Below are positions 1 through 40,785 of a stretch of DNA of 40,785 nt, piece by piece. The position numbers and the translations under genes were made by a program. The stretch covers positions 1 to 40,785 of the forward strand of contig CADAAM010000024.1 of NCBI GenBank assembly GCA_902785905.1. The letters run 5' to 3'. Under the pieces are notes generated by a model. The model did not search any database. It was given only the letters and a program-made list of their open reading frames with translations, and was not told the DNA's origin. The number at the start of each line of letters is the position of its first letter. Position 1 is the first letter of the stretch. The stretch is from Oscillospiraceae bacterium. GTDB lineage: Bacteria > Bacillota > Clostridia > Oscillospirales > Oscillospiraceae.

Positions 1-2
1 TG

Positions 3-1385
3 GTCGCCGTCATCGGCATCATCCTGCGCATGTTCTCCAAAAAGCAGGGCAAGCGCCACGTCGGCGATATCCTGCTGGGCTTTGCGGTGCTGATGTTCGG
101 TATGCAGGCCATGAGCGGGGCCGTCGCGCCCCTGAAGGACAGCCCGGCCTTTATCCGCTTCATGACCGCCTTCTCCAATCCCATCCTCGGCATCCTCGCG
201 GGCGCGGCCTTCACCGCCGTGCTGCAGAGCGCCTCGGCCGCCGTCGGTATTCTGCAGGCCCTGTCCGTGACCGGCGCGATCGGCTTTGTGGAGGCCTATC
301 CCATCCTCCTCGGCATCGGCATCGGCGCGGCGGTGCCCGTGCTGCTGTCCGCCCTCGGCGCGAAGACCGGCGGCAAGCGCACGGCCTGGGCCTACCTCGT
401 CTGCTCTGTCCTCGGCGCGATCCTCTGCGGCGCGGTCTACTACCTCGCGGACGCCGCCGCGGACTTCGCGTTCAAGTCCATGGTCATGAGCCCCGTGAGC
501 ATCGCCATGGTCAATACGATCTACCGCGTGGTCTGCGCGATCGTGCTGCTGCCCTGCCTCGGCGCGATCGAAAAGCTGCTCATCCGCCTCATCCCCGAGA
601 GCAGCCAGGAGCGCGAGGCCAGCGCCGACTTCGACCGCCTGGACGAGCGCTTTCTCAAGCACCCGGCCCTCGCCGTCGAGCAGAGCCGCATGACCATCAA
701 CGCCATGGCCAGAAAGGCGCGCGAGAACGTCCAGGATGCCATGCTCCTGCTCCATGAGTTCACCGAGGCGGGCGCAAAGAAGGTCGAGCAGGACGAGGAT
801 CTCGTCGACCGCTACGAGGACAAGATCGGCACCTACCTCATGAAGCTCAACGGCTCGGAGCTCGATCACCAGGAGAACGAGCGGGTGTCCGAGTACCTGC
901 ACACCCTCAGTGACTTTGAGCGCATCAGCGACCACGCCATGAACATCAGCCAGGTGGCGCGCGAGAAGTATGAAAAGAAGATCAGCTTTTCCCAGTACGG
1001 CCAGCATGAGATGGACGTCCTGCTCGGCGCCATCAATGAGATCCTGACCCTGTCCATCAACGCCTTCATCGAAGAGGATCTGGAAAAGGCCTACCGGGTC
1101 GAGCCGCTGGAGGAGCATATCGACGTGCTGTGCGACGAGCTCAAGCTCCGCCATATCGAGCGCCTGCAGACCGGGGCGTGTTCGCTGTCCATCGGCTTTG
1201 TGTTCAACGACCTGCTCACAAACTTCGAGCGCGTGGCCGATCATTGCTCCAACATCGCCATCGCCATGATCGAGCTCAACCAGGACGAGTTCGAGACCCA
1301 CGACTATGTCATCAACCTCAAGGAGCTCCACGCCCACAACTTCGACAAGCTCTACGCCGAGTACGCCGAGAAGTACAAGGTATAA
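3..1385 (+). CDS. Na+/phosphate cotransporter with C-terminal PhoU-like domain (5' end missing)
   Basis: This is the C-terminal part of an NptA/PNaS-type sodium-phosphate symporter of the cytoplasmic membrane. The frame is open to the left edge (codons from base 3 read VAVIGIILRMF), so the ATG at 30 is internal and the real start lies outside the window. Hydrophobic helices fill about the first 190 visible residues. They include TAVLQSASAAVGI, the second copy of the QSSS-type repeat that forms the transport site in this family (here QSAS). From about residue 210 the protein is a charged helical PhoU-like domain with paired repeats (DFERISDHAMNIS and NFERVADHCSNIA), which bind metal clusters in PhoU proteins. 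It probably imports phosphate and senses or limits uptake. The family call is firm; substrate specificity is inferred. Confidence 0.9.
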   Translation, partial: VAVIGIILRMFSKKQGKRHVGDILLGFAVLMFGMQAMSGAVAPLKDSPAFIRFMTAFSNPILGILAGAAFTAVLQSASAAVGILQALSVTGAIGFVEAYPILLGIGIGAAVPVLLSALGAKTGGKRTAWAYLVCSVLGAILCGAVYYLADAAADFAFKSMVMSPVSIAMVNTIYRVVCAIVLLPCLGAIEKLLIRLIPESSQEREASADFDRLDERFLKHPALAVEQSRMTINAMARKARENVQDAMLLLHEFTEAGAKKVEQDEDLVDRYEDKIGTYLMKLNGSELDHQENERVSEYLHTLSDFERISDHAMNISQVAREKYEKKISFSQYGQHEMDVLLGAINEILTLSINAFIEEDLEKAYRVEPLEEHIDVLCDELKLRHIERLQTGACSLSIGFVFNDLLTNFERVADHCSNIAIAMIELNQDEFETHDYVINLKELHAHNFDKLYAEYAEKYKV

Positions 1386-1440
1386 GCCGATCTCTCCGCA
1401 GGGGCCGACATCCCCCGGAGAAATGCAAATGAAATGAAAA

Positions 1441-1483
1441 AACGCACGGCAAATTCGTACGATCTGCGAATTTACCGTGCGTT
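1441..1483. terminator. Bidirectional rho-independent terminator
   Basis: A 17-bp stem with one mismatch (1441-1457 with 1467-1483) and a 9-nt loop sits between the convergent transporter and dus genes. T-rich sequence follows on the plus strand and an A-rich run precedes it, so it can serve both genes. Confidence 0.85.
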
Positions 1484-1488
1484 TGATT

Positions 1489-2442
1489 TTACCTGAAGAA
1501 CCGCGCTTCCGCGTCCAGCGGGACGTTGGCAAAAAGCTGCGAAACCGCCGCGCGGTAATCGGGGAGGGTGCGGGCCTTCAGAATCTCCCTGCCCTCGCGC
1601 CTCGAGCCGGGGAAGAGGCAGAGTTGATAGTACCACAGCTCCTTCATGCGCGAGACCGTGAAGTTCGGCGCAAGGCCCGATTCCAGATATGCCTCAGCCA
1701 GCGCGTCATGAAAATCGCGCAGCTCCTCCAGACCCAGCGGCGCGCCGCCCTTCATCTCACGGAAAATCGCGGGATTCGTCACCGCGCCGCGCCCGAGCAT
1801 GGCGGCGTCGAGCGCCGGATAGCGCTTTTTGAGCGCCGCAAGATCGTCGGGGCGGAAGAGATTGCCGTTGTACTCCACGGGGAAGGGGCAGTCCAGCGCC
1901 GCCGCGAAAGCCTCCATGTCCGGGGCGCTTTTATACATGCCGTCCCGGTCGCGGACATGGACGATCAGACGCGAGAGGGGATACTTTCTGTAAATGTCCA
2001 CGAGCCCCGGAAACTCCGCCGCGCTGTGCAGGCCGAGGCGCGTCTTGACCGACACGCGCAGGGGACAGCGCGTGAAGATCGCCTCCAGACAGGCGTCGAG
2101 GGTGTCGGGGTCACCCAGCATCCCTGAGCCCTTTCGCTTGGAGACCACGGTCCCGGACGGGCAGCCGAGGTTGAGGTTGACTTCCCCATAGCCGAGGCCC
2201 GCCAGCTCCTCCGCTGCGGCGAGGAAGGGCCCCGGCGCATTGACAAGAAGCTGCGGCGTAAGCGGCACGCCCGCGTTGTTCTCCGGCAGCGCGTCCCGGA
2301 GATTGCCCGCCTTGAAGTTCCCCGCGCTGTCCGGGGCAATGAAGGGGGCGTAATAGCGCTCCGCGCCGGGGAAATGCTCGCGGTGAAGTTTTCGGTAAAT
2401 CGCATAGGTGATCCCCTCCATGGGGGCAAAGCTCAGTTCCAT
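1489..2442 (-). CDS. tRNA-dihydrouridine synthase family protein
   Basis: An FMN-dependent flavoenzyme of the Dus family, which reduces uridine to dihydrouridine in tRNA D-loops. The N-terminus FAPMEGIT is the usual Dus start of the TIM barrel. NLNLGCPSG carries the catalytic cysteine, and VSVKTRLG, VHVRDRDGMY and VEYNGNLF follow at the expected places, ending with MLGRGAVTNP. I chose the ATG at 2442 (MELSFAPMEG). The frame stays open to an ATG at 2523, but that adds 27 residues unlike the family and lacks a ribosome-binding site. At about 317 residues it is close to the usual Dus length. It is monocistronic here, ending at the shared terminator. Which uridine it modifies cannot be told from sequence. 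Confidence 0.9.
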   Translation of the reverse strand: MELSFAPMEGITYAIYRKLHREHFPGAERYYAPFIAPDSAGNFKAGNLRDALPENNAGVPLTPQLLVNAPGPFLAAAEELAGLGYGEVNLNLGCPSGTVVSKRKGSGMLGDPDTLDACLEAIFTRCPLRVSVKTRLGLHSAAEFPGLVDIYRKYPLSRLIVHVRDRDGMYKSAPDMEAFAAALDCPFPVEYNGNLFRPDDLAALKKRYPALDAAMLGRGAVTNPAIFREMKGGAPLGLEELRDFHDALAEAYLESGLAPNFTVSRMKELWYYQLCLFPGSRREGREILKARTLPDYRAAVSQLFANVPLDAEARFFR

Positions 2443-2587
2443 CGTTTCGCTCGCTTTCTTTTCGATGCCGCTATGATACACGAGACGGCAGAAAAAGGAA
2501 AGCGGATTTTTTAATTTAGACATGATTTCGGCGGGGAAACGCGGTATAATAAAAAATCAGATTTTTGAATGAAAGGAGGGCAGGCCT

Positions 2588-4447
2588 GTGAAACACCCGG
2601 CACTGGCGCGTGTTTTTTCCGTTGTACTGGCGATTCTCGGCCTGATCCTCCTGTATACCGGGGTAAAGGACTTCGGCAAGAGCGATGAGGAGCACGCCGA
2701 GCGCCTGGCCTACGCCGACAAGCTCGCGGGGCACATCGAGAATTACCGCGAGCTCTCCGCGAGGATGGACAGGGCTGCCGACTACCGCGAGACCATGGAT
2801 GCCCTTGACAGCTTCCTCACCGCGCATGAGAAATCCGCCTCACAGCACAAGACGGACACGGCGACCTACACCGCCGCCAAGGGCGGCATCAAGATGGGGG
2901 AGGACATGATCCTCGGCGCAAAGGCGGAGATCGCCAACATGCGGCGGGAGCTGAGCGACGCAAGCTCGAGACGCGCGTTCCTGCAGGGTATGATCAGCAT
3001 GCTCCTGGCCTCGGAAAAGGACAGGTTTCCCTGGATCGACGCCCTGGCCCACCAGGCTGCCCAGTACGCGGTGGAGGCCGCGATGGACAGTGCGGAGCTC
3101 ACAGTCGCCGCGACGGAGATTCGGGCCCTCGCCGCGACGGAGCCCACGCCCTCGAGCGTGGCGGCCTCGCTGATGGGCCCGCCGGAGCCCCCCGCCGCGC
3201 CGGTGCTGACGCCGTTCTCAGTCGGGGCGGACGCCTCCTGGGAGTCCATGCAGGCGGCGTATCAGTCGGCCATGGCGGAGTATCAGAACGCCGCCGCAGC
3301 CTACGCCCAGGCGAGCAACCAGTACGCGCAGCAGGCCCAGCTGTACTATGATCTCCAGGCGCGCGCCGCAATGGAGCGCGTAAACCTTGCCCAGAATTGC
3401 GCGGCGGGCGTCGTCACGGAGGAGGCCTATACGGCGGAATACGTCCTCGCGCACGACCGGTGGGAAAAGCAGTGCCGCGAGATCAGAGGCGCTGTGAGCT
3501 TTCTGCATTACGCCGCGGAGATACGCAGAATCAGCGCGGCCCTCGCATCCGTTGTGCGTCAGGCCAACGAGGCCACCGCTTTTCTGACCCCGGACGGCAG
3601 CGGCATGTTTCCGGGGCTCGAGGCGCTCACGATCCATGCGGCCTATGTGGCGGACGATCTCGAGCGCAGCGGTCAGGACCCGGCGGGCCTTCAAAACGCG
3701 GACTTCCTGCGCCTTGCGGACGAGGCGGGGGCGACGCTGGATCAGCTCAGCGGGGCGTACAATGTGATCGCCTCGAAAATCAGCGACCCCTCCGGCATGC
3801 TGATTGATTTGATGGATGAGCTGGAGATGACAGAGGAGCTGGTCAAGTATCTGGACTTCATGCTCGAACGCGCGGAAAAGCAGATGGAGGAGGCGCTTGC
3901 GGAGCTGTGGTATCAGCTCGGCGAGGAGGAGAAGAAGCAGCTCACGCTGGAGGCGGAGAAGCTCGCCCTTGACAAGGAGGCGGCGATACTCTCCAAGGAC
4001 ATCGTGGAGGCCGACGAGCTCAAGGAGCTTCGGAGCAGCCACAACAGCGCGCGCCAGCGCCTGCTGAACCTGCCAGGGGTGAAGGAGGCGGCGGAGAAGA
4101 GCGGCGATCTGGCCGGGAGCGCCGAGGACTATCTGCGTACATACGGGGAGGAGACCGGGCAAATCTTCAACCGAAAGCGCGCGATCAATCTGCTCGCCGT
4201 GGTCGGCGGGGCAATGGGCCTGCTCTCGCTCCCGGCATCCTATGAGCTGATAAGAAAGCGCTTCTTCCTGCTCGCACCGGTGCTGCTGTGCCTGGTCTGC
4301 GCGGCCGGGGCGGCGGGGCTTTGCGCCTGCCTCGGCTTCGATCAGCAGTACGCGGCCATGTTCACGTCGATCTTTGCCCTGCTCCATCTGCTGATCGTCC
4401 TGCCGAAAAGCAAACGCCCGGTCAGAGCGCCTCTGCATCTGAAATGA
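2588..4447 (+). CDS. Unrecognised membrane-anchored coiled-coil protein, 619 aa
   Basis: I do not recognise this gene. It starts at GTG 2588 behind a strong ribosome-binding site (AAAGGAGGGC) and a TATAAT box at 2545-2550 that lacks a clear -35. Residues about 7-27 form one membrane segment. Residues 40-530 are hydrophilic, Ala/Glu/Gln-rich and heavily helical. They include a Pro-rich break (about 190-215) followed by a Tyr/Gln/Ala-rich heptad stretch (YQSAMAEYQNAAAAYAQASN) and a Glu/Lys/Leu coiled coil (about 410-480). Three hydrophobic segments close the protein (about 534-553, 562-586 and 591-608). An N-terminal anchor, a long extracytoplasmic coiled coil and a C-terminal membrane bundle suggest a scaffold or envelope-spanning role; that is inference only. 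A terminator follows at 4551. Confidence 0.75.
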   Translation: MKHPALARVFSVVLAILGLILLYTGVKDFGKSDEEHAERLAYADKLAGHIENYRELSARMDRAADYRETMDALDSFLTAHEKSASQHKTDTATYTAAKGGIKMGEDMILGAKAEIANMRRELSDASSRRAFLQGMISMLLASEKDRFPWIDALAHQAAQYAVEAAMDSAELTVAATEIRALAATEPTPSSVAASLMGPPEPPAAPVLTPFSVGADASWESMQAAYQSAMAEYQNAAAAYAQASNQYAQQAQLYYDLQARAAMERVNLAQNCAAGVVTEEAYTAEYVLAHDRWEKQCREIRGAVSFLHYAAEIRRISAALASVVRQANEATAFLTPDGSGMFPGLEALTIHAAYVADDLERSGQDPAGLQNADFLRLADEAGATLDQLSGAYNVIASKISDPSGMLIDLMDELEMTEELVKYLDFMLERAEKQMEEALAELWYQLGEEEKKQLTLEAEKLALDKEAAILSKDIVEADELKELRSSHNSARQRLLNLPGVKEAAEKSGDLAGSAEDYLRTYGEETGQIFNRKRAINLLAVVGGAMGLLSLPASYELIRKRFFLLAPVLLCLVCAAGAAGLCACLGFDQQYAAMFTSIFALLHLLIVLPKSKRPVRAPLHLK

Positions 4448-4449
4448 GG

Positions 4450-4580
4450 TTTAACAAAGCTGTAACAAAACCCTGCTTATCCCTGAAACAATTTTGCGGT
4501 AAGATAATCCTGCAAGCAGGGAAGAACTTCATAAGGTCCTTCTTAAACAGACAGACCGGTCAGGCGGTCTGTTTTGTTTT
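4450..4580 (+). promoter_or_regulatory. Possible Pho-box-like repeat, short transcript and terminator
   Basis: After the 619-aa gene, TTAACA and GTAACA lie in tandem 11 bp apart (4451-4467), the arrangement of Firmicute PhoP half-sites. About 30 bp on, TAAGATAAT (about 4500-4508) could be a -10 region without a good -35. A terminator hairpin (7-bp stem 4551-4557 with 4566-4572, then a T-rich run) ends it. The simplest reading is that the hairpin only terminates the upstream gene. A short RNA of about 65 nt is a speculative alternative. Confidence 0.3.
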
Positions 4581-4581
4581 T
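4551..4581 (+). terminator. Rho-independent terminator
   Basis: ACAGACC (4551-4557) pairs with GGTCTGT (4566-4572) across an 8-nt loop, followed by TTTGTTTTT. It terminates the 619-aa gene or a short upstream transcript. Confidence 0.8.
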
Positions 4582-4660
4582 AAAATAAATTTCAGGTCCC
4601 GGATTCCTGTGCCCGAGTCATTAAGATTTCTTAAGTTTACCATAATTCACATTTTCTTCA

Positions 4661-4689
4661 TTGAACTATTCTTCCGCGTGGCGTACAAT
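4661..4689 (+). promoter_or_regulatory. Sigma-A promoter for the chagasin-like gene
   Basis: TTGAAC (4661-4666), a 17-bp spacer and TACAAT (4684-4689), 24 bp before the start codon. A TTAAG repeat with 10-bp period (4621-4635) lies upstream and could be an operator. Confidence 0.65.
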
Positions 4690-4713
4690 CCGGCGCGTAA
4701 GGAGTGATGCCCA

Positions 4714-5124
4714 ATGAAAAAGCTTGTTCTGGTCCTTGCGGCCGTCCTGATATTGACCGCCTGCGGAAGGGAGAGCCCCGCGCCGCAGACCGTCAGCTTC
4801 TCGCTGGAAGCCAACCCCACCACGGGCTACAGCTGGCAGGTCTCCCAATCGGAGGAGCTGTTCAAAGTTGAGAGCAGCTATACACAGAAGCACGCCGATG
4901 GCATGGTCGGCGTGGGAGGGTTTGAGACCTTCACCCTCACGCCTCTCAAGGCGGGGGCGACGGAGCTGACCCTGACTTACGCCAGACCCTGGGAGAACGG
5001 GGAAAAGTCCGATCAGCTCGTCTACTGCTTCGAGGTCGACCAAAATCTCCAGGTGACCATGACCAACGGCTACAGCACGGCCGTCGACGAACCGATCCCG
5101 GTTCCGACGCCGACCATAACATAA
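4714..5124 (+). CDS. Chagasin-family (I42) cysteine protease inhibitor lipoprotein
   Basis: A small secreted lipoprotein predicted to inhibit papain-like cysteine proteases. The N-terminus is a lipoprotein signal (MKKLVLVLAAVLILTAC) with the lipobox cysteine at residue 17. The mature part carries all three inhibitory loops of chagasin/ICP proteins in order: NPTTGYSW, GVGGF and ARPWE. In known members these loops fill the active-site cleft of the protease. The length (136 aa) is normal for a lipidated bacterial member. A Shine-Dalgarno (AAGGAG) lies 10 bp before the ATG. The gene is monocistronic, with its own promoter, and its stop codon is part of the terminator stem. The target protease, host or self, is unknown. 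Confidence 0.9.
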   Translation: MKKLVLVLAAVLILTACGRESPAPQTVSFSLEANPTTGYSWQVSQSEELFKVESSYTQKHADGMVGVGGFETFTLTPLKAGATELTLTYARPWENGEKSDQLVYCFEVDQNLQVTMTNGYSTAVDEPIPVPTPTIT

Positions 5125-5170
5125 GCAAAACCGGATTCCGACTTGAGGTATCGGAATCCGGTTTTGCTTA
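5122..5170. terminator. Bidirectional terminator with 20-bp perfect stem
   Basis: Bases 5122-5141 pair perfectly with 5151-5170 around a 9-nt loop, between two convergent genes. The stop codon of the inhibitor gene (5122-5124) is the base of the stem. A- and T-runs within the arms suit both directions. Confidence 0.9.
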
Positions 5171-5186
5171 TGGCGGAACGGGTAAG

Positions 5187-6806
5187 TCAACGCGCGGTCC
5201 CTTTCCGCTCGCGCTTATTGGCGTACATGACCTTGTCGGCGCGGCGGACCGTGTCGATCACATAGAGATCGACCTTCGGATTGTAGACCGCCGTACCCAT
5301 CGCGACATGGATCTCCTCCCATTTGTTCGCCGCGGCGGCGCTGGTCTCGGCGGCCTCCTTACGGAAGCGGGCGACAAGCGCGTCCCGGTTTTTGAAGTCC
5401 TCGCCGCGGAGGATCACGGAGAACTCATCCCCGCCGATGCGGAAGACCGGGCTGTGCTGGAAGATACGGCAGATCAGGCGGCAGGCGGTTTTCAGATAGA
5501 TGTTGCCCTTGTCGTGGCCGTACTCGTCGTTGATCGCCTTGAGCCCGTCGCAGTCGAACACGCCCAGCGCAAACTCCGGCGGAGCACCGGCGTCGATTTC
5601 CTCCTGCAGACCCTGCATCGCCGCGGAAAAGGCCCCCTGGTTCTTGACGGATGTCAGAGCGTCGACATAGACGCGCTTGCTGAGGTCGGTGATATGGTCC
5701 TTGATGTGATTTGCCAGGGCCCGGAAGCTGCGCGTGAGCCGTCCGACCTCGTCGTCCGCGTCGTAGTTGAGCGTGAAGTCGTAGTTGCCCCGGCTGGCCG
5801 CCTCCGCCGCCTCTGTGAGATCCTCAAGGGGCCTTGTGATGCGGCCGGTGTAGATCATGGTGAAGATGCTCATGGACAGCAGGACGAGCGCGGAGACGAT
5901 CAGAATCTCCCGAATCAGCTCCTGCCATTCGCCCTCCGTCTCCGAGACGGGGACCGAGACGGTCAGGCGCATGCCGTTTGAAAGCGGCAGCCAGGCGGCC
6001 TGCTTCTCCACGCCCTCATAGGTATAGCGGACAAAGGTGCTCTCGCCCGCGAGACCCTCCGGAATCCCGGGCGTGGTCTCCTCCGTCAGCAGCGCTACGT
6101 CGATATGGGGATGGAAGTAGAGCCTGCCCTCCGAATCGTTCAGAAACGCGCAGCCGTTCCGGTAGAGGCGTATGCTCTCCACCTGCTTGGCCATGGTGGA
6201 ATAGTCGATCTCAATGCCCACGACGCCGACAAACTGCCCCTTCCAGTAGATCGGGACGTTGTAGGAGATCACGCGCACGCCGAGGTTGTCGGTGATATAG
6301 GGCGGCAGCCAGATGGGCCGGCCGGTGTGCTTCGGAACCGTGAACCAGACCAGCTTTGTGGTGTCCAGCGTATCGTAGAGGGTGATGTCGGTCACCTCAT
6401 GCTCGACAAAAGTCTCCCCGTCCAGGTTTGTGTACCAGAAGCCCTTGACGCTGTCGGAGACCTCGGGGTCGATGCGGTAGTAGTAGGTCAGCACGCCGTT
6501 GGTCTTGCAGGCCATGTCCTCAAAGAAAGTGCCGACGCGCTCAATGTGTGCGGCAAGGCGGGCGTCGTCCAGACCGTCCAGATCGGATTCCACAAAATCG
6601 GAGACCTTCTGAACCGATTTCCGGACGCTGTCGAAGTAGTAGTCCAGATTTCGCTCACCGGTTTCACACAGCAGCAGGAGAAGCTGATCAGACTCCTGGC
6701 GCCCGTTGCTGCGGATAAAGAGCACGCTCAGGACGGTGACGACGCTGAGAGCGATGACAATAACGCAGACGGTCATCAAGGTGATTCTTGTTCTCAATGA
6801 GTGCAT
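5187..6806 (-). CDS. Membrane diguanylate cyclase: dCache sensor, HAMP, GGDEF
   Basis: Predicted to make cyclic di-GMP from two GTP in response to an external signal. Residues 8-30 and about 290-315 are membrane helices flanking an extracytoplasmic region of about 260 residues. Its pattern (YYYRIDPEVSD, GVVGIEIDYSTM) fits a double Cache domain. A HAMP segment follows (TRPLEDLTEAAEAASRGNY), then the GGDEF domain with the intact motif IGGDEFSVIL near residue 460. The RxxD inhibitory site that normally precedes it is absent (FQHS), so product inhibition is probably lacking. AAAGGGG precedes the ATG. The next upstream gene on the strand encodes a phosphodiesterase-type protein 48 bp away, so the two opposing activities are probably co-transcribed. 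Confidence 0.92.
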   Translation of the reverse strand: MHSLRTRITLMTVCVIVIALSVVTVLSVLFIRSNGRQESDQLLLLLCETGERNLDYYFDSVRKSVQKVSDFVESDLDGLDDARLAAHIERVGTFFEDMACKTNGVLTYYYRIDPEVSDSVKGFWYTNLDGETFVEHEVTDITLYDTLDTTKLVWFTVPKHTGRPIWLPPYITDNLGVRVISYNVPIYWKGQFVGVVGIEIDYSTMAKQVESIRLYRNGCAFLNDSEGRLYFHPHIDVALLTEETTPGIPEGLAGESTFVRYTYEGVEKQAAWLPLSNGMRLTVSVPVSETEGEWQELIREILIVSALVLLSMSIFTMIYTGRITRPLEDLTEAAEAASRGNYDFTLNYDADDEVGRLTRSFRALANHIKDHITDLSKRVYVDALTSVKNQGAFSAAMQGLQEEIDAGAPPEFALGVFDCDGLKAINDEYGHDKGNIYLKTACRLICRIFQHSPVFRIGGDEFSVILRGEDFKNRDALVARFRKEAAETSAAAANKWEEIHVAMGTAVYNPKVDLYVIDTVRRADKVMYANKRERKGTAR

Positions 6807-6854
6807 AACGGCGGCCCCTTTCTTGTCAAAAATCGCAAGGATATTGCATCAGAG

Positions 6855-9776
6855 TCACTGCCCGTCCGGCCTGTCCTTGATAAACTTCTCTTCAAAGTCC
6901 GCGGCGTTGAGGGGACGGGAGAAGTAGTAGCCCTGCACCAGAGCGCAGCCGAGATCTTTCAGCAGCCTTATCTGCGCCTCGGTCTCAACGCCCTCGGCCA
7001 CGACGGGGATCTTCAGATTCTTCGCGATGTCGAGGATCAGGGCGACAAGCTGGATGTCTTTTTCGCTGTGATCAATGTTGCGGATGAAGGCCCTGTCCAT
7101 TTTCAGCACGTCGATCGGCATGGCGGAGAGCATGTTCAGAGAGGAGTAGCCGGTGCCGAAGTCGTCCATCTCCACCTCGTAGCCTTTATCGCGCAGCTTT
7201 TTCACGACCTGGATGAGATGGTCGGCGTTTTCGGTATAGGCCGACTCCGTGACCTCCAGCTTGAAGGCGCGGTGGTCCATCTTGAAGTAGGACAGAATGT
7301 CGTCCAGCGTGCTCTCCAGGTTCGGGTCGAAGACGTCGACCCGGGAGAGGTTGACGGAGACGGGGATGGTCACGCCGTACTGCTCGCGCCAGCGGACGAT
7401 CTGCCGGGCGGCCTCCGTCCAGACGTATTTGTCGACGGCGTTGATCTGGCCGTTTTTCTCAAAGAGGGGGATAAAGTCGTCCGGCGAGATCATGCCGAGC
7501 TCGTGATGGCGCCAGCGGACCAGGGCTTCGGCGCTGACGAGCCTGGGCGGTTCGGCCTGAATGTCGTATTGGGGCTGGTAGTAAATCTCAAACTCATAGC
7601 AGTCGAGAGCCCGGCGCAGGTCGTTGAGCAGGCGCTGCTCAAAAATTTCGCGCTCGCGGACACTCTCGTCGAAGATGATGAGGCGGTCCTTGTAATGGCC
7701 CTTTGCCATGCTGCACGCGACGCGCGCCCGGTCGATGAGCTGCACCGGCTCAAGCTTTTCCTGCCAGGGCATGACGCCCATGCGCAGGCGGAGATTCGCG
7801 TTGGGGGCAAACTCGTCCAGGCACCTCTGCAGGCGGTCGAAGATCGCCCGGTAATCGCCCGCGGGGCGGCAGCAGATGTCGAAGCGGTCGGCCTCGAAGC
7901 GGCCCGCGATGCCTCCGTTTTCGTTTGAGACGGCCAGGATCTCGCTGCCGAGGACGCGCAGGACCTGGTCTCCAAAGTCGCGCCCGTTGAGGGCGTTGAC
8001 GGAGTGAAACTGATCAATATTCAGCACGATGGCGTCCATCGGGGTCTCGGGGTGCTCGTGAAAGCGGCGGTTTGCGTACTGGAAAAAGAAGCTGCGGTTA
8101 TACAGACCCGTCAGATCGTCGGTCTCGGTGGCGGAGATGAGGCCCTTTGCCAGTTTCACCGCGCGCATGTTCTGGATCAGCAGTGCGAGGATCACAATCA
8201 CCACAAGCGCGATGACGGACATCACGGCGGCCAGATGTTCGGAGATAAAGTCGCGCAGGGAGAACTTCGCGTCCTCCGTAAGGTAGTAGGAGAAGGCCGC
8301 GTTGACCGCGGAGCGGGGGACCTGGCCGACGACCTTGGTGAGAATGGAGTAGAGCTCAGTCTGGCCCTTGCTGACGGCAAAGCTGTAGTCCATCTGCACG
8401 CCGGTGGCGATGGTGGTGAGCCGGTACTTTTCACACAGCCGGGAGACGTTGTTGTAGCGGTAGTTGCTGATCAGCACGCAGTCCGCAACTCCGTCCGCGA
8501 CAGCCCGGAGGCAGTCCGCGGTGGTCGGATAATAGACCTTGCGCCAGTTGGAGAAATGCTCAAGCAGGAAGGCGTCGTAATTGGGGTTGCCCTCGTTGAC
8601 AGCGACGATTACATGCTCCTTCCTGGCAAAGCTGCGCTGTCCGGAATGGGACACGATCGCGTAGATCTCCGTCTCTGCCAGCGGCGGAGTCAGGGCCACG
8701 CCCACATTCTCGGCGTCATAGCTGCTGAAATTGGCGGGGAAGACGAAGTCGACCTCGCCGTTTTTCATGGCCTGCAGGGCGGCGGCGGCGTTGGGGAAGG
8801 CGACGGGCTCGAAGTCCAGATGGGCGTTGGCTATGCAATCGGAGGCAAAGGCGAGATAATCCTTCATGACGCCGGTGAGCTCACCGCTGTTCTTGTCGGC
8901 GGCGCAGAAGGCGAGATAGTTGTCCTGGTAGCCCAGGCGCAGCGCCCCGTGCTTCGAGAGCCAGTCGATCTCCGCCGCGGTGAGGAAGGCGTTGGCCCCG
9001 GCGCGCTTGATGTATTTTTCGAAAAGCTGCTGGTTATAGTAGCGATTCTCGTCCTGAATGCGGGCCAGGGCGCCGTTGAGCTCGTCCAGAAGGTCGGGGC
9101 GGCTGCTGCTGACGACAAAATAGTATTCGGAGGAGCCGACCTTGCAGACCGGGACCGCGCGGCGGGGATTGACGAAGGCGTCCACCGTGACGTAGGCGTC
9201 GAGCTCACCGCTGGCGATCATGTTGAGGGATTCGTCCTCGGTGCAGGAAAGCTCAATGAGCTCGCATTCGACGCCGTTTCGCTCCGCCCAGTCGGCATAG
9301 AACTGAGCCTGGATGCTGTTCCGGTTCACGCCGACGCGCTTGCCGTTGAGGGTGGAGGCATCCCCGGGGACGATCTCCGTGTTGCCGGGGGCGGTGAAGA
9401 CATAGTAGTCCTCGGTGCCCATGGGGAGGGAGGGGTAGAGCATGAGCCCGGCGCGCTCATCGGTATAGGACACGTCGCTCATCAGGTCGATCTCTCCGCG
9501 CTCGAGCATTTCGAGAAGCTCCGACCAGCTGCCGCTGATATATTCGTAGTTCCAGCCGGTGTAGGCAGAGAGCTTGACCTGATACTCGTAGGCGTAACCG
9601 GAGCGGCGGCCGGAGCTGTCCACGGTGTTGTAGGAGGAGTCGTACCAGCCGACACGGACGGTTTTGCCTGCCCCCAGGGCTCCGGCCGTGAGCGGGACAA
9701 GAAGAGCCGCGCAGAGCAGGAGGCACAGCAGGAGAGCCGGAGCGCGTTTAAGCTGAGTGGTCGCAGTCGCTTTCAT
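6855..9776 (-). CDS. Periplasmic double-SBP sensor with TM, degenerate GGDEF and EAL phosphodiesterase
   Basis: A membrane receptor predicted to degrade cyclic di-GMP. A signal peptide (about residues 8-35) leads into two bacterial family-3 solute-binding domains (about 35-260 and 275-500; note TVRVGWYDSSYN and LRLGYQDNYLA). One membrane helix follows near 517-535 (IALVVIVILALLIQ), then a GGDEF domain whose signature is degenerate (RFEADRF), and an EAL domain with EALVRW, DDFGTGYSS and AEGVET intact. By family knowledge the EAL domain is the active part and the GGDEF domain may bind GTP as a regulator. I chose the ATG at 9776 because GAGGT lies 7 bp before it. ATGs at 9782 and 9794 are in frame but poorly placed. 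Amino acids or similar small solutes are the likely ligands. Confidence 0.92.
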   Translation of the reverse strand: MKATATTQLKRAPALLLCLLLCAALLVPLTAGALGAGKTVRVGWYDSSYNTVDSSGRRSGYAYEYQVKLSAYTGWNYEYISGSWSELLEMLERGEIDLMSDVSYTDERAGLMLYPSLPMGTEDYYVFTAPGNTEIVPGDASTLNGKRVGVNRNSIQAQFYADWAERNGVECELIELSCTEDESLNMIASGELDAYVTVDAFVNPRRAVPVCKVGSSEYYFVVSSSRPDLLDELNGALARIQDENRYYNQQLFEKYIKRAGANAFLTAAEIDWLSKHGALRLGYQDNYLAFCAADKNSGELTGVMKDYLAFASDCIANAHLDFEPVAFPNAAAALQAMKNGEVDFVFPANFSSYDAENVGVALTPPLAETEIYAIVSHSGQRSFARKEHVIVAVNEGNPNYDAFLLEHFSNWRKVYYPTTADCLRAVADGVADCVLISNYRYNNVSRLCEKYRLTTIATGVQMDYSFAVSKGQTELYSILTKVVGQVPRSAVNAAFSYYLTEDAKFSLRDFISEHLAAVMSVIALVVIVILALLIQNMRAVKLAKGLISATETDDLTGLYNRSFFFQYANRRFHEHPETPMDAIVLNIDQFHSVNALNGRDFGDQVLRVLGSEILAVSNENGGIAGRFEADRFDICCRPAGDYRAIFDRLQRCLDEFAPNANLRLRMGVMPWQEKLEPVQLIDRARVACSMAKGHYKDRLIIFDESVREREIFEQRLLNDLRRALDCYEFEIYYQPQYDIQAEPPRLVSAEALVRWRHHELGMISPDDFIPLFEKNGQINAVDKYVWTEAARQIVRWREQYGVTIPVSVNLSRVDVFDPNLESTLDDILSYFKMDHRAFKLEVTESAYTENADHLIQVVKKLRDKGYEVEMDDFGTGYSSLNMLSAMPIDVLKMDRAFIRNIDHSEKDIQLVALILDIAKNLKIPVVAEGVETEAQIRLLKDLGCALVQGYYFSRPLNAADFEEKFIKDRPDGQ

Positions 9777-9920
9777 GTTCATTACCTCACGCATAAATAA
9801 ATGCTCAGTACGCCCCGGCAGAGGGACCGGGACAGGCGTTCGGACCTTCGGGCAAATGGCCCTGCGGAGGGCTGCCAGGCGGAGCTGACGAAGAAAAATC
9901 TAAGTTATTCTATTATATCA
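9777..9920 (-). promoter_or_regulatory. Extended -10 promoter and structured 5' leader of the EAL gene
   Basis: On the minus strand TGATATAAT (TATAAT is the complement of 9912-9917) is an extended -10 element with a weak -35. It predicts a leader of about 125 nt. The leader contains a GCCCT/AGGGC hairpin and a longer GC hairpin (ACGCC and CCCGG pairing with CCGGG and GCGT, about 9806-9840). It does not match the GEMM cyclic di-GMP riboswitch core. The remaining part of the 345-bp gap (9921-10139) holds only the hairpin repeat at 10007-10058. Confidence 0.5.
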
Positions 9921-10006
9921 CAGCTGCTGTCGGCAGACCAGATGGTAAGACATAAAAAGTAAAAAAACCGATGAATTTTTCACGGATAAGCGGAGGACCC
10001 CTTCGC

Positions 10007-10058
10007 GTACAATCCATGCAAAAATGGGAACTTCCGAGGAAGTTCCCATTTTTGCATG
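10007..10058. repeat. Dispersed hairpin repeat, copy 1
   Basis: A 21-bp perfect inverted repeat (10015-10035 with 10038-10058) with a 2-nt spacer. The 27 bases 10007-10033 are identical to 25971-25997, and the second arm is also conserved. The two flanks differ, apart from a CCCCTTC-type block just before both copies. It lies downstream of the LtaS-like gene and may double as its terminator. On the minus strand it happens to encode the peptide MGTSSEVPIFAWIVREG, which is not evidence of a gene. Confidence 0.85.
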
Positions 10059-10139
10059 TCCTTTAGGTTCGCCCGGGCCGACGCGGTTTTTCCCGAAAAG
10101 CCGCATATCCGCCGGAAACTTATTATATAGTGCGCTAAA

Positions 10140-12374
10140 TTACGTGAACTCGTCGTCGCCGAAGAGAAGCCGGTAGTAGTCGCAGTATTCGATCGTCCAG
10201 GAGAGATTGATCTTGTTTCTCACGTCGGCGTGGATGCGTTCCAGATAGTCTTTGTCGGTCTCCTGGCCCTCCGCCGGGGTGAAGACATCCCCGTGGGCGC
10301 TGTAGGTGCCTTTTTCGGTTACCCAGCTGCAGTCGTTCCAGAACACCAGACGCTCGGCGTCGGAGAGAACGTCATTTCCGGCGAGCAGGCGCGAGTCATA
10401 GTCCAGACCGAAGAGGTTGGAGAGCGTCGGGAGTATATCCAGACTCGACACGGGACCGCTGACCCGGATAGGCTCGTCCAGCTTTTCAAGCGCCCCGCAC
10501 CAGATGATGGCGGCGTTGTGGTCCCGTTCCCAGGGTTGTTCGGGCTTATAGCCGAAGAGCTCCGTGATCCCGTCCACGCCGCTGCCCCATGCCGAACCGG
10601 GGCTGAGCCCGTAGGGGTAGTGGTCGGGCACCAGGGCGATCACGGTGTCGTCGGCGATTCCGGCCTCCTCCAGACTGCGGATCAGACTCTCCATGGCGTA
10701 TTCCAGCTCGAGATTGCAGGCAATATAGGCGTTGACCGCGAAGGAGTGAGGCAGATTCTCGGCGACATCCCGGTTCTTCATGGCCATGTCGTTGGCCTCG
10801 GCACTGAAGGCGTAGGCAGGGTGTCCGCTGATGGTCATGTAATAGACGCTGAACGGCTGCTCGTCAATGTACTGTGGAAGTGTAAATTCGATCATTTCCT
10901 TGTCGCTGTGCGGAAATTCACCGGCGGTGAGCCCTTCCTCCAGACCGTTGCCCACGCCGATATAGCTGGAGTAGCCGAGGTTTTTGTGCGTCATGTCCCG
11001 GTCGTAGTAATCATAGCTCCCGTTGTGGTAGGCGTGGCTGGCATAGCCCAGACGCTGGAGCTGGTTGCCCATGGTGAAGTACAGGTTCTTGTCGTGCGAG
11101 AGCATCATCGTCAGCGGGTCGGTGGGCGCAAGTCCCGTCAGCCAGGAGTATTCGCCGGTGGAGGTGCTGCCGCCCCAGGCGGGCTGATAGAAGTCCTCAA
11201 AGACGATACCCTTGTTGGCCATGCGGTAGAGCGTGGGGGTGAGCTCCGGGTCGATCAGCTCCCTCGCGAAGGACTCCGCAGTGATCAGAATGAGATTCTT
11301 CTCCTTGAACATGCCGGTATAGCGGTTCTTTTCCGTGGGCGTCCGGCTCTGGATGTACCGGGAGAGCGAGACGGCCTGGTCGGGCTTCACGACGCGGCTG
11401 AAATCCAGATCCATGATATTCGGCCCGCTGGGTACCGGCGTCGGTTCGGGCGTCGGCTCAGGCGTCCCGGTCGGCGCGGGGGCTTCAGACACTGCAGGCG
11501 CCGCAGAGGGCGCGGGCGTCTCGCCCATCTCGGGAGCCTCCGTAGGAACGGGCACCTCGGTCAGCTCAGGCATCTCGGGAAGCGCAGGGGTCTCCGTCGG
11601 AATGGGCGACGCGGTGGGCGCGGGCGTCTCAGTCGGTTCAGGAGCCTCGGTCGGAACGGGCGTCACAGCGGGTGCGGGCGTCTCGGAAACAGGCTGGAAG
11701 CTGAAGCTCACTTCCCGCGGAAAGAGCTGATGCGAGAGCTCCTGGTGCAGGGCAGAGAATAGCCCGAAGTTGCGCACGGCATTGTCGTAGGTGTAGCGCT
11801 GCCGGTACTCCGTTCTGAGCTGAGCCGTGCAGTTGCTCAGCCCCCAGGCGCCCGCCGCGCTCAAAAGTGTCAGAACCAGCGCAAGAGGCAGTGCGGCCTT
11901 CAATGGCGCGGGGGCGGCAAAACGCCGTTTCGGCAGAAAGAGGGCGATGAGAAGGGGCACATGGTACAGCAGAATCACGCCGAGTCCGTTGAGCACGGCG
12001 GCCGCAACGCTGCCGCCGAAATCCTTCATGACGTTGCCGGTCTCGCGTGCAATCATCGTGGGACTCATAAACACGCCGTAGGAGTCATTCGTGAAATAGG
12101 CGATCAGGTACCAGACGGTGACGAGCTCGAGCAGGAGCAGGCAGACAAGACGCGTGCCGGACGGCTTGCGCGGCAGCGTGCAGAGCGCGGCAAAGCCGCA
12201 GGAAAACGCCAGGCTGCACAGCAGCGCGGCGGGAAGACCGTCATGGATCAGCGGAAGAGAGCTGCTGAGTCTCAGCAGCAGCTCGAGATAGAGCATGGAC
12301 AAAAACAGGGTCAGCGCATGAGGAAGCAGGAAGGTAAGAAGCGATTCTTTACAGAGACGAGTGTTTATGCGCAT
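10140..12374 (-). CDS. LtaS-like membrane phosphoglycerol transferase / sulfatase-fold enzyme
   Basis: A polytopic membrane protein with an extracellular alkaline-phosphatase-superfamily domain, related to lipoteichoic acid synthases. Five hydrophobic helices occupy about residues 12-190. A Pro/Thr/Glu-rich linker of about 90 residues follows (about 230-318, repeats of the PTEAPEPTETPAP type). The catalytic domain has LILITAESFA (metal-binding Glu), GGSTSTGEY (candidate nucleophile Thr) and ALVPDHYPYG (metal-binding Asp-His), matching the LtaS pattern. The natural substrate may be another glycerophosphate-bearing polymer, because clostridial members vary. GAGGAG lies ahead of the ATG and a promoter is at 12419-12447. 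The long linker is unusual for LtaS, where membrane and catalytic parts are joined by a short helix, and it may span the peptidoglycan. Confidence 0.88.
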   Translation of the reverse strand: MRINTRLCKESLLTFLLPHALTLFLSMLYLELLLRLSSSLPLIHDGLPAALLCSLAFSCGFAALCTLPRKPSGTRLVCLLLLELVTVWYLIAYFTNDSYGVFMSPTMIARETGNVMKDFGGSVAAAVLNGLGVILLYHVPLLIALFLPKRRFAAPAPLKAALPLALVLTLLSAAGAWGLSNCTAQLRTEYRQRYTYDNAVRNFGLFSALHQELSHQLFPREVSFSFQPVSETPAPAVTPVPTEAPEPTETPAPTASPIPTETPALPEMPELTEVPVPTEAPEMGETPAPSAAPAVSEAPAPTGTPEPTPEPTPVPSGPNIMDLDFSRVVKPDQAVSLSRYIQSRTPTEKNRYTGMFKEKNLILITAESFARELIDPELTPTLYRMANKGIVFEDFYQPAWGGSTSTGEYSWLTGLAPTDPLTMMLSHDKNLYFTMGNQLQRLGYASHAYHNGSYDYYDRDMTHKNLGYSSYIGVGNGLEEGLTAGEFPHSDKEMIEFTLPQYIDEQPFSVYYMTISGHPAYAFSAEANDMAMKNRDVAENLPHSFAVNAYIACNLELEYAMESLIRSLEEAGIADDTVIALVPDHYPYGLSPGSAWGSGVDGITELFGYKPEQPWERDHNAAIIWCGALEKLDEPIRVSGPVSSLDILPTLSNLFGLDYDSRLLAGNDVLSDAERLVFWNDCSWVTEKGTYSAHGDVFTPAEGQETDKDYLERIHADVRNKINLSWTIEYCDYYRLLFGDDEFT
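11432..11700 (-). repeat. Low-complexity coding repeat (Pro/Thr-rich linker)
   Basis: Degenerate units of about 12-18 bp alternating GGCGTC, GGTTC and GGCGCGGG-like blocks encode P-T-x-x-P peptides inside the LtaS-like gene. Such tracts commonly change length by slippage. Confidence 0.7.
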
Positions 12375-12418
12375 AGGGACAATCTCCTCAATTCATAATG
12401 GTTTCAGCATTCAAATAA

Positions 12419-12447
12419 AGAATATCTGAACCAATGCTTAAAATCAA
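12419..12447 (-). promoter_or_regulatory. Promoter of the LtaS-like gene
   Basis: On the minus strand TTGATT (complement of 12442-12447), a 17-bp spacer and TATTCT (complement of 12419-12424), 45 bp ahead of the start codon. Confidence 0.55.
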
Positions 12448-12516
12448 GCCTTAATTATTAAAAAGTAGGCATTTCAGCGGCAATGAAACAAGGGCGCATG
12501 AATAAAACTGATTTGA

Positions 12517-12560
12517 TGTCGTTTTGCTCGTCCCTGGTGGGACAACCGCAAAACATGACA
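12517..12560. repeat. Structured 44-nt motif, copy 1
   Basis: TGTC (12517-12520) pairs with GACA (12557-12560). GTTTTGC (12521-12527) pairs with GCAAAAC (12548-12554). Linker TC leads to an inner hairpin GTCCC-tggt-GGGAC (12530-12543), followed by linker AACC and, after the 7-bp stem, a 2-nt bulge AT. Copy 2 at 34221-34264 has the same lengths and linkers with different stem sequences. The 493-bp gap 12375-12867 holds this motif, a palindrome at 12571-12600, a weaker GCCTGC/GCAGGC hairpin near 12640-12660 and two promoters, but no convincing gene. Confidence 0.7.
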
Positions 12561-12570
12561 ATATTGCTTC

Positions 12571-12600
12571 TGCTTCGGCGATTATTTAATCGCCGAAGCA
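12571..12600. repeat. Perfect 14-bp palindromic hairpin
   Basis: 12571-12584 and 12587-12600 are perfect reverse complements with a TT spacer. No T-run follows on either strand, so it is a poor terminator. It sits 10 bp after the 44-nt motif, repeating the pattern of hairpin clustering seen in other gaps of the window. Confidence 0.75.
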
Positions 12601-12774
12601 ATAAATACCGGACACACGGTGATCTGCGGGCGGCGGGCCTGCACGCCTCGGGCGCAGGCATGGAAACAGACACAAGATATGGAACGTAAATCAAGCCGCA
12701 GCGCAAGGACTTGTGCCGGAACATTTTTCGCAAAATCGCGCAGGAAAGAGTCAAATGATAACAAAAAGTTTCAC

Positions 12775-12803
12775 TTGCATTTTCAGAAAGGCCCTCATAT
12801 AAT
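12775..12803 (+). promoter_or_regulatory. Sigma-A promoter of the dcw operon
   Basis: TTGCAT (12775-12780), a 17-bp spacer and TATAAT (12798-12803), 64 bp before mraZ. The leader contains GTGGATGAAAGTGGGGCAAAATGGG-type GTGG repeats (about 12812-12836). MraZ of other bacteria binds direct GTGGG-type repeats ahead of its own gene, so autoregulation is likely. Confidence 0.8.
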
Positions 12804-12867
12804 AAAACTGGAGTGGATGAAAGTGGGGCAAAATGGGTCAAAAAACCACTAAGGGAGGGCGCCGGAC

Positions 12868-13284
12868 ATGACAGGGGAATACCAGCATTCTCTTGACAGC
12901 AAGGGAAGGCTGTTCATACCCGCCAAGCTCAGGGATGAGTTGGGCGAGGTCTTTTTTATCACGATTTCCATGGACCGCTGTCTCTGCGCCTACAGCGGCG
13001 AGAGCTGGAAGGGTCTGACCGAACGGGTCGACGCCATGCCCTTTGTCAAGCAGCGCAAGATGCGGCCTCTCTTTGCCCACGCCGCAAAATGCGAGCTGGA
13101 CGCCCAGGGCCGCATCCTGATCCCGCAGAACCTCCGGGACTACGCGGGCTTTACGAAGAACGTGACGGTCGTGGGCTGCAACAACCACGCCGAGCTCTGG
13201 GACAGCGAGGCCTGGCGCGCCGTCTTTGAACAGGAGACCACGCCGGAGAATATCGCGGCGGTGATGGAGGAGCTGGAATTTTGA
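12868..13284 (+). CDS. mraZ: Transcriptional regulator MraZ
   Basis: First gene of the dcw cluster and a DNA-binding protein of the AbrB/SpoVT fold that controls the cluster in other bacteria. It has the two tandem MraZ repeats, each with the DxxGR core: DSKGRLFIPAKLRDE (residues about 10-24) and DAQGRILIPQNLRDY (about 78-92). Its length (138 aa) is typical. A strong ribosome-binding site (AGGGAGGG) precedes the ATG. The stop codon overlaps the TTG start of rsmH, which implies translational coupling. GTGGATG and GTGGGGC repeats in the leader, close to the promoter, are good candidates for its binding box. Confidence 0.95.
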   Translation: MTGEYQHSLDSKGRLFIPAKLRDELGEVFFITISMDRCLCAYSGESWKGLTERVDAMPFVKQRKMRPLFAHAAKCELDAQGRILIPQNLRDYAGFTKNVTVVGCNNHAELWDSEAWRAVFEQETTPENIAAVMEELEF

Positions 13285-14214
13285 CGACGGATACGGATAA
13301 GCGGAGCGGGGCGCACATCTCCGTTTTGCTTCATGAGTGCATAGACAATCTGAACATCAGGCCGGACGGGATCTATCTCGACGGCACGCTCGGCATGGGC
13401 GGGCATTCCTTTGAGATCGCCTCCCGGCTCACCGAGGGGCGGCTCATCGGCATCGACCGGGACAGGACCGCCATCGAGAGGGCCGGAAGGCGTCTCGCGC
13501 CGTTCGGGGACAAAGTGACGCTGGTACACGGCAATTTCTCGGACGCCGCCGCCATCCTGGACAGCCTCGGCATCGAGGGCGTGGACGGGATGCTCTTCGC
13601 AGCTGGACGAGGCCGAGCGCGGCTTTTCCTATATGCTGGACGCCCCGCTGGACATGCGTATGGACGGCAGCGCCGCGCTGACCGCCGGGGAGATCGTCAA
13701 CACCTGGAGCGAGGATCGGCTCAACCGCATCCTCTGGGATTACGGGGAGGAGCGCTGCGCCAGGCGCATCACGGCGGCCATCCTGAAACGCCGGGCCGAG
13801 AGACCCATCGAGACCACGCAGGAGCTGGTGGACGTGATCCGCGCCGCCATGCCCGCCGCCGCGCTGAGAGAGAAGCAGCACCCGGCCAAGCGCACGTTCC
13901 AGGCCATCCGCATCGCGGTCAATGACGAGCTGGGCGCGGTCGCCTCCATGATGGACTCGGCCCCGGACAAGCTCAACAAAGGCGGCAGGCTCTGCGTCAT
14001 CAGCTTCCATTCCCTGGAGGACCGGATCGTCAAGTCCGGCATCCAGGCGCGGGAGCACGGCTGCACCTGTCCGCGCGAGGCCCCGATCTGCACCTGCGGC
14101 TTTGTGCAGACACTCAGATCCGTGACAAGAAAGCCCATCCTCCCCAGCGCGGAGGAACTGGAGCATAACCCGAGATCGAGAAGCGCCAAGCTCCGGGTGG
14201 CCGAGCGCGTATGA
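13281..14214 (+). pseudogene. rsmH: 16S rRNA (cytosine-1402-N4) methyltransferase RsmH, broken by an internal deletion
   Basis: RsmH methylates C1402 of 16S rRNA using S-adenosylmethionine. The frame opens at TTG 13281, overlapping mraZ, with GGAG upstream and HISVLLHE plus the SAM loop GTLGMGGHS. It runs correctly to VDGMLF (codon ending 13598). One base later the next reading frame resumes with QLDEAERGFSYMLDAPLDMRMD and continues to the normal C-terminus (FHSLEDRIVK, RSRSAKLRVAERV) at 14214. Comparison with the family shows that DLGVSSP is missing: about 20 bp are lost and the frame is shifted. The first frame ends at 13925 in unrelated sequence. As written, no functional RsmH can be made. 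The clean flanks point to a recent deletion or an assembly error. Confidence 0.9.
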
Positions 14215-14501
14215 GAAGGGACATCAGCCTGAGCGCCCTGCTCTTTCGTGTCGTGTGCGTCGTGTTTTCGGCGGTATTGCTGGTCATGGCCCTGTTCGCC
14301 CAGATCCGTACCGTCCGTACAGAGACGAGGATCGGGGAGCTTGAAAAGGCCCTCGCCGACGCGGAGAATGAAAGAATATTGCTGCAGATCAAAACAGACA
14401 GCGCGCTGAGCCTGGAAGAGCTCGAGCGCCGCGCCGTGACGGAACTCGGCATGCGGCGTCCCGAGCCGGGACAGCTGCGCGTGATCGACTATTTGGGATA
14501 A
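14211..14501 (+). CDS. ftsL: FtsL-like cell division protein
   Basis: A small bitopic protein in the position of ftsL, between rsmH and the penicillin-binding protein. It has a short cytoplasmic N-terminus, one membrane helix (about residues 9-31) and a heptad-containing extracytoplasmic coiled coil (about 33-65, ELEKALADAENERILLQI), ending with the AVTELGMRRPEPGQLRVI pattern typical of FtsL/DivIC proteins. In the divisome such proteins pair with FtsB/DivIC and FtsQ to activate FtsWI. The ATG overlaps the rsmH stop (ATGA). Sequence conservation in this family is low, so the call rests on position and architecture. Confidence 0.85.
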   Translation: MRRDISLSALLFRVVCVVFSAVLLVMALFAQIRTVRTETRIGELEKALADAENERILLQIKTDSALSLEELERRAVTELGMRRPEPGQLRVIDYLG

Positions 14502-14554
14502 AGAGTCGGCCTGCCGAATAAGCTGTGGATAAGCAGTTTCGTTCGGAGGCGTAT

Positions 14555-16864
14555 ATGACAAACCAAACGCAGAAAACGGCGTCTGTCTCACGGCAGATGC
14601 TGAGAAGGGGCGCGGTGCTTGCGGCGGTTTTCGGCGTGGGCGCCTTTGCCGTCTTACTGGCAAGGCTTTACAAGCTGCAGATCACGGACCATGCGTTTTA
14701 CGAAAACCTGGCCATCTCCCAGCAGCTGCGCGAGGCCCCCGGCACGGCGGCGCGCGGGCGGATCTATGACCGCAACGGGAACGTCCTCGCGGTCAGCGCC
14801 ACGGTGGACAACGTCTATCTGAGCCCCGCCGAGATCGAGGCCAACGGCGAGGACCGGGAATTGATCGCCCGGGGCCTTTCGGAAATCCTCGACCTCGACT
14901 ATGACGAGCTCTACGAAAAGACCGGGCGCAAGGGGAGCTGGTACGTGACCGCGGCGCGCAAGATCGAAGCCGACAAGGCCGCCGAGATCCGAAAATTCAA
15001 GACCGAAAACCACATCAGCGGCGTCCGCTTAGAGCCCGACACCAGGCGCTATTACCCCAACGGCCGCCTCGCCTGCCATCTGCTGGGCTTTGTCGGCACC
15101 GACAACTACGGGCTCGAGGGCATCGAGGCCCGCTATGACGACGCCCTCTCCGGCACGGCGGGCAGGAGCCTGCGCGCCACCAACGCCTACGGGGGCGAGA
15201 TGCTGCTGCGCCGCTATGAGGAGTACCGCCCCGGAGAAGACGGGCAGGACCTCTTTACCACCATCGACGCGAGCATACAGTACTATGTCGAAAAGCATCT
15301 GCGCCAGGCGGTGCTGGATTACGACGCGCTCAACGGAGCGGGGGCCATCGCCATGGACGTCAACACCGGGGCGATCCTCGCCATGGCGTCCCTGGGGGAC
15401 TACGACCCGAATCACTTCCTCGCGGTGAGTCCCGAGGCGCAGATCGCCGTAGACGCCGCCGCGACGAAGGAGGAGGCCGCCGCGCTGTTAGCCGGGGCCC
15501 AGGCCAGACAGTGGCGCAACAAGGCCCTGTCCGACACCTATGAGCCGGGCTCCACCTTCAAGATCATCACCCTCGCCATGGCCCTCGAGGAGGGCAAGAC
15601 CGGCCTCGGGGACAGCTTTTACTGCGGCGGCAGCACCACGGTGCCGGGGCGCACAAACCCCATCCGCTGCTGGAAGAGCGGCGGCCACGGCAGCCAGACC
15701 CTGACCCAGGCCGTGCAGCACTCCTGCAACGTCGCCTTCGTCAACATCGGCCAGCGCGTCGGGGCGGAGCGTTTTTACGACTACTGCGAGGCCTTCGGCT
15801 TTTTGAAGCTCTCGGACGACCCGGACGCAAACCTCACGGCCCGCACGGGCATCGACCTGTCGGGTGAGAGCGGGAGCATCTGGTGGAGCAGAAACACCTT
15901 TTGCTCGAAGAAAAACCTCTCGCAGCTCGCGGCGGCGTCCTTCGGCCAGACCTTTACCATCACGCCCCTCCAGCTTGTCACGGCGGTGAGCGCCTGCGTC
16001 AACGGCGGCAGACTCATGGAGCCCTATGTGGTGCAGCGCCTTGTCGAGCCCGACGGCAGCGTCAGCTTTGAGCATGAGCCGAAGCTCGTTCGCCGCGTCA
16101 TCAGCGAATCGACCAGCCGCAAGGTGAGGGAGATCCTGGAGCAGGTGGTGGGCGATCCCAACGACGGCACCGGCCGCAACGCCGCCGTCCCCGGCTACCG
16201 CATCGGCGGCAAGACCGGCACCAGCGAAAAGGTCAGCCTTGAGGCCCGGACCGGGCAAAAGGAGTACATCGTCTCCTTTATCGGCGTGGCCCCGGCGGAC
16301 GATCCGAAAATCGCCCTGCTGGTTTTTCTCGATACGCCCAGCGACAAGTCCGGCGTCTACGTCAGCGGCGGCCAGATGGCGGCCCCCGTGGTGGGGCGCA
16401 TGCTGGCCGACATCCTGCCCTACCTCGGCGTAGAGCCGACAGGCGCCGATAACGGCGGCGCGGTCATGCCCGCCTGTACCGGCCTCGATCTGCCGCAGGC
16501 CGCGGAAAAGCTCAAAGACGCGGGGCTGCGCTGCAGAACCATAGGCGGCGGCAGCGCCGTCACCGATCAGCTCCCGGCCGCGGGCACGGTCCTCGCGGAG
16601 GGGACGGAGGTCATCCTGTACTTTGACGCGGAGATTTCACCCGATCTGGAGAGCCTGCCGGAGCTCACGGGCTTAAACTACGAGCAGGCGCGCGACACGC
16701 TCTCCTATTACGGGCTCTATCTCACCACGCGCAGCAGCGTCACCGATCCGGCACGGCAGACCGTCGGCGCGCAGAGCCTCCCGGCGGGCACCGAGCTCCG
16801 CCACGGCAGCGTGGTCGAGGTCACGCTGATCGACAGCGATGAAGAGCTGCTGGGAAGATATTGA
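14555..16864 (+). CDS. Class B penicillin-binding protein (FtsI/SpoVD type) with two PASTA domains
   Basis: A DD-transpeptidase that cross-links peptidoglycan at the septum or, if SpoVD, in the spore cortex. I chose the ATG at 14555, with GGAGG 5 bp upstream, over an in-frame GTG at 14525. After a membrane helix (about residues 17-36) comes the PBP dimerisation domain (RGRIYDRNGNVLA onward). The transpeptidase domain has the three active-site motifs: STFK (serine nucleophile), SCN and KTGTS. Two PASTA modules end the protein (from about PACTGLDLPQAA and LPELTGLNYEQA). Two PASTA domains fit PBP2B/FtsI as well as SpoVD relatives, so I leave the symbol open. It probably acts with the FtsW encoded downstream. 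Confidence 0.92.
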   Translation: MTNQTQKTASVSRQMLRRGAVLAAVFGVGAFAVLLARLYKLQITDHAFYENLAISQQLREAPGTAARGRIYDRNGNVLAVSATVDNVYLSPAEIEANGEDRELIARGLSEILDLDYDELYEKTGRKGSWYVTAARKIEADKAAEIRKFKTENHISGVRLEPDTRRYYPNGRLACHLLGFVGTDNYGLEGIEARYDDALSGTAGRSLRATNAYGGEMLLRRYEEYRPGEDGQDLFTTIDASIQYYVEKHLRQAVLDYDALNGAGAIAMDVNTGAILAMASLGDYDPNHFLAVSPEAQIAVDAAATKEEAAALLAGAQARQWRNKALSDTYEPGSTFKIITLAMALEEGKTGLGDSFYCGGSTTVPGRTNPIRCWKSGGHGSQTLTQAVQHSCNVAFVNIGQRVGAERFYDYCEAFGFLKLSDDPDANLTARTGIDLSGESGSIWWSRNTFCSKKNLSQLAAASFGQTFTITPLQLVTAVSACVNGGRLMEPYVVQRLVEPDGSVSFEHEPKLVRRVISESTSRKVREILEQVVGDPNDGTGRNAAVPGYRIGGKTGTSEKVSLEARTGQKEYIVSFIGVAPADDPKIALLVFLDTPSDKSGVYVSGGQMAAPVVGRMLADILPYLGVEPTGADNGGAVMPACTGLDLPQAAEKLKDAGLRCRTIGGGSAVTDQLPAAGTVLAEGTEVILYFDAEISPDLESLPELTGLNYEQARDTLSYYGLYLTTRSSVTDPARQTVGAQSLPAGTELRHGSVVEVTLIDSDEELLGRY

Positions 16865-16954
16865 GAGCCTTGCGCAGCGGATGTAAGATCACTAATTCTT
16901 GCAATTGCCTGTGCGGTTTCCGCTCACAGGCTTTACCCTGCGCCTTGCGCCCCC

Positions 16955-17099
16955 CATTCTTTCTTTTCGTCTTGCCGAAAAGAAAGAATGCGCCGCGCCC
17001 GGGATTCCGGGCCGCCGCTGCCGGCGGCAGAGGAAGGCGGCCCGGAATCTCTGCAGCCGCGCCATTGGCGGGCCGTCGCGAAGCAGGCCCGCCAATGGC
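16955..17099. repeat. Three successive long hairpins between the PBP gene and murE
   Basis: The 416-bp gap 16865-17280 carries no convincing gene. It holds a 15-bp perfect hairpin (16955-16969 with 16976-16990), a 14-bp perfect stem (17003-17016 with 17036-17049) containing a nested CTGCC/GGCAG hairpin, and a 14-bp perfect stem (17061-17074 with 17086-17099). A smaller CCTGTG/CACAGG stem precedes them near 16910-16931. None is followed by a good T-run. The murE ribosome-binding site (TTTGGAGG) is at the right-hand end of the gap; I see no clear promoter. Confidence 0.85.
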
Positions 17100-17280
17100 A
17101 TTGCGGCAAGGCGGGGTAAGAAAGAAAAGGGCGCTTCCAAGTGGTATACGGTCCTGCGCCACGCCGTCCGCGGAGGGCTTCGCTTACGCTCGCGCCGCTG
17201 CCTGGTCAGACAGGTAAGTTTTTTGCTGCGATGTGACAATAATTGTGTGAGATTGATTAACCCTTTGGAGGAACAGAGAC

Positions 17281-18738
17281 ATGAAGCTGTCAGAGCTTTT
17301 GAAGCATATCGAGGTGTTGGAGGCGACGGCCGATCCCGCGCTCGAGATCACGGGGATCAGCTACGACTCCCGCAAGACGAAGCCGGGCGAGCTCTTCGTC
17401 GCCGTCAAGGGCTTCGAGACCGACGGACACAAATACATCCCCAAGGCCGCGGCAAACGGCGCGGCGGCGGTCCTGTGCGAGGACGCGCCGACCGACGGGA
17501 CGCCCTATGTAAAAATCCGCGACTGCCGCCTCGGCCTCGCCCTGGTCAGCCGCGAGTTCTACGGCAACCCGGCGGGGGAGATGAAGCTCATCGGCTTTAC
17601 CGGCACCAGCGGCAAGACCAGCTCCACCCACATCATGAAGCATGTGCTGGAAACGATGGCGGGGGCGAAGGTCGGCCTCATCGGCACCAACGGCAACATG
17701 ATCGGCGAGCGCGTCCTCCACACCGAGCACACCACGCCCGAGAGCCTGGAGCTGCATCAGCTCTTTCGCCGGATGAGGGACGAGGGCTGCACCCATGTGG
17801 TGATGGAGGTCTCCTCCCACTCCCTGACCCTTGAGCGTGTCGCGGGCATCGACTTTGACGTCGCGGTGTTCACCAATCTCTCGCAGGACCATCTGGATCT
17901 GCACGGGACGATGGAGGCCTACGCCGCCGCCAAGAAGAAGCTCTTCTCCCAGTGCGGGATCGGCTGCATCAACATCGACGACGAGCGCGGGGCGTACATG
18001 ATGGAGGGCGCGGCCTGTCCCTTCCTGCGCTACACGGCCCGGGGCAGAGACGCCGAGCTTCTTGCCGAAGACGCGCGCTCCACGGCGGACGGAGTGAGCT
18101 TTACGGCCCGATACGGCGGGGAGAGCGCGCAGACGAAGCTCGCCATCCCCGGCCTCTTCTCGGTCTACAACGCCCTGAGCGTGCTGGCGGCCTGTCTCGC
18201 CCTCGGCATGAGCCTGAGTGACGCAGCCGCCGGGATCAGCAGTGCGGCCGGCGTCAAGGGGCGCATGGAGTCCGTGCCGACGGACGGGGACTACAGCGTC
18301 ATTATCGACTACTCCCACAAGCCGGACGCGCTGGAAAAGGCCCTCAGGGCCCTGCGCCCGGTGACGCGCGGACGCCTCATCGTCCTCTTCGGCTGCGGCG
18401 GCGACCGCGACCGCCTGAAACGCCCCATCATGGGCAGAATCGCAGCCGAGAACGCGGATCTTGTGATCGTCACCAGCGACAATCCCCGAACCGAGGACCC
18501 CATGGACATTATAAACGAGATCCTTCCCGGGGTCGAAAGCGGGCATACGCCGTACAAAATGATCTGCGACAGAATCGACGCGATACGCTGGGCTATTGAC
18601 AACGCCGCCCCCGGTGATGTAATATTGCTTGCCGGCAAAGGCCACGAGGATTACCAGGTCATCGGCCATGAGAAGCATCACATGGACGAGCGGGAGATCG
18701 TGGCGGGCTGGCTGAAAGAGAGAAAAGAGAGGCCTTGA
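17281..18738 (+). CDS. murE: UDP-MurNAc-L-Ala-D-Glu:meso-diaminopimelate ligase MurE
   Basis: A cytoplasmic Mur ligase adding the third residue of the peptidoglycan stem peptide with ATP. It has the N-terminal UDP-binding domain (ITGISYDSRKTKPGELFVA), the ATP loop GTSGKT near residue 108, the TTPE motif and the C-terminal ligase domain. The motif DNPRTEDP near residue 400 is the diaminopimelate-selective DNPR sequence, so the cell wall should contain meso-diaminopimelate. The length (485 aa) is normal. TTTGGAGG precedes the ATG. mraY follows after 24 bp, where murF would normally stand. Confidence 0.95.
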   Translation: MKLSELLKHIEVLEATADPALEITGISYDSRKTKPGELFVAVKGFETDGHKYIPKAAANGAAAVLCEDAPTDGTPYVKIRDCRLGLALVSREFYGNPAGEMKLIGFTGTSGKTSSTHIMKHVLETMAGAKVGLIGTNGNMIGERVLHTEHTTPESLELHQLFRRMRDEGCTHVVMEVSSHSLTLERVAGIDFDVAVFTNLSQDHLDLHGTMEAYAAAKKKLFSQCGIGCINIDDERGAYMMEGAACPFLRYTARGRDAELLAEDARSTADGVSFTARYGGESAQTKLAIPGLFSVYNALSVLAACLALGMSLSDAAAGISSAAGVKGRMESVPTDGDYSVIIDYSHKPDALEKALRALRPVTRGRLIVLFGCGGDRDRLKRPIMGRIAAENADLVIVTSDNPRTEDPMDIINEILPGVESGHTPYKMICDRIDAIRWAIDNAAPGDVILLAGKGHEDYQVIGHEKHHMDEREIVAGWLKERKERP

Positions 18739-18762
18739 GCCTCTGACAATACGGAGCAATAT

Positions 18763-19788
18763 ATGACGATTAAGCTGATAACCGCATTCGTGCTGGCGTT
18801 TCTGTTTGCAAGCGCTTTCGGAAAATACTATGTCCCCTGGCTCAGACAGCAGAAGGCCGGACAGCAGATCAAGAGCGAGGTGGAGTGGCACAGGCTCAAG
18901 GCGGGCACGCCCACCATGGGCGGCGCGATGTTCATTTTCGGGGCGATCCTCGTATGTCTCACGGTCGGGGCCGACGGGATGCTGCACGGCCGCTTCGAAC
19001 ATATCTTCGTCCTGCTTTTTGCCTGCGTCTTCGGCCTGATCGGCTTTCTGGACGACTGGGAAAAGCTCAAGAAAAAGGAGAACATGGGCCTGAGCTCCCG
19101 CAGCAAGTTCCTGCTGCAGCTGGCCGCGGCGCTGGTCTTCATCCTGCTCATGCGGCAGATCGGCTTTGTGCGCCCGCAGCTCTATGTGCCCTTCTTCCAG
19201 AAGACCCTCTACATGCCCGAGTGGCTGTATTTTGTCTTCGCCGCCTTCGTCATCGTCGGCACGGTCAACGCCGTCAACATCACCGACGGGGTAGACGGTC
19301 TTGCCAGCGGCACCTCACTGCCGGTGTTCCTGTTCTTCGTCGCGGTCTCCGTCGCCTGGGGCAGACGCTATCAGGAGCTCGGCATCTTCGCCTCGGCGAT
19401 GGTCGGGGGCCTGTGCGGCTTTTTGATCTATAACTTCAACCCCGCCAAGTGCTTCATGGGCGACACGGGCTCGCTCTTTCTCGGCGGCGCGATCGCGGCC
19501 CTGGCCTTCGCCTACGACATGCCGCTGATCCTCATCACCCTGGGCCTCGTCTTCATCGTCGAAACCCTGTCCGATATTCTCCAGGTCGGCTATTTTAAGC
19601 TCACAAAGAAGCTGTATGGCCAGGGCAGGCGCATCTTTAAGATGGCGCCCTTCCACCACCATCTGGAGATGGGCGGCTGGACGGGCAAAAAGTGGAAGGA
19701 AAAACAGCTCTTTTTCCTCTTCACAGGAATATCTCTCGCCATGGCGATCATATCCTTTATAGGGGTGTATCAGCGTTACCCCTATTAA
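18763..19788 (+). CDS. mraY: Phospho-MurNAc-pentapeptide transferase MraY
   Basis: A polytopic membrane enzyme that moves phospho-MurNAc-pentapeptide from UDP to undecaprenyl phosphate, giving lipid I. It has about ten hydrophobic segments and the family motifs in order: GTPTMGG (about residue 47), the DDWEKLKKKENMGL loop with catalytic Asp pair, NITDGVDGLASG, and FHHHLEMGGW near residue 300. The length (341 aa) is typical. It is transcribed with murE upstream and ftsW 31 bp downstream. The substrate requires MurF and MurD, which are not encoded nearby. Confidence 0.95.
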   Translation: MTIKLITAFVLAFLFASAFGKYYVPWLRQQKAGQQIKSEVEWHRLKAGTPTMGGAMFIFGAILVCLTVGADGMLHGRFEHIFVLLFACVFGLIGFLDDWEKLKKKENMGLSSRSKFLLQLAAALVFILLMRQIGFVRPQLYVPFFQKTLYMPEWLYFVFAAFVIVGTVNAVNITDGVDGLASGTSLPVFLFFVAVSVAWGRRYQELGIFASAMVGGLCGFLIYNFNPAKCFMGDTGSLFLGGAIAALAFAYDMPLILITLGLVFIVETLSDILQVGYFKLTKKLYGQGRRIFKMAPFHHHLEMGGWTGKKWKEKQLFFLFTGISLAMAIISFIGVYQRYPY

Positions 19789-19819
19789 GCGCCGTTTGAA
19801 AGGCCGGGGAGGTGGGAAT

Positions 19820-21064
19820 TTGCGTTACGACAGCGCCCGCCTCGCCGGCCTTCCCGACGCTGAGACAAACGCGCGCAGGCCCGTGTTCGACGGGCCCTTC
19901 TTTGTGTTGAGCATGCTTCTGCTCCTCGCCGGAGTGCTCATGGTCTTATCCGCGAGCTACCCGCGCGCCTGGTACGATCCCGGCCACGTGACCGGGGGCA
20001 ACGCCGCCTATTACTTTGTGCGCCAGCTCGTCTTCGCGCTGCTGGGCGTGGCGGCCATGCTGATCGCCTCGCGCGTCCCGATGGGGCTTTATCGCCGCTG
20101 GGCCTTTCCCTTCCTCGCGCTGACCCTGGTGCTGCTGATGCTGGTGCCGCTCGTCGGCGTGAAGGCCAACGGCTCTCGCCGCTGGCTCGGCGTCGGGGGC
20201 CTGACCCTGCAGCCGTCGGAGCTTGCCAAGCTCGCGGTGATCCTGTCCTTCTCGGCGCTGATCTGCCGCTATCGGGGAAAGATGCGTTCCATCCGTTACG
20301 GCATTCTGCCCTTCGCGGGCATTTTGGGCGCGATCATCGGCCTGCTGGTGCTCGAGCCGCACTTCTCCGCCTCGGTCATCATCCTCGCCATCGGGGCGGT
20401 GATGCTCTTTCTCGGCGGCGTCCGGCTGTTCTGGTTTGCCGGGGCCTTCGGGGCGGCGGGCGCGGGCATCGCGGTGCTGCTGACCTTCTTCCCCTACGCC
20501 TCGTCGCGCATCAACTCCTGGCGCGATCCCTTCTCCGACAGCTCCGACCAGGGCTACCAGATCGTCCAGTCCCTGTACACCATCGGCTCGGGCGGCCTGA
20601 GCGGGCTCGGCCTCGGCGGCAGCCGCCAGAAATTTCTGTATCTGCCCGAGGAGCACAACGACTTTATCTTCTCCATCGTCTGCGAGGAGCTGGGCTACAT
20701 CGGCGCGGCGCTCATCCTCTGCCTCTTTGCCCTGCTGATCCTGCGGGGCTACTGGATCGCCTTCCACTGCCGGGACCGCTTCAGCTTCCTGGTCGTGGGC
20801 GGGGTGACGAGCCTGCTCGCCATCCAGGTCTTCCTGAACGTCGCCGTGGTGACGAATCTCGTCCCCTGCACCGGCATTTCGCTGCCCATGTTCAGCTACG
20901 GCGGCACGGCGCTGCTGATCCAGCTCTTCGAGCTCGGGATCGTGCTGAGCGCGTCCAGGGATATACCGGTACAGCACTCGCCTTGCGTGAGACGGCTCGT
21001 TTGGTCGAAGCGAGACCTCGCACAGCTCGGTTCAGGGTGTTTTTCAGGCGGCATAGCTGCCTGA
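19820..21064 (+). CDS. ftsW: FtsW/SEDS peptidoglycan glycosyltransferase
   Basis: A SEDS-family membrane polymerase that builds septal glycan strands with its partner PBP. It has about ten membrane helices and the family signatures KANGSRRWLGVG, LQPSELAKLA, LEPHFSASV, SDSSDQGYQIVQSL, EEHNDFIFSIVCEELG and the C-terminal MFSYGGTALLIQL. I chose the TTG at 19820 because GGGGAGG lies 6-7 bp upstream; another TTG at 19796 has no such site. The protein should end soon after SASRDIPVQ. Instead the frame runs on for about 29 residues through two palindromic segments, with its stop codon inside the hairpin at 21039-21069. That tail is atypical and probably an acquired extension. Confidence 0.93.
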   Translation: MRYDSARLAGLPDAETNARRPVFDGPFFVLSMLLLLAGVLMVLSASYPRAWYDPGHVTGGNAAYYFVRQLVFALLGVAAMLIASRVPMGLYRRWAFPFLALTLVLLMLVPLVGVKANGSRRWLGVGGLTLQPSELAKLAVILSFSALICRYRGKMRSIRYGILPFAGILGAIIGLLVLEPHFSASVIILAIGAVMLFLGGVRLFWFAGAFGAAGAGIAVLLTFFPYASSRINSWRDPFSDSSDQGYQIVQSLYTIGSGGLSGLGLGGSRQKFLYLPEEHNDFIFSIVCEELGYIGAALILCLFALLILRGYWIAFHCRDRFSFLVVGGVTSLLAIQVFLNVAVVTNLVPCTGISLPMFSYGGTALLIQLFELGIVLSASRDIPVQHSPCVRRLVWSKRDLAQLGSGCFSGGIAA

Positions 21065-21069
21065 AAAAC
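21039..21069. repeat. 11-bp hairpin overlapping the end of ftsW
   Basis: 21039-21049 pairs perfectly with 21059-21069 around a 9-nt loop. The ftsW stop codon lies in the second arm. An imperfect CTCG/CGAG hairpin occurs just upstream (about 20991-21016). Confidence 0.7.
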
Positions 21070-21125
21070 GATTGGAAAGAAAGGCAGTTTGAATCGGCTA
21101 TTTCGCAGACAGAAAGGAAACCGAT

Positions 21126-22244
21126 ATGAACTTTATCTTTACCTGCGGCGGAACCGCCGGGCACATCAACCCCGCCCTCGCGGTGGCCGGGAGACTCAGA
21201 GAGCTCATGCCTGACAGCCGCTTTCTCTTCATCGGCGTCAACGGCAAGATGGAGATGGAGCTTGTACCCCGCGCGGGCTATGAGATCCGCGGTCTCAGCA
21301 TGACCTATATTGTGCGCGGCCACAGCCTGCACGCCCTTGCACAGAATCTGGAGACGCTGCGCAACGTCGCGCGCTCGACCCGGGAGGCCAAGCAGATCAT
21401 CCGGGAGTTTAAGCCCGACGCCGTGATCGGCACGGGCGGCTATATCTGCTACCCGGTACTCACCGCGGCGCACGAGCTGCACATTCCGACCCTCATCCAT
21501 GAGAGCAACGCCGTCCCCGGCCTCACGACGAAGCTCCTTTCCGAAAAGGTCAGCCGCGTCATGGTGGGCTTTGAGGAGAGCCGTCTGTACTACCGCCATC
21601 CCGAGCGCGTGACCGTGACCGGGACCCCGGTGCGCGGTGAGTTCGACCGTATTTCCAGGGAACAGGCGCGCGCGGAGCTCGGCATCCCCGAGGGCGGGAA
21701 GCTGGTGCTGTCCGTCTGGGGCTCCCTCGGTGCGGAACATATGAACAAGGTCATGGGGGAGCTGATGGAAAAGCTCAACGGCGCGCAGGGCTTCCGCCTC
21801 ATCCACGCGGCGGGCAGGCTCTATTACCCGCGCCTGACCGAGAAACTGAAAGACAAGGACCTCGAGCACGCCGGGATCGAGATTCGCGAGTACATCCACG
21901 ACATGCCCCGCCTCATGGCGGCGGCGGATCTGATCCTCTGCCGGGCCGGGGCCTCCACCATCTCCGAGCTGAGCTATATGGGCAAGCCCGTCGTCATGGT
22001 CCCGTCCCCGAACGTGACCAACAACCACCAGGAGAAAAACGCCCGCGTCCTCGAGCACGCAGGCGGCGCGGAGGTCATGCTCGAAGGCGAGTTTGACGCG
22101 GACTCCCTGCTCTCACGCGTGCAGGCGCTGTTAGCCGACACGCAGAAGCTCGAAGACATGGGGGAGGCCATGCGCTCCCTCGCCGTCCGCGACGCCTGCG
22201 ACAGGATCGCGGACATCGTGCTGGAAAGCTGCAAAAAAGAGTGA
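21126..22244 (+). CDS. murG: UDP-GlcNAc:lipid I N-acetylglucosamine transferase MurG
   Basis: A membrane-associated GT28 glycosyltransferase that converts lipid I to lipid II. The N-terminal CGGTAGHINPALA glycine loop, GTGGYICYPVL and HESNAVPGLTTKLL are present. The C-terminal donor-binding half has CRAGASTISEL and NNHQEKNA. The second glycine-rich loop reads VWGSLGAEH rather than the usual GGSLGA, a small departure. The length (372 aa) is typical. AGAAAGGAAACC precedes the ATG. The stop codon marks the start of a palindromic element, so the transcript may be processed or terminated before murA. Confidence 0.95.
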   Translation: MNFIFTCGGTAGHINPALAVAGRLRELMPDSRFLFIGVNGKMEMELVPRAGYEIRGLSMTYIVRGHSLHALAQNLETLRNVARSTREAKQIIREFKPDAVIGTGGYICYPVLTAAHELHIPTLIHESNAVPGLTTKLLSEKVSRVMVGFEESRLYYRHPERVTVTGTPVRGEFDRISREQARAELGIPEGGKLVLSVWGSLGAEHMNKVMGELMEKLNGAQGFRLIHAAGRLYYPRLTEKLKDKDLEHAGIEIREYIHDMPRLMAAADLILCRAGASTISELSYMGKPVVMVPSPNVTNNHQEKNARVLEHAGGAEVMLEGEFDADSLLSRVQALLADTQKLEDMGEAMRSLAVRDACDRIADIVLESCKKE

Positions 22245-22350
22245 AGAGTGGAGAGTGGAGAGTGGAGTTATGGTATCCCCTTCGGGGATGAATTAAATGT
22301 CGCGAAGCGACACCTTAACTTCACTCTTCACACTCCACACTCCGCACTCC
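22240..22350. repeat. MITE-like cruciform between murG and murA
   Basis: A left arm of GAGTGGA-type repeats (22240-22270) and a right arm of CACTCCA-type repeats (about 22315-22350) form an imperfect stem of about 30 bp. It encloses two perfect small hairpins: ATCCCC with GGGGAT (22275-22289) and TGTCGC with GCGACA (22298-22312). The element starts at the last codon of murG. No gene lies within it. The arms resemble short palindromic intergenic elements and may be a non-autonomous mobile sequence. Confidence 0.75.
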
Positions 22351-22369
22351 GAACCGAACACAAGTTTTC

Positions 22370-22414
22370 TCCCCCGCATATGATGGACTGATTTCACATG
22401 CGGGGGGATTTTTT
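22370..22414 (+). promoter_or_regulatory. Terminator-like hairpin embedding the murA ribosome-binding site
   Basis: CCCCCGCAT (22371-22379) pairs with ATGCGGGGG (22398-22406) around an 18-nt loop, and six T residues (22409-22414) run directly into the murA ATG at 22415. The G-run of the second arm is the only Shine-Dalgarno-like sequence for murA. It is therefore both a plausible intrinsic terminator and a structure that would hide the ribosome-binding site. Confidence 0.6.
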
Positions 22415-23665
22415 ATGGACATCTGGCGCATCAGAGGCGGGAATCGGCTGAACGGCGCGTGCCGCGTGCAGGGCTCGAAAAATGCCTCCCTCCCCATTCT
22501 GGCGGCCGCGATCCTCTCACCGAAGGAGAGCACGCTTGCCAACGTGCCGCGCCTGCGGGACATCGACGCCGCGCTGCGTATCCTGAGATGCCTCGGCTGC
22601 GAGACAGACCAGCGGGGAAATGAGGTTTACATAAATGCGTCCGGCGTCACGCGCAGCGTCATCCCCCATGAGCTGATGCTGGAGATGCGCTCGTCGGTCA
22701 TCTTCATGGGGGCCCTGCTTGCCCGCTGCGGCGAGGCGCGGCTGAGTCCGCCGGGCGGCTGCCAGCTCGGCAAAAGACCCATCGACCTGCATCTCAAAGC
22801 CCTGCGCCGGCTCGGGGCCGAGGTCGTGGAGCAGGGAGGCGAGATCGTATGCCGCGCCGACAATCTGCGCGGGACGGAGATCGTCCTGCCCTTCCCGAGC
22901 GTCGGGGCGACCGAGAACGTCATGCTCGCGGCGACGGCGGCGAAGGGGGAGACCGTGCTCCGCGGCGCTGCCCGCGAGCCGGAGATCGTCGCCCTGCAGG
23001 ACTATCTGAACAAAACCGGCTGCCGGGTGCGCGGCGCGGGGAGCGGCACCATCTATATTGCGGAGCGCCGGAGCGCAGACGCCGTCAGGCACCGCGTCAT
23101 CGCCGACCGCATCGTCGCCGCCACCATGGCCTGCGCCCTGGCCGCCGCCGGGGGAGAAATCGAGCTGCTTGATGTTTCGCCCCGGCATTTTTCTACCGTT
23201 CTCCACTTCCTAAAACAGGCGGGCTGTGATATAATGTGCCATAATCGCGGCGTGCGCCTGCGCTCGGACGGGAAGCTGCGCGCCGTGGGGGAGGTCCGTA
23301 CCGAACCGTATCCCGGCTTTCCCACCGACGCCCAGCCCGTTCTGACGGCGGCGCTTTTGAAGGCAAAAGGGACGACGGTCGTGCGCGAGACTATCTTTGA
23401 AAACCGCTTCCGCCAGGTCCCGGAGCTGCGCCGCCTGGGCGCGGACATCCGCCTTGCCGGTCAGAGCGCGGAGATACGCGGGGTAGAGCGCCTGCATGGA
23501 GCGGTGCTGAACGCGACCGATCTGCGCGGCGGCGCTTCCATGATCGTGGCGGGACTCTCGGCGGAAGGGGAGACCCTGGTCCGCGACGAGGGCCACATCC
23601 GAAGAGGCTACGAAGGTCTCGATCGGAGACTCGCCGAGCTCGGGGCGGAGATACGACTTGAATGA
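22415..23665 (+). CDS. murA: UDP-GlcNAc 1-carboxyvinyltransferase MurA
   Basis: Cytoplasmic enzyme of the first committed step of peptidoglycan synthesis, transferring enolpyruvate from PEP to UDP-GlcNAc. The start MDIWRIRGGNRLNG and GSKNASLPILAA match the family N-terminus, so the ATG right after the T-run is the proper start. PPGGCQLGKRPIDLHL carries the catalytic cysteine, the target of fosfomycin. PFPSVGATENVMLAA and the C-terminal DLRGGASMIVAGL are present. The length (416 aa) is typical. ftsQ follows 18 bp downstream. Placement inside the dcw cluster is common in Clostridia. Control by the overlapping hairpin is inferred. Confidence 0.95.
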   Translation: MDIWRIRGGNRLNGACRVQGSKNASLPILAAAILSPKESTLANVPRLRDIDAALRILRCLGCETDQRGNEVYINASGVTRSVIPHELMLEMRSSVIFMGALLARCGEARLSPPGGCQLGKRPIDLHLKALRRLGAEVVEQGGEIVCRADNLRGTEIVLPFPSVGATENVMLAATAAKGETVLRGAAREPEIVALQDYLNKTGCRVRGAGSGTIYIAERRSADAVRHRVIADRIVAATMACALAAAGGEIELLDVSPRHFSTVLHFLKQAGCDIMCHNRGVRLRSDGKLRAVGEVRTEPYPGFPTDAQPVLTAALLKAKGTTVVRETIFENRFRQVPELRRLGADIRLAGQSAEIRGVERLHGAVLNATDLRGGASMIVAGLSAEGETLVRDEGHIRRGYEGLDRRLAELGAEIRLE

Positions 23666-23683
23666 TTCTGAGAGGATTGAAAA

Positions 23684-24466
23684 ATGGCTTTTAAGCTCAA
23701 CGGAAGAAGAAAACGCTATGCCGACGAGGAGGGCTTCAGCCTCAGAGAGCTCACCGCCTCCGTCAGCGGGCCGATCATGTTTTTCCTCGTGATCGTCGCC
23801 GTCATCTTCGTGATGAGCGTTTTTTTCCGCGTCTCGGATATCCAGGTCCGGGGCAACTCACACTATACGGATGAGGAGATCATCCGCGCCATTGATATCG
23901 AAGAGGGCGACAACCTGTTCTTTTTCGACAGGTTTGCCGCCCTGAGCCGCGTTTTCGCAAAGCTGCCCTATATTGATGAGGTCACGGTCGAGCGCAGCCT
24001 GCCGAACAGGGTCATCATCACCGTCACCGAGAGCCGCGCCCTGGCCTATATCGTCCTGGGCGAGGAGAACTGGACCATCGACCACAGCTGCAAAATCCTC
24101 GGCAAGGCCAACGACGACGAGCTGACCGGCCTCATCCCCATTATCGGCATCTCCCCGGGCACCCTCATGATCGGCGAGCCGCTGGAGACCGACGACGGGG
24201 ACGAGAGCATCGTCGACTATATCTCCGAGGTCCTCTATCAGCTCGAGGCCCGCGGCCTGTACACCAAGGTCGGGCGCGTGGACTTCTCCGACCCGGAGCA
24301 TGTGGAGTTTACCCTGAACGACAAATATATCGTGCGCCTCGGCAACGCCTCCAACATCGAATACAAATTCGGCATGCTGATTTCCGCGCTTTCGCAATTA
24401 TTGGAGGGAGATGTGGGAATAATCAATGTAAGCGACGGAAATACAGCGCATTTCAGCCCGGGCTGA
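23684..24466 (+). CDS. ftsQ: Cell division protein FtsQ/DivIB
   Basis: A bitopic divisome protein linking the FtsL/FtsB pair to other division proteins. A cytoplasmic N-terminus of about 30 residues is followed by one membrane helix (about 31-54). A POTRA domain starts at VSDIQVRGNSHYTDEEI, ending near VIITVTESRALAYI, and the beta domain follows to the C-terminus. The length (260 aa) is normal. AGAGGAT lies upstream of the ATG. It occupies the usual place between murA and ftsZ; ftsA, often next to ftsZ in other phyla, is absent. Confidence 0.92.
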   Translation: MAFKLNGRRKRYADEEGFSLRELTASVSGPIMFFLVIVAVIFVMSVFFRVSDIQVRGNSHYTDEEIIRAIDIEEGDNLFFFDRFAALSRVFAKLPYIDEVTVERSLPNRVIITVTESRALAYIVLGEENWTIDHSCKILGKANDDELTGLIPIIGISPGTLMIGEPLETDDGDESIVDYISEVLYQLEARGLYTKVGRVDFSDPEHVEFTLNDKYIVRLGNASNIEYKFGMLISALSQLLEGDVGIINVSDGNTAHFSPG

Positions 24467-24512
24467 GCAAAGGTTACAATAAACAAAAGATTTCGCGAAA
24501 ATAAAAAAACTA

Positions 24513-24541
24513 TTGACTCCTGAAGAGTTTTGTAATAAAAT
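24513..24541 (+). promoter_or_regulatory. Sigma-A promoter of ftsZ
   Basis: TTGACT (24513-24518), a 17-bp spacer and TAAAAT (24536-24541) in an AT-rich 140-bp gap ahead of ftsZ. It gives ftsZ expression independent of the long operon. Confidence 0.8.
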
Positions 24542-24607
24542 ACCGATTGTAGACAGAAATGAAATGATTTGTAACCTATGCGTTAACAATAAATGGGAGG
24601 CAGTTTT

Positions 24608-25810
24608 ATGGATTTCAAAGCCGATGTACCTGAAAATGTTGTCAATATTAAGGTGATTGGCATTGGCGGAGCCGGCAACAATGTGGTCAACCGCATGGTC
24701 AAGGCCGGTACGCAGGGCGTTGAGTTCATCGCCATCAATACAGACAAGCAGGCGCTGGCCGTGTCCAACGCGGATCAGAAGCTCCAGATCGGTGAGAAAA
24801 TGACCAAGGGCCAGGGCGCGGGCTCCGATCCCGATATCGGCAAGCGCTCCGCGGAAGAGAGCCGCAACAATATCGCCAAGGTGATCGAGAACGCCGACAT
24901 GGCCTTCATCACCTGCGGCATGGGCGGCGGCACCGGCACCGGCGCAGCCCCGATTGTGGCTGAGATCGCGCGCGACGCGGGTCTGCTGACCGTCGGCGTC
25001 GTGACCAAGCCCTTCAAGTTTGAAGGCAAGCGCCGCATGGATCAGGCCAACGCCGGCATCAAGGAGCTGCTCGGCCGGGTCGACTCCCTGCTCATCATCC
25101 CGAACGACAGGCTGAAATTCGCCACCGACCAGAAGGTCACTCTGGCCAACGCCTTTGAGATCGCGGACGACGTGCTGCTCCAGGCCGTCACCAGCATCTC
25201 TGACCTCATTAAGAACACCGGCTTCATCAACCTCGATTTCGCCGATGTGACCTGCATCATGAAGAACGCAGGCTTTGCCCACATGGGTGTGGGCCGTGCC
25301 GCAGGAAAGGGCAAGGCCGAGGAGGCCGCCCGCATGGCTGTCGCCAGCCCCCTCATGGAGACCTCCATCAACGGCGCGCGCGGCGTGCTTATCAACATCA
25401 CCGGCTCCGCCGATATGGATCTCGAGGACGTCGAGACCGCGGCGAGTCTCGTGCAGGAGGCCGCCCACCCCGAGGCCAACATCATCTTCGGCGCGACCTT
25501 CGACGATACGCTCGAGGATGAGATCCGCGTCACCGTCATCGCCACCGGCTTTGAGGACGCCGTCCTGAACGCTGAGGCCGTCCCTGTTCCCGTCGCCTCC
25601 GTGCAGCAGAGCAACCCGGCCTTCACGCCGGTGCGCCCCGCCGCAGGGCGCGAGAGACCCCAGGGTCTCTTCACCGGCGCCGCCGAGAAGGCCGCCGCCG
25701 CTCAGCAGCCCGCACAGCCCGCCGCTCAGCCCGCTGCCGCCGCGCAGGCCAAGCCCGCCGCGGATGAGGATCCCTTCGACAGTATCTTTAAGATTTTCAA
25801 TACCAAGTAA
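24608..25810 (+). CDS. ftsZ: Cell division GTPase FtsZ
   Basis: Tubulin-like GTPase that polymerises into the cytokinetic ring. VIGIGGAGNN opens the fold and GGGTGTGAAP is the tubulin signature binding the GTP phosphates. IPNDRL and the T7 loop region (NLDFADV) are present. I chose the ATG at 24608, with TGGGAGG ahead, over an upstream in-frame codon at 24593. The linker after about residue 325 is Ala/Pro/Gln-rich. The C-terminal peptide DPFDSIFKIFNTK differs from the common IPxFLR-type tail, which suggests a lineage-specific set of partners. The gene has its own promoter and a strong terminator. Confidence 0.97.
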   Translation: MDFKADVPENVVNIKVIGIGGAGNNVVNRMVKAGTQGVEFIAINTDKQALAVSNADQKLQIGEKMTKGQGAGSDPDIGKRSAEESRNNIAKVIENADMAFITCGMGGGTGTGAAPIVAEIARDAGLLTVGVVTKPFKFEGKRRMDQANAGIKELLGRVDSLLIIPNDRLKFATDQKVTLANAFEIADDVLLQAVTSISDLIKNTGFINLDFADVTCIMKNAGFAHMGVGRAAGKGKAEEAARMAVASPLMETSINGARGVLINITGSADMDLEDVETAASLVQEAAHPEANIIFGATFDDTLEDEIRVTVIATGFEDAVLNAEAVPVPVASVQQSNPAFTPVRPAAGRERPQGLFTGAAEKAAAAQQPAQPAAQPAAAAQAKPAADEDPFDSIFKIFNTK

Positions 25811-25839
25811 GCGGTTTCGATACCCTCCTTCCTCCTTAT

Positions 25840-25876
25840 TCATCCCTCCCGGTGCAAGCGGGAGGGATGACCCTTT
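25840..25876 (+). terminator. ftsZ terminator
   Basis: A 12-bp perfect stem (25840-25851 with 25859-25870) with a 7-nt loop, followed by CCCTTTT. It lies 30 bp after the ftsZ stop. Confidence 0.85.
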
Positions 25877-25940
25877 TAAAAGAAGCCATCAGACTGCAGA
25901 CAAACCCTTGCAAACCAAGTCGGTCTTGTAAGGGGGATCT

Positions 25941-26018
25941 GTGAAGGGGGACGGGGGAGTCCCCCTTCACGTACAATCCATGCAAAAATGGGAACTTTTT
26001 CGGAAGTTCCCATTTTTG
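25941..26018. repeat. Dispersed hairpin repeat, copy 2, with preceding hairpin
   Basis: 25971-25997 is identical to 10007-10033. The hairpin arms here are 15 bp (25983-25997 with 26004-26018). An 11-bp hairpin, GTGAAGGGGGA with its complement (25941-25951 with 25960-25970), lies directly before it. Copy 1 has a weaker related segment at the same place. Confidence 0.85.
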
Positions 26019-26021
26019 GCT

Positions 26022-26241
26022 CTCGAGCTGTCGACACTTTGTCGACAGCTCGAGTCATGGCTTCGCAAAGCGAAGCCATGACATGTTTTTATACTGGTCT
26101 CCCATAAAACGGCTTAAAGCCGTTTTATAGCGCCAAAGGCGCGTCGGAGACCTATGAGACGTGTTTTGTGCCCTTGGGCACAAAACTGGCAGCGCGCTTT
26201 GCGCGATGCCTTTTCGTTAAAACGAACTGTTTTAACGAAAA
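26022..26241. repeat. Array of seven further hairpins between ftsZ and the pyruvate-kinase-like gene
   Basis: In order: a 15-bp stem (26022-26036 with 26040-26054); a 13-bp stem (26054-26066 with 26070-26082), followed by TTTTT; a closing stem GGTCTCC/GGAGACC (26096-26102 with 26146-26152) that encloses a 12-bp hairpin (26104-26128) and a 5-bp hairpin (26130-26142); an 11-bp stem (26163-26173 with 26176-26186); a GGCA/TGCC plus CGCGC/GCGCG stem (26188-26210); and a 13-bp stem (26211-26223 with 26229-26241). The 437-bp gap 25811-26247 is almost entirely palindromes and contains no gene that I can support. Confidence 0.85.
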
Positions 26242-26247
26242 ACAGTA

Positions 26248-27237
26248 TTATCGATTTTTCATATACCTCGCCGCCTCGCCGGCGGTTTTGACCAGATAGC
26301 GCATCGCCTCCACGGGGTAGTCGCCGACGGCGGTCTCGCCGGTGAGCATGACGGAGCTTGCCCCGTCGAGGACGGCGTTGAAGACGTCGCTGACCTCCGC
26401 GCGGGTGGGGACGGCGGCGTGCTCCATGCTGGCGAGCATCTGCGTCACCACCATGAAGGCCCGGCCCTTTTCCCGGCATTTTGCGGCAATTTCCTTCTGG
26501 ACACGCGGCAGCTCCCAGAGCGGCACGGCGTTGCCCAGATCGCCGCGGGCGATGACGATCTCGTCACACGCAGCGATCAGCTCGTCCAGATTCCGGACGC
26601 CCTCGCGGTTTTCGATCTTGGCGAAGAGGCGGATCTCCCGGCCGCACGTCCTGTCCAGCGCCGCGCGCACGGCCTCGAGGTCGGCGCGGTCGCGCACGAA
26701 GGGCTGCATCACGCCGGTCACGCCGTAGTCCTTTGCCATGGAGATATTGGCAAGGTCGGCCTCGGTCATCGTGGGAGGGCGCAGTCCGGCACCGGGGATC
26801 GCAAGACTCTTGCGCCCGGTGAGCGTGCCGCCGCGTATCACGTCGGCCCTGGCGGATGAACCGTCCGCCGCCGAGACCTCGAGAAGCAGTTTCCCGTCAT
26901 CCAGCAGAAGCTGTGCGCCGGGGACGAGACAGGGGAGAGCGATCACCGGGATCGGGATGCCGCCCGCGCCCAGCGTCACGCTCTCGCCCTCGCGGAGCGG
27001 GAGGGGATGCGCAAGGGCCCCGATGCGAAGCTCGGGACCCTGCATGTCGATGAGAAGCCGCGCTTTCACGCCGCATTGAGCGGCGGCTTCGTGCAGGGCC
27101 TCTGTTTCCTTCGCCGCCTCGGGCAGCGTGATGTGGGAGAGATTCAGACGCATGCCGGTCATCCCGGCGTCCAGCATGGCGCGCAGCGTCGTGACGTCGG
27201 CGCAGCGCGGGCCGAGCGTCCCGTAAAAATCAAGCAT
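26248..27237 (-). CDS. Short pyruvate-kinase-like enzyme lacking the C-terminal domain
   Basis: Contains the A and B domains of pyruvate kinase. Motifs are TLGPRC, RLNLSH (phosphate/K+ site), LIDMQGPELRIG, AKIENREG (catalytic Lys and metal-binding Glu), VIARGDLGN, TQMLASM and PTRAEVSDVFNAVLDGASSVMLTGETAVGDYPVEAM. At about 330 residues it stops where the allosteric C-terminal domain of the usual 470-residue enzyme begins. The frame ends cleanly, so this is a short form rather than obvious decay. I prefer the ATG at 27237, where AAGGATG lies 6 bp upstream; the ATG at 27246 has AAGG abutting it. Either start overlaps or abuts the upstream cyclase gene, so the two are translationally linked. It may be a dedicated, non-allosteric or repurposed enzyme; the cell probably has a full-length one elsewhere. 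Confidence 0.85.
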   Translation of the reverse strand: MLDFYGTLGPRCADVTTLRAMLDAGMTGMRLNLSHITLPEAAKETEALHEAAAQCGVKARLLIDMQGPELRIGALAHPLPLREGESVTLGAGGIPIPVIALPCLVPGAQLLLDDGKLLLEVSAADGSSARADVIRGGTLTGRKSLAIPGAGLRPPTMTEADLANISMAKDYGVTGVMQPFVRDRADLEAVRAALDRTCGREIRLFAKIENREGVRNLDELIAACDEIVIARGDLGNAVPLWELPRVQKEIAAKCREKGRAFMVVTQMLASMEHAAVPTRAEVSDVFNAVLDGASSVMLTGETAVGDYPVEAMRYLVKTAGEAARYMKNR

Positions 27238-27248
27238 ATCCGACATCC

Positions 27249-28325
27249 TTAAAAAACCATTTGATTGCGCCCGTTGGCCTTGCCGCGGTAGAGCTTTCGG
27301 TCAGCGCTCTCGAGCAGATCCGCAAGAGGGGAGCGGTAGTCGTTCTCCTCCACGCCGGCAGTGATGGTGATGGAGAAACGGTGATCCTCATATTCAATCT
27401 GCATCTTCCGCACGGCAATAAGCAGATCCGTCATAATGCGGCTCGCGTCGTCGATATTCACGCCGGGAAAGAAGAAGCAGAACTCCTCACCGCCCCAGCG
27501 GCTGACAAAGTAGCCCTCCTTGGAGTGTTCCGTAAACAGCGCGGCAAGCTGCTGAAGTACATGATCCCCGCAGTTGTGGCCGTAGGTGTCGTTGACGCGC
27601 TTAAAGAAGTCGATGTCCGCGATGGCGACACAGTACATGGCCTCGGGATTGTCGCTGACATAGCGGGTCATCACGTCCATGAAGCCGCGGCGGTTGATGA
27701 GCTTGGTCAGCGGGTCGGTCTCAGCCTGAATCTGCAGCTGCTCATTGTGCAGCAGGAGCTGCCGGGCGGTTTCCTGCAGATTGCTGCTGTAGACAATGCA
27801 GCAGCAGGCCAGCATCAAAAACGCTGAGATCGTGTTGACCGTCTGCATTAAAAACAACGAAAAGCTGTCAACAGAGATGAGCGGGGCGTGGACGGAAGTG
27901 TACTGATAGAGAAAAATGCGCAGGGTCAGGATCATCAAAAAGTACACGATTTTAAAAGCCGGGGGCTCATACAGGCAGAAAAAGACCAGCACAACGAGGA
28001 CAATCAGCGTATGCTGCCCGCCGATGCCCCAGCCGAAGCAGATGACGTACCAGCATGTCCAGGCGCAGATAATCAGGGAAATCAGCAGGAGGTTGAAGCG
28101 GGCGGTGAGCTGATTGACCTGGAATATTTTGAACAGCAAAACGCCGAAAATGACCAGAGGAATCCAGAAAAACTGCTTTGAAGACCAGAAAACGAGCAGA
28201 ATAGACAGCAAAAAATAGACGCCGAGCATCCGATCCGCGAGGATTACAGACTGTCGGTAGTAAAACAATGTTTCTTTTGTGTTTTTCGGCACTATCTGCC
28301 GGAAAAAGTCAGAAAACAGTTTCAT
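27249..28325 (-). CDS. Membrane-bound GGDEF diguanylate cyclase
   Basis: Predicted to synthesise cyclic di-GMP. The N-terminal half (about residues 35-185) consists of six or so hydrophobic helices without a recognisable periplasmic sensor domain, so it may sense a membrane or small-molecule signal directly. A short coiled coil (NLQETARQLLLHNEQLQIQAE) leads to the GGDEF domain: DPLTKLINRRGF, ADIDFFKRVNDTYGHNCGD and the active motif RWGGEEF. The RxxD inhibitory site is missing (KEGY at that place). It is the first gene of a two-gene minus-strand unit whose second member is the pyruvate-kinase-like gene. No clear promoter is visible in the AT-rich region upstream. Confidence 0.92.
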   Translation of the reverse strand: MKLFSDFFRQIVPKNTKETLFYYRQSVILADRMLGVYFLLSILLVFWSSKQFFWIPLVIFGVLLFKIFQVNQLTARFNLLLISLIICAWTCWYVICFGWGIGGQHTLIVLVVLVFFCLYEPPAFKIVYFLMILTLRIFLYQYTSVHAPLISVDSFSLFLMQTVNTISAFLMLACCCIVYSSNLQETARQLLLHNEQLQIQAETDPLTKLINRRGFMDVMTRYVSDNPEAMYCVAIADIDFFKRVNDTYGHNCGDHVLQQLAALFTEHSKEGYFVSRWGGEEFCFFFPGVNIDDASRIMTDLLIAVRKMQIEYEDHRFSITITAGVEENDYRSPLADLLESADRKLYRGKANGRNQMVF

Positions 28326-28474
28326 TTATCTCACCGCAACACGCAATACAATAAAATGAAAACCAACACACCCGCAAAAAAGACCGAATGTCCCGCTCAT
28401 CATAATTGCTTATTACATAATACAAAATTCCGTATGATAAAACAATAGGTTTTTAAATTATTTTTAAAGAAAAT

Positions 28475-28500
28475 CGGGACCCGCCGGACGGCGGGTCCCG
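28475..28500 (-). terminator. pckA terminator
   Basis: 11-bp perfect GC-rich stem (28475-28485 with 28490-28500) with a GGAC loop, 24 bp after the pckA stop. The minus strand then reads ATTTTCTTT. The rest of the gap 28326-28474 is AT-rich and featureless apart from the start region of the cyclase gene. Confidence 0.88.
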
Positions 28501-28523
28501 AAAAAGGGTCCTTGTGTTTGAGA

Positions 28524-30111
<1,588 letters not shown>

Positions 30112-30266
30112 ATTGCATCAATCCTCTTTCTTATAATAAATAGGGGTCTCGCACGATGTGTTAAAAATACCACATCCGCGGGACTCCGTCAAGCGTCACA
30201 GTATACAAATCCGCCTGGGTGCATGGGCGTTTCCGGCGGAAAAACCGTGCTTCGTGCACAATCCGT

Positions 30267-30295
30267 TTGACGCAGCGGGCCGATGGTGATAGAGT
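30267..30295 (+). promoter_or_regulatory. Possible promoter of the MATE gene
   Basis: TTGACG (30267-30272), a 17-bp spacer and TAGAGT (30290-30295), in the 215-bp divergent gap between pckA and the exporter. The -10 is a 4/6 match. Confidence 0.45.
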
Positions 30296-30326
30296 ACAAG
30301 GCAGCAAGGAAAGGGGGGCGGACGCG

Positions 30327-31739
30327 ATGGAGCAGACAAACGCCAAATATTTCCGCATGACGACGGAGCCAATCCCGAAGCTGATCTGCACGCTCGCCGT
30401 GCCGACGATCGTGTCGATGCTGGTGACGGCGCTTTACAACATCGCGGACACCTTCTTCGTCGGCCGTCTCGGCACCGAGGCGACGGCCGGCGTCGGGCTG
30501 GTGTTTCCGATCATGGCGGTGATCCAGGCCTTCGGCTTCTTCTTCGGCCAGGGCTCGGGCAACTTCATCTCCCGCTCCCTCGGAGCGAGGCGGGCGGACG
30601 AGGCCGAGTATATGGCCTCCACGGGCGGGTTCTGCGCGCTGCTCTTCGGCGGGCTGCTGACGCTGTTCGGCCTGCTCTTTCGCGGGGCGGTGCTGTATGT
30701 CCTCGGCGCGCGGGAGGGTCTCGTCGCGCCGGGGACGGTGAGCTATGCCTCGGACTACCTGACCGTGATCCTCTGCGGCGCGCCGTTTATGTGCCTGTCG
30801 TGCGTACTGAATAACCAGCTGAGATTCCAGGGCAACGCCTTTTTCGCCATGATCGGCCTTGTGTCCGGGGCAGTGCTGAACGTGGCGCTGGACCCGGTGT
30901 TCATCTTCGGCTTCAGGCTCGAGGTGACGGGCGCGGCCCTCGCCACCGCGGTGAGCCAGAGTGTGAGCTGCGTGCTCCTGTACATCGGGACGCTGCGCAG
31001 CGACAGTCTCAAGCTGCGCGCCCGCAACTTCCGGCCCACGCCGTTTTACCTCAAAAACATCGCCGTCGGCGGCACGCCCTCGCTTTTCCGCCAGGGGCTT
31101 GCCAGCCTCGCGACGCTGTGCCTGAACGCGGCGGCGGGGGCGTCGGTGGCCGCCGGGCAGTCGGACGCGGCGATCGCGGCCTTCTCGGTGGTGAACAAGA
31201 TCATGATGTTCGCCTTCTCGGCCCTTCTCGGCTTCGGACAGGCGTTCCAGCCGGTGTGCGGCTTCAACTGGGGCGCGGGGCGCTATGACCGGGTGCGCCG
31301 GGCGTACATGTTCTGTCTCAAGGTGGGCTTTGCGTTTCTGGCGGCGGCGTCCTGCCTGGGCTATCTCTTCGCGCCGCGCCTTGTGGCCCTGTTCCGGGAC
31401 GACCCCGCGGTCATTGAGTTCGGCACGGTGGCCATGCGCTGCCAGTGCTGCACGTTTACGCTGATGGCGCTGGTGACGATCACCAACATGCTGTATCAGA
31501 ACATCGGGCGCGTGGTCGGGGCGACGCTGCTCGCGGTGGCGCGGCAGGGACTGATGTTCATCCCGGCGGCGCTGATCCTGCCGCGGGTGATAAGCCCGCC
31601 GATCTGGGGCGTGTACCTCGCCCAGCCGACGGCGGACCTCTTCGCGTTTACGCTGGCGCTCATCCTCGCCCTGCGCATGTACAGGGAGCTGAAGAGAAGG
31701 GAAGAGGGAGTCCTGTCAAAGTCAAAAGAAAACTGTTGA
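30327..31739 (+). CDS. MATE-family efflux transporter
   Basis: A 12-helix membrane antiporter that exports drugs or metabolites using Na+ or H+. Family features are PKLICTLAVPTIVSMLVTALYNIADTFFVGRLG at the N-terminus (the usual first two helices), AFGFFFGQGSGNFISRSLG, and in the second half the repeat GFGQAFQPVCGFNWGAGRYDRVR. I chose the ATG at 30327 because AAGGAAAGGGGGG precedes it; the frame is open further upstream but without homologous sequence. The length (470 aa) is typical. The substrate is unknown. The -35 of the next gene overlaps the end of this one. Confidence 0.93.
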   Translation: MEQTNAKYFRMTTEPIPKLICTLAVPTIVSMLVTALYNIADTFFVGRLGTEATAGVGLVFPIMAVIQAFGFFFGQGSGNFISRSLGARRADEAEYMASTGGFCALLFGGLLTLFGLLFRGAVLYVLGAREGLVAPGTVSYASDYLTVILCGAPFMCLSCVLNNQLRFQGNAFFAMIGLVSGAVLNVALDPVFIFGFRLEVTGAALATAVSQSVSCVLLYIGTLRSDSLKLRARNFRPTPFYLKNIAVGGTPSLFRQGLASLATLCLNAAAGASVAAGQSDAAIAAFSVVNKIMMFAFSALLGFGQAFQPVCGFNWGAGRYDRVRRAYMFCLKVGFAFLAAASCLGYLFAPRLVALFRDDPAVIEFGTVAMRCQCCTFTLMALVTITNMLYQNIGRVVGATLLAVARQGLMFIPAALILPRVISPPIWGVYLAQPTADLFAFTLALILALRMYRELKRREEGVLSKSKENC

Positions 31740-31764
31740 TTTTGTGGTAACGGCACCGTATAAT
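31736..31764 (+). promoter_or_regulatory. Sigma-A promoter of the VanW gene
   Basis: TTGATT (31736-31741) overlaps the MATE stop codon; a 17-bp spacer and TATAAT (31759-31764) follow. It drives the vanW-dut pair. Confidence 0.8.
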
Positions 31765-31826
31765 ACAACATATTGACACCATAAACCGTACCCGGCGGCA
31801 CACCGTCCGGGGAGGAGGATATCCGT

Positions 31827-33437
31827 ATGAAGAAATTTTTCGCCTGGCTCGGCGCTTTCCTGGTCTATCTGCTCGCGGTGGCGATGATCATCGGCGTGGC
31901 CGGCATGTTCGCCGGCTACTACCTCTCCAACAGCAAGGAGAATCTCCGCGGCGTGTATATCGGGGACGTCGACGTGAGCGGCATGACGCGGGAGGAGACC
32001 GAGAGCCTTCTGGAAAGCCGCGGCTGGAAAACCGCCGAGAGCACGCCTCTGGTCGTGACCACGCTCAGAGACCAGGGCTTTGAGGTCGACCCGATCCGCG
32101 CCGGGGCCGCCGTCCCGGTGGAGACGCTGGTGGAGGAGGCCTACGCCGTCGGCCATGACGCCGACATGATCTCCAACCTCATCACTGCCGTCGACGTCTT
32201 TATGAGCCCCGTCGACGTCAACCGAACCGAGCGGGAGATCGACACGAACTATATCGACGGCCTCATCGCCGACTGCATCGACCGCATTCAGAGCGGTCTC
32301 GGCGAGGACGGCTACACCGTGGACACCAAGGCATCCCAGCTGAAAATGGTCAAGGGCGGCAGCAGCCTCGACTTCAACCGCGAGGACTTCCGCAGCGCCG
32401 TCATCCAGGCGCTTAAGGAGGGGCGGAGCGAGCTGAGCTACACCCGCATCACCACCCAGCCCGTCGAGCCCGACTTCGAGGCCATCCATACCGAGCTCTG
32501 GAAGGAGCCCTCCGACGCCTGCTACTCCGACGACGGCCGCTTCAACGTGATCGACGAGGTCGTGGGCTGCGAGTTCGACGTGCGCGGGGCCAAACAGCTC
32601 TGGGAGCAGGCCCGGCCCGGCGACGAGGTGATCATCCCGCTGACCATCTCCCGCCCCAACGTCACCGGCGATACCCTCCGGGAGCTGCTGTTCCGCGATC
32701 TGCTGGGCGCGTGCCTGACCAAGTTCCCGAACTCCGGCGCAAACCGCCGCAGCAACCTCCAGCTCTGCGCGTCCAAGATCGACGAGTACATCGTCTACCC
32801 AGGCGAGACCTTCTCGTATAACGAGGTCGTCGGCCAGCGCACCGAGGAGGCCGGCTTCCTGCCCGCCCCCGCCTACGTTGACGGCGCGGAGAAAGACGAG
32901 ATCGGCGGCGGCGCCTGCCAGATCTCCAGCACGCTCTACGCCGCCACCGCCTTCGCCTTCCTCGAGACCGTGGAGCGTTCCAGCCACATGTTCAAGGTCA
33001 GCTACATGCAGCGCGGCACCGACGCCACCGTCACCATCCCCGCCGAGGGCAAGGTCATCGACTTCAAGTTCCGCAACAACAAGCTCTTCCCGGTCAAGAT
33101 CAAGACCTACTTCAACAACGACGAGAGCACCATCAGCGTCGAAATCTGGGGCACGCTCCAGCCCAACGACTACATGCCCGTCGAGTTTGACAATACCTCC
33201 GGCTGGGAGCACGACTATGATCGCGTTATCGAGCCCGCCTACCCCGACCGCCCGGGCTACAAGATCAAGTTCCAGGTCGAGATGTGGGGCTTTGAGGACG
33301 ACTTCTCCACCGGCTACCGCACGCTGACGCATCGGCTCGTCATCGACCAGGACGGCAACACCGTGGACGATCAGATCCTCAACCCGCTGCTGCCCTCCGG
33401 CGGCCCGGCGCTGGATACGTACTATCAGCATCCATAG
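31827..33437 (+). CDS. VanW family protein with N-terminal PG-binding-type domains
   Basis: A membrane-anchored extracytoplasmic protein. One N-terminal helix (about residues 6-31) is followed by a region starting VYIGDVDVSGMTREE, typical of PG_binding_4 domains that accompany VanW and L,D-transpeptidase modules (about 40-290). The VanW domain follows: NRRSNLQLCASKID, VYPGETFSYNEVVGQRT, GFLPAPAYV and GGGACQISSTLYAA (about 300-430). A beta-rich tail ends it. VanW occurs in some vancomycin-resistance clusters, but its biochemical role is not established and most copies, like this one, lie outside such clusters. GGAGGAGG precedes the ATG. dut follows after 9 bp and is probably co-transcribed. 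Confidence 0.9.
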   Translation: MKKFFAWLGAFLVYLLAVAMIIGVAGMFAGYYLSNSKENLRGVYIGDVDVSGMTREETESLLESRGWKTAESTPLVVTTLRDQGFEVDPIRAGAAVPVETLVEEAYAVGHDADMISNLITAVDVFMSPVDVNRTEREIDTNYIDGLIADCIDRIQSGLGEDGYTVDTKASQLKMVKGGSSLDFNREDFRSAVIQALKEGRSELSYTRITTQPVEPDFEAIHTELWKEPSDACYSDDGRFNVIDEVVGCEFDVRGAKQLWEQARPGDEVIIPLTISRPNVTGDTLRELLFRDLLGACLTKFPNSGANRRSNLQLCASKIDEYIVYPGETFSYNEVVGQRTEEAGFLPAPAYVDGAEKDEIGGGACQISSTLYAATAFAFLETVERSSHMFKVSYMQRGTDATVTIPAEGKVIDFKFRNNKLFPVKIKTYFNNDESTISVEIWGTLQPNDYMPVEFDNTSGWEHDYDRVIEPAYPDRPGYKIKFQVEMWGFEDDFSTGYRTLTHRLVIDQDGNTVDDQILNPLLPSGGPALDTYYQHP

Positions 33438-33446
33438 GGAGGAGCC

Positions 33447-33935
33447 ATGTATAAAATCCGCTTCGCCAAAATCAGAGAGGGCGCGGTGATCCCCTCCAGA
33501 CGGGAGGAGGACTCCGACTATGACCTCTACGCCTGCTTCGAGGAGGAGGAGTTCGTCATCCCGCCCTTCTCCACGCGCCTTGTGCCGACGGGGCTCATCA
33601 GCGCGTTCGACAAAAACCTCGGCGTCAGGTTCGAGGAGCGGGGGAGCAACACCAAGTGGTGCGGCATCATCCAGGCCGGGGTCATCGACAGCGGCTACCG
33701 GGGCGAGTGGGTCTGCGCCGTGTATAACGGCAACCCCGTCCCCGTGCATATCACGAAGGCGGCCGACGAGGTCAGACACCTCGGGGACCGGGTGCTGGTG
33801 CCGTACAAAAAGGCGATCTGCCAGTTCCATGTGAGAGAGATCCTGCCGACGGAAATCGAAGAGGCGAGTCCCGACGCGGTGCTCGCCGTCAGCTCCGAGA
33901 GGGGCGCGGGCAGGCTCGGCAGCAGCGGAAAATAA
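33447..33935 (+). CDS. dut: Deoxyuridine triphosphatase
   Basis: Trimeric dUTPase that hydrolyses dUTP to dUMP, keeping uracil out of DNA and supplying thymidylate synthesis. All five family motifs are recognisable: DSDYDLYA (motif 1), EERGSN (2), GVIDSGYRGE (3), KKAICQFHV (4) and RGAGRLGSSGK (5). Motifs 1 and 5 deviate slightly from DAGYDL and RGxGGFGSTG. The length (162 aa) is normal. GGGAGGAGCC precedes the ATG. The gene is the second of a pair with VanW, an association that is probably incidental. A palindrome-rich element starts 6 bp after its stop. Confidence 0.92.
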   Translation: MYKIRFAKIREGAVIPSRREEDSDYDLYACFEEEEFVIPPFSTRLVPTGLISAFDKNLGVRFEERGSNTKWCGIIQAGVIDSGYRGEWVCAVYNGNPVPVHITKAADEVRHLGDRVLVPYKKAICQFHVREILPTEIEEASPDAVLAVSSERGAGRLGSSGK

Positions 33936-34019
33936 CAAATCTGTCATCAAGGGCAAAGCGAAGGATCTTTCTTCGGAGTCTTGCTATAAAAGCTGAGGCC
34001 TTTATAATGATTATCGCAT

Positions 34020-34098
34020 GGAGAAAACGATCGAATTTTCGATCGTTTTCTCCGCCAAACGACACGTTTGGCGGAGAATGATTCTTTGAATCATTCTC
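34020..34098. repeat. Three chained hairpins sharing arms
   Basis: A 16-bp stem (34020-34035 with 34038-34053), a 14-bp stem (34048-34061 with 34065-34078) and an 11-bp stem (34074-34084 with 34088-34098). Each hairpin uses the last bases of the previous one (TTCTCC, then GAGAA), so neighbours compete for the same bases. Confidence 0.85.
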
Positions 34099-34112
34099 GC
34101 GATGCTCATTGC

Positions 34113-34205
34113 AATGAATATCTGGCGCCGCATCCATATTGCGGCGCTGAGCAGCAATGCTGCTCGGCGGAACGCCTTGCGGCGTTTCGCCATCAGATAT
34201 TCATT
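34113..34205. repeat. Cloverleaf-like four-way palindrome
   Basis: A 12-bp closing stem (34113-34124 with 34194-34205) encloses three hairpins: GCGCCGC/GCGGCGC (34125-34147), GAGCAGCA/TGCTGCTC (34149-34165) and an 11-bp stem with one G-T pair (34166-34176 with 34181-34191). It is not a tRNA: no T-loop or anticodon pattern. The left arm also forms the palindrome TCATTGCAATGA (34106-34117). Confidence 0.8.
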
Positions 34206-34220
34206 ATAGTATTTTTGACT

Positions 34221-34264
34221 GTGCGAAATCCTCGCCGCTCACGCGGCAACCGGATTTCACGCAC
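34221..34264. repeat. Structured 44-nt motif, copy 2
   Basis: GTGC (34221-34224) pairs with GCAC (34261-34264). GAAATCC (34225-34231) pairs with GGATTTC (34252-34258). Linker TC, inner hairpin GCCGC-tcac-GCGGC (34234-34247), linker AACC, and 2-nt bulge AC. Same geometry as 12517-12560 with compensatory changes in all three stems. Confidence 0.75.
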
Positions 34265-34418
34265 ATGGTAATCCCCATGAATCGGCTTTTGTTCATTGCG
34301 GCGAGGCTTGCCGCATGGGGATTTACCGCAGACTTCAGACTTGAAAGGTCCTTCGCTTCTTTGCGCCCCGGAATGACAGCAGGGGTAAAAATTACAAAAA
34401 ACTTTCTCGCTCCGGGTC

Positions 34419-34447
34419 TTGCAGGCTGAAAAGGGCTGTGCTATAAT
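34419..34447 (+). promoter_or_regulatory. Sigma-A promoter of the Ig-like surface protein gene
   Basis: TTGCAG (34419-34424), a 17-bp spacer and TATAAT (34442-34447), 65 bp upstream of the start codon and just outside the right end of the MITE-like element. Confidence 0.8.
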
Positions 34448-34511
34448 TAACATAACGTGTCGAAATCGACAGTTATGAACATACCAGACTTCGTTACGGA
34501 GATTGATCGAG

Positions 34512-35828
34512 ATGAAAAAAATGCAGAACAGGATCGTCCTTACGCTTGTGCTGACGCTCTGCATCGCCTGCGCACTGCCCGGACTGTACGCCAGCGCAGA
34601 GTCCGCCGGTACTTTCACCAAAGGCGTGGATGACATCTATTATGAATTTTACAGTGCAAACGGCCTGCCCATCACGGGCGTGGCTTTCCTGTCGGGCTCC
34701 CTGCCTCCCGGCGTCGCCATGTACTGGGATCAGGACAGAGCCTATATCACCGGCGTACCGCAGGAGGAGGGCTTTTATATCACGCTCTTCGCGGTGGCTA
34801 CCTCCGAGGCCGTGGCCCAGGTCGAGCTGAGCATGAACGTCTCGGCCACCGCGCCCGCTCCGGCGCAGCAGACCGTGGTCCCCGGCGCGCAGATTCAGAT
34901 CACCAAGAGCCCGACGGGCGAATATGTGGAGGTCGGCGGCACGGCCAAGTTTGTCGCGCGCGCCAACAACGCCGAGCGTCTCGTCTGGCGTATCGTCAGC
35001 AACGACACCACCAACACCGTCCAGGCCTCCGAGGCGGCCGACTACTTCCCTGGCCTGCAGGTGAGCGGTCTGGGCCAGGAGACCCTGATCCTCAGCAACA
35101 TCCCCCGCAGCCTGGACGGCTGGCGCATTGAGGCCCAGTTCTGGAACGGCAACCGCCATGCCGAGTCCAACGGCGCCCTCGTCACCATCGTCGACGAGAA
35201 CGGCCGCCCCATCGGCGCCGTGCCGACGGCCGCGCCCACGGCTTCGACCGAGCCGTTCTTCGCGCTGAACACCCCCTCGGTGGGCAGCCAGGACCTGCCC
35301 GTCAACAACGAGGCCAGGACCGCCAACATCGTCTATCAGCCCCAGAGCGCGGAGCTGCTGCCCGGGGAGGGCCACACCCTCACCGTGATGGCGACCTCGC
35401 CCAACAACGGAACTCTCAGCTACCAGTGGTACAGTGCCGCCACCGATAACCGCAGCGCGGCCCTGCCCATCGGCGGCGCGTCCGAGGCGACCTATACCGT
35501 CAACCAGACCGAGGGCACGGCCTATTACTGGGTCGCCGTCTGGAACACCAAGGACGGCTCCCGCAGCCAGGCGGTCTACTCCGACGCCGCCGAGGTCACC
35601 ATCGTGACCCCCGGCACCCCCACCCCCGTACCGACGCCCATGCCCACCCCGGTGCCCACGCCCGCGCAGCGCATCGGCGGCGCGTCCAACATCAGCTTCC
35701 AGCTCATTCTCTTCGGCGCCATCGGCGTGCTCGCCCTCATCGCGCTCATCGGCGTGGTGATTTATCTGCGCGCCGACGCCAAACAGAAAGCCGCAGAGGA
35801 AGAGGAAGAGAGAAGAAATCAAAACTGA
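34512..35828 (+). CDS. Secreted membrane-anchored protein with Ig-like domains
   Basis: Predicted cell-surface protein. A signal peptide occupies about residues 6-30 (VLTLVLTLCIACALPGLYASA). An Ig-fold of the He_PIG type follows: LPPGVAMYWDQDRAYITGVPQEEGFY. After a Pro/Ala linker there is a central beta-rich domain (about 120-215). A third Ig-like domain (about 285-370) has the pattern LSYQWYSA and ATYTVNQTEGTAYYW. A Pro/Thr-rich stalk (TPTPVPTPMPTPVPTPA), one membrane helix (about 398-420) and a charged Glu/Arg cytoplasmic tail end it. I chose the ATG at 34512, with GGAGA 9 bp upstream. The function, perhaps adhesion or envelope structure, is unknown. It has its own promoter and terminator. 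Confidence 0.85.
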   Translation: MKKMQNRIVLTLVLTLCIACALPGLYASAESAGTFTKGVDDIYYEFYSANGLPITGVAFLSGSLPPGVAMYWDQDRAYITGVPQEEGFYITLFAVATSEAVAQVELSMNVSATAPAPAQQTVVPGAQIQITKSPTGEYVEVGGTAKFVARANNAERLVWRIVSNDTTNTVQASEAADYFPGLQVSGLGQETLILSNIPRSLDGWRIEAQFWNGNRHAESNGALVTIVDENGRPIGAVPTAAPTASTEPFFALNTPSVGSQDLPVNNEARTANIVYQPQSAELLPGEGHTLTVMATSPNNGTLSYQWYSAATDNRSAALPIGGASEATYTVNQTEGTAYYWVAVWNTKDGSRSQAVYSDAAEVTIVTPGTPTPVPTPMPTPVPTPAQRIGGASNISFQLILFGAIGVLALIALIGVVIYLRADAKQKAAEEEEERRNQN

Positions 35829-35838
35829 CAGATGAATC

Positions 35839-35874
35839 ACAGAGCGTTCCCCCCGTCTGGAACGCTCTGTTTTT
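35839..35874 (+). terminator. Rho-independent terminator
   Basis: A 12-bp perfect stem (35839-35850 with 35859-35870) and an 8-nt loop, followed by TTTT, 10 bp after the stop of the surface-protein gene. Confidence 0.88.
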
Positions 35875-35959
35875 CTGCCGACAGGGGCCGGCGGACGGCA
35901 TGATCGGCGGAGAGGACAATATACTGTACAAAGGACAAATAACAGGAGGTCAGGCACGC

Positions 35960-37438
35960 ATGAAAGAGGAATTCAAGCAGCTGCTGCTGGCGCACGGGCG
36001 GAGTGAGATGCCCAAAGTGCTGCTGGCCGCGGCGGAGTGCGCACCCTTCTCCAAGACCGGGGGCCTCGCCGATGTGGCGGGCGCGCTCCCGAAGGCGCTT
36101 CGGAAAATCGGCGTGGACGCCAGGGTCATCACCCCGTTCCACCGCTGTATCAAGGATGTGTACGAGGGCAAAGCGGAGCACCTCTTCGATTTTTATATCA
36201 GGCTCGGCTGGCGCAGGGCCTATGTTGGCATCGAGAGGCTTGTATACGACGGCGTCACCATCTATTTTGTGGACAACGAGGACTACTTCGGCGATAAAAT
36301 CTACCGCGGCGGCCTGCCGGAGGGGGAGCAGTACTCCTTCTTCACCCGCGCCATCCTCGAGGCCCTGCCGAGTCTCGGCTTCGAGCCGGACGTCGTCCAC
36401 TGCAACGACTGGCACACCGCCATGCTCCCCATGCTGGCCCATACGCAGTACCGCGGGCTGATGCAGGATAAGCTCAAGTATCTGCTCACCATTCACAACA
36501 TCGCCTTCCAGGGCAGGTTCAGCTTCGACTTCGTGCAGGATATGTTCGGCGTCGACCCCTGCTACTACACGCCGGAGTTTATCGAGCTCAACGGACTTGC
36601 CGATTACCTCAAGGCCGGCTGCGTCTTTGCCGACCGCATCAACACCGTCAGCCCCAGCTACGCCGCCGAGATCAAGACGCCATATTTCGGAGAGGGGATC
36701 GACGGCGTGCTCAACGCGAGGGCAGCGGTGCTCACCGGCATCCTCAACGGCATCGACCGGGACTTCTTTAATCCCGAGACAGACCCCGCCCTGCCCATCA
36801 ATTACACCGCGGCGGACAGGACCGGCAAGGCCGTCTGCAAGCGCGTGCTGCAAAAGGGCATGGGCCTTGAGCAGCGCCCCGACGTGCCGATCTTCGCCAT
36901 GGTCACCCGCATGACCGAGCAGAAGGGCTTCGACCTGGTGGCCTGCGTGCTCGACGATATCATGTGCCGGGAGGATATGCAGTTCATGCTCCTCGGCAAC
37001 GGGGACGAGCGCTTCGAGAAATTCATGGCCGCCGCCGAAAAGCGCTATCCCGGCAAGCTCTGCGCCTACATCGGCTACAAGGAGGAGCTGTCCCACCTCG
37101 TCTACGCGGGCAGCGACTTCTTCCTCATGCCTTCGCGCTTCGAGCCCTGCGGTTTGAGCCAGCTGATCGCCATGCGCTACGGCTCCGTACCCATCGTGCG
37201 CGAGACCGGCGGCCTGCAGGATACGGTCACGCCCTACAACCGCTTCCCCGACGAGGGGGACGGCTTCTCCTTCATGAACTTCGACGCTTGGGAGATGCGC
37301 GACGCCATGCGCCTGGCCATGGCCTGCTACAGGGATCAGGAGATCATGGACGGCCTCATCGGGCGCGCCATGGGAAAGAATTTCGGCTATGAGAAACCGG
37401 CCGAGGAATATGCGAGACACTATATATGGATGCTGTAA
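35960..37438 (+). CDS. glgA: Glycogen synthase GlgA
   Basis: GT5 glycosyltransferase that extends alpha-1,4-glucan from ADP-glucose. The N-terminal SKTGGLADVAGALPKAL motif binds ADP-glucose. Other family blocks are HCNDWHTAMLP, LLTIHNIAFQG, NTVSPSYAAEI, LNGIDRDFFNPETD, VTRMTEQKGFDL and the catalytic PSRFEPCGLSQLIAMRYG. The ATG at 35960 has CAGGAGGT 9 bp upstream, and a later ATG at 36008 would remove the N-terminal extension. The length (492 aa) is typical. The last 13 bases overlap the start of the GH13 gene, so synthesis and remodelling of the same glucan are translationally coupled. No other glg gene is in the window. Confidence 0.95.
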   Translation: MKEEFKQLLLAHGRSEMPKVLLAAAECAPFSKTGGLADVAGALPKALRKIGVDARVITPFHRCIKDVYEGKAEHLFDFYIRLGWRRAYVGIERLVYDGVTIYFVDNEDYFGDKIYRGGLPEGEQYSFFTRAILEALPSLGFEPDVVHCNDWHTAMLPMLAHTQYRGLMQDKLKYLLTIHNIAFQGRFSFDFVQDMFGVDPCYYTPEFIELNGLADYLKAGCVFADRINTVSPSYAAEIKTPYFGEGIDGVLNARAAVLTGILNGIDRDFFNPETDPALPINYTAADRTGKAVCKRVLQKGMGLEQRPDVPIFAMVTRMTEQKGFDLVACVLDDIMCREDMQFMLLGNGDERFEKFMAAAEKRYPGKLCAYIGYKEELSHLVYAGSDFFLMPSRFEPCGLSQLIAMRYGSVPIVRETGGLQDTVTPYNRFPDEGDGFSFMNFDAWEMRDAMRLAMACYRDQEIMDGLIGRAMGKNFGYEKPAEEYARHYIWML

Positions 37439-39810
37439 ACGATAAAACCTTTACCGTCTATTTCGGCGGGCGTTATTACGAGGACTGGTCAGAGGACTAC
37501 ACCCTGTCCATCCACTATGAAAACCGCCGCGCCGTCACGGCCAGGAAGGAAGACGGGCGCTGGGTCCCGGCAGGCGGAGATCCGCAGATCTGCGCGCTGC
37601 TGGTCTCGCCCTTCTGCCCCGAGCTCATGCAGAGCTACTTTCAGGCGGCGGCCGCGGTCTACGCCGCCATCCACGACTGCCTGTCGCGGGGCCTGAAGCT
37701 CGAACGCCTGAACGAGTGCTTTCAGTGCACGGGCATGCCCCTGGCCGCCCCGGAGCTCATGCGCCTTTTGATGGACGACTGCGGCATGCGCCTCGAGCAG
37801 GCCTACCGCATCACGGCCGCCTGCTGCGACGATTTGAGCTGCACCGGCGTACAGCCCCAGTACATCAAGGCCTATCAGCCCCGCACCGCCCATGTGGTCA
37901 GCATCCTGCGCCGCACGGTCGAGCGCACCCCCGCCCTCATCCACGACACCCGCCTCTTTGAGTACCGCAGCCGCTACGGCGCGGTCCGCGTGGGCCGGGA
38001 TCTGCGCCTGGCCTTCCGCTGCCGGGGCGGTCAGATCACGCGCGCGGAGCTCGTGATCTGGGGCGACGATTTTGAGCACAGCTGGTCCATGGAGCGGGAG
38101 GAAAATGACTATTATGTAAACTTGACCATGGACGAGAAGCCGCAGGCCCTCTGGTACGCCTTCTATGTGGAGACCGAGAGCAGCGCCCACTGGCTCTGCC
38201 CGGACGAGACGGGCTATCTCGGCAGACTCTGTCCGCGGCGGGAGAGCGGTTTCCGCCTGACGGTCTACGCGCCGGACTTCCAGACCCCGGCCTGGTTTCG
38301 CCGCAGCGTGATGTATCAGATTTTCCCCGACCGCTTCGCCTTTTCCGACGACGGCACGGCGGAGAAGGGCATCGCCTACCACGAGAGTCTGGGCCAGATC
38401 CCGGAGCTGCACAAGAGCATCGACGAGCCGGTGCGCCATCTGCCGCGCAGCTTTGAGCAGAACTACAGCCCGGATGACTTCTACGGCGGCACGCTCCGGG
38501 GCATCGAGCAGAAGCTGCCCTATTTAAAAGAGCTGGGCGTGAGCTGTCTGTACTTAAATCCCATCGTGGAGGCGCGCTCCAACCACCGCTACGACACCTC
38601 GGACTACACAAGGCCGGACCCCATCCTCGGCACCACGGAGGATTTCGAGCGCCTGTGCGAGAGCGCGAAGGAGCAGGGCATCCGCATCATCCTTGACGGC
38701 GTGTACTCCCACACCGGCTGCGACAGCATCTACTTTGACCGCTACGGCAACTACGGCGGCGAGGGCGCGTGCAGCGGACCGGAATCGCCCTATTATTCCT
38801 GGTACGACTTCCAGCGCTTCCCAGACGAATACCGCTGCTGGTGGGGCTTCGCGGACCTGCCGGAGGTCAACGAGCATGACCCGCGCTGGCAGCGTTACAT
38901 CATCACCGGCGAGGACAGCATCATGAAGCTCTGGCTGGGGCGCGGGGCCTCCGGCTGGCGTCTCGACGTGGCGGACGAGCTGCCGGACGACGTGCTCGCC
39001 CTCATGCGAAAGCACGTCAAGAAGGCCGACCCCGACGCCGCCATCATCGGCGAGGTCTGGGAGGACGCGGTCATCAAGGAGAGCTACGGCTCGAGACGGC
39101 AGTACGCCCTCGGCACGGCTCTGGACTCCGCAATGAACTACCCCCTGCGCACGGCGGTGATGGAGTTTGCCCACAACGACTGCAGCGCTTATAATCTGCG
39201 GGACTTCCTGATCGGCCAGCAGATGAACTACCCCTGGCCCTTCTACTACGCGCTGATGAACCTGCTGGGCTCCCATGACGTGCCGCGGCTCAAGACCGTG
39301 CTGGCCTGCCCCTATAATCTGCGCAGCATGAGCCGGGAGGATCAGCTCGCCGTCCGCTTCGAGCGGGAGGCGCTGGAGCGGGCCGAAAAGCTCGAGAAAA
39401 TGTGCGCTGCGCTGCAGTTTGCCATCCCCGGCGTGCCCAGCATCTACTACGGGGACGAGCAGGGCATGGAGGGCGTCGGCGACCCCTTCAACCGCGGGCC
39501 CTTCAAGGAGGGCAGCCGCGAGCTGCACGACTGCTATGCCCGCCTCTCCGCGCTGCGAAACAGCGCCCCGGCGCTCTCCACCGGCAGGGCGCAGTTCTTC
39601 GCCGAAAACAGCGACGTGCTGCTGGTCCTGCGCTATATCACGGACGGCAAAGACATCTTTGACGAGGAGAGCGAAAACGGCGTGTATCTCTGCGTCGTCA
39701 ACCGCAGTGAGACGGAGAAAAGCTACAGCGCGGACTGCTCGGCGGCCGGTCTCGGCGTGGTCACGGGCGTTGCGGCCCCGGTTTCGGGAGAGATCATCCG
39801 GCTGAAATAG
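37426..39810 (+). CDS. GH13 alpha-glucan hydrolase (neopullulanase-like) with unusual N-terminal domain
   Basis: A cytoplasmic alpha-amylase-family enzyme likely to cut or debranch glycogen or maltodextrins. There is no signal peptide. Residues about 170-290 form a beta domain resembling the N-terminal starch-binding module of neopullulanases. The catalytic barrel starts at VMYQIFPDRF. It has region I DGVYSHTG, region II GWRLDVADEL (nucleophile Asp near 513), region III IIGEVWED (acid/base Glu near 542) and region IV LLGSHDVPR (Asp near 618), all intact. The first 165 residues are a mostly helical domain with many Cys residues (LERLNECFQC, AACCDDL) that I do not recognise. The ATG at 37426 overlaps glgA. 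No strong ribosome-binding site is visible, consistent with coupling. Confidence 0.9.
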   Translation: MDAVNDKTFTVYFGGRYYEDWSEDYTLSIHYENRRAVTARKEDGRWVPAGGDPQICALLVSPFCPELMQSYFQAAAAVYAAIHDCLSRGLKLERLNECFQCTGMPLAAPELMRLLMDDCGMRLEQAYRITAACCDDLSCTGVQPQYIKAYQPRTAHVVSILRRTVERTPALIHDTRLFEYRSRYGAVRVGRDLRLAFRCRGGQITRAELVIWGDDFEHSWSMEREENDYYVNLTMDEKPQALWYAFYVETESSAHWLCPDETGYLGRLCPRRESGFRLTVYAPDFQTPAWFRRSVMYQIFPDRFAFSDDGTAEKGIAYHESLGQIPELHKSIDEPVRHLPRSFEQNYSPDDFYGGTLRGIEQKLPYLKELGVSCLYLNPIVEARSNHRYDTSDYTRPDPILGTTEDFERLCESAKEQGIRIILDGVYSHTGCDSIYFDRYGNYGGEGACSGPESPYYSWYDFQRFPDEYRCWWGFADLPEVNEHDPRWQRYIITGEDSIMKLWLGRGASGWRLDVADELPDDVLALMRKHVKKADPDAAIIGEVWEDAVIKESYGSRRQYALGTALDSAMNYPLRTAVMEFAHNDCSAYNLRDFLIGQQMNYPWPFYYALMNLLGSHDVPRLKTVLACPYNLRSMSREDQLAVRFEREALERAEKLEKMCAALQFAIPGVPSIYYGDEQGMEGVGDPFNRGPFKEGSRELHDCYARLSALRNSAPALSTGRAQFFAENSDVLLVLRYITDGKDIFDEESENGVYLCVVNRSETEKSYSADCSAAGLGVVTGVAAPVSGEIIRLK

Positions 39811-39824
39811 AGATTATCTGTGAA

Positions 39825-39856
39825 ACAAACAGGGGAGGCATGCCTCCCCTGTTTGT
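39825..39856 (+). terminator. Terminator after the glycogen genes
   Basis: Perfect 32-bp palindrome (16-bp arms 39825-39840 and 39841-39856), 15 bp after the GH13 stop; the run TTTGT is in the 3' arm. Confidence 0.8.
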
Positions 39857-39905
39857 ATAAATGCACAAAATATTGAAAACCCCCGGGCTTTCTGTGAGAA
39901 AAAAC

Positions 39906-39934
39906 TTGAAATAACGCCACCGATTGTATATAAT
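39906..39934 (+). promoter_or_regulatory. Sigma-A promoter of nrdR
   Basis: TTGAAA (39906-39911), a 17-bp spacer and TATAAT (39929-39934), 55 bp ahead of nrdR. Confidence 0.85.
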
Positions 39935-39989
39935 TCCCGCTGTACATACAAGATGTGCCAAGCATAGCGGGAGACAGGAGATAAAGACT

Positions 39990-40448
39990 ATGAAATGTCC
40001 GTTTTGCGGTTATACCGAGAGCAAGGTCATCGACTCACGCCCCGCGGAGGAGAGCACCACGATCCGCCGCCGGAGAGAGTGTCTGGCCTGTCAGAAGCGC
40101 TTTACCACCTATGAGATCATCGAGCGGCTGCCTCTCGTCGTCATCAAGCGCGACGGAAGCCGCCAGTCCTTCGACAAGGTCAAGCTCATCAACGGCATGG
40201 TGCGCGCCTGCGAAAAGCGCCCCGTCTCTCTGGCCACGCTGGAGGGCATTGCCGACGATATCGAACAGGAGCTGCTGAGCAACCTTGAGCGCGAGATCAG
40301 AACCGTCGACATCGGCGAGATGGTCATGGCCCGCCTCAAGGACGTGGACGAGGTGGCCTATGTCCGCTTCGCCTCCGTCTACCGCAGCTTCAAGGACATC
40401 AACACCTTCATGGAGGAGCTGACCAAGCTCCTGACGGAGAAGCCCTGA
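39990..40448 (+). CDS. nrdR: Transcriptional repressor NrdR
   Basis: Represses ribonucleotide reductase genes according to ATP/dATP levels. The N-terminal zinc ribbon has CPFCG and CLACQ cysteine pairs, with the linking [17 protein letters not shown] region that contacts DNA. An ATP-cone domain follows ([16 protein letters not shown] to about residue 140). The ATG at 39990 is chosen because the protein then starts MKCPFCG like its family, with CAGGAG 9 bp upstream; the frame is open from 39924. The length (152 aa) is typical. It is monocistronic. No nrd gene is present in the window and I see no convincing NrdR box here. Confidence 0.95.
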
Positions 40449-40472
40449 GGCAGCATTGCACAATCCGCCATC

Positions 40473-40506
40473 GGCGCCTCCCGGAAAAATGGTGCCCTGT
40501 TTTTGT
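40473..40506 (+). terminator. Probable nrdR terminator
   Basis: GGCGCC (40473-40478) pairs with GGTGCC (40491-40496), including one G-T pair, around a 12-nt loop, then CTGTTTTTG. Confidence 0.55.
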
Positions 40507-40557
40507 CAGTTTTTCCTGCAATACACAATCCGACTCGCCGAATAATGCGGTGATGCC

Positions 40558-40785
40558 TTAAAACACGCTCTGGAAGCTCACATGCTGCATGTCGCGCACG
40601 CAGTTCAGGCGAAAGCGGAGCTTGGCGAAGGCGGCGGGCATGGAGCGCGTCTCACCCTCGCGCAGACACTGGACGGCCTCAAAGAAGAGCTGCGAGGCGT
40701 CGTCCAGCTCCGGATGGGAGAGAAAGACGCGCGTGACGTGCCGGGCCGAGAGCCAGAGGCGCGTCGCCGCCTTGAGCTCGTCCTC
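40558..40785 (-). CDS. DUF4363-like protein, C-terminal fragment
   Basis: The minus strand is open from the right edge to a TAA at 40558-40560, giving 75 residues. They read LWLSARHVTRVFLSHPELDDASQLFFEAVQCL onward and end FAKLRFRLNCVRDMQHVSFQSVF. This pattern resembles the C-terminal half of DUF4363 proteins, small clostridial membrane-anchored proteins of unknown function: a helical repeat with FxxHxELD, LxxLKFRLxxI and a terminal xxIF. The start and any membrane anchor lie outside the window. It is convergent with nrdR. Confidence 0.65.
   Translation of the reverse strand, partial: EDELKAATRLWLSARHVTRVFLSHPELDDASQLFFEAVQCLREGETRSMPAAFAKLRFRLNCVRDMQHVSFQSVF

Follow-up and report, generated by a model that had tools for sequence, protein, structure and literature searches.

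A conserved hairpin at the core of a non-coding, putatively mobile three-hairpin element in an Oscillospiraceae genome and its relatives

Integron attC sites are read as folded single strands of DNA with extrahelical bases and a free stem sequence. IS200/IS605 elements and their palindrome-associated derivatives have no inverted terminal repeats and hold hairpins near both ends. Group 2 REPs, which are associated with TnpA_REP (RAYT), are small, intergenic, high-copy repeats whose stems vary between families, and the passages of PMC8266576 that treat them describe a hairpin stem with an irregular bulge. The MITE-like repeats RUP, NEMIS and ERIC are non-coding, mobile and intergenic and can add promoters or RNA structure, according to PMC2229807. 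The hairpin of diversity-generating retroelements (DGRs) is placed by the corresponding sections of PMC3240598 at 4–34 bp behind VR, with a conserved GRNA loop and a stem whose structure matters and whose sequence does not.

The window analysed here is the whole stretch of 40,785 nt from Oscillospiraceae bacterium (contig CADAAM010000024.1). Two 44-nt units, at 12517–12560 and 34221–34264, both fold with 4, 7 and 5 pairs, the linkers TC and AACC, and a 2-nt bulge (AT or AC). Nine of the 16 pairs differ between the units (three outer, four middle and two upper, counted by eye on the alignment), and all nine remain Watson-Crick while the linkers are identical. When both strands of the window were scanned, 16 of 16 pairs were found in these two units only, and TC and AACC together in no others among the matches listed (at least 13 pairs). 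Sixty dinucleotide shuffles gave a mean of 0.5 matches with 15 pairs and none with 16. Compared with shuffles, the RNA folding energies of the units reached z scores of −3.5 and −5.0 on the plus strand and −4.2 and −4.5 on the minus strand. The preliminary description had claimed this geometry, with compensated differences and unchanged linkers, and had read it as selection on structure and not plain duplication; alignment and scan confirm the former, and the paired changes support the latter and reject duplication. A chance origin is rejected by the shuffles together with a pattern count in the own genome, in which CTCG-N12-CAACCG occurs 36 times and the reversed pattern once, so that further matches with conserved linkers do exist.

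A covariance-model search of the own genome had been set beforehand as a test, and the model built from the two units recovered 55 copies. With a later model, 34 of the 295 genomes scanned within the order gave relatives, as did one family outside it; in both scans 21 candidates were scored per genome, which makes the copy numbers lower bounds. The family is multi-copy, patchily distributed over many gut bacteria and mostly intergenic, its members often lying shortly after a promoter. One search covered 80 of 117 loci, and a further analysis 100 hand-selected ones. The complete genome of the cultured species Anaerotruncus colihominis contains 43 exact left hairpins of type C, the widest subfamily. 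Among plasmids and phages, the A. colihominis unit was found in a single plasmid, from that species itself, and in a single phage record, which has no annotation. One core variant of A. colihominis deviates from the TC/AACC linkers.

Each unit forms the conserved core of a non-coding, gene-free element, about 110–150 nt long, in which a left hairpin is followed by an AT-rich linker, the core hairpin, a second, short AT-rich linker and a right hairpin. Around unit 1, a degenerate and weak left hairpin, visible in the DNA fold only, spans 12473–12502; sequence and linker statistics place the AT-rich linker, with TGATT, at 12503–12516 on the plus strand. The plus-strand core at 12517–12560 consists of 4 bp, the AT bulge, 7 bp, the internal loop TC/AACC, 5 bp and a 4-nt loop, and is followed by the right hairpin at 12562–12603 (inverted repeats I1 and I2; fold). 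The first gene downstream is mraZ (12868–13284, plus strand; Pfam MraZ), at the start of the dcw cluster. In unit 2, sequence and fold place the first part of the left hairpin at 33984–34006, where it is cut by a separate palindrome-array repeat (34007–34208) that repeat matches and the fold of the joined flanks identify as no part of the element; the last bases of the hairpin and the linker follow at 34209–34220 on the plus strand. The core, with bulge AC, occupies 34221–34264 on the same strand (alignment, fold, covariance model), and the short linker and right hairpin extend over 34265–34328, with arms at 34270–34279 and 34314–34323 (inverted repeat I11, fold, matched copies). The preliminary description had overlooked two points: each unit makes up no more than the core of an element with three hairpins, and the widest subfamily is associated with promoters.

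The element would be read in the same way as attC sites, which differ from it in that it carries no gene cassettes. It shares with group 2 REPs the small size, intergenic location, high copy number, irregular zone in the stem and variation of stems between families. Unlike REPs, it has no GTAG tag and no linked transposase, G.T pairs are nearly absent, three hairpins are present per element where REPs are single or paired, and the widest type carries promoter boxes. As in IS200/IS605 and the palindrome-associated derivatives, inverted terminal repeats are absent, hairpins lie near both ends and types A and I show no clear target duplication, but tnpA is lacking and the conserved hairpin is central, with varying outer ones. 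RUP, NEMIS and ERIC resemble it in all the properties given above, whereas common terminal repeats are absent here and structure, not sequence, is kept across genera (compared with the descriptions in PMC2229807). The DGR target hairpin likewise depends on stem structure and a conserved loop, yet it sits behind VR in the sections of PMC3240598 concerned, and our element is genome-wide and free of a reverse transcriptase.

Across 105 distinct copies, 95.5% of cells are paired and 11 of 16 pairs are doubly changed, with a covariation of 0.621 against 0.136 for shuffled and at most 0.106 for slid controls. The 7-bp stem occurs as 37 different perfectly paired sequences, and the internal loop and bulge are near-invariant across many genera. 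The 2076 stem cells include 11 G.T and 23 A.C combinations, compared with 5 and 1 in the 105 cells of a small tRNA acceptor control (15 genes). Covariation thus keeps the fold with no plus-strand preference, and because G.T is almost absent and does not exceed A.C, the constraint looks to act on DNA and not on a plus-strand RNA. The excess of A.C over G.T (p 0.058) would equally fit a minus-strand RNA. At gathering score, no Rfam family was matched in the window or in 13 loci, where only sub-threshold matches appeared, such as alpha_tmRNA (25.7 versus 50 bits) over the phage core of L269. The suggestion of a small structured plus-strand RNA is consequently not supported, and the proposed extension to related genomes and Rfam yielded relatives in the former only.

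Comparison of sites supports, at the level of sequence, that the copies behave as mobile DNA. The core before mraZ is absent in the five relatives read, of which only one shares the upstream neighbour gene. At the unit 2 site, four relatives read have no core and a fifth carries one in reverse orientation. Type A elements are nested in the left hairpin of type B at two places, and six B copies read have no insert. Tandem arrays of six copies occur, and about 0.49 kb of array is present in one A. colihominis genome and absent from the other. This behaviour supports the general proposal, already put forward, that the hairpin is bound by a protein as DNA or serves as a signal for transposition.

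Copies could also arise with no enzyme, template switching at palindromes equalising the arms and recombination between short repeats spreading them, as the almost exclusively Watson-Crick pairs, the outer-hairpin repeats at both ends and the array length differences between genomes might suggest; this account is very improbable, since it leaves a near-invariant loop and bulge over many genera and new sites unexplained. Still less plausible is a miniature DDE transposon with the core stems as terminal inverted repeats: phage copies from one phage group have CAAAAC on both flanks, resembling a target duplication, but none is visible by eye for types A and I, and bound terminal repeats should keep their sequence, in contrast to the 37 stems observed.

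No mobilising enzyme was found among Y1 loci, RVT_1 matches or neighbours within 3 kb. Of 191 cores, 2 have GTAG and 5 have CTAC within 20 nt, and 2 have CGTC/GACG within 12 nt. The 25 Y1 loci searched (17 of them fetched, 8 earlier) include a single one with a core, at a distance of about 4 kb, and 9 of the 17 fetched show GTAGGG-type repeats at the gene (by eye). No transposase recurs among neighbours within 3 kb; the clusters present in at least four loci are, by eye, ABC-transporter/two-component-like proteins and the orthologous rnhA locus, and were rejected as a recurrent neighbour. If the element were a REP or IS200/IS605 derivative and a RAYT-like Y1 transposase moved it, this would account for the group 2 REP-like shape with its irregular bulge (PMC8266576), for the presence of cores in 10 of the 11 genomes of the genus that have weak RAYT-like matches versus 9 of 26 others (hand count), and for the one core behind the right-end hairpin of an IS200 remnant with a truncated tnpA. 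We nevertheless consider this origin improbable, although a Y1-type enzyme may still be involved: REP membership fails because the GTAG tag is absent, and, in incomplete MAGs, G000 has one Y1 match (a remnant) despite 55 copies and G035 (21 copies) and G018 (7 copies) have none. The earlier suggestion of an IS200/IS605 or REP type holds for shape but not for the tag or, among the cores read, for a linked gene, with the remnant as the sole exception.

Least credible of all is a DGR hairpin. Cores lie between DGR genes in two unrelated phage groups, at the reverse transcriptase/Hoc-like gene and the variable-region gene/Avd-like gene (gene calls by eye and FP_Brigit annotation); however, the gene order is identical in FP_Brigit and FP_Toutatis, where the two genes are 23 nt and 19 nt apart and no core lies between them, the position and loop described in PMC3240598 differ, and the own genome has no RVT_1 match. 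A reverse transcriptase was also rejected as mobiliser, RVT_1 being matched in 19 of 61 genus genomes and, again, not in the own genome.

Type C carries TATAAT in its outer hairpins. Among 294 candidates, 50 were type C-like and 48 were measured; a −35-like box precedes 15 of 48 left TATAAT motifs but none of the 28 right ones, and 11 of 889 random positions. Of 26 type C runs, 25 face the gene that follows them (27 runs by a motif rule in 40 stretches from genomes chosen for holding type C, other stretches being left unoriented), as did 15 of 15 in the first collection. The orientation counts rest on a home-made gene caller based on a codon model. It was applied to 147 candidates, of which a few are probably fortuitous hits in unrelated bacteria or viruses and some are one site represented twice, in two records or in closely related genomes (L093/L105, L094, L225; L099/L183; L049/L195; L087/L211; L089/L216). 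The following gene pointed the same way in 93 and the opposite way in 36, no gene was called in 9, and 9 lay inside a called gene. Type A (22 to 17) and type I (6 to 7) show no bias. Type D was found only before rnhA (6 copies at 4 loci), and one phage copy lies 24 nt upstream of a start codon. A single regulated pathway was rejected, as the downstream genes looked mixed when 70 and 24 rows were inspected by eye.

These observations could reflect a cis-acting leader, in which the promoter-linked type forms a 5′ untranslated structure (RNA, or a cruciform over the −10) that tunes the next gene, with mobility secondary. The real −35 boxes, the facing type C runs, the restriction of type D to rnhA and the phage copy argue for it. 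The unbiased types A and I, the rarity of G.U and the mixed downstream genes argue against it, as does the type C left arm, which covers the −10 and hence lies upstream of the RNA start expected from usual promoter geometry; overall we regard a leader as unlikely, though worth consideration.

Our preferred reading, held with somewhat better than even confidence, is a non-autonomous mobile element recognised as a folded DNA strand. The core would be bound as single-stranded DNA by an enzyme supplied in trans, which would explain stems drifting pairwise around a fixed TC/AACC loop, AT bulge and closing pairs. We infer that the type with TATAAT inserts at the −10 of promoters that are in use, perhaps where transcription initiation has melted the DNA. 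The old −35 and the copied −10 would still form a promoter, so that insertion before housekeeping genes would be tolerated. A role in regulation, too, would be compatible with the strong gene orientation seen in type C. More speculatively, and doubtful at present, the family could constitute a new class of mobile DNA that has a folded-strand signal with a free stem, enters the melted −10, copies it and spreads leader cassettes through housekeeping genes of gut Clostridia.

Searches of open-access literature brought up nothing that names the element; an unnamed earlier model may exist, for instance among the 3161 candidates of which PMC8040213 tells. If our reading is true, the enzyme acting on the element would be new, common gut bacteria including A. 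colihominis would carry dozens of structured mobile elements in promoter regions, and the family would offer a natural system for studying the recognition of folded single-stranded DNA and the effects of tandem palindromes behind promoters on expression.

Two 44-nt units, at positions 12517-12560 (unit 1) and 34221-34264 (unit 2) of the + strand, are present as the preliminary description set them out, with 4-, 7- and 5-bp stems, a TC/AACC internal loop, a 2-nt bulge (AT or AC) and a 4-nt loop; 9 of their 16 base pairs differ, and all nine differing pairs remain Watson-Crick. A scan of both strands of the window found no other match to this geometry with all 16 pairs, and 60 dinucleotide shuffles yielded none. 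The proposed covariance-model search was carried out, and a model built from the two units retrieved 55 copies in the 2.73-Mb genome of the same organism, in which the pattern CTCG-N12-CAACCG occurs 36 times and its reversal once. A second model, based on 112 aligned copies, matched units 1 and 2 alone in the window. A search of the window and 13 loci against Rfam 15 returned no family at its gathering score and four sub-threshold matches. In summary, the initial observation was confirmed, and its interpretation as a structured RNA, a protein-bound DNA hairpin or a transposase-recognised end is supported in part.

We assessed covariation in the 112 aligned cores (105 distinct), an alignment that is biased towards the structure since it was fitted to the model. 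In it, 95.5% of cells are paired, double changes occur in 11 of the 16 pairs and the covariation score is 0.621; shuffling lowers the score to 0.136, and sliding the partners lowers it to 0.106 or less. The number of doubly changed pairs was matched in 36 of 500 shuffles, and further pair types showed no excess (36 versus 36.4 in shuffles). The unpaired positions are nearly invariant among the 105 distinct copies: the TC linker is conserved in 102 and 104 of them, the AACC linker in 105, 97, 97 and 105, base by base, the bulge is A in 97 and T in 94, and the first loop base is T in 98.

Selection on a + strand RNA should tolerate G.U pairs and leave them in excess over A.C. Across 173 distinct cores (2076 cells), gathered under a rule that treats G.T and A.C alike, we counted 2002 Watson-Crick pairs, 11 G.T and 23 A.C (p = 0.058 for the difference), and the perfectly paired 7-bp stems comprise 37 different sequences. 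The acceptor stems of 15 tRNAs from the same loci (105 pairs) contain 5 G.T and 1 A.C (Fisher p = 0.0007). Because G.T is rare in the cores and does not exceed A.C, unlike in the tRNA acceptor stems, the constraint, or a process that keeps the two arms matched, appears to operate at the DNA level. The A.C excess over G.T would also fit selection of the core as a - strand RNA. In GTAG repeats, GT pairing is reported to be frequent (PMC3733652).

In the copies read, the core is flanked by a hairpin and an AT-rich linker on its 5' side and by a second hairpin on its 3' side. A perfect stem of at least 12 bp lies within 60 nt 5' of the core in 61 of 193 copies, whereas none of the 193 shuffled 5' stretches contained one longer than 8 bp; within 80 nt 3' of the core, the count, taken on the native sequence only, is 80 of 193. 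The AT-rich linker carries TGATT in 53 of 191 copies (reversed, 1; reverse complement, 8). DNA folding predicted three separate hairpins for unit 2 minus its insertion, for one Anaerotruncus colihominis unit and for two intact type I copies; a third intact type I copy folds differently. Copies of one phage group are without outer hairpins.

Subfamilies were named A, I, B, C, D and others from their stems and outer hairpins. Types A and I are numerous in the window's genus, the outer hairpins of type C carry TATAAT, and all 6 type D copies found, spread over 4 loci, lie 5' of rnhA. Type D (L016, L093, L094 and L225, in tandem in L093 and L225) repeats the first rnhA codons, giving a short reading frame before rnhA. 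Unit 2 belongs to type I, its left hairpin being split by a separate palindrome-array repeat of about 205 nt (34007-34208), as delineated by DNA folding and genus matches; this array is repeated through the genus and accounts for most of the genus matches listed for the unit 2 query. In unit 1, the right hairpin is well formed and the left one degenerate. By eye, the right-hairpin loop of types A and I (for example, L019 and L089) contains the reverse complement of about 8-11 nt of the left-hairpin arm, potentially allowing an alternative fold.

Cores were detected in 19 of 37 genomes of the genus, including the window's own, with copy numbers across the genus ranging from 0 to 54, and in none of 23 genomes of other families from the same draw. 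The order survey found them in 34 of 295 genomes, which belong to 21 of the 149 genera and to nine families, and the class survey in 6 of 291 genomes, three of these in one family outside the order, whose cores have a longer upper stem, unchanged loop bases and type C flanks. Carriers, by record title, include A. colihominis, an Oscillibacter MAG, Candidatus Anaerofilum, Enterenecus and Avoscillospira. In the genome of A. colihominis DSM 17241, exact matches to the type C left hairpin number 43, including six spaced at 109 nt, and the units read from this genome show two core variants, one deviating from the TC/AACC linkers. Large multi-branched palindromes TGTGGTATAATATGCGCAG...CTGCGCATGTTACACCACA adjoin type C arrays of A. 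colihominis at L138 and L150.

Several comparisons suggest mobility, as differences between sequences rather than movement watched. Unit 1 lies upstream of mraZ; no core was seen there in the five relatives read, only one of which shares the gene on the other side. The unit 2 site lacks a core in four relatives and carries a reversed one in a fifth. A type A element interrupts the left-hairpin loop of type B at two places in the window's own genome, at GTGCCAATTTA/TCTTGAATC, across which six other B copies continue uninterrupted. Judged from coordinates, one locus holds about 0.49 kb more array in one of two A. colihominis-titled genomes than in the other. In one phage group, a core flanked on either side by CAAAAC occupies the interval between two genes that are separated by a 23-nt spacer in FP_Brigit. 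Other hairpin repeats are inserted in a B-element linker (L049; intact in L195) and inside a core (L204). DGR genes flank cores in two phage groups (L269, L239, L245 and L246; L247, L248, L249 and L272), and L247 and L248 have different variable regions. One of the sub-threshold Rfam matches, to alpha_tmRNA at L269 1205-1377 (25.7 bits against a gathering score of 50), covers the phage core of that locus, and by eye the flanks in L370 and L373 repeat an apparent tRNA T-arm end.

We lean towards a non-autonomous element whose folded DNA strand is recognised by an enzyme acting in trans. The candidate enzyme would read the folded core strand, with the stem sequence free and the loop and bulge fixed, as folded-strand recognition predicts. 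Two studies report that the bulge is required in Escherichia coli REPs (PMC8266576) and that stem structure, not stem sequence, matters in the BPP-1 DGR hairpin (PMC3240598). The element resembles a REP-type folded-strand signal in its working but, by the tests made, falls outside the REPs.

The single Y1 match in the window's own genome is a remnant, and no Y1 gene was matched in the genomes with 21 (G035) or 7 copies (G018). Of the 11 genus genomes in which weak RAYT-like matches occur, 10 carry cores, versus 9 of the other 26, a co-occurrence that counts against flat dismissal of a Y1 enzyme. The RAYT-like genes are unlinked to cores, since 25 Y1 loci yielded one core, about 4 kb away; by eye, GTAGGG-type repeats lie beside the RAYT-like gene in 9 of the 17 loci read (L321-L337). 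No transposase recurs among the neighbours of cores, and the distribution of reverse transcriptase, considered as a mobiliser, does not track them.

The left TATAAT-like box of type C-like copies is preceded at 16-18 nt by a -35-like box (5 or 6 of 6 matches) in 15 of 48 copies; the corresponding counts are 11 of 889 for random positions upstream and 0 of 28 for the right boxes. An extended -10 TG is present in 35 of the 48. The next gene in the first collection has the same rather than the opposite orientation in 15 to 0 cases for type C, 22 to 17 for type A, 6 to 7 for type I and 93 to 36 for all types; in a second set, drawn from genomes selected because they hold type C, 25 of 26 type C runs are followed by a called gene of the same orientation. 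By eye, the downstream genes are mixed and housekeeping-like, and at L172 a core sits between a T-box-like GGGTGGTACCGCG leader and pheS. The -35-like boxes and gene-orientation counts link type C to working promoters, whereas types A and I resemble neutral insertions between genes. We infer that insertion may occur into melted promoters.

What the first reader, a model, noticed from the sequence alone, without database searches (positions are those of the whole stretch)
12517..34264. Two 44-nt units with identical architecture and compensatory base-pair changes
12517-12560 and 34221-34264 both read: 4-bp stem, 7-bp stem, linker TC, 5-bp hairpin with 4-nt loop, linker AACC, 7-bp closing arm, 2-nt bulge (AT or AC), 4-bp closing arm. 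Total length and linkers are identical. About nine of the 16 base pairs differ, and every difference keeps pairing (for example GTTTTGC/GCAAAAC versus GAAATCC/GGATTTC). Simple duplication would not leave linkers unchanged and stems changed in pairs; selection on structure would. It may be a small structured RNA, a protein-bound DNA hairpin, or a transposase-recognised end of the IS200/IS605 or REP type.
Basis: partly seen in the sequence, partly recalled or inferred. Interest (0 to 1): 0.78.

Follow-up and report, generated by a model that had tools for sequence, protein, structure and literature searches.

The report
Mobile DNA hairpins that mirror insertion sites
The two 44-base hairpins are the core of a short mobile DNA element, undescribed in the sources I searched, that is scattered through gut bacteria of the Oscillospiraceae and whose arms carry inverted copies of the DNA it landed in, which points to an unusual way of inserting.

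Summary
Confirmed and extended. Nine of 16 base pairs differ between the two 44-nt units and all nine stay paired. A covariance model from the two finds 53 more in the own genome. 18 of 36 other genomes of the genus carry the unit, 0 of 23 sampled genomes of other genera in the order; a pattern scan finds it in other Oscillospiraceae, a model search in a few phages.

It lacks the usual sign of an RNA: stems change through Watson-Crick pairs, G-T no commoner than A-C (20 vs 23). It is the core of a mobile DNA element of about 60-150 bp: [host flank + mirror arm = hairpin H1]-GATTTAA-core-[mirror arm + host flank = hairpin H2]. Filled and empty sites in relatives show insertions, mostly with direct repeats of about 4 to 31 bp. 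Inner arms are inverted copies of the local target: a promoter -10 box, a stop codon, the start of rnhA.

No mobilising protein was found; Y1 transposases do not track it. Best reading: a non-autonomous mobile element recognised by its folded core, its arms written or corrected from the target by template switching. Enzyme and order of events are inferred.

The parts
12517..12560 (+). 44-nt core, copy 1 (GTTTTGC type)
   Evidence: 58.1 bits with model R2, which was built partly from this copy
12508..12516 (+). linker CTGATTTGA (family consensus about TTGATTTAA) directly 5' of core copy 1
   Evidence: column composition
12571..12600 (.). downstream palindrome H2 of copy 1 (14-bp arms, 2-nt loop); no clear H1 was found for this copy
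34221..34264 (+). 44-nt core, copy 2 (GAAATCC type, subfamily A1)
   Evidence: 56.1 bits with model R2
34204..34211 (+). remaining inner arm (TTATAGTA) of the upstream palindrome H1 of copy 2
   Evidence: other A1 copies
34212..34220 (+). linker 5' of core copy 2
34270..34323 (.). downstream palindrome H2 of copy 2: AATCCCCATG ... CATGGGGATT; element ends at about 34326 (TTAC)
34020..34205 (.). array of other perfect hairpins that seems to have displaced the left arm of H1 of copy 2
   Evidence: comparison with other A1 copies

Best explanation
The 44-nt unit is the recognition core of a short, protein-free (non-autonomous) mobile DNA element. Shown: near-identical elements sit at unrelated sites, and sites compared with close relatives are empty there; most compared insertions have direct repeats of the target, of about 4, 6, 8, 11 or 31 bp; the inner arms beside the core are inverted copies of the local flank, so insertions are flanked by near-perfect palindromes H1 and H2 that differ from site to site. 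Inferred: a protein supplied in trans recognises the folded core as single-stranded or cruciform DNA, reading the unpaired TC, AACC and AT; insertion uses pairing between the inner arms and the exposed target strand; DNA synthesis that switches template at the folded end writes the target into the arms, or corrects them to a perfect match. Because the target piece (-10 box, stop codon, start codon) is present again on the far side, the interrupted gene or promoter can stay usable.
For: Multi-copy and patchy: 55 in the own genome, 0 to 21 in 36 others of the genus. Nested copies: an A2 element inside H1 of a C-type element, TTTA on both sides (L020, L021 against L040, L050, L055). Nine head-to-tail copies of period 110 bp in A. 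colihominis DSM 17241. Filled/empty pairs: miaB promoter, G027 filled vs G060 and G000 empty, repeat ATGCTAAAATA; H2's inner arm is its full inverse, H1's inner arm the inverse of its last 7 bases. L141 in G022 vs L436 in G031, at a stop codon. rpsD-rpoA, G022 vs G031. rnhA, G000 vs G027 and G032 vs G017, 31-bp near-repeat. Phage RT gene, L510-L512 vs L513. Palindromes of score 9 or more in 164 (H1) and 188 (H2) of 242 copies, 2 and 4 of 242 base shuffles. Among palindromes of that score, an inner arm fits its own host-side arm better than every other: B 28 of 35 (H1), 25 of 32 (H2); A 36 of 40, 15 of 34; others 61 of 69, 62 of 68. Pairing at DNA level: Watson-Crick 1562, G-T 20, A-C 23, other 30. 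Template switching can make and repair such palindromes (PMC8794818, abstract and start of introduction).
Against: No mobilising gene was found. Whether arms are written at insertion or corrected later is open, and exact deletion between direct repeats could also make 'empty' sites. At rpsD-rpoA the left flank reads TTTCAC, not TTAC, and about six host bases at the junction differ, so no exact repeat is shown there; at the phage site the repeat TGGTAA is uncertain (L513 reads TGGATGTAA). The rnhA insertion is old: its copies of the first 10 codons differ at 2 (G000) and 5 (G032) synonymous sites. A-type H2 arms are largely shared (own best in only 15 of 34). Some copies lack a clear H1 or H2, window copy 1 among them. 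Type B is always co-oriented with the gene to its right (55 of 55), type O more often than not (65 vs 32), and type A leans towards a left gene on the other strand (40 vs 25); a plain mobile element needs directional targets to explain this, and the type A lean is unexplained.
Confidence: 0.62

Rival explanations
1. A REP-like or IS200/IS605-derived miniature element moved by a Y1 (HUH) transposase; A-type copies insert next to TTTAC/TTTA, as I recall for some IS200/IS605 members.
For: A-type copies abut TTAC/TTTA; the core is an imperfect palindrome with unpaired bases, as TnpA-REP substrates are (PMC8266576, passages); the one copy in G015 lies about 155 bp from a Y1 gene and one in G000 (L034) abuts a fragment resembling DNA at the IS200-like locus L080. 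IS608 picks its target by base pairing (PMC5934647, abstract).
Against: Y1_Tnp is found in 25 of 41 genus genomes but in none of 7 of the 18 other carriers (G004, G013, G018, G019, G027, G035, G036, with 2, 2, 7, 2, 4, 21 and 1 copies; assemblies 80-95% complete). No conserved GTAG. Direct repeats of about 6-31 bp at other sites. RAYT genes are described as flanked by two inverted REPs (PMC2817692, abstract); nothing of that kind was seen.
Confidence: 0.17
2. A cis-acting RNA: in promoters and operons H1-core-H2 is a leader or intercistronic RNA that hides the ribosome-binding site and regulates the next gene.
For: Type B has a co-oriented gene downstream in 55 of 55, type O in 65 of 97; several H2 right arms overlap a Shine-Dalgarno-like sequence just before ATG.
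Against: No G-U excess in the core, and in H1/H2 A-C (90) exceeds G-T (55). H1 of type B contains the -10 box itself. Type A shows no orientation relative to the right-hand gene (37 vs 34). Relatives without the element keep the same genes.
Confidence: 0.1
3. No special machinery: ordinary replication template switching plus deletion and duplication spread a stable hairpin, and the covariation is mutational, not selected.
For: Template switching makes and repairs palindromes (PMC8794818, abstract); arms match nearly perfectly; mostly Watson-Crick pairs.
Against: The unpaired TC, AACC and AT are among the best conserved letters, which asks for a recogniser; near-identical copies sit at unrelated sites.
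Confidence: 0.08

Closest known systems
REP/BIME elements with TnpA-REP (RAYT)
   Same: Short intergenic imperfect palindromes, many copies, arrays, conserved unpaired bases
   Different: No conserved GTAG, arrays nearly all head to tail, no tracking Y1 gene, arms copy the target
IS200/IS605-family ends and their miniature derivatives
   Same: Hairpins, TTAC/TTTA next to A-type copies; target choice by base pairing is known for IS608
   Different: Core lies between two palindromes, direct repeats up to 31 bp, pairing arms of about 10-18 nt that differ from site to site
MITEs of DDE transposases
   Same: Short non-coding mobile DNA with target repeats
   Different: Repeat length not fixed; no constant terminal inverted repeats across subfamilies
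Integron attC sites
   Same: Folded single-strand DNA with bulges; tandem arrays (from recall)
   Different: No cassette genes seen and no attC consensus recognised (by eye, from recall; not searched)
Template-switch (quasipalindrome) mutations
   Same: Inverted copies of local sequence, multi-base compensatory changes
   Different: Here tied to one conserved 44-nt core

Membership tests
REP / RAYT | GTAG tetranucleotide 5' of the palindrome (PMC8266576) | tested here: not met
   columns 5' of the core read about TTGATTTAA with no conserved GTAG (126 rows of which 6 were later removed)
REP / RAYT | cognate Y1 transposase gene in carrier genomes, flanked by the element | tested here: not met
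   0 Y1_Tnp matches in 7 of 18 other carriers in the genus; these assemblies are 80-95% complete
REP / RAYT | alternating orientation in BIMEs | tested here: not met
   close neighbours are head to tail in the arrays seen; one opposed pair, 216358- beside 216659+ in G065
IS200/IS605 miniature element | insertion 3' of a fixed short target, no target duplication (recalled) | tested here: not met
   type A fits TTAC/TTTA, but miaB, L141 and rnhA have 11-, 8- and 31-bp repeats, the phage site perhaps 6
IS200/IS605 miniature element | single-strand cleavage by TnpA | not testable with these tools
   needs biochemistry
DDE-type MITE | constant terminal inverted repeats and fixed duplication length | tested here: not met
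   ends and repeat length vary
Known RNA family (Rfam 15) | covariance-model match above gathering score | tested here: not met
   0 in the window; 10 loci gave only SpF59_sRNA in L089 and L092, outside the core; permissive searches of two stretches gave only hits far below gathering score
Structured RNA in general | G-U pairs tolerated more than A-C | tested here: not met
   G-T 20 vs A-C 23 on 109 distinct curated cores; 40 vs 43 on 213; an uncleaned set gave 51 vs 28
DGR component | tied to the reverse transcriptase | tested here: not met
   5 of 9 viral loci with a related RT lack the core; tested for one of the two phage types
Integron attC site | attC consensus and integrase | not tested
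   judged by eye only
Mobile genetic element (general) | filled and empty sites in close relatives | tested here: met
   nested insertion

The most novel reading that the evidence does not exclude
A new kind of mobile element that inserts by pairing its inner arms with the target and overwriting them from it, so that copies carry an inverted record of their landing site beside one conserved core; target length is not fixed, and the mobilising machinery is unknown, perhaps host replication plus one core-binding protein.
Probability: 0.4. Interest if true: 0.9.

Novelty: new variant of a known kind. Interest (0 to 1): 0.75.

Why it matters
Some 250 copies collected here (a few rows look false) sit in promoters, between operon genes and beside genes such as miaB, rpsD-rpoA, rnhA and mraZ in bacteria whose record titles read as gut Oscillospiraceae and relatives; Rfam had no match on the core in the stretches searched, and six literature searches found no description. 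If the target-mirroring holds, it is an integration signature that I recall for no transposon, and a natural system for studying template switching at hairpins. It also warns that strong covariation need not mean RNA: here Watson-Crick covariation without a G-U excess marks a DNA element.

Tried and rejected
1) Structured RNA: Rfam gave nothing on the core above gathering score. A first count (G-T 51, A-C 28 on 115 distinct units) seemed to favour RNA, but that set held six false rows and the outermost pair; after cleaning the counts are 20 vs 23. 2) Y1/RAYT partner; adjacency in G015 and L034 looks incidental. 3) Reverse transcriptase as mobiliser: in one phage type the core follows an RT gene, in another a DGR-like variable gene, but 5 of 9 relatives of the first RT lack the core; the other RTs were not followed up. 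4) A recurring neighbour gene: clustering 1,241 predicted proteins from 274 loci gave no cluster that I recognised as a transposase among the 22 printed, judged by eye from sequence starts; of these only the RTs were scanned with Pfam. 5) Replication-strand bias in A. colihominis: counted by hand, 18 of 23 sites (arrays counted once) run with replication if the origin is at position 1, but this may only follow gene orientation. 6) Empty site for window copy 1: mraZ relatives align only downstream of about 12,696. None was sought for copy 2. 7) The arm-swap test ignored register; one search replaces it. 8) My gene finder and regex typing of subfamilies are crude; 12 of 250 rows fell inside a predicted gene and were left out of the orientation counts, and a few of the 250 rows look false (for example L257, L284). 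9) The outputs were cut, so not every row was read. 10) A phage-record search with one phage site found nothing. 11) A letter search of papers with core pieces listed four papers with unrelated titles, not opened.
Full report
The observation. Both units are at the stated coordinates and fold essentially as described (copy 2 with the bulge shifted by one pair), 0 of 200 shuffles folding as well. Nine of 16 pairs differ and all nine remain Watson-Crick. The window has no Rfam match at gathering threshold and no tRNA. Copy 1 lies between a sulfatase-domain gene and mraZ; copy 2 between two frames without a Pfam match at E 0.001.

It is a family. The pattern TCGCCSSNNNNSSGGCAACC has 29 matches in the own genome, the reversed control 0. 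A covariance model from the two copies alone finds 55, the two included, in 2.73 Mb, with a clear gap to background (30 bits or more against 12.2 in the window). In the genus 18 of 36 other genomes carry it, with 1 to 21 copies each; 0 of 23 sampled genomes of other genera in the order do. In 54 viral loci from three pattern scans, ten full-length matches of 38 bits or more lie in nine loci; eight of these nine are two phage types. L335 and L343 look like chance.

Structure and level. On 31 diverse copies the covariation score is far above both controls, though two of the five measures are not. TC, AACC and AT stay while stems change. On 109 distinct curated cores, without the outermost pair, there are 1562 Watson-Crick pairs, 20 G-T, 23 A-C and 30 others; on 213 distinct cores 3005, 40, 43 and 107. 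An RNA would be expected to tolerate G-U more than A-C, so I read the pairing as held at DNA level. An earlier uncleaned count pointed the other way (see Tried and rejected).

The whole element. Around the core lie an upstream palindrome H1, a linker close to GATTTAA, and a downstream palindrome H2. H1 and H2 differ between subfamilies and between copies. With my scoring, 164 of 242 left flanks and 188 of 242 right flanks hold a palindrome of score 9 or more, against 2 and 4 of 242 base-shuffled flanks (8 of 250 rows had flanks too short). Among distinct palindromes of that score, the inner arm matches its own host-side arm better than every other host-side arm in 28 of 35 and 25 of 32 cases for type B, 36 of 40 and 15 of 34 for type A, and 61 of 69 and 62 of 68 for the rest, a mixed group in which this is easier. 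In 26 rows the left arm of H1 reaches into an upstream open frame of 120 codons or more; several rows are the same site in two frames and some frames are doubtful. The better-supported ones by protein sequence are a response-regulator-like protein ending GYKWNVE (L228), a ligase-like protein before a PFOR-like gene (L325) and a phosphoribosyltransferase-like protein (L334) (names are my reading, not a family search).

Filled and empty sites. (a) miaB promoter: G060 and G000 have one copy of the -10 region; G027 has ATGCTAAAATA on both sides of the element; the inner arm of H2 is its full inverse, that of H1 the inverse of its last seven bases. (b) L141 in G022 against L436 in G031: the host reads GATTACTGAAAAGG; the filled site reads GGATTACTGAGAAAGC, a 4-nt loop and the exact inverse, and TGAGAAAG again on the right. 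(c) rpsD-rpoA: insertion directly after the rpsD stop codon in G022, absent in G031, whose rpsD is 94% identical; the repeat there is not exact. (d) rnhA: 31 bp from ATG are nearly repeated around the element in G000, G004 and G032; G027 and G017 are empty; the H2 inner arm follows the synonymous Ala codon of each species (GCT, GCC, GCG). (e) A phage RT gene: L510-L512 filled, L513 empty, repeat uncertain. (f) A nested A2 copy in H1 of a C-type copy, TTTA on both sides. These show mobility and that arms follow the target. They do not show when the arms are made.

Context (by my gene finder). Type B (arms mirror TGGTATAATA-like -10 boxes): 59 copies, right gene co-oriented in all 55 that have one within 400 nt. 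Type A: 37 against 34, with the left gene on the other strand in 40 against 25. Type O, mixed: 65 against 32. For type B the fixed orientation is explained if the target, the -10 box, is directional; the lean in type A is unexplained. A. colihominis DSM 17241 has 39 matches (150 of 2,554 candidates were scored), nine of them in one array of period 110 bp.

What moves it. No partner was found. Y1_Tnp occurs in 25 of 41 genomes, but in none of 7 of the 18 other carriers. Recurrent neighbours gave no cluster that I recognised as a transposase in the 22 printed. The reverse transcriptase beside some phage copies is not needed: five of nine relatives lack the core. Variable direct repeats (about 4 to 31 bp) fit neither a DDE transposase nor plain Y1 insertion as I know them. 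Template switching during replication can write and repair inverted copies (PMC8794818: abstract and start of introduction), so I propose arm-target pairing plus template switching with a core-binding protein. These steps are inference.

Literature. Searches for intergenic palindromes in Oscillospiraceae, IS200/IS605 miniature elements, miniature elements in Ruminococcaceae, Anaerotruncus repeats, quasipalindromes with mobile elements, and core letters showed no description in their listings. The library lacks most subscription papers. Compared families: REP/TnpA-REP (PMC8266576, passages; PMC2817692, abstract) and IS608 (PMC5934647, abstract).

Noticed in passing
window 34020-34205: A run of perfect hairpins (GGAGAAAACGATCGAA..., GAGAATGATTC..., AATGAATATCTG...) that looks like a second repeat family inserted in H1 of copy 2.
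   Followed up: partly
window 10015-10058 and 25983-26018: Two copies of another long palindrome, CAAAAATGGGAACTT...AAGTTCCCATTTTTG.
   Followed up: no
window 5120-5172 and 26211-26241: Further long palindromes; TTTTCGTTAAAAC of the second also occurs beside the core in locus L162.
   Followed up: no
L093, L094, L168, L264 (rnhA): The element sits in a short frame starting with the RnhA N-terminus (MKTVEIYTDGE...RPARRLRGNRRTW); the two copies of the first 10 codons differ only synonymously in L168 (2 sites) and L094 (5 sites), with one amino-acid change in L093, as if the short frame were translated and kept.
   Followed up: partly
L336-L338, L342 and L339-L341, L344 (viral contigs): Both phage types carry the core beside DGR-like genes (an RT, or a WWLRD variable region); relatives of the first RT lack it.
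   Followed up: partly
L476:1040-1083: Core between two genes that I read as serine recombinases; H1 covers the upstream stop codon and H2 the downstream start codon.
   Followed up: partly
L089, L092: Rfam SpF59_sRNA match just downstream of the core in two related loci, on the other strand.
   Followed up: no
G064:C1:395921-396845 (A. colihominis DSM 17241): Nine head-to-tail copies of period 110 bp; six more of period 109 bp at 22128-22717.
   Followed up: no
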